64,000 nucleotides of DNA, from positions 310,001-374,000 of the forward strand of contig CAJNOJ010000034.1 of the NCBI GenBank assembly GCA_905250025.1. Reading direction: 5' to 3'. Origin of the DNA: Adineta ricciae (lineage: Eukaryota > Rotifera > Eurotatoria > Adinetida > Adinetidae). The stretch's first letter is position 1. Each line of letters begins with the position of its first letter. This document shows positions 1 through 64,000 of this stretch, one piece after another. The position numbers and the translations under genes are program-made. The notes beneath the pieces were generated by a model. That model saw nothing but the letters and a program-made list of their open reading frames with translations. It had not been told where the DNA came from and made no database searches.

Positions 1-1558
1 AACCGAAATCACCTGTATGTGAACGTAAGTTTTGGTTGATCTTCAAAAATCTATCTTCAAGTGATAACTATCTGACCTGTTTAGCAATCACATGTAAGGA
101 TCCTCAAACAGATTTCAATGGATATGTTGAATTACTTTCCAATCAAAATTTATCGCAATATTCAATTGATTCAATCGTTAAATTTCATTGTCCGAACAAT
201 TTAACATTAAAAGGATCACGCGTGTCGAAATGTCATGTCAACGGCAGTTGGATACCGAACATTCCCAATTGTGAAGGTTTCTTTCAAAGCACATTTTCCC
301 CACATCCGTACTTCGTTGTTTTTTTTTCTGCAAATAGAACCGATTTCTTGCTCAATTCCATTTCTGCCCGCAACTGCTCGTTATGTCAATCACGATCCGT
401 CCATGAAGATAATGAAAGATGGCAGTCGGTTGGAATATGTTTGCGGTCATCTAAGATATCGCCGTCGTGTCTTCTGTAGACACGGAAAAACCTTTCCCAG
501 AATTCCGAAATGTTACGTTGGTAAGATCAAACCAAGCGTATACACGTCACCTTATGTTTTCGTCTTTTTAGGTTGTCGAGTGCATAATAATGAAGTTCTA
601 TTCTCAAAAAGATTCTATCGTCACAAAGAAATAATCGAATATATTTGCAAGAACAATAGTTCTTCTCCATTCAATAACGAAACAATACGTTGCATCAATG
701 GTACCCTCTCCAAACAGCCTACTTGTCGTAAAATTCCATCGATGTGCACTGTACCACATACACTCTTTCTACGTAATATTGCAACAACGACAATTCCAGC
801 AGGTACACTGTTCCAAATGGGTACATCATTCTCTTATACATGCAGTCAAGATTTTCAACCTGTGAACGAATCGGGAATGGTCGAATGTCTCGAAGATGGA
901 AGACTATCTCATCATGCGCGTTGTGTACCAAAATCGTGTGAAGAACATCCGCCATCAATAAACAATGGTCGAACAATCTTTCATTCAACTATGCATAGTT
1001 CAATTGCAAGATATAGATGTTTTCCTGGTTATAGATTTGAATATCATAATTTGACAACGGTTACATGCCAGTATGGACTTTGGTTACCAAAAGAATTACC
1101 TAAATGTCTACCAAGTAATGATCAAAGATTTTCTATAGAAAAAAATTAATTAATGACTCTTCTTCATATATATATATAGTCTTTTGCCCCAATCCTGGTC
1201 CTTTAGAACACGGAACCATCTATGTTGTACTTAACGATGAACGTATATCATCAGTACCTACTCGAAGCGAATTTCGTTCATATATACCTACTGTTAATCA
1301 TGGCCGAACCATCGAATTCGAATGTGACTTAGGTAAGAGAGTGTTCGTAATCTTTCCTTTACATTTCTTTTCTATATAGGATATGGTCTTCAAGGGCCAA
1401 CTGGTTTGACATGTGTCCATGGTCGATGGTTGCCAGCTGAGAGACCAAGTTGCGTGCGTGGTAAGTTGTCATTATTAAAAGTATTGATCATAGATCGATT
1501 TTTTTTCTTTGACTATTTAGAAAGCCATATTCAACCAAATATAGTATTTACTGGATAA
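1..1558 (+). CDS. sushi/CCP-repeat protein, 5' end outside the window
   Basis: A multi-exon gene enters from the left edge. Exons inferred from GT/AG ends and frame are 1-24, 85-276, 338-520, 572-1114, 1180-1332, 1380-1460 and 1521-1558, with the stop TAA at 1556-1558. The translation is a string of sushi (CCP) modules: the tail of one, then about six more, each with paired cysteines and a late Trp or aromatic before the last Cys (for example VNGSWIPNIPNCE and HGRWLPAERPSC). Every intron I can place is phase 1, the usual arrangement for shuffled extracellular modules. Sushi proteins work in complement-like recognition, adhesion or as secreted scaffolds. I see no transmembrane helix; the last exon adds only a short tail after the final Cys. 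Signal peptide and first modules are missing, so the true identity is open. The family call is firm, the exact ends less so. Confidence 0.8.
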
Positions 1559-2252
1559 GACTATTTATAAAACACGATGAAGCTAGTCTTCATCTTTTAA
1601 TCGCTAGACGACTCGTCTGTCTTCGCTTTTAGTCACGAATGATGTTTTTCTTTTCTACTGAACTATTTAGTAAATGATATGTATATTGTTCCTACTATAT
1701 ACTTAAATGTCTAACAATTAACAAAGGAAACCGTATAAATGCGAGAAAAAAATACGGTTCAATCTATGAATAAATAACTTCTAAACACAGTCAATTCGAG
1801 ATGATTGTTTATGATGTAACACATTCCATTTTGGAGTAAAATCTTAAAAATAACAGACGATGTTTGTTTTAATATTTAACGAAACATACACACAAGCTAG
1901 TAATTGATAAGAAGAAAGAATAACAACTATCTTAGGGCCTGGATCAAACTATTCCTGTCGTCCATACAGTAGTCATTTCGATATCTGATGGATGTTTCAT
2001 TTCAACTTTTATTCTCGATATGAAGAACGCAAAAAGTACGTGCATAACGAACGTTGAATGTGTGCTCGCATTGTGAAAAATTGAACCCTAAGGATACGAC
2101 GAAGAAGAAAAAAAAACGAACTCAGATTGTTATTCTTCTCTTAACTTGTTCGTCCGCATCGAAACGTCACGGTGATATATAAACATCGACAATCTCGAAT
2201 AAGTATACATTCACACACGCACACACACACACGCTTGACTTCTTTGTTCACC
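1559..2252. other. intergenic, upstream region of glutamine synthetase
   Basis: No coding gene is visible. The stretch holds the 3' flank of the sushi gene and the likely promoter of the glutamine synthetase gene, including a TATA-like site near 2176 and a CA-repeat tract at about 2211-2233 in the probable 5' leader. Confidence 0.5.
2176..2183 (+). promoter_or_regulatory. candidate TATA box of glutamine synthetase
   Basis: TATATAAA lies 70-77 bases before the ATG at 2253. This would allow a 5' leader of roughly 40-50 bases if transcription starts about 30 bases downstream. Position and sequence fit, but AT-rich DNA gives such matches by chance. Confidence 0.3.
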
Positions 2253-3622
2253 ATGCTAACTTCAATGAATCCAATCTTTGCCAATACAACTGGCATGGAT
2301 AAAGGTGTCCTTCGTCGGTATTTAGAACTACCGCAACCAGATAATAAGATTATGGCAACTTATGTTTGGATTGATGGTACAGGAGAAAATCTTCGAGGTG
2401 ACGAATTAATTCTATTGTGATGTTTTGTGTAGCGATAAACGTTTCTATCTAGGTAAAACTCGAACAGTTGATCATGAACCAAAATCACCAGAAGATTTAC
2501 CATGGTGGAATTTCGATGGTTCATCTACTGATCAAGCCGAAGGTTCAAACTCTGATGTTTATCTTAAACCAGTTGCCATTTTTAATGATCCATTCATGCT
2601 CGGACGAAACAAACTTATTATGTGTGAAACATATAAATATAACAAGGAACCAACAGGTTAGATATAGATTTCAAAACGATCTTATGATAGAACAAAAGTC
2701 TCTAATTTTAGCATCGAACAAACGAATTGAGTGTGAGGCAGCAATGAAAGCCGCGGCTAATCAACATCCATGGTTTGGCATGGAACAAGAATATACACTT
2801 CTCGATCGTGATGGTTGGCCATTTGGTTGGCCCAAAGGTGGCTTTCCACACCCACAGGGCCCATACTATTGTGGTGTCGGTGCATCACAAGCACTTGGTC
2901 GAGATATTGAAGAAGCTCATTATAAAGCATGTCTGTATGCTGGCATTAATATTAGCGGAACTAATGCCGAGGTTATGCCTGCACAATGGGAGTATCAGGT
3001 TGGACCATGTGAAGGCATTGCTGCTGGTGATCAACTTTGGATGTCGCGATATTTATTACTTCGCATTGCAGAGGAATTTGGTGTCCAAGTGAGTTTCCAT
3101 CCAAAGCCTGTTGCAGGTGACTGGAACGGTGCCGGATGCCATACGAACTTTTCAACAAAAGCAATGCGAGATGCAAACGGTATCGGGTAAGTTCTGTTTT
3201 TTAATTGTCACTAAATATGTGACTGTTTGCCATTCACGTAGAGCTATTGATACCGCAATCACACAATTGAAAGCTCGTCATAAAACACATATCAGTGTTT
3301 ATGGTCGAGACAATGACCGACGATTGACTGGTCGACATGAAACAGCCAATGTAAGTTTTCACTGCTAAAACATCAATCATATTGAATCATCAAATTCTAG
3401 ATTAATCAATTCAATGCTGGTATTGCTAATCGTGGCGCATCTGTACGAATACCTCGGCAAGTTGGCGAAGAGAAATGTGGTTATTTAGAAGACCGTCGAC
3501 CAGCATCCAATTGTGATCCATATGCTGTTACCAACATCATTGTTCGTACTGTATGTCTTGGTGAAAAAGATACCGATGAACTTCGTTATACTTCAAAGAA
3601 AGCTATTACGGATAAAGAATAA
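2253..3622 (+). CDS. GLUL: glutamine synthetase (eukaryotic GSII type)
   Basis: Five exons (2253-2397, 2453-2656, 2712-3186, 3242-3350, 3401-3622) join in frame to 384 residues, close to the usual animal length. The enzyme makes glutamine from glutamate, ammonia and ATP. The N-terminal beta-grasp domain carries [15 protein letters not shown] and [12 protein letters not shown]. The catalytic domain carries FGMEQEYTL (metal-binding Glu), [27 protein letters not shown] and [10 protein letters not shown], then a conserved [10 protein letters not shown] stretch for ATP and glutamate binding, followed by [15 protein letters not shown]. All the active-site motifs I know for the family are present, so it should be active. 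The ATG at 2253 is the first Met that gives the full N-terminus; the next Met (MNPIF) is five codons on. A poly(A) signal AATAAA lies at 3697-3702. No mitochondrial presequence is evident, so a cytosolic enzyme is likely. Confidence 0.96.
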
Positions 3623-6397
3623 CTTGTCTGCCACTGAACTTAAGCATGATCTTTTTTTCTTTTGTTCCTAATTTGTGTGTGCATGCGTACATAGCTAATA
3701 AATCTAGTTTTCTTTTACAATTGTAATCATAAATAAATCTATGCGTGTGAACTATCTCTAGCCTACTTGGAACAACATCGTGTTTTTCAATGGCAAGTGA
3801 AAATGTAAATTCTATCTAGCGTAAATCCTAAAGGCAACATTTCAATACAAACTTCACGGCGATGCTAATTTTGTCTTAGTCTGCTCGCTCCCCCCCCCCC
3901 TCGCGCTCATAAACAAACTGTCGTTTGTATATACTTCAGAAATAGCGTGAGTAGATCGCTGAGATTATCAAATGACCATGTAATGTCTATAAAGTTTCGG
4001 TAAATGATCGAGAGAAGTGATTATACTTCTTGATTAGAAATACATGCGAATGACCTTGCACGACTATTTGATGCATTACAAGAGAAAAAATAGTGATGTT
4101 GTTTCCTCTTCTTCACTCTCACTGATCAAGGACAGTGTTTGTTCAACGGATTTTGTTGTTGTTGCGTTCATCATTTCAAATAGTTTGTTGAACTTGTCGA
4201 TGACTATCGCAGGAAGCATCTCTCGTCAATATTGGATCTGTGAGAACGTGATCGAATCATGTCATTATATGTCTCAATCATGTAGAACATGATTTGACAT
4301 ATTATCAGCTGCATGGAAAAGTTATATTATGCAATCAAAGAACTGTTTCCGCCAAAATATTTTCCATCTTATGTGGACATCTATATCATTGTACCCAGCA
4401 GTATAACGAGAGGAAGTCACTCGAGCAACTTTCGAGCTGCGAATTGATATTTAAACTAACATCAGGATATCAATTAGCTTCTTTCATTTCTTTTTCTTAT
4501 TTCTTCATCTCATTCCTTTTTCTCATCATATATATAATTTAAGAATCTCTTCTCCTTGAAGAACTACTCCAAAAAAAAAGAAACGATTTCTGCTTCATTT
4601 CAAATCTAGTCATCAAAGATATGCACGACGCATGTATATGTATATATATATATATACACTCTTTCGATTTCCATTTGACCTTGTCGCATGTTCTTTGACA
4701 AAGTTTGACGCCATTTTCTTGAGGAGGAAAGATGCTCGGTTTGGAAACATGCCGTTCGTCGAGCAAAGAATACAAAACTCTGTGATGTTAAGAATGTTCT
4801 CATCGGTAAAGTCAAAATCTTATTCAATAATTACATCCATGGAAGACTAGTGAAGTATATGGCATGACATATTCAAATGTTTTCCTTTTCGCACATCATT
4901 TATTCGAAAGAAAAGAACAAAGATGATCTTGTCAACGTAGTATTTATCTATTATCAGAAGACTTCGCCGAGCAAAAAAGGCACCAAATCTAATTAAAACA
5001 CAATTTACTTCGGCATCTATAATATGAGAAACTTCGAAGTCATCAACAGTTAATTACAATGTAGAACTTATCCGAACACTCAGCAAGTCGATTGGAGAAG
5101 AAAAACAGAAAGAATTTCGCTCGTCAGCAAGTCTTCTATTTTTACTTGTATCCATTAAGTACAACGTCTTTTGCACTGATTTCTTTTTATCTTACACATT
5201 TATCATTGCTTTAAACGCACTCGTACATCTAAGACATTTGTTCAAATTAGATATCACAACATTGAAGAGTAAAAGGGCGTTCGATGTTCATCATTATTAA
5301 TCGTTTTGCGCTTGTACATATAAAATTGTTTATGACCGTAAAATGAACATGGTCATCATTCACTCATCGAATGTGCGATAGGAGATGTGTGTATGTGCTC
5401 TGTCTACACAAGAGAGTAATTATGATAGAAGGCTTTTTCTTTCTTTCTCTCCGCATCTTCAGAACATAAATTATTTTCTTTTATGTTTCTTAACAGAATC
5501 AAAAAAACGAGGTAAATCGAACATAGTTGATGACATTTAGTTTCTCGTTCTTCTGTTTTTTTATTAGACAGATTTATCAGCATGATTGAGTATATCAGGT
5601 TTCATTTATCGAACAATTTCAACATTTGATGAAGTTAATTCTTCATGTCAGCCGGAAGTTAATAGAACATGGCAGTCGATGTCTAGACGGAAAGAAATGA
5701 AGATTCTTTAACTTTTTTTTTTTAGAGATGGTCATTAGTATTATAGGACATACTTCATATGCCTAATGTTGTTACTAACAAGAGACAAACATTCATTTTG
5801 TTTAATGCCGTTAGCAAGAAAAGAAAAAGAAGGCTTATAAAAATGGTAACACGTCGTCTTGAGGGAAGGAGAAACGAAGAGAGAGTTGTAGTACGTGCTT
5901 ATGGATGAATGAAAAAAGACAGTGAGAGGAAAATGCGATATTAGACTAGAGAGGGAGAGAGAGAGAGAGAGTGAAGCAACGATATATCTGGTCCCATCGC
6001 ACATAACAGCTTGATGAGTAGTTGGTTATTTATTGATATTGTAGGAATAACAACAGTAACTTCATGCTGTTCATCCGTCTGATTTCATATCAATGTTAGT
6101 TATTTATACAAATTATGATCTGTTCTTTTTCCTTCCATTCCCGTTTTTTTTCTCATTTGTGCATTGATTACTATGTGTTGATTGAAGTTACTACTGACTG
6201 ATCTCTGTTTATTTACCAACGGCGAATATATATATATATGATGATCCTTTTTCTTTTATATGGCTATGCCGATGGTAGAGATAAAAAATTATGGCATAGC
6301 TCAGTCAGAGAAGAAAACGTGACCTCGACAAAACAGAATACTTAGATGATCATAATGATAAGCATTTTTTCTTTTTCAGATCCTCTGTCCGTCAACA
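3623..6397. other. long gene-poor intergenic stretch
   Basis: 2.8 kb with no gene I can support. Open frames here are short, of odd composition and without family resemblance. Landmarks: an 11-base C run at 3890-3900, a TA-rich tract near 4636-4655, and a GA-rich tract near 5948-5970. From 5810 onward the sequence is the left copy of a 1.27-kb repeat that includes the promoter region of the ABHD13-like gene. Confidence 0.5.
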
Positions 6398-7082
6398 ATG
6401 GGAAATTCTTTACCCCAACTGTCCGTACATCGATCGTTGCGCGCTTCGAAAACCAAATCACCGTATCCGTCGTTAAAGAAGTCACGCAGTTTACGAGAAT
6501 ATGCACGTAATACGAACAATTGTTTCAATAGTAATAATTCTCATAATCGACGAAATATTACAGTTTCAAGACCACAGTCATTGCCCCCGACAGATGCCGA
6601 AATAATTGATATTCATGCATTACGTTGTCGAATGTCAACATCGAATGTAGATGAAGGTGAACATCAATTATTAAAACAACTTGATTATATTCATTCATGT
6701 GTACGAAAGGATAAAGGCTTATTTGGTAAGAAAAATACCTTTTCGATGTTCTTCAATTATTCCATTTACTGTTCGAATAGGTAAAATGACGGAAAATTTG
6801 CAGAACAAACATATTTTTTCTAATGATGAACCGGAAAATACGCATGTCTTAGATCAAACACCAGATGAATATCGTATGGATTATCAGTCGATCTATTTAC
6901 AAACATTCGATCGCGAATTCATTCATGCATACTGGATTTATCAGTCAGGCGATGTTAATGATACAGTGACACTTTTGTATTTTCATGGTGCTGGAGGAAA
7001 TATCTCTCATCGGCTTGAAGTTTTGCAATTGTTCTACGAGAATCTTCAATGTAATATTTTAGTTATTGACTATCGAGGTAAA
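5810..7082 (+). repeat. left copy of a 1.27-kb direct repeat ending at the N
   Basis: This segment matches 7084-8352 almost base for base, with scattered substitutions and small indels. It includes the upstream region and first two exons of the ABHD13-like gene. It stops exactly at the N at 7083 and its partner starts exactly after it, which points to a contig overlap rather than a tandem duplication. Confidence 0.9.
6398..7082 (+). pseudogene. truncated 5' copy of the ABHD13-like hydrolase gene (probably an assembly duplicate)
   Basis: Exons 6398-6725 and 6781-7077 encode the same N-terminal half as the complete gene at 7668. The copy is cut at the N at 7083, five bases into the second intron, so it lacks the catalytic Ser, Asp and His. 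Differences from the complete copy are few (for example R in place of G in TFDGEF). I read it as the other haplotype's contig end, not as a real broken gene. Confidence 0.75.
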
Positions 7083-7083
7083 N
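7083..7083. other. single N, contig join
   Basis: One undetermined base lies between the two copies of the 1.27-kb repeat. A lone N at the exact repeat boundary is typical of a scaffolding join with nominal gap length. Confidence 0.9.
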
Positions 7084-8352
7084 GTTAGCAAGAAAAGAAA
7101 AAGAAGGCTTATAAAAATGGTAACACGTCGTCTTGAGGGAAGGAGAAACGAAGAGAGGGAGTTGTAGTACGTGCTTATGGGTGAATGAAAAAAGACAGTG
7201 AGAGGAAAATGCGGTATTAGACGAGAGAGAGAGAGAGAGTGAAGCAACGATATATCTAGCCCCATCGCACATAACAGCTTGATGAGTAGTTGGTTATTTA
7301 TTGATATTATAGGAATAACAACAGTAACTTCATGCTGTTCATCCGTCTGATTTCATATCAATGTTAGTTATTTATACAAATTATGATCTGTTCTTTTTCC
7401 TTCCATTCCCGTTTTTTTCTCATTTGTGCATTGATTACTATGTGTTGATTGAAGTTACTACTGACTGATCTCTGTTTATTTACCAACGGCGAATATATAT
7501 ATATATGTGATGATCCTTTTTCTTTTATACGGCTATGCCGATGGTAGAGATAAAAAAATTATGGCATAGCTCAGTCGGAGAAGAAAACGTGACCTCGACA
7601 AAACAGAATACTTAGATGATCATAATGATAAGCATTTTTTCTTTTTCAGATCCTCTGTCCGTCAACAATGGGAAATTCTTTACCCCAACTGTCTGTACAT
7701 CGATCGCTACGTGCTTCAAAAACCAAATCACCGTATCCGTCGTTAAAGAAGTCACGTAGTTTACGAGAATATGCACGTAATACGAACAATTGTTTCACTA
7801 GTAATAATTCTCATAATCGACGAAATATTACATTTTCAAGACCACAATCATTACCCCCGACAGATGCCGAAATAATTGATATTCATGCATTACGTTGTCG
7901 AATGTCAACATCGAATGTAGATGAAGGTGAACATCAATTATTAAAACAACTCGATTATATTCATTCATGTGTACGAAAGGATAAAGGCTTATTTGGTAAG
8001 AAAAATACGTTTTCGGTTTTCCTCAATTATTGCATTTACTGTTCGAATAGGTAAAATGACGGAAAATTTGCAGAACAAACATATTTTTTCTAATGATGAA
8101 CCGGAAAATACGCATATCTTAGATCAAACACCAGATGAATATCGCATGGATTATCAGTCGATCTATTTACAAACATTCGATGGCGAATTCATTCATGCAT
8201 ACTGGATTTATCAGTCAGGCGATGTTAATGATACAGTGACACTTTTGTATTTTCATGGTGCTGGAGGAAATATCTCTCATCGGCTTGAAGTTTTGCAATT
8301 GTTCTACGAGAATCTTCAATGTAATATTTTAGTTATTGACTATCGAGGTAAA
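7084..8352 (+). repeat. right copy of the 1.27-kb direct repeat starting at the N
   Basis: Matches 5810-7082. After 8352 the sequence continues into the rest of the hydrolase gene, which the left copy lacks. Confidence 0.9.
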
Positions 8353-8953
8353 AAGTCGTGCATCAAAGTAATAAAACGATTCATTGAATGCATTCATAGG
8401 ATTCGGGAAAAGTACTGGAACACCATCAGAGCTTGGCTTGTACATAGATGCACAAACGGCATATGATTATCTAATTTATAAACAGAAGATTTTGCCGGAG
8501 AACATTCTCGTGCTTGGCACAAGTCTCGGAGCATCAGTTGCCATTCAGCTTGTTAGTGATCCATCAAATCGTGTTAAAGTTGCTATATTCGAAAATGCTT
8601 TTATCTCCGTGCCTGAAGTCGCCAAGTATTTCTTAACATATGCGAAAAGTGTTCTTGGTGTAACAAAATCAATTGGCTTTCTTTATCTGTTCGATTCATT
8701 AGCTAAAGTAGGGCGTATCGAATGCCCGTGTATCTATCTAACTGGTTTACTTGATCCCCTTATTCCAACGTGGATGTCAAATACTTTATATAATGAAACA
8801 CATCTTTCAAGTAAACGGCAACTATACGAATTTCCATTTGGTAAACATAACGATTTGCCAGTGATGAGAGACTATTTCGAGAATATACAATCGTTTATTA
8901 ATGAATTATTATCGATAAAGCCGGAAACTGAACAAGTGGTGCTAAAGCAGTAA
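7668..8953 (+). CDS. alpha/beta hydrolase, ABHD13/BEM46-like
   Basis: Three exons (7668-7995, 8051-8347, 8400-8953) give 392 residues. The hydrolase core has LLYFHGAGGNISHRL (oxyanion-hole region, matching HGNAGN in ABHD13), VIDYRGFGKSTG, the nucleophile elbow GTSLGA with the Ser, the acid in TGLLDPLIP, and the His in FGKHNDLP. The triad is therefore complete. The family are serine hydrolases, several of which act on lipids or acylated proteins at membranes. Vertebrate ABHD13 starts with a transmembrane anchor. Here the N-terminus is instead a polar region of about 130 residues beginning MGNSLPQ, which resembles an N-myristoylation signal. A poly(A) signal AATAAA sits near 9099. Substrate unknown; family call firm, orthology to ABHD13 likely. 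Confidence 0.85.
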
Positions 8954-9859
8954 GATGCTCCATTTCCTACTGTTATACATATATAATTAGAAGATTTCAC
9001 TTGTTTTCGTTTTTTCTCTCTCCGTTCGTTTTGATATTAACGGAAAAATCTATGTTCATAATCTATTGGAAATTTTGTAAAAAAAAATCATATTGATAAA
9101 TAAACAATTCGTGTGTTTTGACCGATCAAATCTTCTACGATAAAATCTCTTATTTTGATGACATATGGCGCGCAGACATTCAAGTGTCTAAAGATCGCCA
9201 TTCTCACGGAGAAAAAGGTCACGAAAAATATTCAATGATTCGATACGATCTTGTCCTCGACAAATATCAATGCATCCGATAGCTTCCTTGAACAGTTGTA
9301 AACTGATCGTCAGTAAGATGAGCAGTCTACTTGTTGAAACGCTTTGGAAACGGATATAATCTTTGGTAATTAACTCTACCGCGTTTCCCTGCTGATTCAT
9401 ACGATAAAGATTATGATCACATACAATCGATGTAGACATGCCAAAGGAATCAATGATGTAAGACGTGATCGGCTGTTATCACCGTTAAAGAGCAAGGATC
9501 AAACAAGTATCCATCTGGTGGTCTCATCATCGGTTCTAATTGTCCACTCAGCGATGAAATCGAGAAATGTTTGACTGAAACACGTATCTTTATAGACCTG
9601 TATGCTTTTTATATTGAGGCGTGAGGATGTTGGCGTAGAGCAGATGTTCATACAATAGCCACATCTACGGAACAATGTGAAATTCGCGCAATAATGTGTC
9701 ATTGCACAATTGATATGTACGATTGTGACATTATCTTTTAATAATAGCAATCATGCCGTTTCTGTAATATATAAAGACTCAGTTTTCTGTTTGATTCAAC
9801 ATATTTCATTTTACAACTTGAACTTGCGGCATATTTTATCTGTTCATTTCTATTCAGAC
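8954..9859. other. intergenic between the hydrolase and GATase-like genes
   Basis: Contains the hydrolase 3' flank and the 5' flank of the next gene. Two adjacent open frames on the minus strand (about 9505-9702 and 9188-9472) could be spliced only through a 32-base intron with a weak donor, and resemble nothing I know, so no gene is called. Confidence 0.4.
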
Positions 9860-10852
9860 ATGGTTGCGATAACTCGAGCCACTTTAGCACGTCAATTACA
9901 ATCATCAAATACTGATACCACGAAAGCATGCGCTATAGGAAAGAGAGTTACCAAACAAAAGAAAAGAACTTCTAAACAACAACGGACAGGTCTATCTTCA
10001 TCTAATGCTAGAGCTATCAACAGTAATGATACAACTATTTCTGCACCATCACAAGCATACAATGACGTTGTGGGCAAGAGTAACATTACTGATGCTTTAG
10101 CATACGATTGTCATTGGAATCCAGTTGGAAGAGAATATGATCTTGGAAGAGATGGAGCATTCATGGGATTTAACATCTTAATTGCACAATTCTACGGTGA
10201 CTGTCAGTTTACTGATGCGGCAATGCAAAAGCCAATCGATGAATTGAAAATGAAAGGATTTCAGGTGAAACACATCAAGACGGAAGATGAATGCGTCAAA
10301 GAACTTGCTTCAAATCAGTATCAAGTCGCATGGATTATAAGTGACTCGAGCATTAAGAATCCAAATATGATTCCATCTCTGGCCAATTTTCATTCTAACG
10401 GCGGTGCAATATTTCTATTTGCTGACGATTCACCATGGGTTCGACACGCGAGTGACTTTCTTCAAAAAAAGTTTGGAATCACCGTGGAGGGAAACTATGG
10501 TGGTGGAAACAATATGACATATGAAGAGAACGGTCATCGAGAGAAAGGGCACTTTGGTCAACATGAAATATTCACTGGAATCAAACATTTATTTGAAGGT
10601 ATCACAATCTGTCATCCGGTTTATTCAACAAGTGCAAGTCGTACAGTGTTCGTTCCAATAGCAACAGCTAGCGACGGAAATACCAGTATTGCTGTATACG
10701 ATCCACCATCAAATTCTACAGCGAATGAAGGTCGAATATGCTTAGATTGTGGATTTACAAAACTGTATATCAATTGGGACTCAGCAGGAACAGCTCGATA
10801 TATTGTGAATGCCAGTTGTTGGTTATTACGAATTGAAAATCGTTTTACGTAG
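9860..10852 (+). CDS. GATase/ThuA-like fold protein, intronless, uncharacterised
   Basis: A single open frame from the ATG at 9860 gives 330 residues. The frame stays open upstream to 9710, but TTCAG just before the ATG looks like a splice acceptor, and residues from this Met onward look more protein-like. The first 80 or so residues are basic and Ser/Thr-rich. The rest is a folded domain with a Rossmann-type pattern: an alternating strand (FMGFNILIAQFYG), a helix, VAWIISDSS, then NGGAIFLFADDSPW, a Gly-rich turn GNYGGGNN, and at the end RICLDCGFTKLYINWD followed by AGTARYIVNASCWLL. This suggests a class I glutamine-amidotransferase-like (DJ-1/ThuA superfamily) fold. I do not see a clear catalytic Cys-His pair. 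Lack of introns beside intron-rich genes may mean retroposition or horizontal origin. Function unknown. Confidence 0.7.
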   Translation: MVAITRATLARQLQSSNTDTTKACAIGKRVTKQKKRTSKQQRTGLSSSNARAINSNDTTISAPSQAYNDVVGKSNITDALAYDCHWNPVGREYDLGRDGAFMGFNILIAQFYGDCQFTDAAMQKPIDELKMKGFQVKHIKTEDECVKELASNQYQVAWIISDSSIKNPNMIPSLANFHSNGGAIFLFADDSPWVRHASDFLQKKFGITVEGNYGGGNNMTYEENGHREKGHFGQHEIFTGIKHLFEGITICHPVYSTSASRTVFVPIATASDGNTSIAVYDPPSNSTANEGRICLDCGFTKLYINWDSAGTARYIVNASCWLLRIENRFT

Positions 10853-11913
10853 AAAAGAACAATAAGAAACTATTCTGTTTTTCTATAGTGTAAACTAGTT
10901 CAATAATCATATAAAATAAGTGTTGGTTTTCAATCTTCGTCTTTTGTTGTAAATTACTTTCATAAAGAACTAATCGATCTCATCTTTTCGTTTCTCTATC
11001 AAATCCATTTTTACAAAACTTCTCTGATTGATGACATTAACAAGTGATGAACATTTTCACTCCACATTCTCGCACGACTGTAAAGAATATGAATAGAACA
11101 ATACCACAGATTACATCGAATGAATGTAAAAATCATGATGATGGATGATGGCATTTCCAATGGTCTCGTCTAGCTGAGAAAAAGAGTGAGATTGAGTACA
11201 TTCGAGAAAATATTCATACAGTCATAATATATCTTGTCTGTGACAAAAATGTCAACTTCATTCTAGCTAACTATTCAAAAATCTTTGTTGAAATCAAGTG
11301 CCATTAAAAAGTGTTCGACGATTGAATTACAAAATATTCTGTACCTTGCCAGATTATAACGTCAAGGTTTACGAATTCGAGGTCATAGTCAGCTATTTGT
11401 CAACGAAGAGCGCCATGACCATTCATTACTTTGAAAAGTATGCACATCATAGCTGCAAAAAGGAAAACCTTACTCAGGAATAATAGTGATGCGTAATAAT
11501 CAGCTGAACATGGACACATTTCTCGGCAAGCTGTTAAAGTTCATCTTCTCTTAAATAGTATCTATCGATCACCAACCACAATGCCGCATTTTTCTTTTCT
11601 TCTATTTTCGCTTTATTCTTATGTCTCACCCTTCATGTTTTCTTTCTCATATACGCATTCATCTCACTGACATCTATTGTAACTTTTGACACGGCCATAA
11701 CTCAGTGAGTCAATCCACATGATGTAAATAGAAATGTGTAATATCATAACATCTCGTTCCTTCTACGCGATTATTTCAGTAGTGTCAACACGGATTTTTT
11801 CCGTTTTTTTTGGTATATATATATGTGTGTGTGTATGCGACGCTGATGCAAAAGAAAAACAAGCAGCAGTGTGTTAGCCAAAATACAAGTCAATCGGGGT
11901 TATCCGACTCATT
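10853..11913. other. intergenic
   Basis: No gene supported. An open frame at 11298-11483 has no features. A TA/GT tract near 11813-11838 precedes the next gene. Confidence 0.4.
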
Positions 11914-13994
11914 ATGTCTTGTACAACGAATGTGCACTACACTGATGCCGATGGGAATAAACGTACAAAGATAAACAACACATTCGGTACTGGAACCTCA
12001 TTGTCCAATGTTGCTCAATGGATTCTACAATGGTTGAAAGGTACTTATGCGTTTGACATTCAAATTTGGAGCCCAAATAGCAGTCAATGGCTTGATTTCG
12101 ACGATGATTATATAAACCAGCAGGGTCCGTATGGCAAGCAGCCAGAAGTTCATCTAAACGTTCTTCGCACCAGTGGTAAAATCTTTCAGGAGGATCGTTT
12201 CTTGTAAATAACGTTTCTTTTACAGATGGTCGATTTCGAAATTCAGCACTAGCTACTCGAAAATATCAGGCTCCATCGTCGTTATTAGTCAATTATACCA
12301 ATCCAACTATTAGTTTTATTCGAGATATTCATGCCGAGCAGCGAGATGAAGACCATGATAAGAAGTCAACAATCAAAAGTGACACTGGACGCAATCCTAT
12401 TTTTATTAAAGTCCAAGTAAAAGCGTATACTTTGTTTTTATATCAAAAAGTTATATTTTATGTATAGATCATGTGTCAAGCTAGCAATACAGCAAGTCCT
12501 TCGGTATTTAATATATTGGTCTTTCTCGTGTGGGAAGTCTGTGATAAAGGCGTTCGTACCTTATATTATCATCCATATCGGAAACTAGTTAACGACTTAA
12601 CCGATGAGGCTTATGTTACTATTGTTCCAACAACGGATATGTTTGGACAAGGAGTTGCGTAAGAAAAATTTAAGTATTGTTTTTTTTCTTATTACTTCGC
12701 GTCTTTGTCTGCAGTCTCGACGTGTTAACAAAAGGAATTCCTGGGTCAAAAACAGGTGGTAAAGACCAAGAGAAGCATCTCTTTTGCCATTTGGAAAATA
12801 GACTCCATCAAGAAACAACTTATGAAACAAGTCGCTTGGCATGTTTACTGGCAGTCAATGGAGATCCTTTGTGGCGTACACTCGCACTTTCAAAGCCTAC
12901 GATTTTCGCAAGTAAACACAAAAGATTCTTATTTTCTTGTATGGCACGTTTTTCTTTCAGAGTCGTATTACACGGTTGAAGAAAGAAATGTGCTTGATTG
13001 TGATGGACAAGTTGTAGAAACAGTACGGGTTCAAATATTTAAACGAAAAAGGAATCTGAATCAATGTGGTAAGATTTATTCAATAGTATCATTGAGAATG
13101 AGAAGTATCTATTTCGCTTCTAGACACAGTGCCACAGTGTCCTGATTCAGTAACAAATCGAAAAGTAAGCAAGAAACAAGCAGATAATAATTCAACTATC
13201 AATTCGCTGATTCATGCTGGTGAAAGTAGTCCTTGCTCTACTGGAGATGCTACCATTCAAGGTCTACCCGTTACTAGGGTTGTTTCTGCGACTACTCAGG
13301 TCAGTTTCTGCTTCAATTAGATAGCTATCGCTGACTGTAGAATGATGATTTAGAATTTAAACGATCAATATCAAACTGTTCGTGATATTAACCAACCACC
13401 TGAACAGCTGTCACCCCATTCGGTAGCTGAATGTAAGCGAGCCGTTGAAGAAAGTAAATGTCATACTAAACCATTTATTCTTGATGGAATAGATTTGTGT
13501 GAGCTCGAAAGTAAGCAAAATACCAATGCACCAAAAGCCGTAGCACCGAACGATGATGTTGATCAAGATGTTTCTCCAAACTCACCATACATTACGGTAA
13601 GTAGAATAACATGCCTTTTCCCATGACAAGCTTCAACCCGATTAGGTTACTGTGAGATTCTATCATGAATTGGTTATTTGTATGTCTTCAAACTGTTTAG
13701 ATAAAGCAAAGGGAAATGCGATCTTTCGTATTCTTGAAGTAAATTTCTTATTAATTTTTGTTTTTTTGCTAGCCCGCAAGTGGATATATACCTCAATTCC
13801 ATATGGAAACTAATACAAGTCAATCTGATATTAGCAATAATCGAACAGTATCACAAATGGCATCCATTGCTGAGATCAACGATAGAGCTTTAATCACACC
13901 TCAAGAACAGTTCTTCAATGGCATTTCGCTCAACGAAAAAAAAACAAATGTTAATGCACCCGACAATTTTGAAGAACTCCTCAGTTGGTTATAG
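11914..13994 (+). CDS. uncharacterised eight-exon protein
   Basis: Eight exons join in frame: 11914-12175, 12226-12416, 12468-12658, 12715-12911, 12961-13068, 13124-13299, 13354-13596 and 13773-13994, giving 529 residues. I do not recognise the family. The N-terminal 90 residues look like a small globular unit (FGTGTSLSNVAQWILQWL). The middle (about residues 150-330) is the best-conserved-looking part, with a hydrophobic strand SVFNILVFLVWEVCDKG, TDMFGQGVALDVLTKG, and a basic segment RVQIFKRKRN that could be a nuclear localisation signal. The C-terminal 180 residues are polar, Ser/Asn/Gln-rich and probably disordered. There is no signal peptide or convincing transmembrane helix. A poly(A) signal AATAAA lies at 14043. 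Exon joins are consistent in phase throughout, which makes the gene model good although the product is unknown. Confidence 0.7.
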
Positions 13995-15057
13995 ACGTCG
14001 TCCAAACAAATTGACTTTTTAGTGTGACTTTGCTTTCCAAGCAATAAAGAAACTCCTTCTCTAATCATTCTAAATAGAATCAACAAAATAAAATATCTCA
14101 TGTCGAGTTTTCTTTCAGTACTTTCTTCTACTCCAGAGAATGTTCAATACAAATTTGTGCTTTTATCGATCAGTTTCGAACCTGTTCAGTAGATTTTTGT
14201 TAAAATAAAAGTAATATTGTGCACAAAGTAAAAATGATGTCAGCAGCTGATATCCTTGTTCTAAAGAAAGATTGCAATTGATTTTGATATTTTCCAGCAA
14301 CCGCATTATTTGAATTACAATTTTTAAAGCACATGTGTGTGAAAGTCAGGACTCGGTTTTTTTCATTGGAAACGCTTTTTTTCTTATTAGATTCTCTTTC
14401 TGGTTTATGGAATCGTATCTGCTATTCCGAATCTTACTACAGAAAAGCCACTGCGGCGAATTATCTGCTGTGCACTCGTGTTTCACGGAATAAAAGAACT
14501 ATATGCGACGACTGAAATTATGTGAGTTTAACCGTTTTTTGTTTACCAGTGGAAATCAAATCTACATATATGTAAAGAAGCATCTGTTTAGAATGAATAA
14601 TCGTGTAATGAATCAATTGATGCACAAAGGCCAGCTGATGCATGACAAAGAAAAGTAAAAGAACTGTAATAGCAAACACAAGAGAGTAATTCTCGTAAAA
14701 GAAAGCGAGACAGACAAAAAGATTTCGTTGAAAGTAGTTTTTCTCATCATCCGAAGTTTTCACGACGTCTTCTGAAGTAAAAAAGAACTTTTTTTGTGAC
14801 AGAAAGCAAATATGCACCAATAGTCAAAAGATTTCTCGCTTGTTCAAAGTCGAATTAGAAGGTAGGTCGTTGTTTTTTTCTGTTGTTGTGAAATGACGCG
14901 ATGATTTTCAATCTTCTGCACAAATCAAGTGAATATTCATGATATACAAGACGTATCAATATTTATGAGAAGTGTATTCATGCATTCACTATTTTCTTTT
15001 TCTCTCATAGAACAGTAGGCGAAATATAACTGTTCTATTCTATCATCGTAGAAAATA
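13995..15057. other. intergenic
   Basis: Holds the 3' flank and poly(A) site of the preceding gene. Nothing else supported on either strand. Confidence 0.4.
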
Positions 15058-16158
15058 ATGTTGAATACAAATGAAAGCAATTCTACTACATCCTTGCAGT
15101 CATACCTACGCTCGAAACCGTTAATGCTGTCTCGATCTGAATCAACTCGAGATCGTCGCAATGCTTTACCGGATACATCATCGATATCCCACAACGCGAA
15201 TACTTTCCATCAAACGCAATATTGTCAACAGCTAGCCAATCGAGTTCGAGAACTTGAAGATGAACTTATACCTGATTATTCTCATTCGAGATTGCCTTCA
15301 ATTCACTCGTCATATTCAGCATTGACACCGTGCTCGAGCATTGGTACCAGTGGTATCTCAACGTATGGACGACCACATAATTTTCCCATTAATTTGGTAT
15401 CACCAAATACATTAGTGCCGACGGAACGGTATGGTTTATCTCCGAAAATTTTTGAACGTGCTCACGCGATTCCTGAACGGTTTGTGTAGAGAATTAGATT
15501 GAATAAATTCAAATCTTTGCTTTTATGTAGATTTTGGATCGATTGGCAACAGAAACAAATGCAACAACGAATCGATGAACTTGAATCAATCAAAAACAAA
15601 TCAGTTAATCTAAATGAATCTGATGCATCGATAATTGATCGTCGGAAAAGTCTGATATTACTACACAATACACAGCGTGGCATCAACCTTCCTCAATCAC
15701 GAAGTTTTAACACGACAATGTCATCGAGTGTCGACACTGAAACGTCGTCATCAAGTGCAGCTGATGATCAAAGTTTATTTCAATTTCATAGACGATCATT
15801 AGACAGAGTTAATACAAATACATCGTTGTCAAAAGAATTACCGACTTCTAACTCCTCTGGACGAAAGTTGCAATCAACACTCGATCGTTCTCACTTAACG
15901 ATACCTCTACCATTTTCTCATAATACATATTCTCCATCTGTCGTTAAACGGCCACCCGACGAAACAAACTATCTTCATCCTACTGTATCGACGTGTAGTA
16001 GCATCGAAGATGTAGCCAAAATAGATACTGAACTCAATGTCACCTTACTTTCTCATCAAAATTCCGATCAAACAAGTCCTTTGTTATATTCGAAAGCCAC
16101 GATAAATCGAACGGTTGAATTTCGATCTTCATCAGCGAAAAACGGTTCAATAGACTAA
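15058..16158 (+). CDS. uncharacterised low-complexity protein with a short coiled coil
   Basis: Two exons (15058-15479 and 15531-16158) join in phase 2 to give 349 residues. The protein is very rich in Ser, Thr and Asn and looks mostly disordered. Two heptad-like stretches, QLANRVRELEDEL (about residues 60-73) and QQKQMQQRIDELESIKNK spanning the second exon's start, could form a coiled coil. Many Arg-Arg-x-Ser and Arg-Ser type sites suggest phosphorylation. No enzyme motif, signal peptide or transmembrane helix is seen. It could be a cytoskeletal or scaffold protein, but that is a guess. It lies about 540 bases upstream of another disordered gene on the same strand. Confidence 0.6.
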
Positions 16159-16698
16159 CAACCTATTTTATTCCATTCAACTTTGGGAAGCATCTATTTT
16201 CAATCGAATCGATACCTTGAGTTTTGCTTGTTTGTACTTGTTCGAAACAACAAAACTCTTTTCTTTTATTTGAGCAAGATCTCAACCAACTCAATTACTT
16301 TCGATGAAAGAGAAATGTTATACAGGCCGTGAAGCAGTAAATTGAGCTTATTCACAATCAATAATGAAAACAATTCAAGTTAAAAGGAAATCAGAACGAG
16401 AGAGAATTAGAAAAGAGAAGAAAGAATTTTGTAAGCAACAAACGAGTAAGTAAAGTCTTGAAGTTCTTATTTCAATCGATGCGACAACTCACAGCATGGA
16501 CAATGTTTTGATTTCATTAAGTAGACGAGAGTAATGTAAAGAAAGAAAAATATGCGTTCGCGAAACATACATGAGAAGATCATCGGTAAAAACAAAAACA
16601 AGTATACAGTAGATTTCGCTATTTTACATTCTTGAAAACAAAGAAATCACTTCTTCTTCTTCTTCTTCTTGTATGTTACAGTTAAAATTCTATTTAAC
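16159..16698. other. intergenic with a TTC microsatellite
   Basis: Contains the 3' flank of one gene and 5' flank of the next. Apart from the TTC tract just before the next start, nothing is visible. Confidence 0.4.
16651..16668 (+). repeat. TTC microsatellite
   Basis: About six TTC units lie just upstream of the next start codon. They may double as the polypyrimidine tract of a splice acceptor (ATGTTACAG at 16673-16681). Confidence 0.7.
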
Positions 16699-17853
16699 AT
16701 GACCAATTTTCTACCTTCGATACCAAAGAAGAATGAAAACATCCGTGTTTTTGTTCAACGAAAGCGCTTATCGTCACGGAAATCTGTCCCAATACGATCC
16801 GATAGTTTGACACAATTAATATCAATCCTAAACAAACAGCTGGTTAAAAAGAATAAAAATCTTATTCTTGTCAATTATAAACCAGTTTTCATTCAATCAA
16901 GTGAACAGAAATCTGTGCCACCTGCTCGCCAGTCTTCGAAGGCGAGAACAGTATCGAATCCAAATCGAACTAAGCAACAATCGGAGTCTTTTCATGTCCC
17001 TGATGTCGAAGATCCATTTATGTTTATTGAAATGATGTATCAACAATTATTCACCGAAGATGGACAATTGCGAAATGAAACTCAACCAGAAGTTTTAGCT
17101 AATTGCGTCAAACAGATTGTCACACAATCAAGACGTAGTTCAATGGCATTACGAGATTCCTGTCCACGAAAATACTCCGTGGCATCGAAGACAGCATCTG
17201 TATCATCATGGACATCGCCTCATTTCATACCAAATATATTCAGTGAAGAAGAAGAAGAAGAATCACAAACGTTACGCCAAAGAAACAAAAGAATCGATCA
17301 CTCGACACGGTAAAGGTGATTTTGATATCTTCTACACATTTATTTCTTCTTCTTTGTGCTCTTAAGAAGTTCAAAACGATCAAGTATGGATCATACAGAT
17401 CATCAACATTTGCATACATTTCTCCATTCCTGTCACCAAAAGCAATCATCCTCAACAACTCAAACTCAACGAAAATTCGATCCGTTACTATCTGCGGATG
17501 ATACAGACAATGAAGATCTTGATACATTTTCTGATTTCAATTCTTCTCGCAGAACGATTCGTCCATCTCCAGCAGCTAGTTACGATGAAGATACGACTGA
17601 TTCGAAACGATTGTCATCTGGTTATCATTCATTAACGGCATCACAGCGTTCGCCAGTGTTGAAAACCGATTTCAATCTCGAACACCATTCTCAACCTGTA
17701 CAAACTGCGACAACATCTATCGTCACTATTATTCAACCAATTCGAGAATTCGTTACAAAATATCTGGATTTCATTCTTGTTAGTAAAAATATTCTCTTTA
17801 TACCTTTATTTATTTTTCTCTTACACCAACGACCGATACCTGTACGTACTTGA
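16699..17853 (+). CDS. uncharacterised protein with a C-terminal hydrophobic segment
   Basis: Two exons (16699-17309 and 17367-17853) join in phase 2 to 365 residues starting at MTNFLPSIPKK. Upstream in-frame codons exist, but a splice acceptor pattern at 16681 makes this ATG the likelier start. Residues about 105-140 (DVEDPFMFIEMMYQQLF) look like a conserved amphipathic unit; most of the rest is Ser/Arg-rich and disordered, with an acidic run of six Glu near residue 190. The last 25 residues hold one strong hydrophobic helix (ILFIPLFIFLLHQ) ending four to nine residues from the C-terminus, as in tail-anchored membrane proteins. I do not recognise a family. Tail anchoring to ER or outer mitochondrial membrane is inference. 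Confidence 0.6.
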
Positions 17854-18704
17854 AACAAATCATTCGTTCGGTCACTCTCAATCAGTCCAAGACACACTTA
17901 CTTAAAATTTGAATTAAAATGCTAATCGAATAAGTTGCTTTTGTCTCTCTCTCTCTCGTACATATTTTTATTTAATAAAACATAAAAGACGAAGGTTGCT
18001 GGTTCGAGTCTTTGCTGAATGTCGTTTTATCAGATTCCATCATGTATAATTTTACCGAATCTGAAAGAATGTGAACGACAATACCGTACAAAGGTGCGTT
18101 GATGCCAGAATACGATTCATCCTCATCAAAATAGACTTTCATCACTTTTCGGATATTTTTTTCAATCTTACCAGTGAACAATCTATGAATAATCTTTGTG
18201 CATATCTACCACATTGTTACTGATAACATGTTCACATCGGTAACGTGATCGATTATTTCGTTGAAAATATAGTCGATTCAACGGTTTAATAAAGAACTGG
18301 TCTTCTTAGATTATATCGAAGATCAAAAGTAGAAAGCAATCTGTAGTTTTTGTTGGTTGAAACATTTTTCTGTATTTATTTACAAGAAGAATGAACTTGT
18401 GTAACGAAGTTCATATTGACGACTAAAAACGTCGTGTTACTGAATATATATTAGCGATAAAAAATAGATAATCTACATAAAATATTATAAGACATGCAGG
18501 CGAATACCCATACAGATAAGAAAAAGATGTACAAATTAAAATTACAAGTCATGAAGAGAAAATATCATATATTCAGAATGTGTGAAAATGTTCTCTCTAC
18601 ATTCACATACACTTGCCCACAGCACTACCAACTTGAGATGTTCTAAACCTGCATCTAAGTCTAGAATCTCGAACTTGGTGCATTCTTCTAACTGACCATA
18701 CACT
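17854..18704. other. intergenic
   Basis: No gene supported. Contains a CT-rich tract near 17945-17958. An open minus frame at 18542-18733 overlaps the tail of the next gene out of frame and has no independent support. Confidence 0.4.
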
Positions 18705-19511
18705 TTATCTCGGAGGATAATAAGTGCGGCCACTACGTAATTTGACGGCGTCAGTTCGATCGAGATCCATCTTGAGAACTAAGGAATCGAATTTATCGGC
18801 AACTAATTCATATATACTGTTATCAGTCACGTGTCCATCGTCTCGTCGAATGTGGCGTATACGGTCGCTCATAGTCGAGCTCGTGTTTTTGATAAGATCA
18901 ACGATATATCCTGAGTATGATGCGATCTGTCGTTCCTTGCCCGAACTTGTCTGAACCAGAGCGGTGAGAAGTGAAAATTCATTTTCTTTTTCTACATGGT
19001 TCAAAAAGTACTTCATAGCCTGGCCTTTCGATCGATTAACACCACAAGTAGTAATAACCAGATTCGAGACGTCGTTAACTTCGGCACGCAAGCACTCGAT
19101 TGTTTTAGTCGAAAACGCCTTAATTTCGTTGACAGCATAAATTAGAACCTGAACTTCATGTATATGATCCACGTCGTATCCGTTCGGTAATTTTCCATTC
19201 TCCAAACTTAGATTGTTTTTTGTATATGGATCAAGATAATTTCGAAGATTGATGATCGTGCTAACATTAGTACGCGTTCTAAGCTGATTGGATGTGCATC
19301 TTAAAGCGACGTACAAATCTGCATGTTCGCCGGAATGTCGTTCGATGTGTTTAGTGCTTTTTCGAATCGGTGTGTCAGTCTTTGGTACTGCTGATAAATT
19401 TTCGCTTATCGGACTCTTGTTTTCTTGTAACTGACACGGTTCTTCACGATCAGGATTTTGAACAGTGTCTTCACTTGGAGAATCGTCTGATTTTTCTACG
19501 GAATTTGACAT
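18705..19511 (-). CDS. uncharacterised DxxHxxE-motif protein, copy 1 (complete)
   Basis: One intronless frame of 268 residues from the ATG at 19511. The first 65 residues are acidic and polar; the remainder looks folded. The most telling motif is DVDHIHEVQVL (about residues 116-126), a D-x-x-H-x-x-E arrangement such as occurs in His-metal nuclease and other metal-binding families, followed by a helical region ending in CGVNRSKGQAMKYFLNH. The C-terminus ends LRSGRTYYPPR. The family is not known to me. The 19.6-kb repeat starts at 18843 within this gene, so the last 46 codons lie outside the duplicated block. Intronless structure may mean a retro- or transposon-related origin, but I see no reverse transcriptase or transposase nearby. 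Confidence 0.6.
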   Translation of the reverse strand: MSNSVEKSDDSPSEDTVQNPDREEPCQLQENKSPISENLSAVPKTDTPIRKSTKHIERHSGEHADLYVALRCTSNQLRTRTNVSTIINLRNYLDPYTKNNLSLENGKLPNGYDVDHIHEVQVLIYAVNEIKAFSTKTIECLRAEVNDVSNLVITTCGVNRSKGQAMKYFLNHVEKENEFSLLTALVQTSSGKERQIASYSGYIVDLIKNTSSTMSDRIRHIRRDDGHVTDNSIYELVADKFDSLVLKMDLDRTDAVKLRSGRTYYPPR

Positions 19512-21160
19512 CCTCACGAGCTACAGCTGTGAGTATTTTGGAACTGAAACATAAACAAATCACAACATACGATCAAAAATGAAATGAGGATTGACATTAG
19601 AGTTCTTCAAAGAAAAAGGTAATATGTACTATGAACAGTGTCTGAGACAGTACCTTTTGACGAATAGCCAATTATTTACAACATGAACACACGTGATAGT
19701 CGTTTATAAACGAAATATAAGGGATGTAACTATTACACTAAATACAAGAACTCAAATTGCCAATAGACCTTCTATAGCTGAAAGAGATCAGTAAGGACTT
19801 TTTCACACTTTTCAGCAACAACTAACACACTATAAACAATCGTAATTGTGCGATGTTATAACATTTAAACTAATTTGTCAAATTCAGAAGAAACAGAGAA
19901 AAATGTTTATCTGTCCCAGAGCCTAGTATCTGACTTATTTTTCTTAAAATATCGCAAGAATCTATGTTTGTGTTTCACGCTAAAAGCAGATTATTACATA
20001 CCAGTTACATAATCAAAATAAACTCAGAACGGAGGAGAGATAGGAGCAAAAAAAGATGGGGACGTCGCTCAAAATTTCTATAAATTCTAATAGATTAGAA
20101 CAATATTGATGTATCATTTCCGTCGTACGAAATCTGTCATTATTGGAATGATATAAAACAGTGCGATGCGGTTTGTTCTAGTGTGTATTACTTATGAGAG
20201 AATGCGCGTGACTCATGCTTAGTGTTGTTGTATCTTCCAAGGCTCTTTTTTCTCCTCCATCAAGACCTATATCGGAGCAATAGAAAAAAAGAATCATTGA
20301 TTCTACTCGTTCTGTTCTTTTTCTATTCTCCTCTGAATGCAGGAGAATATTCACCATAAAAATGTCTTCTTTTCTCTCGTGCGTACGCGTCAGCCCCTTT
20401 CAGTTCAGTCTTTGCTCAGAACAGAACGATAAAACTTGCGTTCTTTTTCTCTTTACTACTCGCAACTACATAGAATCAACGCTCCTAATACGGTCAGCGT
20501 GTCTATACGTTGTTCGTGGTAAGAACACACACTCCAACCATCTATATGCGTTGAATAAATGTCATTCGTCGTTCGAAAACTTACGTGCATAGATGGGAGA
20601 GATGATTGAGAATCGATCTGGCTGTTAAAGCATCTGCTGCCACTAATGTTATGATGTATGTGCTCAATGATTCAATATTTTGATCGAGATTGAAGGCTGA
20701 TTGAGTTGAACCTTCGAATGTTTCACTGCTATGTACTAAATTTCGCTAGTCGGGCAAATTTAGCGAACAGCGGTATGCTACTATAGCACAAATACGATTG
20801 AATCTTTCATTCAGTAAAAAACGGTGAGCTGACTAATTTTCGAGAACAATAGTTTGAGACAAAACGAAAAGCTTCTCTTGCTGGAGTTAAAACAACTAAT
20901 TACCTCTAGCTTTGACCAGGACGAACTCGATTTTCGTATATACTTTTTATATTCTATTTGCGTAAAACTGTATTTTTTTCAGGTAATTTTAAGGTTACTC
21001 AGTCTATACTGATATGTACTTGACAGAATGTTTCGTAAAGAAATACGTTCATAATCGTTTTGGTTTTATTCATGTTGCATAAATAGTACAATACATATAT
21101 TTATTGAAAAATTTACTGAACATATCCATAATACTAATGAAACAACGAGAGTGCCAGGGA
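19512..21160. other. intergenic
   Basis: No gene I can support. An open plus frame at 20362-20592 persists in both copies but has frequent non-conservative changes and no recognisable features. The TCG-CTAG-TCG sequence at 20743-20752 marks the site where the second copy has a 133-base insertion. Confidence 0.4.
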
Positions 21161-22093
21161 TTACCAAGCAGATCTTTGAAACATAATAGGTGAGCCACTA
21201 CCGGGTGTTAGTATCGGAAGATTTCCAAATGGTTGAGAACCATTAAAAGGTATGCCACCAGCAGCTGCAAATGGTGAGCCAGCGCGTGGTGGAATAGGTG
21301 GCGGCTGCTCTAATGGAAATCCAGATGGAATAATATTTGGGAATGGTTGAACATTATTGAAGGGAATACCATTCACGGGAGCGAAAGGTGAGCCTGGTCG
21401 TGGTGGTGCAGCCTTTGGAAATGGTTGAGGATTATTGAAAATCACACCATTATTCGGTGCAAAAGGAGAACCTGGTCGCACATTGTTGTAAGGATATCCG
21501 GCTCCAGCAAATGGCGAACCACGACGACGATGTTCATCATCACTACTTGATGTTGATCGGCTACGATGGCGACGGCGCGATGACGATCGGTGACGTGATG
21601 AAGATCGATGACGATACGATTCACCTGGGAGAGGTCGACCATAAGCACCACTACCAAAATGATTTCCTTCGCCACCTATAAATGGTGATTGCCGTCCAGA
21701 TGGAAATGGCATTGATGGATTAACAAAACCATTGCCTGGCATGATTGGCGGATTAGCAAAACCATTGCCTGGCATGATTGGCGGATTAGCAAAACCGTTG
21801 CCGGGCATTATCGGTCCATTGAAACCAGAGGCAAATTGGCCACCCATCGGCATTCCTCCAAAATTGGCAGGTGGAAAAGGCATTCCACCAGCAGGCAATA
21901 TGTTACCTCCTTGAATTGGAACGTTACTACCAAATAAAGCACCCGCATTGCCAAATTGTCCCAAGCCTGGCTGAACAAAAGGCGATTGAAAAGAAGCTGG
22001 TAAGCCATTTCCAAAAGGATTTCCGCCGAATTGATTCCTGCAATGGAAGGAGATATTAGGAGAAACTCTGAGAACTGAAATATAAACTTACAT
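21161..22093 (-). CDS. PF-repeat, SR-rich protein with a start codon split by an intron, copy 1
   Basis: The coding exon 21161-22037 is open from its splice acceptor to the stop. It begins G AAT CAA, and the exon upstream ends AT at 22092-22093 before a GTAAG donor. Joining gives ATG AAT CAA, so the 54-base intron 22038-22091 splits the start codon in phase 2. The product (292 residues) is low in complexity: an N-terminal Gly/Pro/Phe/Asn region with an 11-residue repeat PIMPGNGFANP, then an Arg-Ser tract (SYRHRSSSRHRSSSRRRHRS), then repeated RPGSPFAPNNG-type units to the end (MFQRSAW). SR tracts occur in splicing factors and RNA-granule proteins; a nuclear RNA-related role is inference. No signal peptide or membrane helix. 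Confidence 0.65.
21725..21815 (-). repeat. 33-bp coding minisatellite, three units
   Basis: Two units of 33 bases appear identical and a third is diverged, encoding PIMPGNGFANP-type repeats. The second copy of the gene has one unit fewer. Confidence 0.85.
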
Positions 22094-23059
22094 GCTTGTA
22101 CTGTATTAGCGAAAGAAAAGGTAAAATATATGTGTTGACAATTCACATAAAATGAAATGTTTATATACTAACAACATGGTTCTTTCGAGATGAATCACGT
22201 AATAGACAAGGTGAAATCAATGATGCATAACTGCAATGTGATTAAAGATGAATAAGGTCGGTAATTATTATATGAGTAATCAAAGCGTGGGCATATTTTT
22301 AGTAGCCACTGTCTATTTTGTTCATTTCATTCAAGTTATTTCTGAGTAATCAATATAACTGAAAACAAATATGCGCACGTGATGCATTGTCAATGAATAT
22401 GTGCTGATTCACACAAAAGTAATATCAAGAAAAGTTTATTGACGTCGTTTTCTGAGACATGTTCAAATATGAACGTCGAGAAGATAGAATTTGATTTGAA
22501 CTATGTCAGATCTAACGATAGAAAGCGTACAGTTGAAAGCATTTTTCTCAATGAGCAACATCAATATTTCCATTAGTAGTTCGTACGTGCAGAAACAAAT
22601 AAAACTATCGTAGTTAAATTACATCGGCGTGTGATGTGGCAAAATTTTGGTGGCAAATTTGCTCCTTTTTTTTTCTTTCTGTTCTGTTGTCCTCCAGCCC
22701 TGCTTTCTGTTGTTGTTGTCAAAGACGGGGCAACTTTATCTACCGACGAAGCTACGTTCTTCAACTCTGACACTGAGTCAGAGTCATGCGCCTCGATGTG
22801 CCTCTACATCGAATAATTTATGTATATTTTTGACGTCTGAGGCTGGTTACAAACATGCAAATACTCGCGTAATTTTATCGAAAAAATGGGAAAAAAATCG
22901 ATCAATCTCTTATCTGTATCGTTTGATAGCATATATTTTAAACGGCAATCAACACAGCAACCTTCACTTTGTTAAATATAACACAAACTATTTTATGTCA
23001 TTTATTTGTTTTTTTGAGGGTGAAACTACGTATATTTTCTTTCAGATTTCGTGTTCGAC
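22094..23059. other. divergent promoter region between the PF-repeat and NYN genes
   Basis: 966 bases between two genes transcribed away from each other. A splice acceptor (TTTCTTTCAG ending at 23045) just before the NYN start indicates an untranslated upstream exon with a 5' UTR intron, not otherwise placed. Confidence 0.5.
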
Positions 23060-24400
23060 ATGGCACGAGCAACGGTCGGTAGTACCGCTGCTGAAATGAA
23101 GACATTCACCGATTGTATGTTCTTTATGAACGGATCTTGTAAATTAAATGACAAATGTCGTTATCGCCATTGCGCAAAGGCTGCTGCGCAAACAAAAACC
23201 TGCTCTAAATGGCCAAAAATTTGCCGAGACGCTAGATGTTCCTATCGACACCCGGCACCACCCAAAGTAGTGGATGGTAACAAGAAAAAACTGGCATCTG
23301 AACCTGCAGCAAGATCAGTACCAACGCCATTGGCATCATCACAACCGCAACAAGAAATTCTAATCAGCTTCTTCTGGGATATCGAAAACGTTCCAATACC
23401 TAAAGGACAAAAACCGTTTGATATTGTTCAACGCATTCGCCAAAAATTAATCATTGAGGCTGGTCTACGAGAAGATAATTTCTCGTGTTTTTGCGACAGC
23501 GCCATGATATCCAAAGATAATCAATTAAGTTTATTGCATGCAAACGTCAGCATAGTACATGTACCCGACCGGAAATCCGGAGCAGTAGACCGTCAGATTA
23601 TGTTAGCGTTAGATCGTTTTGAGCGAGCTCATCGACCTCCAGCGACAATTGTTCTTATCTCAGGTGATATCGATTTCGTTGGTAAATTAAGTGATCTTCG
23701 TCATCAAGCCGGTTTCCATGTTATTGTTATACATAATAAACCAGCGAAAGAAGAGTTAAAAGCTACGGTTAATGCTCATTATCCGTGGGAATTGTTTACA
23801 CAAGCATTGTCAAAAGATGTTAATCTTCTTCCTAATTTAATGGAAGAATTAACAACACGTACGCCTCAACCATATCGAATGGCCAGTTCGAATAGAGATG
23901 GCCATTTGCATACGGTTGAACCGTCACCTAATCGACCAGTGGCGTCAGCGAAATCACGACCAACTCCAGCAAAAAAACAAACATATCCATGCCCAAAATG
24001 TTCCAGTGAATTCGATTCAATTCAAGCTGTCAGACAACATCAAGAAGCCAAAGATCACCTTTTTGATTGTCCCAGGTGTGATGAAACATTCACCACACTC
24101 GATGGCTTGACTCAACATAAGAAAGCGAAAGATCATCAGGACATTGACTATGGTTGTGGACAATGCAATCGCCGGTTTAATCAACTTGATAGTTTAAATC
24201 AACATCAGAAAGCGACAGGTCACTCGGATTTGTTTAAATCGGTGCCTGTTATATCTGATGGTCTTCCTCGTGACAAAACACCTCCGAGGAACAATTCAAC
24301 TACAAGCAATGTTTGGGAAGATGCAGCCACGGTTATTATCAGTCAAGGTATTGCTGCACTTGTTAAACATTATCCGGCGGTATTTGCCAACAAAAAATGA
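23060..24400 (+). CDS. CCCH - NYN (PIN-like) - C2H2 zinc-finger protein, copy 1
   Basis: One coding exon of 446 residues from ATG 23060, which follows a 5' UTR splice acceptor. Two CCCH fingers: C19-x7-C27-x5-C33-x3-H37 and C48-x6-C55-x4-C60-x3-H64. Then a NYN domain of about 140 residues starting ILISFFWDIENVPIPKG, with the characteristic first Asp in WDIEN, later VDRQIMLALDRF and LISGDIDFVGKL, which supply the acidic metal-binding residues of PIN/NYN nucleases. The C-terminus has three C2H2 fingers of the C-x2-C-x12-H type (YPCPKC, FDCPRC, YGCGQC), each ending in H-x5-H. The closest known architecture is the MARF1/limkain NYN group, RNA nucleases or RNA binders; the exact combination here is unusual. 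All acidic positions I would expect are present, so ribonuclease activity is plausible. Confidence 0.85.
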   Translation: MARATVGSTAAEMKTFTDCMFFMNGSCKLNDKCRYRHCAKAAAQTKTCSKWPKICRDARCSYRHPAPPKVVDGNKKKLASEPAARSVPTPLASSQPQQEILISFFWDIENVPIPKGQKPFDIVQRIRQKLIIEAGLREDNFSCFCDSAMISKDNQLSLLHANVSIVHVPDRKSGAVDRQIMLALDRFERAHRPPATIVLISGDIDFVGKLSDLRHQAGFHVIVIHNKPAKEELKATVNAHYPWELFTQALSKDVNLLPNLMEELTTRTPQPYRMASSNRDGHLHTVEPSPNRPVASAKSRPTPAKKQTYPCPKCSSEFDSIQAVRQHQEAKDHLFDCPRCDETFTTLDGLTQHKKAKDHQDIDYGCGQCNRRFNQLDSLNQHQKATGHSDLFKSVPVISDGLPRDKTPPRNNSTTSNVWEDAATVIISQGIAALVKHYPAVFANKK

Positions 24401-25259
24401 ATCAAAATTTGTTTTAATTTAAAATATTCTTTTACCATTATTTACAGAGAAATCGAGTTCATTGATTTTTCGGTAAATCGACGAAAATGGTCTGAAGAAT
24501 AAGCTGATCTTCAAATTGAAAAGAAATATTTGAATGATCAGCGTTTCATTTAAAACTTGTATCGAATATTTCTATTCGATAAACAAGTGAATGAAACATG
24601 TAAAATAAATCATATCTATTTTTGTAGTGATCAAATCAGTAATTCGATTCTGTTTTATTCATTAGAAATATTCAATTACTTGTAATAAACAGTTGATAAA
24701 TCTATTCATACGAATGATGAAGTACTTGGATAGCTGAATAGTTGAATTGAACTTTCGAGTTTGATTACACTACTAGTCGCTTCTAATAAATGTGTAAATG
24801 GATTCATAAGTACGATTTGTTATTGTTAAAATCTTCAGTGAAGCACAAAACACTTCTTCTCTTCAGCTATTTTTGAAACATTAATTTGTTTCCTATGTCG
24901 TATAATTTGAGTGTTTCCACACAGTTAGTTATTCTCTCCTATTTTTATCGCAAAAATCAGCCATTCGTAAATATCATGTGAGATCAAAATTGTTGTTTTA
25001 TGTTTAGTTTCACGAAGAAAAAGAAAGAAATACATATAAAATAAACTGATGAATCCTACAGATATTATTGATTTGATTCAATGCTACTGTTGTCGCGTAT
25101 GATCGTCATCGTCGTTATTCATCTGAATTTGTCATACGTGAGCACTAATGCAGAACACAAAAATGATTTGAGCACACATGTTAACGTACATGAACAGAAA
25201 GAAGAATGCAATTTGCATTAGGCTGACTAGATGCCAAGAATAAAAGCTGAAAGTATCGA
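24401..25259. other. convergent intergenic region
   Basis: Lies between the 3' ends of the NYN gene and the MFSD8-like gene. AATAAA-type signals occur near 24603. Nothing else seen. Confidence 0.4.
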
Positions 25260-27479
25260 TCATAAAGTTTGTGAAGATGATTTTGACAAGCCGTTTTCAA
25301 CAGTCCGATTTTGGTCGTCCGAGACGCAAAGAACATTTGTTGAGCTGGTATCGTAACGAAGTTGAGAATCGAGATTCGACGATGAATTACATTTGGAATT
25401 TTTCTTAGATAAGCATGGCTTTTGTTCATCATCCTGTTGAACAAGAGTGATATAACAATTTTTCGATGATAATGGTAATGCTGTATTCTCATTGTCATCT
25501 GCAATCGATGAGCTTTTGTTCAGCGATGGACTAGTCGGATCTTTTCGATCTGATGAATTGTTCGGGTCAGACATTGGACGTAAACGTTTTAGAACGAAGA
25601 ATAATGCGATCAAAGTAAAGAATGTCAACGTAAGCATAGTTGTCATCATAATATGAAGACGTGTGAGAAGTGCTGCTGCAAATATTGGACCAACTACAAA
25701 CAAAAAGTTCGAAATGAAGAGAATTTTCATCTGTTTTTCTTTCATCTTACTTATGGTTCCGATGCCCATGACTAGTCGTTGAATGCCTTGTGAAAAACCT
25801 TGTAGTTCTTTGATGGTCAATTTCGTAAATATTGATACACTAGTTGCTGCTAAGAATGGTAAACCAAGAAGATCAAGTATAACGAAAACGATGAACATTG
25901 CAAATAGACGTTTATCGACTACTCCTTGACTCGATTTGCCTGACCAACCGAATGATTGTGAAGCCCAGGTAAAAAATACTCCCAAGACGCAAGCAGCGGT
26001 TAGTGATATGAAACCGAATACAAGTAAAAAGCGATCTTCAAAACGTTTCGACAGGACAAAAACAAGTAAAACATAAACAGTAATAATTTCTAAGCCAGCG
26101 AAAGCAAATAAACTAGATGTATGGACTATATTCCAACCAAAATTTTGTTCGGTAAACGCTGCTACTATTGTTTCTAATGCTGTTTGATTGAAATAGGCAA
26201 TGAATGTGGCAAAGAATAGGACGAACATTTCGATCCGCACGTATTGACGGTAATATGCTTCGGATGATAGTTTCTGTTGATCTTGTCGAGATGGATGATC
26301 TGATCGAGTGTATTTATGTTTTGGAGAATTATCGGATGTCGACGGTCCGGTTGTTGTTGATGGCGTTCGATCATAGAAACAAAACCAACAAACAATATGG
26401 AGTATTAACCAAATAGAAGCCATTAGAAAGCCAGGACCATTTAATGGATTGATATGAACAGTACCTGACAGAGAAAAAAGTATTTACATTAAAGATGCGT
26501 ATTTGAAAGAGAACAAAACAATATACAAACCAATGTAAAAGTCCATTTTACGAACGAGTAATGTAAAACATGGACCGACTAATAGACCTATTCAGAAAGA
26601 TATATTGAATAACATCGAAAAAGCTGACACCCATCATTTTAATCTATGAATCGTAAATGAAAACAGAAGAACATACCCAGTTGTCGACACCCAAGAATTA
26701 TTGCAATGGCTTTTGTTCGATCTTTTTCAGTTGTTCGATGAGCTACGTCAGCAAGAATCTAACACGAAATAATCGAGATGTACGTAAATGTAAGATCATT
26801 GAACAAAAAACAGTTTTCTTACTGGTGGCACGGCTCCCATGCCAACACCAGAAATCAATCGTCCCAAAAGGACAATATGGATATTATTCGTCACAAAATA
26901 CAGAATATTTCCGCCAATTTCAAATAAATTCGAGACAAGGATAAGGACTTTCACTTTGCCAGTTACATCGGAGATTTTTCCCATGATAACACCTGTTACT
27001 GCGCCAGATACGCTATAAAATGACAGTATTAAACCTACATAAACTGAAATTGGCGTCATTTTTTTAACATAATCGAACGCTGTAGGTAAAATAACTGCGT
27101 ATTCGACGCCTGTCATAAAAGCAAAGAGACATATTGTTCCAAATGTTAACATAACGCGTCGGTGCCCATGTGTCCAACGAAAAAAATCGGCTGAATGTGT
27201 GACTGGTGTTTTCGGTTGTTTCTCGTCATCATCTTCTTCAATCACGTTGTCCAGATGGACTGGAGAAGCTTTTCGATAATCTGGATAGTTTGTTGTATCT
27301 GGCGTATGTATAGGTGAAGTTTTTGAATTGTTGTCCAACGGTGAATACGACCGTTTGGGAGTTTTAAACGTGTCTCTGCACGTATCTTCGGAAATTAAGT
27401 GTTCTGATTGTGCAACGACATCTGCATCTTGACTGCTCAGCGAAGAGCGACGATGTGAATCCAACAAAGATCCGTGCAT
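25260..27479 (-). CDS. major facilitator transporter, MFSD8/CLN7-like, copy 1
   Basis: Five exons on the minus strand: 26823-27479, 26677-26758, 26531-26587, 25751-26464 and 25260-25693, joined in frame to 647 residues. The first 110 residues are cytoplasmic and polar, with LLDSHRRS and an acidic EEDDDE. Twelve membrane segments follow, with the MFS loop GKISDVTGKVKV after TM2 and an LGRLISGVGMGA TM4. NQTALETIVAAF and GFSQGIQRLVMGIGTI resemble the MFSD8 C-terminal half. MFSD8 is a lysosomal membrane protein linked to chloride or solute export. The long polar C-tail (about 120 residues) is Ser-rich. The last intron (25694-25750) is 57 bases, in frame and without a stop, so retention would insert about 19 residues in this copy only. 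Start Met at 27479 is the first after an acceptor-like site; an upstream exon is possible. Confidence 0.8.
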
Positions 27480-29150
27480 ACCGCCGTTTGTATCTAAATC
27501 TAAATGATACACATAGATAAAATGAAACACCGATTAATAAACAAGTCGGCTAATTATTTAGATAAATATATCTTTTGCTAGAGGAAAAAAGAACATGAGA
27601 GCTTGTTTGACTTGTAAACTATGTTTGTTGTTACGTGTCATTATATACACGCCTATGTTATTCTAGGACAAGCAACACAACTTTATAGATAGTCAATTTT
27701 CTAGCAAAAAGAAAATAAGAAGGAGAGAATGGTAAAATACGCTGGCTATACAAAATTTAGAACCGAGCAATAAGCAGCGAGACATCGTCATCAACAACAA
27801 CAACAACAGCGGACTTTTTTCTCTCTCAGTCGATCAACGCATCGTTGGTTGTTAGCGATGGAAGGAATAGAGAACTGTGTATGGTAGAAATAAACGCGGA
27901 GGTTCCTTCGTCGAAGATTCCTTTTTCTCCCTCTTTCCTTTTCTCTCGTCTTTTTCCCTACTAGCGCTTTTCACAGAAAGAAAAAGAAACACATGTGAGC
28001 TAAAGATCGACCCGATATATCTACATACAACTGTTTCAATTTGATTTAAATAAGTAATCATTAGTACGCGCAAAATTTATGCAGAAAAAGCAAATTGAAA
28101 GTACTATCAATATTTGATAAGTGAAGAAGGAACGGAACTGCTCTTAAGTCTCCTTCGGTCGTCAAATCTATTTCACTCATTGAACTGCTCTACACGACAC
28201 ATATGTTCATTCGAAATAGCGATGATACACTACTATTTTTTGCTCTTCCCTCAGTAGTCAAGGACGACTACTAAAAACCTTGAAAATTTGTCTGAATTAT
28301 TCTCTCTGAAATAGCTCTTTTAAGATTTCGTGAAGAGAACATGTCTGTGAGGAAATATAACCACAAATGAGCAACTAACCTGGTGTGCAGACCATATCTT
28401 GTTAAGTAGTATAATTGTACCTGCGAATGAAAATGCGAAAGAAGAAATATGTTTTCTTATTGCTTGATTATCACATGAATGACGAACAATATTTTCATTT
28501 GTTTACAACGTACCTCATTGCTGTAATAGCTTGTTTATTGCATGTGTTATGCTCGCGATTGCCTGGCGAAAGGAAAGGTGAATCGAAGTTGGTGTCCTTT
28601 GCTTCGCTGCTGTGATTCGAATGTGTACGCATAGCGTTCGCGTGTCATTTGTTGTAGCTATGCAGGCAAATCCTCCTTTCGTTCTTATAATTGCAATGAT
28701 AAGAAACGAATGAAAAATAAATTTGATTCGAACAGAACAAAGACGAGCGAGAAGAAGAAGAAGATGTAATCTATAATGATAAGGGAAAATGATGAATCTT
28801 TTGTTCAGCAAACTTGAATGATGAATCTTGCTCATATCATGTCAAGGCTTAAAGTCGAAAAGAGAAACTGATTTTGTTTTATTCTCATACGACAGTTAGA
28901 ATGACAAAAGGTGTAATAGAACGCTGATAGAAATGTGTTTTTTTTTCGAAGAAAAATTGTTTAGTTGTTCAAAACCGTGAGAACCAAAGACGAGATAATA
29001 GATCTTATCAGAGTGCAGTGAAACAAAATTGAACTATACATTAAATAAGAAGTGAAAACTAACAACAAAAACAGAAAACATCGGTAAGAAAAAAAAAGAA
29101 AAAGAATCACCGTCTTGCAAGAGAACAAATATAGAAATTGGTTGGCTGTT
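27480..29150. other. intergenic upstream of the MFSD8-like gene
   Basis: 1.7 kb with no gene I can support. It holds an acceptor-like site just upstream of the MFSD8 start, an AAC microsatellite near 27793-27807 and an AAG tract near 28750 whose length differs between the two copies. Several open frames on both strands are not maintained as proteins. Confidence 0.45.
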
Positions 29151-29966
29151 TCATCGGGACCACGTCTTACTGGTTGGCGTTCTTCGATCAGTGAAAAACG
29201 ACCGAAGTAGCAAGACAGTACCAATAGCTACGATAATAATAAGAATAAATTGTCCTAAGGACCAGATTTGTACACGCTCTTGAAGATCTTCGGCACGTGC
29301 ACGACCGGTCGCTTCACGTAAACGATGATGTGTTTGATAATCGATACAAGATTCGAGATTACGATGAATATTTCCTACTTTTGATTCGATCTAAAGAAAC
29401 AAAAAAAGAATTTTCTTCAGAAACTTTTCTTTCTCGAACTAACCATCGTTAATGCACCTTCAGCAACGCGTGGATTCGCACCACCAATTTCATGTTCGGG
29501 ATCACCGTCAACTCTCCAGTCTAAATAAGTACACATGACTTTTCTTCATGGATAACTCGTTCATTCGTACCGATATAAATAACTTTATGTGTGTAAGTGG
29601 AAAATTCATTGCTGAAACAGAATTCGTACACGCCATCTTCTTCAGCTGTTCGTTCGATTTGATCGTATTGTTTTTTTGTTACTTGATATAAGACTTTACC
29701 CGATGGACTTTTCAATTCTAAATCAACATCATAGTTACCACCCGTGACGACCTATTGAATACCAGAGAAGTTTGCTAGTCTTTGTTTTAGATAAATTCTA
29801 AAGAGTTTACTTGAAATTCTAAGACATATTTGGAGCCAATTTTGAGTTTTTCATTGAAACATTCTTTTGCATTGTCCGGCAGTTCAAACGTTAATTCATT
29901 CGCAGAAATTTCATGAAAAAAAACCGCTATGAAAAACAACGACGCAGAGAGTCTTGAGCTTAGCAT
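29151..29966 (-). CDS. p24/TMED family cargo receptor, copy 1
   Basis: Four exons on the minus strand (29811-29966, 29571-29751, 29444-29520, 29151-29390) give 217 residues. The signal peptide is [27 protein letters not shown] domain follows, with [29 protein letters not shown], and [19 protein letters not shown], whose Cys pairs with the earlier one. Then a coiled coil ([39 protein letters not shown]), one transmembrane helix ([15 protein letters not shown]) and a short cytosolic tail starting RSFFTDRR. The FF pair next to the membrane is the COPII/COPI signal of p24 proteins. These act in ER-Golgi vesicle traffic. The GOLD pattern is closest to the gamma (TMED3/7) group, though the tail lacks a clear KKxx. 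Its start lies 269 bases from the divergent TTC8 start. Confidence 0.92.
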
Positions 29967-30144
29967 GGTCTAAAAAATGCGAAGAAAATAGAAGATTAGT
30001 CGATTAGATCAGGATATAATTTCATTTTGAAACTTACTTTTCTTCTACTACTATACACGTATTACATGTCTATCTAATCAGCCAATCAACTTCTTACGAC
30101 GAATAACTGCGATATATATTTCTCACTGGATGTCGCCACACGCT

Positions 30145-30158
30145 TATTTCTTAGCAAC
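30145..30158 (+). promoter_or_regulatory. candidate RFX X-box upstream of TTC8, copy 1
   Basis: TATTTCTTAGCAAC matches 12 of 14 positions of the RYYNYYWWRRNRAC X-box consensus used by RFX factors on ciliary genes; the AGCAAC half is perfect. It lies about 78 bases before the TTC8 ATG and is unchanged in the second copy although flanking bases differ. Confidence 0.4.
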
Positions 30159-30235
30159 AAGGAAAAGTATGCGTTCAAGTAATGGTAGCGATCTTATGAA
30201 CAGTAAATACCTACAAAGCAAAACTTCTGCCAGAT

Positions 30236-32581
30236 ATGGATTTGCTTTTTCAAGCAGTAAGTTTATTTCGCCGCCGTCAATATGAAACATGCGTTGAAGT
30301 GACTACTCGCCTACTTGCGAAGAATCCAAACGATCAAGTATACTTCGACAATTGAGAAAACTCCTCAAGAAATATTGCTGTCGTTTTTTGTTTAGGCGGC
30401 ATGGCTACTCAAAATGCGTGCATTGACTGAACAATTGTATGTTGATGAAACAGAAGTGGCTGATGATGGTCTTGCAGAGATGTTAGACGAAAATGCATTT
30501 CATCAAGCGCCGATGCCTGGTACATCAATGCGGCAGCCTACAGCAAATCCAAATTCGGGAATGAATGGACCCAGTCCAGCGATGCGACCAATGACAATGA
30601 CTGGAAGGCCGATAACGGGCATGCTGCGATTGAACACTCAATCGACACAAGGTGGTAAAAGTATGGAACATGTTTTAAAGACTGCTCGAACGGCCGCCAC
30701 AGCACGGCCTGTCACAACCGCCACAGGTCGTTTTGTTCGACTTGGAACAGTAAGTTTTGTTTACAACCGAAAAGAAAACTTCGAAGAAAATGATTTCTAA
30801 AAAAACCGAATATAGAATTCATTGTCAACTATTTTAAGTCATTAGCTGGCGTTAAGTTAATTCCAAATTTCATCGGCATATTAGTTTCTTCGTTATCGCC
30901 ACATATACATTGACAGTTTAGACGATATTCAGGCATAGTTAAATATTCTTGGATATCACGCAAAAAGTTGGATGGATTCGTTTGACACCGAGAGATTTCT
31001 TTACTTGCATCACAACAACATTTGCAATCAAGAAACGACACATTTAGATGATCTTTCAGATAGCCGGATAGTGTTTCTTGATGATTGTTGTTCGTTGGAC
31101 ACGCATCTGTTGTCGTATTTGGACTGCAATTCATGATTAACAAACGAAAGATTGTTAAGAAAATTCAGGCGCGTTTATTTACTTATTTGTAGGCATCGAT
31201 GCTGAGTACACCTGATGGTCCTTTCATTCAAGTAGGTCGATTAAATCTGCCTAAATATGCACAAAATCAAGCGTTAGCTCGATCACTCTTTGAACATTTG
31301 TTTCATCATGCCAACGATGTTCGAACGGTATGCAATACTAATTTCTGACAAAAGACTGCCATTATTATGCTTAATTACTACACAGGCTCAACAACTAGCC
31401 ATTCATGCGAATGAATATACGCAAAATAAAGACTGGTGGTGGTTAGTGCAAATTGGTAAATGTTACCACCGGTATGCGAAAGACTTTCTCACAAATCAAT
31501 AGTTCTTACCATTCATCTTCTAGATTGGACATGTTTCGTGATAGTGAAAAACATTACATTCTATCATTGGAAGTTCAGCCAATGGTTGATACTTATCTAT
31601 ACTTAGCCAAAGTGTATCTTCGTTTGGATCAACCATTACTGGCCATTAGTAAATTACGAGAAGGATTAGAAAAGTTCTCGCATGAACCGTGTCTAGTCCA
31701 AGCAATTGCACGTATTCATGAGGTTTGGTAGGAACGACAAACCAGCTAATCTTCATTTTCCAAATCTCCTAGGGTTTAAACGATATGACGCAAAGTATCG
31801 ACTACTATCGGCAAGTTTTGAAATTAGACAATACAAATATTGAAGCCATAGCATGCATTGCTGCCAATCATTTTTACCACGATCAACCGGAAATTTCATT
31901 GAAATTCTATCGGCGCCTTTTACAAATGGGTGTGACCACTTCAGCTGTGCTTTGCAATATTGCCTTATGTTGTTTTCATGCTCAACAATACGACATGATC
32001 GTGGCCTGCTTTTTAAAAGCCTTAGCTGTTGCCACAGTTGACGAAGACCGAGCTGAAATCTGGTACAATATCGGTGAAATGGCCTTAGTATGTATTGAAT
32101 ACATTTCGAGAATCTATCTGAGCACCTAGATCAATTTCGAATTTTAGTACACATCAGATATTCAATTAGCAATCCAATGTTTCCGTTTAGCACTTGTTTA
32201 CAACAATGATCACGCCGAAGCGTATAATAATCTAGGTCTAGTAGAAATCCAACGAGACAATCATGAAATCGTAAGTAGGCTCTGCTTTGATGATATCGAT
32301 TGATTATGAATGATCATTGCAGGGTCGAGCTTATCTACAAACAGCTCAAAGTCTTGCACCACACATGTTCGAACCGTACTATAATTACGGTAAATCGATG
32401 TATCAGGTAAATAATACTTTTCAAAATCTTTGTCGTTTTGATGAAAAAAATTGTTCTGCTATAGCAAGGTGATTTACAAAGTAGTTTCCGTGCAATAAAA
32501 AGTTCACTGGATATTTATAAGAAGCATTCCGATTCGAAGCATATTTATGACGAATTGAAACAGATGTTTGCAGAGCTTTGA
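30236..32581 (+). CDS. TTC8: Bardet-Biedl syndrome 8 protein (BBSome subunit), copy 1
   Basis: Nine exons (30236-30337, 30396-30749, 31193-31327, 31386-31471, 31524-31722, 31773-32087, 32148-32270, 32323-32406, 32465-32581) join to 504 residues, against about 530 in vertebrates. Family landmarks run from end to end: LFRRRQYETCVEVTTRLL, AWLLKMRALTEQLYVDE, GLAEMLDENAF, the basic Thr/Pro-rich linker with GRPITG and ATGRFVRLGT, KDWWWLVQIGKCYHR, and TPR repeats such as EAIACIAANHFY and QPEISLKFYRRLLQMG, then DHAEAYNNLGLVE. BBS8 is a TPR subunit of the BBSome, which carries membrane proteins into and out of cilia. The second intron is unusually long (443 bases) because it harbours an antisense ORF. 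The 3' end is 269 bases from the convergent SLC45-like gene; AATAAA at 32647. Confidence 0.96.
30829..31134 (-). CDS. nested antisense small Cys-rich protein in TTC8 intron 2, copy 1
   Basis: An open frame of 101 residues from ATG 31134 lies wholly within intron 2 of TTC8 on the opposite strand. It holds ten cysteines, most in two clusters, LDCKCCCDASK and LNCQCICGDNE, with single Cys in NCSPN, DACPT and SRCQT. There is no signal peptide or membrane helix. Comparison with the other copy (50490-50795) shows about 15 substitutions, of which roughly 8-9 are synonymous, with no indel or stop. Given that most sites are non-synonymous, this suggests purifying selection. Family unknown; a metal-binding protein would fit the Cys pattern. 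No exon beyond the intron was found. Confidence 0.55.
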   Translation of the reverse strand: MNCSPNTTTDACPTNNNHQETLSGYLKDHLNVSFLDCKCCCDASKEISRCQTNPSNFLRDIQEYLTMPEYRLNCQCICGDNEETNMPMKFGINLTPANDLK

Positions 32582-32850
32582 CAAATGAACATACATTGTC
32601 GTCTTTAAATGTTGTTTTGTAAATAAATGTTATATCATTGTACTTGAATAAAGTCTCTTTTCGAAATGTCAGTTTGAAATTTTCGTTCGATTGAATTGAT
32701 CATTGCAAGTATCGGCAAACGTAGAAAGTCATTTGCATAATAAATCAAAATCACAGTTGTGACTTATTTCATTCGCCCGTATCGATTTGCATAGAACCAG
32801 CTGGAAAACCTTGTGTTTTTATCCATATCTGAGAGAAAACAAATCATCTA

Positions 32851-34530
32851 TTATTTATCGATTTTCAGCAACTCTTGCAGCTGATGTCGATTTATCACAA
32901 TTCGATTTATAAACCAAAGTGAGCAAATAGCAAGAACAAAACTTGTCACAATATACGAAAGAGTCGATTTAAATATTAGCATTATGTAACCCATAATAAC
33001 GGATGAGATGATTTGTGATGCAAAATAAGTACTGTCAAGTATACCGAGTATTGTTCCAATGCCACGTGTTTGTAAAACGGGATTATCGATAAAGTAGACC
33101 TTAAAATGAGATTATTTGTCTTTTGAGAGAAACAGTTGTCTGTTTTTTGTTTACCTCTCGATTTGCATAATAGGTCATGACGAGTGTGTAAGGGATGGAC
33201 GTTAATGACGCCATCCCCAGGCCAGATAATGATGCCATAATGTTAATGATAATGATGTTTCTTGAGACATATATAACCATCATTGATAGTGCAAAGATGA
33301 ACATGCCGAATGAAAAAGTGAGATGAATACCAAACTGATTGATCATTGGCTTGAGCAATGGCGCATAAAGCGCACCAACAACACAATGAAAGAGTAATCC
33401 ATAAGAAGCGATCCGAACACCTTGATCGTATCGTAAACGCTCAACTGATAATTCATCCGCACTTGGATCGCCCATATACACTGTTTGACCGACGAAATCA
33501 GTGAAAAACAAATTAAATGTCATAATTGCGGACCTAGATGATATTTAGAGTAAAGGAGAAATCGTATTCAATCTTTCGTTTGCATACCATGAACAACATT
33601 CAGCTAATGTTAAACGTTGCAGAACAAATGGCATCGTAAGAATCGTTCGAACAGAATTTGAGACGGTATGAAGAATATATTTTAATAAATGAATGAGAAA
33701 GAAACTATCTATCAGATTCGTATCGATGCCTGTGCTTTGCTCATCAGGAATATCGTAAATCTTCTCATTAGCAGATATCAATGTACAGCAAAGTGTTATC
33801 GAGAAAAATAGTAAAATAACAATAAAGGTTAATTTCTCTTGTCCCTGCATATAATTACTAAGAAACGAGTCAGTCCAATCGGTAGCCGTGATTAAATATC
33901 CGAGACATCCACCTAAAACAATCGATGAATTTATCTTTTGTTTTTACAAACTTGAACATTCATTACCGAACGATGTCATAAATGAATAGACGAAAAAACA
34001 CGAAGATTCTTGCGGTGTGCCTTTACATACATCATAAATTAGGGATTCACATGGATTGAAGCAAGCTTGAGCAGAAAAGTCAAATAGAACGCAAGTGATA
34101 ACCAATAAGCACAATCCAAGCTTAGGTGCATGTAGCAGTTGACCTAAAGAGAAATGAATCACATAAGCGTTTCATTTCTTCGCTCAGTTTTGTTTTTTTC
34201 TCTTTTCCTACCGATCGCTTCACTTTGTGGAATCAGCATGAGGCAAAAGATGATTGTCAAACAAAAGCCAAGTATAAATGGACGTCGTTTACCGAACCGA
34301 GATCGACATCGATCACTCGAATGGCCAACAACAGGACAAAGAAGAAAACCAAGTAACGGACCACAGCCCATTAACCATGTCATCGATGACTCGGATATTC
34401 CAGCTTTGAGTAAAATCGGCGGAATATACGTAAATGCTGAGGCAGTACAAAATTCTAATCCACATACGAGAGATGTAATAATCAATAAATGGAATAGATC
34501 ACTATTGTAATATGATTGTAGAAACTTCAT
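32851..34530 (-). CDS. SLC45-family sugar/proton transporter, copy 1
   Basis: Five exons on the minus strand (34212-34530, 33967-34143, 33588-33912, 33155-33533, 32851-33099) give 482 residues. The start reads MKFLQSYYNSDLFHLLIITS. LVCGLEFCTASAFTYIPPIL is TM1 of the family, followed by GCGPLLGFLLCPVVGHSSDR and the signature RCRSRFGKRRPFIL between TM2 and TM3. Later CCSWSAIMTFNLFFTDFVGQ and VYMGDPSA match SLC45 TM7 and its following loop. About twelve membrane segments are expected. SLC45 proteins are H+-coupled sucrose/glucose carriers of the MFS group, at plasma membrane or organelles. All splice joins keep frame and both copies are intact. The gene is convergent with TTC8. Substrate is inferred from family only. 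Confidence 0.88.
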
Positions 34531-36098
34531 AGTTCACAACAACTTGTGAAGATCATAAATAAAATATTTTTGTTTTTTGTTTATCACAAAACCATATTTT
34601 TCCTTCGATTACAGAACAGTGAACTTCTACTTCGCATTTTACATATGTGCGCATAAAAACACCTCTTTTTTTTGTTATGTTCTGTTGTAAATACACATCT
34701 CGGCATGTGATGCGGTCACTGAGAGAAAGAAAGAAGAAAGACAAACAGGCAATGACTTTCTCTCCCTCTTTTTCTCAGCCATAGAAAGAACATATTACCA
34801 ACGAGAAAGGAACAGAATATGTATAGAACTTCTGTTTATATATATATTGTTATACTATTTCTTTTCTTGCTAAGCGATCAGAGCAGAGCATTGTCGACCG
34901 CCTGCAATTGGCTCGTTGCGAACTACTCGACAACGATGACAACCATCAGTTTTGCCTACGTCTATGTTCTTTGTTCACTTGCAGCCGATTTACATCATCG
35001 CATATCGTTTGTACGGACGAGATTAAGTGTTCGCTTCAATAGAAGAGAAACCTAAGAAGCAAATGAGAAAGAGAAAAATAAACATCGACTGATTAGTTTT
35101 TATTTTTCATTGTGACAAATTAGGAAATGTAGATTATCTACTCAGCTATTGGCAATGTATACTATTCGATAACCTTACTTACGAGAAAAGAGGATAAGAA
35201 CTGTTGGATTATTCAACGCAACTTATTTATGCATAATTATAATATATTCAAGAGAATTATTGATGTGAAGTACGAGTGGAATGAAAATTGCACAGCTAGT
35301 CAGTTTACGCAGCAAATGTTTCTCTCATTCTCATGTCAAAGTTATACCGATAGGCAACGTCGGGAACGCATTTTATTTTACCCAGTGATCTTAATAAACT
35401 CTGTCAGACAGACATATCATTTCCATATCAAACACTAAACGATAGTTATATGACCAAAGGGATACTTTATGACAAGCATTGGTTAGTGTTACAATGCATT
35501 CGAAGAGCTCACATAGCACTTGTACGATATCAGACCATATAAATTTCGATGATACTCAATGACTAACAGAAAAAGCAACTGACAGTATCCTAGGAATACC
35601 AAGAAAAGAGTATTTGACGGTGTACCTCAGGCAATGTGTACAAAAATGACGATCATATTTTCCACTCTCAATGATTTTCGTTTTTATGTAATGCAAGCAC
35701 TTCGGAATGTTACGAAAATCGGTTTGTTACAAATGTCCATGACATAAAAACAATTGCCTTGTGATATTGATCTCACACGAATGAGTAGTGCTGCAAAAGG
35801 ATCTTCTTACGAAATTCGTCTCAAGACTTTCATCAGCACACAAATTTGATCTATTTTTCCCATATGACTATTAAGAATCTTTCGCGATTCCAGTTTGTAT
35901 TGTTTTCGCTTTCGACCAACCTTGATTTTAATTGGGAAAATACGACAAAAATTTGATGAATTCATCCATCAATGCATGAATACTAAAGACTGGTAATTAT
36001 ATGACATTTATCTTCTCTTCAATGCCGAGCTTTGTGCATATAATTCTTTTGTCTCGTATATCACATGATATCTAAAACGACAAACGATACAAAATATG
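34531..36098. other. intergenic
   Basis: No gene supported. Open frames at 34819-35055 and 35229-35438 are not kept in the second copy, which has shifts and substitutions there. Confidence 0.45.
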
Positions 36099-36149
36099 TC
36101 AGGACACTGTGTCAACAAAAGAAATGAACACTGACTGTAAAAAGATGTA

Positions 36150-36950
36150 GAACGAAATGCTTAGAATCTCTCGGCGTGTAGTGGAAATCGTCGCCCTAAC
36201 ACTTGTTTTGCTGCATAGCGAAGTACGAAAAACAAACTTTTTGCCTTTAATTTCACGAAATGCTTCTGCAGCTTCGATCAAAAACTTCTCACTTACGGCA
36301 CCCGAGCAAGTGCCATCAGTTATATCAATCAACAGTAACTCAAGAAGTATTTCAAAGTTCTGCAATGGCACTGAAAGTTCGCATGTGCAACAGTTGTGAG
36401 TATGATATAAATGGGTATTTCTTTACCATTTGATTCTGAAAAAACTACTCACTGTCTATTATATAAATCATCGACATCGATGAGATCTTCGAAATCAAGA
36501 AGTTCTACTTGTTCATGACTAAAATTTACTGGCCAGAAAAGAGACTCACGCGCAGTGAAATTCATTCGATACCTGAAAATGAAAGGCGAAAGAAACCGTA
36601 AAGAATCAATTCGTTATTTATCATCAGATATTTCTTGCACGACATGTCACCAACAATCACATCTCCAAAAAGATTCTTCCACTTTCCTCTAGAATTCCAT
36701 TAACTTTCAATTCACTAACCAAAATCAATCCTTCATGATTCTTTTCAAACAGAATCCCTGCGTATCCAGACGTCTGTATATTCTCTATTTGTTTTTCGTA
36801 CAATGACGATGGATAATTATCGTGAATGTAACTATTACTGAGTGCGTATGTTATTATTTTGAAAAGAGAATGAAATAAATTATAGGTGTTTTTTTTGTCT
36901 TTGATAATTTCTCTTTCCACCAGACCGACTTCGGTTGTATAATCGATCAT
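36150..36950 (-). pseudogene. Tudor-like gene remnant, copy 1 (probably decaying)
   Basis: Exon 36661-36950 (from ATG 36950) and exon 36572 down to 36449 join in phase 2 and read in frame through YRMNFTARESLFWPVNF and EQVELLDFEDLIDVDDLYNR to a TGA. Further along, a block near 36180-36350 reads LLIDITDGTCSGAVSEKFLI and EAAEAFREIKGKKFVF. IDTTD-type text followed by VSEKFLIEAAEA recalls the end of Tudor domains of TDRD proteins, as does the preceding acidic text. Relative to copy 2, about 74 bases are missing here next to that block, breaking the frame. I judge it a decaying gene; a short live product from the first two exons cannot be excluded. Family assignment is weak. Confidence 0.35.
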
Positions 36951-38439
36951 CTTTTCGCGTCAATATCAAAAGAAATCAAGACTGAAACTTTATTTCACAT
37001 GTATTTGAACCTCAAAAGAAATGATTAACAAAGTTTTACGCTGCTTCACTTATACATTTCAATTCAAATTGCAATACATTTTTTACATGTCAAATGTCAC
37101 TAAAACAATCAATCAAACAAAAAATATAGAGTAACAATTCGTTAGCTACATTTGATAATTAATGAAAAATACACGATATGACCAGTCATCCATGGTAAAA
37201 CGCGTCAAACAAAACGTTCAGTGAATATGTGTTTTGTCCTGTAAAATTAACTTCATTTGACAAGAACATCAAAGATATGACATTTTGTTTGCGCTCGAAC
37301 TCGAATTTGTAATTTCGTTTGTCCTGCTGTGTCTATTCAATTGAATACGACTCAAATGTGAATGAGGACGATCAAGAAAACAATCGAACATCGGACGACT
37401 TGCACAGCAAGCGATTTCCGTCAACGATTAACACTATTAATTAAATCATCGATGTCGGTCGACAATAAAAAGACAACAGTAGGAGTAGATCTCTTCATCA
37501 TCAAGACTCTTCAACAGTTTGTTGTCATGTTTTCAAAGCGCCAGTCATGTTCGAACAAAGATCAATCATATATACAAAAGCCAATGATGTTCATTGAAAT
37601 GTTAAATAAGATAAAAATATTTCCTCAATTATCTGACATTTCAGACGCAAAGAAGAAGAAATAAACGTTCGTTATCGTTTGTATATATCAACGAAGGAAA
37701 CATTTTCTTCGTGATTTTGCTTAATCAGCAAGACAAATGCTTTTCAGTAATGAAAATTACATCACACACACATACACATCTGAAGAAAATAACAAACTTC
37801 GGATGTTCATTTGTTCAGCACAGATAGATATTGACAAAAAATGGACAATGAAGTCAACTTCGATATTTACTTGACGTGATTGAATTGTTAAGATTATATC
37901 CTGGTCACTTATTTTTTTCTCTCCTCTCTTCTCTTCAAACAACGAGAGAAAAGAAATAAACATGACAATAAATCGCCTGTGCACCCGTCATTCTTCTCTT
38001 CATTTGTTCATCGCTTGAGAGATGATAGTTCGTAGCATACTGGATTAATAGTATAAAAGCTATTCTTCGCATTCACTTCTGTCTATCTATGTATATAAAT
38101 ATAACTAGATACACACGACTAGCCGTTGTACTTTTGATGAATTATTGCCTTTTTTTTCCATAGAGCGAGGAAGAGTAGATAATCAAAAGATTGAATAGAC
38201 TAGCAACTCTTATCTGCCTATATGTAGACAAACACGGAAGACGAAGTAAATCATCATCGACTAGAGAGTAAAGAAATAGTGTTCATTTTATTTGTATGTT
38301 GATTACCAAAATCGATGACGTGTACACATACGTAGGGTGAACTTTACTTTCGAGAGTCCTTTCGTCTGTTACTTCTCCTGTTGTTGACCATCATCGAGAA
38401 TATGAAGAACACGAGATAAGATCGATGACAAGTCAAGTA
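36951..38439. other. intergenic to the contig join
   Basis: No recognisable gene. A 70-codon frame at 37452-37664 (MSVDNKKTTVGVDLF...) is intact in both copies with a single amino-acid change, but the surrounding non-coding sequence is also unusually similar, so conservation is not evidence of coding here. Confidence 0.4.
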
Positions 38440-38440
38440 N
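38440..38440. other. single N, contig join
   Basis: One undetermined base at the exact junction of the two 19.6-kb copies. The DxxHxxE gene of copy 2 is cut here, and the frame that reads through the N is an artefact. Confidence 0.92.
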
Positions 38441-39109
38441 TCGTCGAATGTGGCTTTTACGGTCGCTCATAGTCGAGCTCGTGTTTTTGATAAGATCAAC
38501 GATATATCCTGAGTATGATGCGATCTGTCGTTCCTTGCCCGAACTTGTCTGAACTAAAGCGGTGAGAAGTGAAAATTCATTTTCCTTCTCTACATGGTTC
38601 AAAAAGTATTTCATAGCCTGGCCTTTCGATCGATTAACACCACAAGTAGTAATAACCAGATTCGAGACGTCGTTAACTTCGGCACGCAAGCACTCGATTG
38701 TTTTAGTCGAAAACGCCTTAATTTCGTTAACAGCATAAATTAGAACTTGAACTTCATGTATATGATCCACGTCGTATCCGTTCGGTAATTTTCCATTTTC
38801 CAAATTTAGATTGTTTTTTGTATACGGATCAAGATAATTTCGAAGATTGATGATTGTACTAACATTAGTACGCGTTCTAAGTTGATTGGATGTGCATCTT
38901 AAAGCAACGTACAAATCTGCATGTTCGCCGGAATGTCGTTCGGTGTATTTAGTGCTTTTTCGAATCGGTGTGTCAGCCTTTTGTGCTGCTGTTAAATTTT
39001 CGCTTATCGGATTCTTGTTTTCTTGTAACTGACACGGTTCTTCGCGATCAGAACTTTGAACTGTGCCATCACTTTGAGAATCATCTGATTTTTCAACGGA
39101 ATTTGTCAT
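38441..39109 (-). CDS. DxxHxxE-motif protein, copy 2 (cut at the N)
   Basis: Starts at ATG 39109 (MTNSVEKSDD) and matches copy 1 until the N, losing about 46 C-terminal codons. The N-terminal 65 residues differ at many positions (for example S/T, P/Q, E/G, N/S, V/A), while the folded part with DVDHIHEVQVL is nearly identical. This contrast suggests constraint on the DxxHxxE domain and freedom in the leader. Truncation is due to the contig end. Confidence 0.6.
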
Positions 39110-40875
39110 TGTCGCGAGCTACAGCTGTGAGTACTTCGGAACTGAAACATAAACAAATCACAACATATGATAAAAAATGAAATGAGAATTGACATTATAG
39201 TTCTTCAAAGAAAAAGGTAATCTGTACTATGAACACCATGTGAGACAGTACCTTTTGACGAATAGCCAATTATTTACAACATGAACAAACGTCACAGGCG
39301 TTTATAAAAGAAAATATAAGGGATGTAACTATTACACTAAATACAAGAACTCGAATTGGCCGCAAACTTTCTGTAGCTGAAAAAGATCAATAAGGACTTC
39401 TTTGCACTTATCAACAACAACTAACACACTATAAAAATCGTAATTTTGCGATGTTATAACATTTAAACTAATTTGTAAAATTTAGAAGAAACAGAGAAAA
39501 ACGTTTATGTGTCTTAGAGCCTAGTATCTGGCTTATTTTCCTTAAAATATCGCAAGAATCTATAATTGTGTTTCACACCAAAAGCAGATTATTACATACC
39601 AGTTACATAATCAAAATAAGCTCAGAAAGGAGGAAAGATAGGAGCAAAAAAAAGATGGGGACGTTGCTCAAAATTTCTATAAATTCTAATAGACCAGAAC
39701 AATATTGATGTATCATTTCCGTCGTACAAAGTCTGTCACTATTGGAATGATAAAAAACAGTGCGATGCGGTTTCTTCTAGTGTGTATTACTTATGAGAGT
39801 ATGCGCGTGACTCATGCTTAGTGTTGTTGTGTCTTCCAAGGCTCTTTTTTCTCCTCCATCAAGACCTATATCGGAGCAATAGAAAAAAGAATCATCGATT
39901 CTACTCGTTCTGTTCTTTTTCTATTCTCCTCTGAATGCAAAAGAATATTTGCCATAAAAATGTCTTCTTTTCTCTCGTGCGTACGCGTCAGTCCCTTTCA
40001 GTTCAGTCTATGCTCAGAACAGAACGATAAAACTTGCGTTCTTTTTCTCTTTACTACTCGCAACTACATAGAATCAACGCTCCTAATACGGTCAGCGTGT
40101 CTATACGTTGTTCGTGATAAGAACACACTCTCCAACCATCTATATGCATTGAGTAAATGTCATTCGTCATTCGAAAACTTACGTGTATAGATGGGAGAGA
40201 TGGTTGAGAATCGATCTAGCCGTTAAAGCATCTGCTGCCACTAATGTTATGATATATATACCCATTTATTCAATATTTTGATCGAGATTGAAGGTTGATT
40301 GAGTTTGAACCTTCGAATGTTTCATTGCTATGTACTAAATCTCGCACTGCGTTAGAAGCATTGACAATTGCAGACTGGATGTATGTGAGAAATGGCTTGC
40401 ATTGTAAATGGATTAGTTAAATCTCACTAGTTTATCGAAATGATCTACCTGTTGTCTGCAATCTGTTGTTGTGTCAATCGGGCAAATTTAGCGAATAGCG
40501 GTGTGCTACTACAATACAATTATGATTGAATCTTTCATTCAGTAAAAACAGTGAGCTGATTAGTTTTCGAGAACAATAGTTTGAGACAAAACGAAAAAAT
40601 TCTCGTGGTGGAGTTAAAACAACTAAGTACCGCTAGCTTTTACCAGGACAAACTCGATTTTCGCATTTACTTTAATATTCTATTTTGGATTTTCCAGGTA
40701 ACTTTAAGGTTATTCAGTCTATACTGATATGTACTTGACAGAATGTTTCGTAAAGAAACACGTTTATAATCGTTTTGGTTTTATTCATGTTGCATAAATA
40801 GTACAATACATATATTTATTGAAAAATTTACTGAACATATCTATAATATTAATGAAACAACGAGATTATCAGAGA
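39110..40875. other. intergenic
   Basis: Counterpart of 19512-21160 with no supported gene. It contains the copy-specific 133-base insertion at 40345-40477. Confidence 0.4.
40345..40477. repeat. 133-base insertion with inverted repeats, absent from copy 1
   Basis: Copy 1 has only CTAG at this point. The insertion has inverted repeats near its ends: ATTGACA then ATTGCAGAC at 40360-40375, and the reverse complements GTCTGCAAT at 40454-40462 and TGTCAAT at 40472-40478. TCG flanks it on both sides. It may be a short MITE-like element; no known family is recognised. Confidence 0.45.
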
Positions 40876-41775
40876 TTACCAGGCAGATCTTTGAAACATA
40901 AGAGGTGAGCCACTACCGGGTGTTAGTATCGGAATATTTCCGAATGGTTGAGAACCACTAAAGGGTATGCCACCAGCAGCTGCAAATGGTGAACCAGCAC
41001 GTGGTGGAATAGGTGGTGGCTGCTCCATTGGAAATCCAGATGGGATAATATTTGGAAATGGTTGAACATTATTGAAGGGAATACCATTCATGGGAGCGAA
41101 AGGTGAACCTGGCCGTGGTGGTGCAACATTTGGAAATGGTTGAGGATTATTGAAAGGCACACCATTGTTCGGTGCAAAAGGAGAACCTGGTCGCACATTG
41201 TTATAAGGATACCCGGCTCCAGCAAATGGTGAGCCACGGCGACGATGTTCATCGTCACTACTTGATGTTGATCGGCTACGATGGCGACGGCGCGATGATG
41301 ATCGGTGACGTGATGAAGATCGATGACGATACGATTGACCTGGGAGAGGTCGGCCATAAGCACCACTACCAAAATGATTTCCTTCACCACCTATTAATGG
41401 TGATTGCCGTCCAGATGGAAACGGCATTGGTGGATTAACAAAACCATTGCCTGGTACGATTGATGGATTAGCAAAACCGTTGCCGGATATTATCGGTGCA
41501 TTAAAACCAGATCCAAATTGGCCACCCATAGGCATTCCTCCAAAATTGGCAGGCGGAAAAGGCATTCCACCAGCAGGCAATATATTACCTCCTTGAATTG
41601 GAACGTTACTACCAAATAAAGCACCCGCATTGCCAAATTGTCCCAAACCTGGCTGAACAAAAGGTGATTGAAAAGAAGCTGGTAAGCCATTTCCAAAAGG
41701 ATTTCCGCCGAATTGATTCCTACAATGGAAGGAGACATTATGAGAAACTCGAAGAACTGAAATATAAACTTACAT
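40876..41775 (-). CDS. PF-repeat, SR-rich protein with split start codon, copy 2
   Basis: Coding exon 40876-41719 plus AT at 41774-41775 gives 281 residues. The intron again splits the ATG after AT, here with a TTGTAG acceptor in place of TTGCAG, so the arrangement is retained. One 11-residue unit fewer than copy 1 (two diverged units, PIISGNGFANP and SIVPGNGFVNP). The SR tract and PGSPF repeats are kept. Confidence 0.65.
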
Positions 41776-42738
41776 GCTTGTACTGTATTAATGAAAGAAA
41801 AGGTAAAATATATGTGTTGACAATTCACATAAAATGAAATGTTTATATACTAACAACATGGTTCTTTCGAGATGAATCACGTAATAGACAAGGTGAAATC
41901 AATGATGCATAACTGCAATGTGATTGAAGATGAATAAGGTCGGTAATTATTATATGAGTAATCAAAGCGTGGGCATAGTTTTAGTAACCATTGTTTATTT
42001 TGTTCATTTCATTCAACTATTTCTTAGTAATCAGTTTAACTGAAAACAAATATGCGCACGTGATGCATTGTCAATGAATACGTGTTGATTCACACGAAAT
42101 TAATGTCAAGAAAAGTTTATTGATATCATTTTAAGACATGTTCGAATATGAACGTCGAGAAGATAGCGTTTGATCTGAACTATGTCAGATCTAACGAAAG
42201 AAAGCATACAGTTGAAAGCATGCTTCTCAATGAACAGCGTCAATATTTCTGTTAGGAGTTCGTACGTGCAGAAACAAATAAAACTATCTTGGTTAGATTA
42301 CATCGATGTGGGATGTAGCAAAATTTTGGTGGCAAATCTACTTCTTTTTTTTTTCTTTCTGTTCTGTTTTGCTCCAGCTCTGTTTTCTGTTGTTGTTGCC
42401 GAAGACGGGGCAACTTTATCGATCGACAGAACTACGTCCTTCAACTCTGACACCGAGTGAGAGTCATGCGCCTCGATACGCCTCTACATCGAATAATTTA
42501 TGTATGTTTTTGACGTCTGATGCTGGTTACAAACATGCAAATATTCGCGTAATTTTATCGAAAAAATGGAAAAAAATCAACCAATCTCTTATCTGTATCA
42601 TTGGATAGCATATATTTTAAAGGGCAATCAACACAGCTACCTTCACTTCCTCAAATATAATACAAACCATTTTATGTCATTTATTTGTTTTTTTTTGTGT
42701 GAAACTACGTATATTTTCTTTCAGATTTCGTGTTCGAT
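41776..42738. other. divergent promoter region, copy 2
   Basis: Counterpart of 22094-23059, with the same 5' UTR splice acceptor before the NYN start. No other feature is supported. Confidence 0.45.
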
Positions 42739-44079
42739 ATGGCACGAGCAACGGTCGGTTGTACCGCTGCTGAAATGAAGACATTCACCGATTGTATGTT
42801 CTTTATGAACGGATCTTGTAAATTAAATGATAAATGTCGTTACCGCCATTGTGCAAAGGCTGCTGCGCAAACAAAAAACTGCTCTAAATGGCCAAAAATT
42901 TGCCGAGACGTTAGATGTTCCTATCGACACCCGGCACCACCCAAAATAGTGGATAGTAACAAGAAAAAACTGGCATCTGAACCTGCAGCAAAATCAGTAC
43001 CAACACCATCGGCATCGTCACAACCGCAACAGGAAGTTCTAATCAGCTTCTTCTGGGATATCGAAAACGTTCCAATACCTAAAGGACAAAAACCGTTTGA
43101 TATTGTTCAACGCATTCGCCAAAAATTAGTCATTGACGCCGGTCTACGCGAATATAATTTCTCGTGTTTTTGCAACAGCGCAATGATATCTCAAGATAAT
43201 CAATTAAGTTTATTTCATGCAAACGTCAGTATAGTACATGTACCCGACCGGAAACCCGGAGCAGTAGACCGTCATATTATGTTAGCGTTAGATCGTTTTG
43301 AGCGAGCTCACCGACCTCCAGCGACAATTGTTCTTATCTCAGGTGATATCGATTTCGTTGGTAAATTAAGTGATCTTCGTCACCAAGCCGGTTACCATGT
43401 TATTGTCATACATAATAAACCGGCGAAAGAAGAATTAAAAGCTACGGTTAATGCTCATTATCCGTGGGAATTGTTTACACAAGCATTGTCAAACGATGTT
43501 AATCTCCTTCCTAGTTTAATGGAAGAATTAAAAACACGTACGCCTCAACCATATCGAATGACCAGTTCGAATAGAGATGGTCATCTGCATAAGGTTGAAC
43601 CGTCAACTAATCGACCAGCGGCGTCAGCGAAATCACAACCAACTCCAGCAAAAAAACAGACATATCCATGCCCAAAATGTTCCAGTGAATTCGATTCAAT
43701 TCAAGCTGTCAGACAACATCAAGAAGCCAAAGATCACCTTTTTGATTGCCCCAAGTGTGATGAAACATTCACCACACTCGATGGCTTGACTCAACATAAG
43801 AAAGCGAAAGATCATCAGGACATTGACTATGGTTGTGGACAATGCAACCGCCGGTTTAATCAGCTTGATAGTTTAAATCAACATCAGAAAGCAACAGGTC
43901 ACTCGAATTTATTTAAATCTGTGCCTGTTATATCTGATGGTCTTCCTCGTGACAACACACTTCCGAGGAACAATTCAACTACAAGCAATGTTTGGGAAGA
44001 TGCAGCAACGGTTATTATCAATCAAGGTATTGCTGCACTTGTTCAACATTATCCGGCGATATTTGCCAACAAAAAATGA
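42739..44079 (+). CDS. CCCH - NYN - C2H2 zinc-finger protein, copy 2
   Basis: 446 residues, same length as copy 1, with all zinc ligands of both CCCH and all three C2H2 fingers and the NYN acidic residues retained (WDIEN, SGDIDF). About 32 residues differ from copy 1 by my count, near 7%, spread over the NYN domain and linkers (for example D/Y and D/N in LREDNFSCFCDS, S/P in DRKSGAVDR). This is much more than the roughly 1-2% seen in TTC8 or SLC45 between the same two blocks. The DNA-level reading frame is intact. Confidence 0.85.
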   Translation: MARATVGCTAAEMKTFTDCMFFMNGSCKLNDKCRYRHCAKAAAQTKNCSKWPKICRDVRCSYRHPAPPKIVDSNKKKLASEPAAKSVPTPSASSQPQQEVLISFFWDIENVPIPKGQKPFDIVQRIRQKLVIDAGLREYNFSCFCNSAMISQDNQLSLFHANVSIVHVPDRKPGAVDRHIMLALDRFERAHRPPATIVLISGDIDFVGKLSDLRHQAGYHVIVIHNKPAKEELKATVNAHYPWELFTQALSNDVNLLPSLMEELKTRTPQPYRMTSSNRDGHLHKVEPSTNRPAASAKSQPTPAKKQTYPCPKCSSEFDSIQAVRQHQEAKDHLFDCPKCDETFTTLDGLTQHKKAKDHQDIDYGCGQCNRRFNQLDSLNQHQKATGHSNLFKSVPVISDGLPRDNTLPRNNSTTSNVWEDAATVIINQGIAALVQHYPAIFANKK

Positions 44080-44910
44080 ATCAAAATTTGTTTTAATTCA
44101 AAATATTCTTTTACCATTATTTACAGAGAAATCGAGTTCATTGATTTTTCAGTAAATCGACGAAAATGGTTAGAAGAATAAGTTGATCTTCAAATTGAAA
44201 AGAAACATTTGAATGATCAGCGTTTCATTTAAAACTTGTATTGAATATTTCTATTCGATGAACAAGTGAATGAGACATGTAAAATAAATCGTATTTATTT
44301 TTGTAGTGATCAAATCTGCGATTCAATAACTTGTAATAAACAGTTGATAAATGTATTAATACGGATGATGAAGTACTTGGACAACTGAATATAGTTGAAT
44401 TCAACTTTCGAGTTTGATTACACTACTAGTCGTTTCTAATAAACATGTTAATGGATTCATGAGTGCGATTTGTTATTGTTAAAATCTCCAGTGAAGCATA
44501 AAACACTTTGTCTCTTCAGCTATTTTTGAACCATTAATTGGTTTCCTATGTCATCTAATTTGAGTGTTTCCACACAGTTATTCTCTTCTATTTTTATCGC
44601 AAAAAATCTGCCATCCGTAAATATCATGCGACATGGAAATTGTTGTTTTATGTTTAGTTTCACGAAGCAAAAGAAAGAAATACATATAAAATAAACTGAT
44701 GAATCCTACAGATATTATTGCTTTGATTCAATGCTACTGTTTGCCGCATATGATCGTCATCATCGTTATTCGTCTGAATTTGTCATACATAAGCACTAAT
44801 GCAGAACACAAAAATGATTTGAGCACACATAGTAACGTACATGAACAGAAAGAAGAATGCAATATGCATTAGACTGACTAGATGCCAAGAATAAAAGCTG
44901 AAAGTATCGA
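44080..44910. other. convergent intergenic region, copy 2
   Basis: Counterpart of 24401-25259; several short deletions relative to it (near 44330 and 44580). No gene seen. Confidence 0.4.
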
Positions 44911-47128
44911 TCATAAAGCTTGTGAAGATGATTTTGATAAGCCGTTTTCAACAGTCCGATTTTGGTCATCCGAGACGCAAAGAACATTTGTTGAGCTGGT
45001 ATCATAACGAAGTTGAGAAACGAGATTCGACGATGAATTACATTTGGAATTTTTCTTAGATAAACATGGTTTTTGTTCATCATCCTGTTGAACAAGAGTG
45101 ATATAACAATTTTTCGATGATAATGGTAATGCTGTATCCTCATTGTCATCTGCAATCGATGAGCTTTTTTTCAGCGATGGACTAGTCGGATCTTTTCGAT
45201 CTGATGAATTGTTCAGATCAGATAATGGACGTAAACGTTTTAGAACGAAGAATAATGCGATCAAAGTAAAGAATGTCAACGTAAGCATCGTTGTCATCAT
45301 AATATGAAGACGTGTGAGAAGTGCTGCTGCAAATATTGGACCAACTACAAACAAAAAGTTCGAAATGAAGAGAATTTTCATCTGTTTTTTTCTTTCATCT
45401 TACTTATGGTCCCGATACCCATGACTAGTCGTTGAATGCCTTGTGAAAAACCTTGTAGTTCTTTGATGGTCAATTTGGTAAATATTGATACACTAGTCGC
45501 TGCTAAGAATGGTAAACCAAGAAGATCAAGTATGACAAAGACAATAAACATTGCAAATAGACGTTTATCGATTACTCCTTGACTCGATTTGCCAGACCAA
45601 CCGAATGAATGTGAAGCCCAGGTAAAAAATACTCCTAAGATGCAAGCAGCGGTTAGTGATATGAAACCGAATACGAGTAAAAAGCGATCTTCAAAACGTT
45701 TCGACAGGACAAAAACAAGTAAAACATAAACAGTAATAATTTCTAAGCCAGCGAAAGCAAATAAACTAGATGTATGGACTATATTCCAACCAAAATTTTG
45801 TTCGGTAAACGCTGCTACTATTGTTTCTAATGCTGTTTGATTGAAATAGGCAATGAATGTGGCAAAGAATAGGACAAACATTTCGATCCGCACGTATTGA
45901 CGGTAATATGCTTCGGATGATAGTTTCTGCTGATCTTGTCGAGATGGATGATCTGATCGAGTGTATTTATGTTTTGGAGAATTATCGGATGTCGACGGTC
46001 CTGTTGTTGTCGATGGCGTTCGATCATAGAAACAAAACCAACAAACAATATGGAGTATTAACCAAATAGAAGCCATTAGAAAGCCAGGGCCATTTAATCG
46101 ATTGATATGAATAGTACCTGACAGAGAAAAAAAATTTACATTAAAGATGCGTATTTGAAAGAGAGCAAAATAATATACAAACCAATGTAAAAATCCATTT
46201 TACGAACGAGTAATGTAAAACATGGGCCCACTAGTAGACCTATTCAAAAAGATATGTTGAATAGCATCGACAAAAGCTGACACCCATCATTTTAATCTAT
46301 CAGTCGTAAATGAAAACAGAAGAACATACCCAGTTGTCGACACCCAAGAATTATTGCAATGGCTTTTGTTCGATCTTTTTCAGTTGTTCGATGAGCTACG
46401 TCAGCAAGAATCTAACACGAAATAAGAGGGATGTACATAAAAGTAAGATCATTAAAAAACAGTTTTCTTACTGGTGGCACTGCTCCCATGCCAACACCAG
46501 AAATTAATCGTCCCAAAAGGACAATATGGATATTTTTTGTCACAAAATAAAGAATATTTCCGCCAATTTCGAACAAATTCGAGACAAGAATAAGGACTTT
46601 CACTTTACCAGTTACATCGGAGATTTTTCCCATGATAACACCTGTTACTGCACCAGATACGCTATAAAATGACAGTATTAAACCGACATAAACTGATATT
46701 GGCGTCATTGTTTTAACATAATCGAACGCTGTAGGTAAAATAACTGCGTATTCGACGCCTGTCATAAAAGCAAAGAGACATATTGTTCCAAATGTTAACA
46801 TAACACGTCGATGTCCATGTGTCCAACGGAAAAAATCGGCTGAATGTGTGACTGGTGTTTTCGGTTGTTTCTCATCATCATCTTCTTCAATCACGTTGTC
46901 AAGATGAACTGGAGAAGTTTTTAGATAATCTGAATAGTTTGTTGTATCTGGCGTATGTATAGGTGAAGTTTTTGAATTGTTGTCCAACGGTGAATACGAT
47001 CGTTTGGCAGTTTTAAACGTGTCTCCACACGTATCTTCAGAAATTAGGTGTTCTGATTGTGCAACGACATCTGCATCTTGACTGCTCAACGAAGAGCGAC
47101 GATGTGAATCCAACAAAGATCCGTGCAT
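44911..47128 (-). CDS. MFSD8/CLN7-like transporter, copy 2
   Basis: Exons 46472-47128, 46330-46411, 46183-46239, 45404-46117 and 44911-45344 have the same lengths as in copy 1 and give 647 residues. The last intron is 59 bases here against 57, so the frame does not run through it. This confirms that the segment is an intron. Changes from copy 1 are mostly in the polar N- and C-terminal tails; the membrane core is nearly unchanged. Confidence 0.8.
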
Positions 47129-48804
47129 ACCGCCGTTTGTATCTAAATCTAAATGATACACATACATAAAATGAAACACCGATTAGTAAACAAATCGGCT
47201 AATTATTTAGATAAATATATCTTTTCCTAGAGGAGAAAAGGACATGAGAACTTGTTTGACTTGTAAACTATGTTTGTTGTTACGTGTCATTATATACATC
47301 TCTATGTTATTCTAGGACAAACAACACAACTTTATGGATAGTCAATTCTCAAGCAAAAAGAAAATAAGAAGGAGAGAATGGTAAAATACGCTGGCTATAC
47401 AAAATTTAGAACCGAGCAATAAGCAGCAAGACATCATTATCATCAACAACAACAACAGCGGACTCTTTTTCTCTCTCAGTCGATCAACGCATCGTTGGTT
47501 GTTAGCGATGGAAGGAATAGAGAACTGTGTATGGTAGAAATAAACGCGGAGGTTCCTTCATCGAAGATTTCTTTTTCTCCTTCTTTCCTTTTCTCTCGTC
47601 TTTTTCCCCCACTAGCGCTTTTCACAGAAAGAAAAAGAAACACATGTGAGCTAAAGATCGACCCGATATATCTACATACAACTGTTTCAATTTGATTTAA
47701 ATAAGTAATCATTAGTAAGCGCAGAATTTATGCAGAAAAAGCAAATTGAAAGTAGTATCAATATTTGATAAGTGAACAAGGAGCGGAACTGCTTTCAAGT
47801 CTTCTTCGCTCGTCAGATCTATTTCACTCATTGACTTGCTCTACATGACACATATGTTCATTCGAAATAGCGATGATCCACTACTATTTTTTGCTCTTCT
47901 CCCAGTAGTCAAGAACGACTACTAAAAGCCTTGAAAATTTGTCGGAATTCTCCTCTCTGAAATAGCTATTTTAAGATTTCTTAAAGAGAACACGTCTGCA
48001 AAGGAATATACCCACAAATGAACAACTAACCTGGTGTGTAGACCATATCTTGTTAAGTAGTATAATTGTACCTACGAATGAAAATGTGAAAGAAGAAATA
48101 TGTTTTCTCATTGCTTGATTATCACATGAATGACGATCAATACTTTCATTTGTTTACAACTTACTTCATTGCTATAATAGCTTGTTTATTGCGTGTGTTA
48201 TGCTCGCGATTGCCTGGCGAAAGGAAAGGTGAATCGAAGTTGGTGTCCTTTGCTTCGCTGCTGTGATTCGAATGTATATGCATAACGTTCGCGTGTCATT
48301 TGTTGTAGCTATGCAGGCAAATCCTCTTTTCGTTCTTATAATTGCAATGATAAGAAACGTATGAAAAATAAATTTGATTCGAACAGAACAAAGACGAGCG
48401 AGAAGAAGAAGAAGAAGAAGATGTAATCTATAATGATAAGAGAAAATGATGAATCTTTTGTTCAGCAAACTTGAATGATGAATCTTGCTCATATCATGTC
48501 AAGGCTTAAAGTCGAAAAGAGAAACTGATTTTGTTTTATTCTCATACGACAGTTAGAATGACAAAGGGTGTAATAGAACGCTGATGGAAATGTGTTTGTT
48601 TTTCGAAGAAAAATTGTTTAGTTGTTCAAAACTGTGAGAACCAAAGACGAGATAATAGATCTTATCAGAGTGCAATGAAACAAAATTGAACTATACATTA
48701 GATAAGAAGTGAAAACTAACAACAAAAACAGAAAACATCGGTAAGAAAAAAGAAAAAGAATCACCGTCTTGCAAGAGAACAAATATAGAAATCGATTGGC
48801 TTTT
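47129..48804. other. intergenic, copy 2
   Basis: Counterpart of 27480-29150. The AAG tract near 48402-48420 has about two more units than in copy 1. No gene supported. Confidence 0.45.
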
Positions 48805-49620
48805 TCATCGGGACCACGTCTTACTGGTTGGCGTTCTTCGATCAGTGAAAAACGAGCGAAGTAGTAAGACAGTACCAATAGCTACGATAATAATAAGAAT
48901 AAATTGTCCTAATGACCAGATTTGTACACGCTCTTGAAGATCTTCGGCACGTGCACGACCGGTTGCTTCACGTAAACGATGATGTGTTTGATAATCGATA
49001 CAAGACTCAAGGTTACGATGAATGTTTCCTACTTTTGATTCGATCTAATGAAACAGAAAGAGCATTTTCTTCAGAAATTTTTCTTTCGTGAACTAACCAT
49101 CGTTAATGCACCTTCAGCAACACGCGGATTTGCACCACCAATTTCGTGCTCGGGATCACCGTCAACTCTCCAATCTAAATGAGTATACATGACTTTTCTT
49201 CATGGATAACTCGTTCATTCGTACCGATATAGATAACTTTATGTGTGTAAGTGGAAAATTCATTGCTGAAACAGAATTCATACACGCCATCTTCTTCAGC
49301 TGTTCGTTCGATTTGATCGTATTGTTTTTTTGTTACTTGATATAAGACTTTACCCGATGGACTTTTTAATTCTAAATCAACATCATAGTTACCGCCCGTG
49401 ACGACCTATTGAATACAAGAGAAGTTTGCTAGCCTTTGTTTTGAATAAATTCTAAAGAGTTTACTTGAAATTCTAAGACATATTTGGAGCCAGTTTTGAG
49501 TTTTTCATTGAAACATTCTTTTGCATTGTCCGGCAGTTCAAACGTTAATTCATTCGCAGATATTTCATGAAAAAAAAACGCTATGAAAAATAACGACGCA
49601 GAGAGTCTTGAGCTTAGCAT
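48805..49620 (-). CDS. p24/TMED family cargo receptor, copy 2
   Basis: Exons 49465-49620, 49225-49405, 49098-49174 and 48805-49044 match the lengths of copy 1 exactly and give 217 residues. The signal peptide, GOLD domain, coiled coil, membrane helix and FFTDRR tail are all retained, with very few substitutions (for example I/T in EKLKTGSK and R/S near RSFF). Confidence 0.92.
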
Positions 49621-49805
49621 GGTCTAAAAATGCGAAGAAAATAGAAGATTAGTCGATTAGATCAGGATATAATTTCATTTTGAAACTTAGTTTTCTTCTC
49701 TTCTACTACTATACACGTATTACATGTCTAACTAATCAACCAATCAACTTCTTACGACGAATAACTGTGGTGATATATGTTTCTCACTGGATGTCGCCAC
49801 ATACT

Positions 49806-49819
49806 TATTTCTTAGCAAC
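49806..49819 (+). promoter_or_regulatory. candidate RFX X-box upstream of TTC8, copy 2
   Basis: Same 14 bases, TATTTCTTAGCAAC, at the same distance from the TTC8 ATG (49897) as in copy 1. Confidence 0.4.
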
Positions 49820-49896
49820 AAGGAAAAGTATGCGTTCAAGTAATGGTAGCAAGCTTATGAACAGTAAATAATTACAGAGCAAAACTTTTGCCAGAT

Positions 49897-52233
49897 ATGG
49901 ATTTGCTTTTTCAAGCAGTAAGTTTGTTTCGCCGCCGTCAATATGAAACATGCGTTGAAGTGACTACTCGCCTACTTGCAAAGAGTCCAAATGATCAAGT
50001 ATACTTCGACAATTGAGAAACTCATCGAGAGATAATGCCATCGTTTTTTTGTTTAGGTGGCATGGCTACTCAAAATGCGTGCATTGACTGAACAATTGTA
50101 TGTTGATGAAACGGAAGTGGCTGATGATGGTCTTGCAGAGATGTTAGACGAAAATGCATTTCATCAAGCGCCCATGCCTGGCACATCAATGCGACAGCCT
50201 ACAGCAAATCCAAATTCGGGAATAAATGGACCCAGTCCAGCGATGCGACCAATGACAATGACTGGAAGGCCGATAACGGGCATGCTGCGATTGAACACTC
50301 AATCGACACAAGGTGGTAAAAGTGTGGAACATGTTTTAAAGACTGCTCGAACGGCTGCAACAGCACGACCTGTCACAACCGCTACAGGCCGTTTTGTTCG
50401 ACTTGGAACAGTAAGTTTCGTTTACAACTGAAAAGAAAACTTCGAAGAAAACGATTTCTGAAAAAATCGAACATAGAATTCATTGTCAACTATTTTAAGT
50501 CATTAGCTGGCGTTAAATTAATTCCAAATTTCATCGGCATATTAGTTTCTTCGTTATCGCCACATATACATTGACAGTTTAGACGATATTCAGGCATAGT
50601 TAAATATTCTTGGATATCACGCAGAAACTCGGATGAATTAGTTTGACACCGAGAGATTTCTTTACTGGTATCACAACAACATTTGCAATCAAGAAATGAC
50701 ACATTTAGATGATCTTTCAGATAGCCGGATAATGTTTCTTGATGATTGTTATTCGTTGAACATGCATATGTTGTCGTATTTGGACTGCAGTTCATGATTA
50801 ACAAACGAAAGATTGTTAAGAAAACTCAGGCGCGTTTATTTACTTATTTGTAGGCATCGATGCTAAGTACACCTGATGGTCCTTTCATTCAAGTAGGTCG
50901 ATTAAATCTGCCTAAATATGCACAAAATCAAGCGTTAGCTCGATCACTCTTTGAACATTTGTTTCATCATGCCAACGATGTTCGAACGGTATGCAATACA
51001 AATTTCTGACAAAAGACTGTCATTATTATACTTAATTACTACACAGGCACAACAATTAGCTATTCATGCGAATGAATATGCGCAAAATAAAGACTGGTGG
51101 TGGTTAGTGCAAATTGGTAAATGTTACCACCGGTATGCACAGACTTTCTTAAATCAATAGTTCTTACCATTCATCTTCTAGGTTGGACATGTTTCGTGAC
51201 AGTGAAAAACATTACATTCTTTCATTGGAAGTTCAGCCGATGGTTGATACTTATCTATATTTAGCCAAAATCTATCTTCGCCTGGATCAACCATTGCTGG
51301 CCATTAGTAAATTACGGGAAGGATTAGAAAAGTTCTCACATGAACCGTGTCTAGTCCAAGCAATTGCACGTATTCATGAGGTTTGGTAGAAACGACAAAC
51401 CAGCTAATCTTTATTTTCAAAATCTCTTAGGGTTTGAACGATATGACGCAAAGTATTGACTACTACCGGCAAGTTTTGAAATTAGACAATACAAACATTG
51501 AAGCCATAGCATGCATTGCTGCCAATCATTTTTACAATGACCAACCGGAAATTTCATTGAAATTCTATCGGCGCCTTTTACAAATGGGTGTGACCACTTC
51601 TGCTGTGCTTTGCAATATTGCCTTATGCTGTTTTCATGCTCAACAATACGACATGATCGTCGCCTGCTTTTTAAAAGCCTTAGCTGTTGCCACAGTTGAC
51701 GAAGACCGAGCTGAGATCTGGTACAATATCGGTGAAATGGCCTTGGTATGTACTGAATACATTTCGACAACCTGAACATCTAGATCAATTTCGAATTTTA
51801 GTATACATCAGATATTCAATTAGCGATTCAATGTTTCCGTTTAGCACTTGTTTACAACAATGATCACGCCGAAGCGTATAATAATCTAGGTCTGGTAGAA
51901 ATCCAACGAAGCAATCATGAAATCGTACGTAGTCTCCTCTCTGATAGTACCGATTGATTATGAATGATCATTGCAGGGTCGAGCTTATCTACAAACAGCT
52001 CAAAGTCTTGCTCCACACATGTTCGAACCGTATTATAATTACGGTAAATCGATGTATCAGGTAAATAATACTTTTCAAAATCGTTGTCGTTTTAATGAAA
52101 AAATGTTCTGTTATAGCAAGGTGATTTACAAAGTAGTTTCCGTGCAATAAAAAGTTCACTGGATATTTATAAGAAGCATTCCGATTCGAGGCATATTTAT
52201 GACGAATTGAAACAGATGTTTGCAGAGCTTTAA
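49897..52233 (+). CDS. TTC8: Bardet-Biedl syndrome 8 protein (BBSome subunit), copy 2
   Basis: Nine exons (49897-49998, 50057-50410, 50854-50988, 51047-51132, 51182-51380, 51431-51745, 51802-51924, 51977-52060, 52117-52233) with lengths identical to copy 1, 504 residues. About nine residues differ from copy 1, mostly conservative (A/V at the exon 2 start, V/I in YLAKIYL, H/N in NHFYN). All intron positions are kept, and the stop is TAA here against TGA in copy 1. Confidence 0.96.
50490..50795 (-). CDS. nested antisense small Cys-rich protein in TTC8 intron 2, copy 2
   Basis: 101 residues from ATG 50795. All ten Cys and the two clusters (LDCKCCCDTSK and LNCQCICGDNE) are unchanged from copy 1; replacements fall in spacers (D/Y, P/S, A/T, P/S, N/E). 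No frame lesion despite about 5% nucleotide change. Confidence 0.55.
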   Translation of the reverse strand: MNCSPNTTTYACSTNNNHQETLSGYLKDHLNVSFLDCKCCCDTSKEISRCQTNSSEFLRDIQEYLTMPEYRLNCQCICGDNEETNMPMKFGINLTPANDLK

Positions 52234-52499
52234 CAAATAAACATACGTTTTCGTCTTTTAATGTTGTTTTGTAAATAAATGTTATATCATTGTACTTGAA
52301 AGTCTCTTTTCGAAATGTCAGCTAGAAATTTTCGTTCGATTGAATTGATCATGGCAAGTATCGACAAACGTAGAAAGTCATTTACATAATAAAATCAAAA
52401 TCCCAGTTGTGACTTATTTCATTCGCCCGTGTCAATTTGCATAGTACCAACTGGCAAACCTTGTGTTTTTTCCATATCTGAGAGAAAACAAATCATCTA

Positions 52500-54179
52500 T
52501 TATTTATCGATTTTCAGCAATTCTTGCAGCTGATGTCGATTTATCACAATTCGATTTATAAACCAAAGTGAGCAAATAGCAAGAACAAAACTTGTTACGA
52601 TATACGAAAGAGTCGATTTAAATATTAGCATTATGTAACCCATAATAACGGATGAGATGATTTGTGATGCAAAATAAGTACTGTCAAGTATGCCGAGTAT
52701 TGTTCCAATGCCACGTGTTTGTAAAACGGGATTATCGATAAAGTAGACCTAAAAATGCGATTATTTATTTTGTGAGAGAAACAGTTGTCTGTTTTTTGTT
52801 TACCTCTCGATTTGCATGATAGGTCATGACGAGTGTGTAAGGGATGGACGTTAATGACGCCATTCCCAGACCAGATAATGATGCCATAATGTTAATGATA
52901 ATGATGTTTCTTGAGACATATATAACCATCATTGATAGTGCAAAGATGAACATGCCGAATGAAAAAGTAAGATGAATACCAAACTGATTGATCATCGGCT
53001 TGAGTAATGGTGCATAGAGTGCACCGACGACACAATGAAAGAGTAATCCATAAGAAGCGACACGAACACCTTGATCATATCGTAAACGCTCAACTGATAA
53101 TTCATCCGCACTTGGATCGCCCATATAAACTGTTTGACCGACGAAATCAGTGAAAAACAAATTAAATGTCATAATCGCAGACCTAGATCATATTTAGAGT
53201 GAAGGACAAATCATATTCAATCTTTCATTTGCATACCATGAACAACATTCAGCTAATGTTAATCGTCGCAGAACAAATGGCATCGTAAGAATCGTTCGAA
53301 CAGAATTTGAGACAGTATGAAGAATATATTTTAATAAATGAATGAGAAAGAAACTATCTATCAGATTCGTATCGATGCCTGTGCTTTGCTCATCAGGAAT
53401 ATCGTAAATCTTCTCATTAGCAGATATCAATGTACAGCAAAGTGTTATCGAGAAAAATAATAAAATAACAATAAAGGTTAATTTTTCTTGTCCCTGCATA
53501 TAATTACTAAGAAATGATTCAGTCCAATCGGTAGCCGTGATTAAATATCCGAGACATCCACCTAAAACAATCGATGAATTTACCTTTTGTTTTTACAAAC
53601 TTGAATATTCGTTACCGAATGATGTCATGAATGAATAGACGAAAAAACACGAAGATTCTTGCGGTGTACCTTTACATACATCATAAATTAGGGATTCACA
53701 TGGATTGAAGCAAGCTTGAGCAGAAAAGTCAAATAGAACGCAAGTAATAACTAATAAGCACAATCCAAGTTTAGGCGCATGTAGCAGTTGACCTAAAGAG
53801 AAATTTATCGCGTGAGCGTTTCATTCCTTCGCTCAGTTTTGTTTTGTTCTCTTTTCCTACCGATCGCTTCACTTTGTGGAATCAGCATGAGGCAAAAGAT
53901 GATTGTCAAACAAAAGCCAAGTATAAATGGACGTCGCTTACCGAACCGAGATCGACATCGATCACTCGAATGGCCAACAACAGGACAAAGAAGAAAACCA
54001 AGTAACGGACCGCAGCCCATTAACCATGTCATCGACGATTCGGATATTCCAGCTTTGAGTAAAATCGGTGGAATATATGTAAATGCTGAGGCAGTACAAA
54101 ATTCTAATCCACATACGAGAGATGTAATAATCAATAAATGGAATAGATCACTATTGTAATATGATTGTAAATACTTCAT
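52500..54179 (-). CDS. SLC45-family transporter, copy 2
   Basis: Exons 53861-54179, 53616-53792, 53237-53561, 52804-53182 and 52500-52748, same lengths as copy 1, 482 residues. Only a handful of residue changes (K3Y, Q/R in LRRLTLAE, I/V in RVASYG, Y/H in MTYHANRE). The SRFGKRRPFIL signature is intact. Confidence 0.88.
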
Positions 54180-55800
54180 ATTTCACAACCACTTGTGAAG
54201 ATCATAAGTAAAATATATTTGTTTTTTGTTTATCACAAGGCCATATTTTTCCTTTGATTACAGAACAGTGAACTTCTACTTCGCATTTTACATATGTGCG
54301 CATAAAAACACCTCTTTTTTTTGTTATGTTCTGTCGTAAATACACATCTCGGCATGTGATGCGGTCACTGAGAGAAATTGTTTGTCAGAAGACGAGAGAA
54401 AGAAAGAAGAAAGACAAACAGGCAATGACTTTCTCTCCCACTCTTTCTCAGCTGTAGAAAGAACATATTATCAACGAGAAGGGAACAGAATATGTATAGA
54501 GCTTCTGTTTATATGTATTGTTATACTATTTCTTTTCTTGCTAAGCGATCAGAGCAGAGCATCGGCGGCCGTCTGCAATTGGTTCGATGAGAACTAATCG
54601 ACAACGATGACAACCATCCGTTTTGCTTACGTATATGTTCTTTGTTCACTTGCAGTCGATTTACATCATCGCATATCGTTTGTACGGACGAGATTTAAGT
54701 GCTCGCTTCAATAGAAAGAGAACCCTAAGAAGAAAATGAGAAAGAGAAAAATAAACATCGACTGATTAGTTTTGTTTTTCATTGTGACAAATTAGGAAAT
54801 GTAGATTATCTACTCAGCTATTGTCAATGTATACTATTCAATAACCTTACTTACGAGAAAAGAGGATAATAACTGTTACATTATTCATAGAAACTTATTT
54901 ATACATAATTTTAATATATTCAAGAGAATTATCGATGTGAAGTACGAGTGGAATGAAAATTGCACAGCTAATCATTTTACGCCACAAATTCTTCTTTCAT
55001 TTTCATGTCAGAGTCATATCGATAGGCAACGTCGGAAACGCATTTTATGTTACCAAATGATCTTAATAAACTCTGACAGGCAGACAAATCATTTCTATAT
55101 CAAACACTGAACGATAGTTATATGACTAAAGAGAAATTTTATGACAAGCAATGGTTAATGCTGCAGCACACTTGAAGAGCTCACATAGTACTTTTACAAT
55201 ATCAGACTATATAAATTTCGATGATACTCAATGACTAACAAAAAAAAAGCAACTGACAGTGTTCTAAGAATACCAAGAGAAGAGTATTTGACGGTGTATC
55301 TTAGACAGTGTGCACGAAAGTGAGGGTCATACTCTCCGCTCTCAATGGTTTTCGTTTCTATTGAATGTAAGCGCTTCCGAAAGTTACGAAAATCGGTTTG
55401 TTACAAATGTCCATGACATAAAAACAATTGCTATGTGATATTGATCTCATACGAATGAATAATACCGCGAAAGGATCTTCTTACTAAATTCATCTCAAGA
55501 CTTTCATCAGAATATAAACTTAATAGATTTTTCCTACATGATTATTAAGAATTGTTCTCGATTCCAGTTTGTATTGTTTTCGTTTTAGACCAACCTTGAC
55601 TTTAATTGAGTAAATACGACAAAACTTTGATGAATTTATCCATCAACGCATGAGTACTAAAGACTGATAATTATATGACATTTATCTTCTCTTCGATGCC
55701 GAGCTTTGTGCATATAATTCTTTTGTCTCCTATATCACATGATATCTAAAAAGACAAGCGACACAAAATATATCCGAGCGCTGTGTCAACAAAAGAAATA
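54180..55800. other. intergenic, copy 2
   Basis: Counterpart of 34531-36098, with no supported gene and many indels relative to it, including an extra segment of about 18 bases near 54379. Confidence 0.45.
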
Positions 55801-55819
55801 AAGCGAAAAGCTTAGTATC

Positions 55820-56657
55820 TCATAGCGTGTAGTGGAAATCGTCGTCCTAACATACGTTTTGCTGCATAGTGAAGTGCGAAAAACAAACTTTTTGCCACTA
55901 ATTTCACGAACTGCTTCTGCAGCTTCGATCAAAAACTTTTCACTGACGGTACTCGAACAAATGTCATCAGTTGTATCAATCACCAGTAACTCATCTTAAT
56001 TAGGAATATCTGATAATAACATCGTATTGCTCATTTTAGGATAAATCCTAACTTTTTGAATGAACCAAGAAGTATTTTAGAGTTCTGCAATGGGATTGAA
56101 AGTTAGCGTGTGCAACAGTTATGAGTATGATATAAATAGGTATTGCTTTTTTTGAAAAAATACTCACTGTCTGTTATATAAACTATCAACATCGATGAGA
56201 TCTTCAAAATCGAAAAGTTCTACTTGTTCATGACTAAAATTTACTGGTCAGAAAAGAGAGTCACTCACGGTGAAATGCATTCGATACCTGAAAATCGAAC
56301 AAAGGTGAAAGAAAACGTAAAGAATCAATTCGTTATTTATCATCAGATATTTGTTGTACGACATATCACAAACAATCACATCTCTAAAAAGATTCGTCAA
56401 CTTCTCTCTAGAATTTCAGTCACTTTCAATTCACTAACCAAAATCAATCCTTCATGCTTCTTTTCAAACAGAATCCCTGCATATCCAGACGTCTGTTGTA
56501 TTTTGTACAATGACAATGGATAATTATCATGAATGCAACTATTACTGAGTGCATATGTTATTATTTTGAAAAGAGAATGAAATTATAGGTGTGTTTTGTT
56601 TTTGTCTTTGATAACTTCTCTTTCCACGAGACCGACTTCGATTGTATAATCGATCAT
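55820..56657 (-). pseudogene. Tudor-like gene remnant, copy 2
   Basis: Homologous to 36150-36950 but carrying its own lesions. The first exon from ATG 56657 meets a TAA after about 24 codons owing to small indels, a later segment has lost about 13 bases, and TGA codons replace sense codons in the following text (one where copy 1 has Trp in LFWPV). It keeps about 74 bases missing from copy 1 that read RIYPKMSNTMLLSDIPN, then a TAA, then DELLVIDTTDD before VSEKFLIEAAEAV. Not functional as it stands. Confidence 0.45.
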
Positions 56658-58144
56658 CTTTTCGCGTCAATATCAAAAGAAATCAAGACTGAAACTTTAT
56701 TTCACGTGTATATGAACCTCAAAAGAAATGATTAATAAAGTTTTACGCTGCTTCACTAAAACATTTCATTTCAAATTGCAATACATTTTTTACATGTCAA
56801 ATGTCACTAAAACAATCAATCAAACACAAAAATATAGAGAGTAACAATTCGTTAGCAACATTTGATAATTAATGAAAAATACACGATTTGACCAGTCATC
56901 CATGGTAAAAACGCGTCAAACAAAATGTTCAGTGAATATGTGTTTTGTCCTGTAAAATTAACTTCATTTGACAAGAACATCAAAGATATGACATTTTGTT
57001 TGCGCTCGAACTTGAATTTGTAATTTCGTTTGTCCTGCTGTGTCTATTCAATTGAATACGACTCAAATGTGAATGAGGGACGATCAAGAAAACAATCGAA
57101 CATCGGACGACTTGCACAGCAAGCGATTTCCGTCAACGATTAACACTATTAATTAAATCATCGATGTCGGTCGACAATAAAAAGACAACAGTAGGAGTAG
57201 ATCTCTTCATCATCAAGACTCTTCAACAGTTTGTTGTCATGTTTTCAAAGCGCCAGTCATGTTCTAACAAAGATCAATCATATATACAAAAGCGAATGAT
57301 GTTCATTGAAATGTTAAATAAGATAAAAATATTTCCTCAATTATCTGACATTTCAGACGCAAAGAAGAAGAAATAAACGTTCGTTATCGTTTGTATATAT
57401 CGATGAAGGAAACATTTTCTTCGTGATTTTGCTTAATCAGCAAGACAAATGCTTTTTAGTAATGAAAATTACATCACAGACATGTGAAGAAAATAACAAA
57501 CTTCGGATGTTCATTTGTTCAGCACAGATAGATGCTGACAAAAAAGAATGGACCATGAAGTCAACTTCGATATTTACTTGACGTGATTGAATTGTTAAGA
57601 TTATATCCTGGTCACTTATTTTTCTCTCCTCTCTTCTCTTCAAACAACGAGAGAAAAGAAATAAACATGACAATAAATCGCCTGTGCACTCGTCATTCTT
57701 CTCTTCATTTGTTCATCGCTTGAGAGATGATAGTTCGTAGCATACTGGATTAATAATATAAGAGCTATTCTTCGCATTCACTTCTGTCTATCTATATATA
57801 TAAATATAACTAGATACACACGACTAGCCGTTGTACTTTTGATGAATTATTGCCTTTTTTTTCCATAGAACGAGGGAGAATAGATAATCAAAAGATTGAA
57901 TAGACTAGCAATTCTTATCTGTGTATATGTAGACAAACACGGAAGACGAAGTAAATCATCATCGACTAGAGAGTAAAGAAATAGTGTTCATTTTATTTGT
58001 ATGTTGATTACCAAAATCGATGACGTGTACACATACGTAGGGTGAACTTTACTTTCGAGAGTCCTTTCGTCTGTTACTTCTCCTGTTGTTGACCATCATC
58101 GAGAATATGAAGAACACGAGATAAGATCGATGACAAGTCAAGTA
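56658..58144. other. intergenic, copy 2
   Basis: Counterpart of 36951-38439. The segment matching 37184-37680 is unusually similar to copy 1. No recognisable gene. Confidence 0.4.
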
Positions 58145-59317
58145 TTTTCTCTTCTTCTTGTTTCATTTCTTGGTATGCGTATCTGACCGATCACATACTT
58201 GATGTTCTTCCTCATTTTGAGCAGGTGAGTAACTAATAGATAAAATTGATCGTAGGGTGACCTTCCCTACGCCTTCATTGCAAATTCCACTTAATTATAT
58301 TTTGTCTCATTTAAATTCTCTATCATTATAAATATAAGTGTGCAAATCATCTCAGTAGTGAACAAGTTCAATTAGAGTGAACGAGATATATGAGCAAGAA
58401 AGTGTGCAGTGACTGAATTTTATCTTTCCGCATGTTGATTGACAAGGGTCATCGAAACGCTTGCGGCATCCTACTGATACTAGTAGTCATCTTCCGCATC
58501 TTCATCATCGAAGACGACGGAGAAAAGAGTCTATCCTCTTCATTTGATATCTAATTGATTGAAGCATGTCTGCTACTTCACAATAAAGTAGATATCCTGG
58601 GTATGTTAGTATCTAAAAGGTCATTGGCTTCTATCTGCTAACGTAATTATTATTCTTCGTCGATATTTACTAGTCCGCACGTTTTCTTTCCTCTATCTGA
58701 CAAAATAAATAAACATTGTATCGGAACATTGAATCATCTGCAAAAAGAGGAGAGAGAGAGAAAGCTGTTCAATCTTGCCGATCGAACCCTTTCCAACTTT
58801 CTGCCTCTCTTCTCATGCTCGCCATTATTTTTTTTGCGAAAATGTCAACAACAGGTGTCCAGCTGATAATTGACCAAAAGTTATATCATGACTCTAATAG
58901 TTCTCCTACGGTTTAGCGAGAATATGTCTTTCCTAATACAGCGATTACGTCGATCAGTCTTCTGATTACATCGTTGTGCACTATGTATTTGTAACCAAAT
59001 TTCCCAGGTTCAAATGTTCATCGAAGAGTTTATTCAATGAGAATAGGTAATTGAATAAGGTCGGTTCGATCTCACGTTGAGATAGTCGCGCCTTGCATAC
59101 ACACGACCACACTTCATATTAGGCCCGCTAGCTATTGGACAGATTGAATGATCGACACTTTCTCTTCTTTCTATGAGAAAGAGAGAGAGAGAGAGAAGGA
59201 GCAAAAGAAAGATGGACAAATTGTCGTTCATCATCATCATCACCACCTTCTCGTTTCTTTTCTCGCTTTTAAACTAACTGTGAAACATATTCACATTCAA
59301 ATTTTAGAATCGAATCA
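58145..59317. other. intergenic upstream of the Ig/FN3 receptor
   Basis: Single-copy sequence to the right of the repeat. GA-rich tract near 59174-59196 and an ATC run near 59230. No gene supported; the likely promoter and 5' leader of the next gene lie here. Confidence 0.4.
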
Positions 59318-62300
59318 ATGCGTAACGTTTTCTTATTTATCAGCTCTTATTTTTTCGTACATCACTGTAAGTCTTACTATTTCTTTTTGTGTACTTTCAA
59401 AGCCGATTCTTCTTCTCTCGTAGCGTTGGCACTCTCTATTCACTCGGAGAATATCACAGTGACGAAAGGCGAAAATGTCAAATTTCGCTGTCAATTACCA
59501 TTGGATTTCTCATCCAAAGATAATATTATCCAATGGAAAAAGTCTCGTTCGAACGATGACAATCTAATCATTTCAATTAATGGGAAAATACCGAAGATTT
59601 TCGAAAATTCTTATCAAACCGATCTCACTAATCAACATAGCTCATTGGAATTATTTCATGTTAATCATAATGATTCAACAACATACATTTGTCAAACATT
59701 TGAAACACAAACAATCCTCTGTCAGTATAATCTTGTTGTACTAAGTAAGTACTCAGTAAAGAAAAATAATAGTCACAAGCTGGTCATCGTTTTTCTTTCT
59801 TCAGTTATGCCTGAGGCACCATTATTAACAATCAATAAAGTGGATATCGAAGAATATCAAGCTGTCACATTGACATGTTCATCACTGAATGGAAATCCTC
59901 CGCCTCAATACACATGGTATCGTAATGGCACACTTCTCACGTATGATTCGATAAACTTCGTTAGAAACTTTCATTCATTCGCTTTCTACGTTCTTCCAGT
60001 TCATTGAATGAACAAGTGATCACAACGGGGAATAGCTCGTCATATACATTTAATGTGACGCGTTTTGACAATCAAATCAAGTACGAATGTCAAATCTGGA
60101 ATCAAGCACTTGCAAGTCCATTTCGTCTTGAACAATATTTACACGTAAAATGTAAGCACAGACGTAAAACGCGACAATGACCATATGCTCATCTTTTCTT
60201 TTCATTCCTGCATATGTAAATAGATCGACCATATGTGAACATACTTGAAGAAACAGCGATATTCTCAAGTGAACTAAATCAAATAAGAACAATAATCGGT
60301 ATCGAATCTCGACAACAAAATCTAACTTGTCAAATTCATGCTAATCCGCCACCAACTGCGATCTATTGGATAACGAATGAAACGACCATTGTTAGCCGTA
60401 AGAATAGAAAAGAATTGTTTCTTTGCTTGAATGCATTACAAATATTTCGCGACTAGGTGAAAGAACGCTTCATATTCCACGTTTAATATCCGAACAAACT
60501 GGCGTATACACTTGTGTGGTGGAAAATGCACTTGGCCGGCGAAATCGATCGATTTATCTTGACGTTGAATGTAAGTTTCCTTTCCCAGCAGCAAAACTGT
60601 TCTTAATCATCATCATCACATTTAGATTCACCGCGCGTTCAAGCTGTTCAATCTCGTATGGTTGCCAATCGTTCAGATTCGGTTAATCTGCGTTGTTCAT
60701 CGACTTCCAATCCATTGCCATACCAAGTCAAATGGTTTAAAAATAACACCGAAATCTTACGTGATAACCATCTCATCGATTATCGAATCGATCACGTTGA
60801 ACGAAACGATTCCGGCCTTTATACATGCACTGTCTATAATCGTTTTCATAACAATCAAACAAGTAATGGTTCAAGTACGATTGAACTTATTGTTCAGAGT
60901 CGGCCGATTATTGAAACAACACACTCAAAGATAGCCGCAGAAGTTGGCCATCCTCTCATATTGACATGCCGCGTATTGGGACAACCGAAACCGGCTATAA
61001 TTTGGAAATTCGGCGACCAATTCATTCAATGTGATGAAATTATCAATGAAACATGTTATTTACGTTTTTCGGCAATACCGAAGGCAAGTTTCGGTGCGTA
61101 TCAATGTATTGCCGAGAATTTGCTTGGAAAAGAAGAATGGACTTATACAATTGTGTCGCGAGGTAAACCTGAAACACCAACAGATATTCTTGTTTCGGAA
61201 ATTACATCATCATCGTTTAAAATACAATTCTCCCCGTCGTTTGACGGTGGAAGTGGATCACAACGATTTACAATTGAAATTGCCAATTCATCAAATGTCA
61301 CCATCATCACCGAACAGATACCATTTAACATTTATGAATATACAGTCAAAGGTATTCAATTGATTTCATTCTTTCAGACATGATCTTTGTTCATTTTGCG
61401 TTTAAGATCTCAATGATTCGTCATTGTACTTCTTTCGTATCAAATCAACGAACATCTATGGCGAAAGTCCATGGAGTATGGATATACCCATACAAACAAG
61501 TGAATTGATCATCACATCGGATGGTATTGATATATTCGTTTTGAAATATAGACATAGATGTATATATGTATTCTTTCGAAACATAGATCTACCGCAGTTG
61601 CATGTTGTTTCGTATAAATCCAAGGAAAATCTACTTCAATTTGATTACTTACCAGATAGTTCTCGTTTATCCAATTTGAATGAAAATCAGTTATGTTTGA
61701 ATATACGTCAATCATCCGATGGCAAGCTCTATCAATCTGTAGACGAATGTTTGCCAATAGTCAATCGTCAAGTTCAATGGAGAATTGGAAAAGATCAACC
61801 GTTCTTAAAGTTAGCCGTTTGTTCAAAGAAAACTCGCGAGATTTGCGGACAAGAAATTGAAATGAAAGAAGGTAAAAGTGATTTGTTTGGTTTTGTTTAA
61901 ATTCGAAAGACTTGATTTCTTTCAGAAATGTACAATCGAGATTTAACACCGATGATTTTTGCAGTAGCTGCTATAATCAGTTTTTTAGTTCTTGTAATTA
62001 TCATCGTCACCATTATCTGTGCACGATCCAGAGCACGAAAATCGAAACCAAATATGAATAAATGTAAGTCATTTGATTTCAAAATCCAATTGTACATCAT
62101 TCTCTCGTTTAGTTGGTATCGTTGGTCTTGATAAAGATATTCGACCGTGAGTACATTTTCATTTCGAAATAGAACGATTCTGTTATTTGGAAATCTATTT
62201 TAGTGACATTTCCGAGCCTCGTCTTCAAAATCCATATATGTTGTATACAAATACAAATCCTCAAACACCATCCTTTGACTATGACTATCAACAGCGTAAA

Positions 62301-62777
62301 ATAGTAAATTCATTTACTCATTCACGTACGTTTTCTCTACGAACAATATAATCTAGTTTAATGATATCTGTTTGTATTATAGCCGAAGTTGTCGATCACG
62401 AACAACGAAAGGATGAATGTAAGTATTACCAGCACATTATCTGATCTCGATGCATTTTTACATTTGTATTTTCAGACGGAGTTACACGACGTATCACAAA
62501 TATTCATACTTCGCCTCATTGGAACCGCAGTGAATCTCGATCAGGTTCAAATCCTTCGTCAGAATCCAGTTGTGTTACACAGCATACAAATATATTAATC
62601 CCAACTAACACAGACACCCAACATTCAGATCCGGCTTCAACATTAGTTTCACATTATGGTTTTCCGCCAATTCTTTCTCCATCACAGCAACAATCCTCGA
62701 TTATTCAAAGTTCGTCATCGAGTGAAACTTCGACGCCCAATCGCATCAGAAAACTCTTCTATGAAGTCGTTGTTTAA
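59318..62777 (+). CDS. Ig/FN3 cell-adhesion receptor, single-pass membrane protein (Echinoid/nephrin-like)
   Basis: Fourteen exons join in consistent phase: 59318-59366, 59424-59744, 59805-59940, 60000-60151, 60224-60397, 60457-60570, 60626-61351, 61407-61523, 61587-61871, 61926-62063, 62113-62146, 62204-62325, 62383-62418 and 62476-62777, for 901 residues. A signal peptide (MRNVFLFISSYFFVHH) is followed by five Ig domains with their Cys pairs (VKFRC/YICQT, VTLTC/YECQI, QNLTC/YTCVV, VNLRC/YTCTV, LILTC/YQCIA), a fibronectin III domain starting KPETPTDILV and ending NIYGESPWS, a further Cys-containing membrane-proximal region, then one helix (MIFAVAAIISFLVLVIIIVT) and a polar tail. Many N-glycosylation sites are visible. 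The tail ends YEVVV, like the PDZ-binding EIIV of Echinoid. Role: cell-cell adhesion or recognition. Most introns are phase 1. AATAAA at 63654. Confidence 0.85.
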
Positions 62778-64000
62778 TATGTATACAAAGGCGAGACACA
62801 AAGCCGGTGATATCTTGTTTATATGATCTGGTTGTAAATTTTAATTCTATGAAACTAACCGATTCATCTATTCAAATAACTTTTCTCGTTTTTGTTACCG
62901 TATAGGATCTCACTTTTTCTATAATTTAATCCATATCGAATAACACGACTGTCAATCAACACTGATAATTATTGATAAGAATTTCTTCGAGTTTTCTTCA
63001 TTTTGTTTATTCGATTTCTAACTATTAAAATTATATGAAATTCTTTGATAGTCCTAATATTTTAACAAAGATATACAGTTTGAAGACTCATAAGAATAGG
63101 ATATTCCCTGTGATCAGTCATCCGTTTATATGTTTCATTTAAGCCACAAGGGAGCAAGCTGGGTAATTAACATCTTAGAGATCTCATTCATGATGAATTC
63201 ATTCATCTATTTTCTATACATTGCAATGCAACAGTTGGCTATTGATTCAATTAGTATTGACTTCGTGATTGATGAAAGTTATTTATATTCATTTCAAAAC
63301 ACAATCTATTAGTTAGGTAACTTATTGTTGATCGTAACAAAAACGAATAATCGTTACATATCGATAAGCAAATGTATACACACATGATGAGTGAGCATGT
63401 CTAACGGCAAGTTGAAAGTTGGATTCATTACTGTTGAGTCTTTGACTAATAGATAAGTTTGTAAAGCAATGAAAGAAAGTTATGTGTAATTAATCGAAAT
63501 ATTATTAGGAAATAAAAAAGGAAGATATTTTATGTGATCGAGATTTTGTTTGTTCAGAATTCTACCGTTGAGTTGATGCGTATTTTCATAAACAAAATTG
63601 AATTTTGATAGTTGTTTGTTATACACCATCTGATCGTTTAAAACAGAGAAATGAATAAAGATTAATGAAATTAAAAAAACAAATGTACGAGCTTATGCCG
63701 ATAATTTCAAGTTGTCTTGGATGTCTACAATATTGTAATCCTCTTTTTCTGTTTGTTTGCACCATTCCGGAAAACAGTACGATTGCTGACTCTACCAATC
63801 AGGGTAGAGTTGTATCTACTGACCACATATAGTTATTAATACACTTGATGTGCCTTTCATGGCAAAGATTGTGTAGAACGACTGCTTCCTTTTGTGGCGC
63901 CCATGACATGGGTCAATGTCGACCAATGTGAACCATTACTTTTATTCGCTTGTTAACGAATCGTCGAAGATTTAGTTGAAGTTACATTATTCATTCTGTG
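62778..64000. other. 3' flank and intergenic to the window end
   Basis: No gene supported. Holds possible poly(A) signals for the receptor gene (AATAAA near 63654) and a perfect 8-bp hairpin at 63789-63810. Confidence 0.4.
63789..63810. other. perfect 8-bp stem hairpin
   Basis: ACTCTACC and GGTAGAGT flank a 6-base loop (AATCAG). No associated gene; could be chance or part of a small repeat. Confidence 0.4.

What the first reader, a model, noticed from the sequence alone, without database searches (positions are those of the whole stretch)
18843..58144. A 19.6-kb locus appears twice, head to tail, with a single N exactly at the join
The copies 18843-38439 and 38441-58144 share gene order, orientation and every splice site, and differ by about 1-5% plus indels. 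Copy 1 ends and copy 2 begins at the N. Copy 1 continues leftward, and copy 2 rightward, into unique DNA. This is the pattern of two overlapping haplotype contigs placed end to end. Bdelloid rotifer drafts are known for separately assembled allele copies. If it were instead real, it would be a recent large tandem duplication of eight genes.
Basis: partly seen in the sequence, partly recalled or inferred. Interest (0 to 1): 0.75.

Follow-up and report, generated by a model that had tools for sequence, protein, structure and literature searches.

The report
Two alleles misjoined as tandem duplication
A 19.6-kb stretch seems to occur twice in a row in this rotifer-like genome, but it is almost certainly the two parental versions of one stretch placed end to end by the assembly software, so it is a draft-genome error and not a gene duplication.

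Summary
The direct repeat is real in the file: 18843-38439 and 38441-58144 abut on a single N, differing by 5.5% substitutions plus indels. It is an assembly artefact: two alleles of one locus set head to tail, a "heterotype false duplication".

The decisive evidence is a mirror image. The window lies on C34; the homologous scaffold C26 carries alleles of both flanks, and there they abut across a single N (C26:30893) with the block missing. A 4-kb piece of the block found only the two C34 copies at allelic identity: no surplus copy.

The same swap occurs at the window's other N (7083) and two more C34 joins: 4 of 4 end-to-end repeats have a matching hole (an N or scaffold ends) in the homologue. 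Ks between the copies (0.129) is close to that of C34/C26 alleles (0.109) and published A. ricciae homologues (0.135; PMC5916493).

Read depth and spanning reads could not be tested.

The parts
18843..38439 (+). Copy 1 of the block (allele A1), joined without a gap to the left flank; ends at the N
   Evidence: BLASTN across the N; alignment
38440..38440 (.). Single N: join of two contigs
38441..58144 (+). Copy 2 of the block (allele A2), joined without a gap to the right flank
   Evidence: alignment
8531..18476 (+). Left flank; its allele is C26:40608-30894 (minus strand), which stops at the N C26:30893
   Evidence: 95.2% substitution identity
18477..18842 (+). 366 bp between the end of the C26 left-flank allele and the start of the repeated block; no second copy found up to 18800, the end of the query
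58145..58416 (+). 272 bp between the end of the repeated block and the start of the C26 right-flank allele; no second copy found from 58200, the start of the query
58417..63318 (+). Right flank; its allele is C26:30892-25750 (minus strand), which starts at the N C26:30893 and is itself interrupted by a single N at C26:29293 with a 221-bp overlap
5810..7082 (+). Second, smaller false duplication, copy 1 (ends at N 7083)
7083..7083 (.). Single N, second join in the window
7084..8352 (+). Second false duplication, copy 2 (96.9% to copy 1); the homologue C26 has an N (40609) and lacks most of this block
18705..19520 (-). Open frame whose last 46 codons lie outside the block; its copy-2 counterpart (from 38444 up, minus strand) runs into the N instead
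   Evidence: ORF list; count
23024..24400 (+). NYN-domain / C2H2 zinc-finger open frame; allele at 42703-44079
   Evidence: ORFs; Pfam NYN E 1.4e-14; Ks 0.099
25260..27533 (-). Exons of a major facilitator superfamily transporter; allele at 44911-47182
   Evidence: ORFs; Pfam MFS_1 E 1.8e-13 and 7.1e-09
31773..32129 (+). TPR-repeat exon; allele at 51431-51775
   Evidence: ORFs; Pfam TPR_1 E 1.5e-07
33101..34533 (-). Exons of a second MFS-type transporter; allele at 52765-54182
   Evidence: ORFs; Pfam MFS_1 E 3.9e-08 and 2.6e-05 for two exon pieces, both below the curated cut-off

Best explanation
The tandem repeat is a heterotype false duplication. The animal has one copy of the 19.6-kb locus per haplotype. 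The two alleles, about 5.5% apart, were assembled as separate contigs with staggered ends: one runs from the left flank through A1, another from A2 into the right flank, and the other two haplotype pieces (left-flank allele, right-flank allele) stop short of the block. The scaffolder then linked left-flank-A1 to A2-right-flank on C34 and left-flank allele to right-flank allele on C26, swapping haplotypes in both. Presumably the estimated gap was negative (the contigs overlap by the whole block), the divergence prevented merging, and a token single N was written. Shown here: the overlap, the N, the complementary hole with an N on C26, and the repetition at other joins. Inferred: one copy per haplotype in the animal, the scaffolder's reasoning, the negative gap estimate, and that contigs break where the two haplotypes become locally identical.
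For: (1) The repeats start and end at the N. (2) Of 6 N-runs in C34:210001-474000, 4 (317083, 348440, 395255, 418237) are flanked by end-to-end copies of about 1.3, 19.6, 5.5 and 7.3 kb, 91.7-96.9% identical by BLAST piece and within 2 bp of the N. (3) All 4 self-hits of 2 kb or more (from 3 joins) and 10 of 11 of 1 kb or more have an N between the copies; 7 of those 11 belong to the four clean joins and 3 to a gene-family region. (4) The homologue lacks the block at 4 of 4 clean joins: single Ns at C26:30893, 40609 and 9896, and scaffold ends C26:1 and C84:1 at the fourth. (5) Searches with a 4-kb and a 0.5-kb piece of the block gave two near-identical copies, both on C34; the rest were short or 68-87% matches. 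(6) Identity of the tandem copies in 500-bp windows (median 0.952, n=39) is not significantly different from C34/C26 alleles (0.960, n=36; Mann-Whitney P 0.11). (7) Pooled Ks 0.129 for tandem copies, 0.109 for C34/C26 alleles, against published means of 0.135 for A. ricciae homologues and 1.267 for ohnologues (PMC5916493, passages). (8) The right end of the overlap at 38440 is a 221-bp exact match, the longest run in the 19.6-kb alignment, and 170 bp at 7083; in the 19.6-kb alignment runs of 150 or more cover 3.1% of positions. (9) The copy-2 counterpart of ORF 18705-19520 runs into the N and loses the part that codes for the last 46 codons in copy 1.
Against: No reads are available, so half depth and absence of spanning reads are untested. 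Two of 6 N-runs on C34 (216614, 223159) do not show clean end-to-end copies; they lie in a tandem gene-family region. The tandem copies are slightly more diverged (94.5% substitution identity) than each of the four C34/C26 allelic stretches compared (95.2-96.7%); a fifth, weaker stretch (window 63433-64000, 80%) was not in that comparison. Long exact matches at the right-hand edge occur at 2 of 4 joins; the other two have 26 and 13 bp, and the left-hand edges have 73, 14, 28 and 3 bp. The sample is 264 kb of one scaffold and 21 kb of its partner, not the whole genome. The scaffolding program is unknown.
Confidence: 0.97

Rival explanations
1. Real unequal exchange between homologues: one chromosome gained a tandem pair of alleles (L-A1-A2-R) and the other carries the reciprocal deletion (L'-R'), both products being kept in one clonal lineage.
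For: It predicts the same complementary arrangement of duplication on C34 and deletion on C26, and bdelloid drafts have been reported to carry linked homologous blocks (PMC5916493, passages on A. vaga 2013 and A. ricciae).
Against: An N sits exactly at the join on C34 and at the deletion on C26; the complementary pattern recurs at 4 of 4 clean end-to-end joins on the stretch, which would require four reciprocal exchanges, each with Ns or scaffold ends in both products. The 366 and 272 bp next to the block found no second copy in the parts queried, whereas a clean exchange loses nothing.
Confidence: 0.015
2. Ordinary recent tandem duplication on one haplotype, with an unrelated gap at the junction.
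For: Head-to-tail order and open frames in both copies in 7 of 8 exon pieces.
Against: It predicts a third copy on the other haplotype; C26 has none at the place, and searches with two pieces of the block found only the two C34 copies at allelic identity. The copies are about as diverged as ordinary alleles, so not recent.
Confidence: 0.01
3. The two copies are homoeologues (ohnologues) from the ancient bdelloid genome doubling that were misjoined.
For: Bdelloids are reported as degenerate tetraploids (PMC7943196, section 5).
Against: Ks 0.129 is far below the published ohnologue mean of 1.267; a better homoeologue candidate, scattered pieces 66-90% identical and in the same order as C34, lies on C22.
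Confidence: 0.003

Closest known systems
Heterotype false duplication (Ko et al. 2022, PMC9516828; passages seen)
   Same: Both alleles of one locus sit on one scaffold like paralogues, separated by an assembly gap, in a divergent region; genes at the edge are cut.
   Different: Here the complementary loss on the homologous scaffold could be shown, because this assembly keeps much of both haplotypes at this place; half read depth, discordant read pairs and 1-copy k-mers could not be tested.
Linked homologous blocks in Adineta drafts (Nowell et al. 2018, PMC5916493; passages seen)
   Same: Tandem arrays of homologous copies on one scaffold (2 cases in A. ricciae; 2 tandem and 23 palindromes in A. 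vaga 2013); the authors note that many breaks in collinearity span scaffold gaps.
   Different: Whether this assembly is related to theirs is not known; here 4 such arrays (most of them only a few kb) occur in 264 kb and each is traced to a join.
Gap handling in SSPACE-LongRead (PMC4076250; passages seen)
   Same: [quoted passage not shown] gaps are written as one or more N.
   Different: The program used for this assembly is not known; the passages seen do not say what is written when the gap is negative and no overlap is found.

Membership tests
Heterotype false duplication | Assembly gap between the two copies on one scaffold | tested here: met
   Single N at 38440 with copies abutting on both sides
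Heterotype false duplication | The two copies are alleles (heterozygous, not paralogous) | tested here: met
   Indirectly: both flanks have alleles on C26, where the block is missing; allelic level of divergence. Direct proof needs reads.
Heterotype false duplication | Haploid-level read depth in each copy | not testable with these tools
   No reads are held
Heterotype false duplication | Discordant read pairs across the join | not testable with these tools
   No reads are held
Heterotype false duplication | 1-copy (haplotype-specific) k-mers in the copies | not testable with these tools
   Needs read k-mers
True tandem duplication | More than two copies of the block in the diploid genome | tested here: not met
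   Only two near-identical copies of the two pieces searched, both on C34; C26 lacks the block. The assembly may be incomplete.
True tandem duplication | Junction present in continuous sequence | tested here: not met
   The junction is an N
Linked homologous blocks / ameiotic architecture of bdelloids | Homologous copies physically linked on one chromosome | tested here: inconclusive
   Linked only across Ns; complementary holes on C26 argue strongly against

The most novel reading that the evidence does not exclude
The C34/C26 pair really carries reciprocal products of unequal exchange between homologues, kept in a clonal animal: tandem alleles on one chromosome and matching deletions on the other, at four places. 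That would be physical linkage of alleles, incompatible with ordinary meiotic pairing there.
Probability: 0.015. Interest if true: 0.85.

Novelty: not a real feature. Interest (0 to 1): 0.18.

Why it matters
As biology it is ordinary. It matters as a warning: linked allelic copies on one scaffold have been read as signs of long-term asexuality in bdelloids (as told in PMC5916493, passages), and here such copies arise at joins and come with equal false losses on the partner scaffold. In the 264 kb of C34 examined, the four second copies add up to about 33.8 kb, roughly 13% (my sum from the coordinates). Gene counts, copy-number and synteny claims from this assembly should mask blocks that abut on an N. 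A simple test follows: for each N, ask whether its two sides overlap and whether the homologous scaffold has a hole there.

Tried and rejected
Chance placement of an N beside a true duplication: rejected because it recurs at 4 of 6 N-runs on the stretch, with a mirrored hole at each of the 4.

Homoeologues: rejected on Ks.

Contig breaks at homozygous stretches as a general rule: only partly borne out; long exact matches lie at the right-hand edge of 2 of 4 joins.

Splice-site conservation as independent evidence: led nowhere; donor-like hexamers are kept as often as random ones. A first scan with 8-base patterns, control patterns included, found no match at all. A first Ks run on the RS-rich open frame used a wrong frame (stops inside, Ks 0.507) and was replaced, where the right frame gave 0.170; one MFS exon piece with a stop in copy 2, whose ends I cut by hand, was left out of the pooled Ks.

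Naming the species: the genome (130.46 Mb, 1033 contigs) resembles but does not equal the A. ricciae ARIC003 entry (135.6 Mb, 4302 sequences, GC 35.5%; PMC7943196, table 1 in section 5; assembly methods, section 17; other passages). Window GC in 2-kb steps is 32-41%. Not settled.

Literature: a search for chromosome-scale A. vaga work on palindromes listed two papers on other organisms (listing only). PMC7749112 (passages) has the word 'palindromes' twice in places not shown to me, and 'tandem' and 'colinear' not at all. PMC8110574 (passages), found by a search for the single-N rule, mentions negative gaps but not that rule; a further search led to PMC4076250. My belief that some scaffolders write one N for a negative gap is recalled. 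tRNA scan of the window: none.
Full report
OBSERVATION. The window holds two Ns, at 7083 and 38440. BLASTN of everything left of 38440 against everything right of it gives collinear, same-strand hits from 18843-38439 to 38441-58144, touching the N on both sides. Global alignment gives 18,370 matches, 1,062 mismatches and 437 gap bases in 56 gaps.

THE SAME SIGNATURE ALONG THE SCAFFOLD. The window is C34:310001-374000 of a genome of 130,461,839 bases in 1033 contigs. I fetched 100 kb on each side and examined all 264 kb. There are 6 N-runs, of 1, 10, 1, 1, 45 and 1 bases. Four of the 6 (C34:317083, 348440, 395255, 418237) are flanked by end-to-end copies reaching the N within 2 bp, about 1.3, 19.6, 5.5 and 7.3 kb long. 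The other two (216614 and 223159) lie in a tandem gene-family region whose repeats do not end at the Ns. Of the 15 self-hits of 500 bp or more (80% identity or more), all are direct and 13 have an N between the copies; of those of 1 kb or more, 10 of 11 (7 at the four clean joins, 3 in the gene-family region); of those of 2 kb or more, 4 of 4, from 3 joins.

THE MIRROR IMAGE ON C26. Searches of the own genome with the left flank (14800-18800) and the right flank (58200-62200) found, besides themselves, close copies on one scaffold, C26, on the minus strand, and weaker ones on C22. Reading C26:24001-44000 showed that the left-flank allele ends at C26:30894 (window 18476), a single N stands at 30893, and the right-flank allele begins at 30892 (window 58417). 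The 19.6-kb block is absent there. A 4-kb piece of the block (22000-26000) found itself and its tandem partner at 93%, and six weaker pieces of 68-87%, three on C22 and one each on C538, C622 and C685. A 0.5-kb piece found the two C34 copies and a 107-bp, 84% match on C22. So, as far as these pieces tell, left flank, block and right flank are each present in two copies; only their placement is odd. The small repeat at 7083 is mirrored too: on C26 a single N at 40609 stands between the equivalents of window 5873 and 8531, so most of that block is missing. For C34:395255 the alleles of the two flanks end at C26:9895 and 9897 and position 9896 is an N (fetched, read). For C34:418237 the left-flank allele ends at the scaffold end C26:1 and the right-flank allele begins at the scaffold start C84:1, with two copies of a 3.2-kb piece of the block on C34 and none at allelic identity elsewhere. 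All 4 of 4 clean end-to-end repeats thus have a complementary hole or break in the homologue.

DIVERGENCE. In 500-bp windows the tandem copies have a median identity of 0.952 (n=39), the C34/C26 alleles 0.960 (n=36), Mann-Whitney P 0.11; overall the tandem pair (94.5%) is slightly more diverged than each of the four allelic stretches (95.2-96.7%). One further C34/C26 stretch (window 63433-64000, 80%) was not part of this comparison. Pooled Ks over seven stop-free exon pieces of the tandem pair is 0.129 and Ka/Ks 0.19 (an eighth piece was dropped for a stop); for two C34/C26 exon pieces Ks is 0.109. Nowell et al. 2018 give a mean Ks of 0.135 for A. ricciae homologues and 1.267 for ohnologues, and a median divergence of 4.55% between homologous gene copies (PMC5916493, passages). 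The copies are alleles by this measure, and the C22 matches are the likely homoeologue.

HOW IT AROSE (partly inferred). The right edge of the overlap at 38440 is a 221-bp exact match, the longest run in the 19.6-kb alignment; at 7083 the run is 170 bp; at the other two joins only 26 and 13 bp; the left edges have 73 (317083), 14 (348440), 28 and 3 bp. So at least two contig ends lie inside stretches where the haplotypes are identical, where short-read graphs cannot separate them (general knowledge). The 366 bp (18477-18842) and 272 bp (58145-58416) between the C26 flank alleles and the block found no second copy in the parts queried. The scaffolder then paired the wrong ends. A join whose estimated gap is negative and whose overlap is too divergent to merge would plausibly get a token N; [quoted passage not shown] Which program made this assembly is not known.

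GENES. The block holds an NYN/zinc-finger protein, a major facilitator transporter, a TPR-repeat exon and a second MFS-type transporter that scores below the Pfam cut-off; 3 of the 9 frames submitted that lie in or overlap the block had no Pfam hit. The frame 18705-19520 on the minus strand extends 46 codons beyond the block on the left, so its copy-2 counterpart runs into the N. On C26 the gene near window 7083, which I read as alpha/beta-hydrolase-like (my reading of the letters, from no call), is correspondingly cut at the N (ORF list). Each false gain on C34 thus goes with a false loss on C26.

RIVALS. A simple tandem duplication predicts a third copy, which was not found. Unequal exchange with both products kept predicts the same layout, but would need four such events, each with Ns or scaffold ends in both products. 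I put it at 1.5%.

KNOWN KIND. Ko et al. 2022 list haploid read depth, gaps between the copies, discordant read pairs and one-copy k-mers as the marks of false heterotype duplications (PMC9516828, passages). The gap was tested here and met, the allelic nature met indirectly; depth, pairs and k-mers cannot be tested without reads. Nowell et al. 2018 report 2 tandem and 23 palindromic linked blocks in A. vaga 2013 and 2 tandem cases in A. ricciae, and note that many collinearity breaks span scaffold gaps.

VERDICT. Its use is as a clear demonstration, from sequence alone, that the allelic tandem arrays seen on this scaffold are joins with reciprocal losses.

Noticed in passing
window 5810-8352, N at 7083: A second end-to-end repeat (1.27 kb, 96.9%) on a single N, mirrored by an N and a missing block at C26:40609.
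   Followed up: yes
C34:389738-400819 (N-run at 395255) and C34:410908-425592 (N at 418237): Two more end-to-end allelic repeats of 5.5 and 7.3 kb outside the window; C26 and C84 appear to be neighbours broken at the second one.
   Followed up: yes
C26:29293 (L036): Single N with a 221-bp, 99.5% identical overlap of its two sides: an unmerged join with almost no divergence.
   Followed up: partly
C34:210001-229000 (L004, L005): A tandem gene-family region with repeats at 82-95% identity and two N-runs that do not fit the clean end-to-end pattern.
   Followed up: partly
C22:268034-334533 (minus strand): Scattered matches, mostly 66-85% identical, in the same order as C34: the likely homoeologous region of the ancient genome doubling.
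   Followed up: partly
C34:242804-253719 (L007, L008) and C34:257016-260329 (L008, L009): Two direct repeats with no N between the copies (1.5 kb, 93%, 9.4 kb apart; 0.54 kb, 99.4%, 2.8 kb apart): the only 2 of 15 self-hits on this stretch without an N between them.
   Followed up: no
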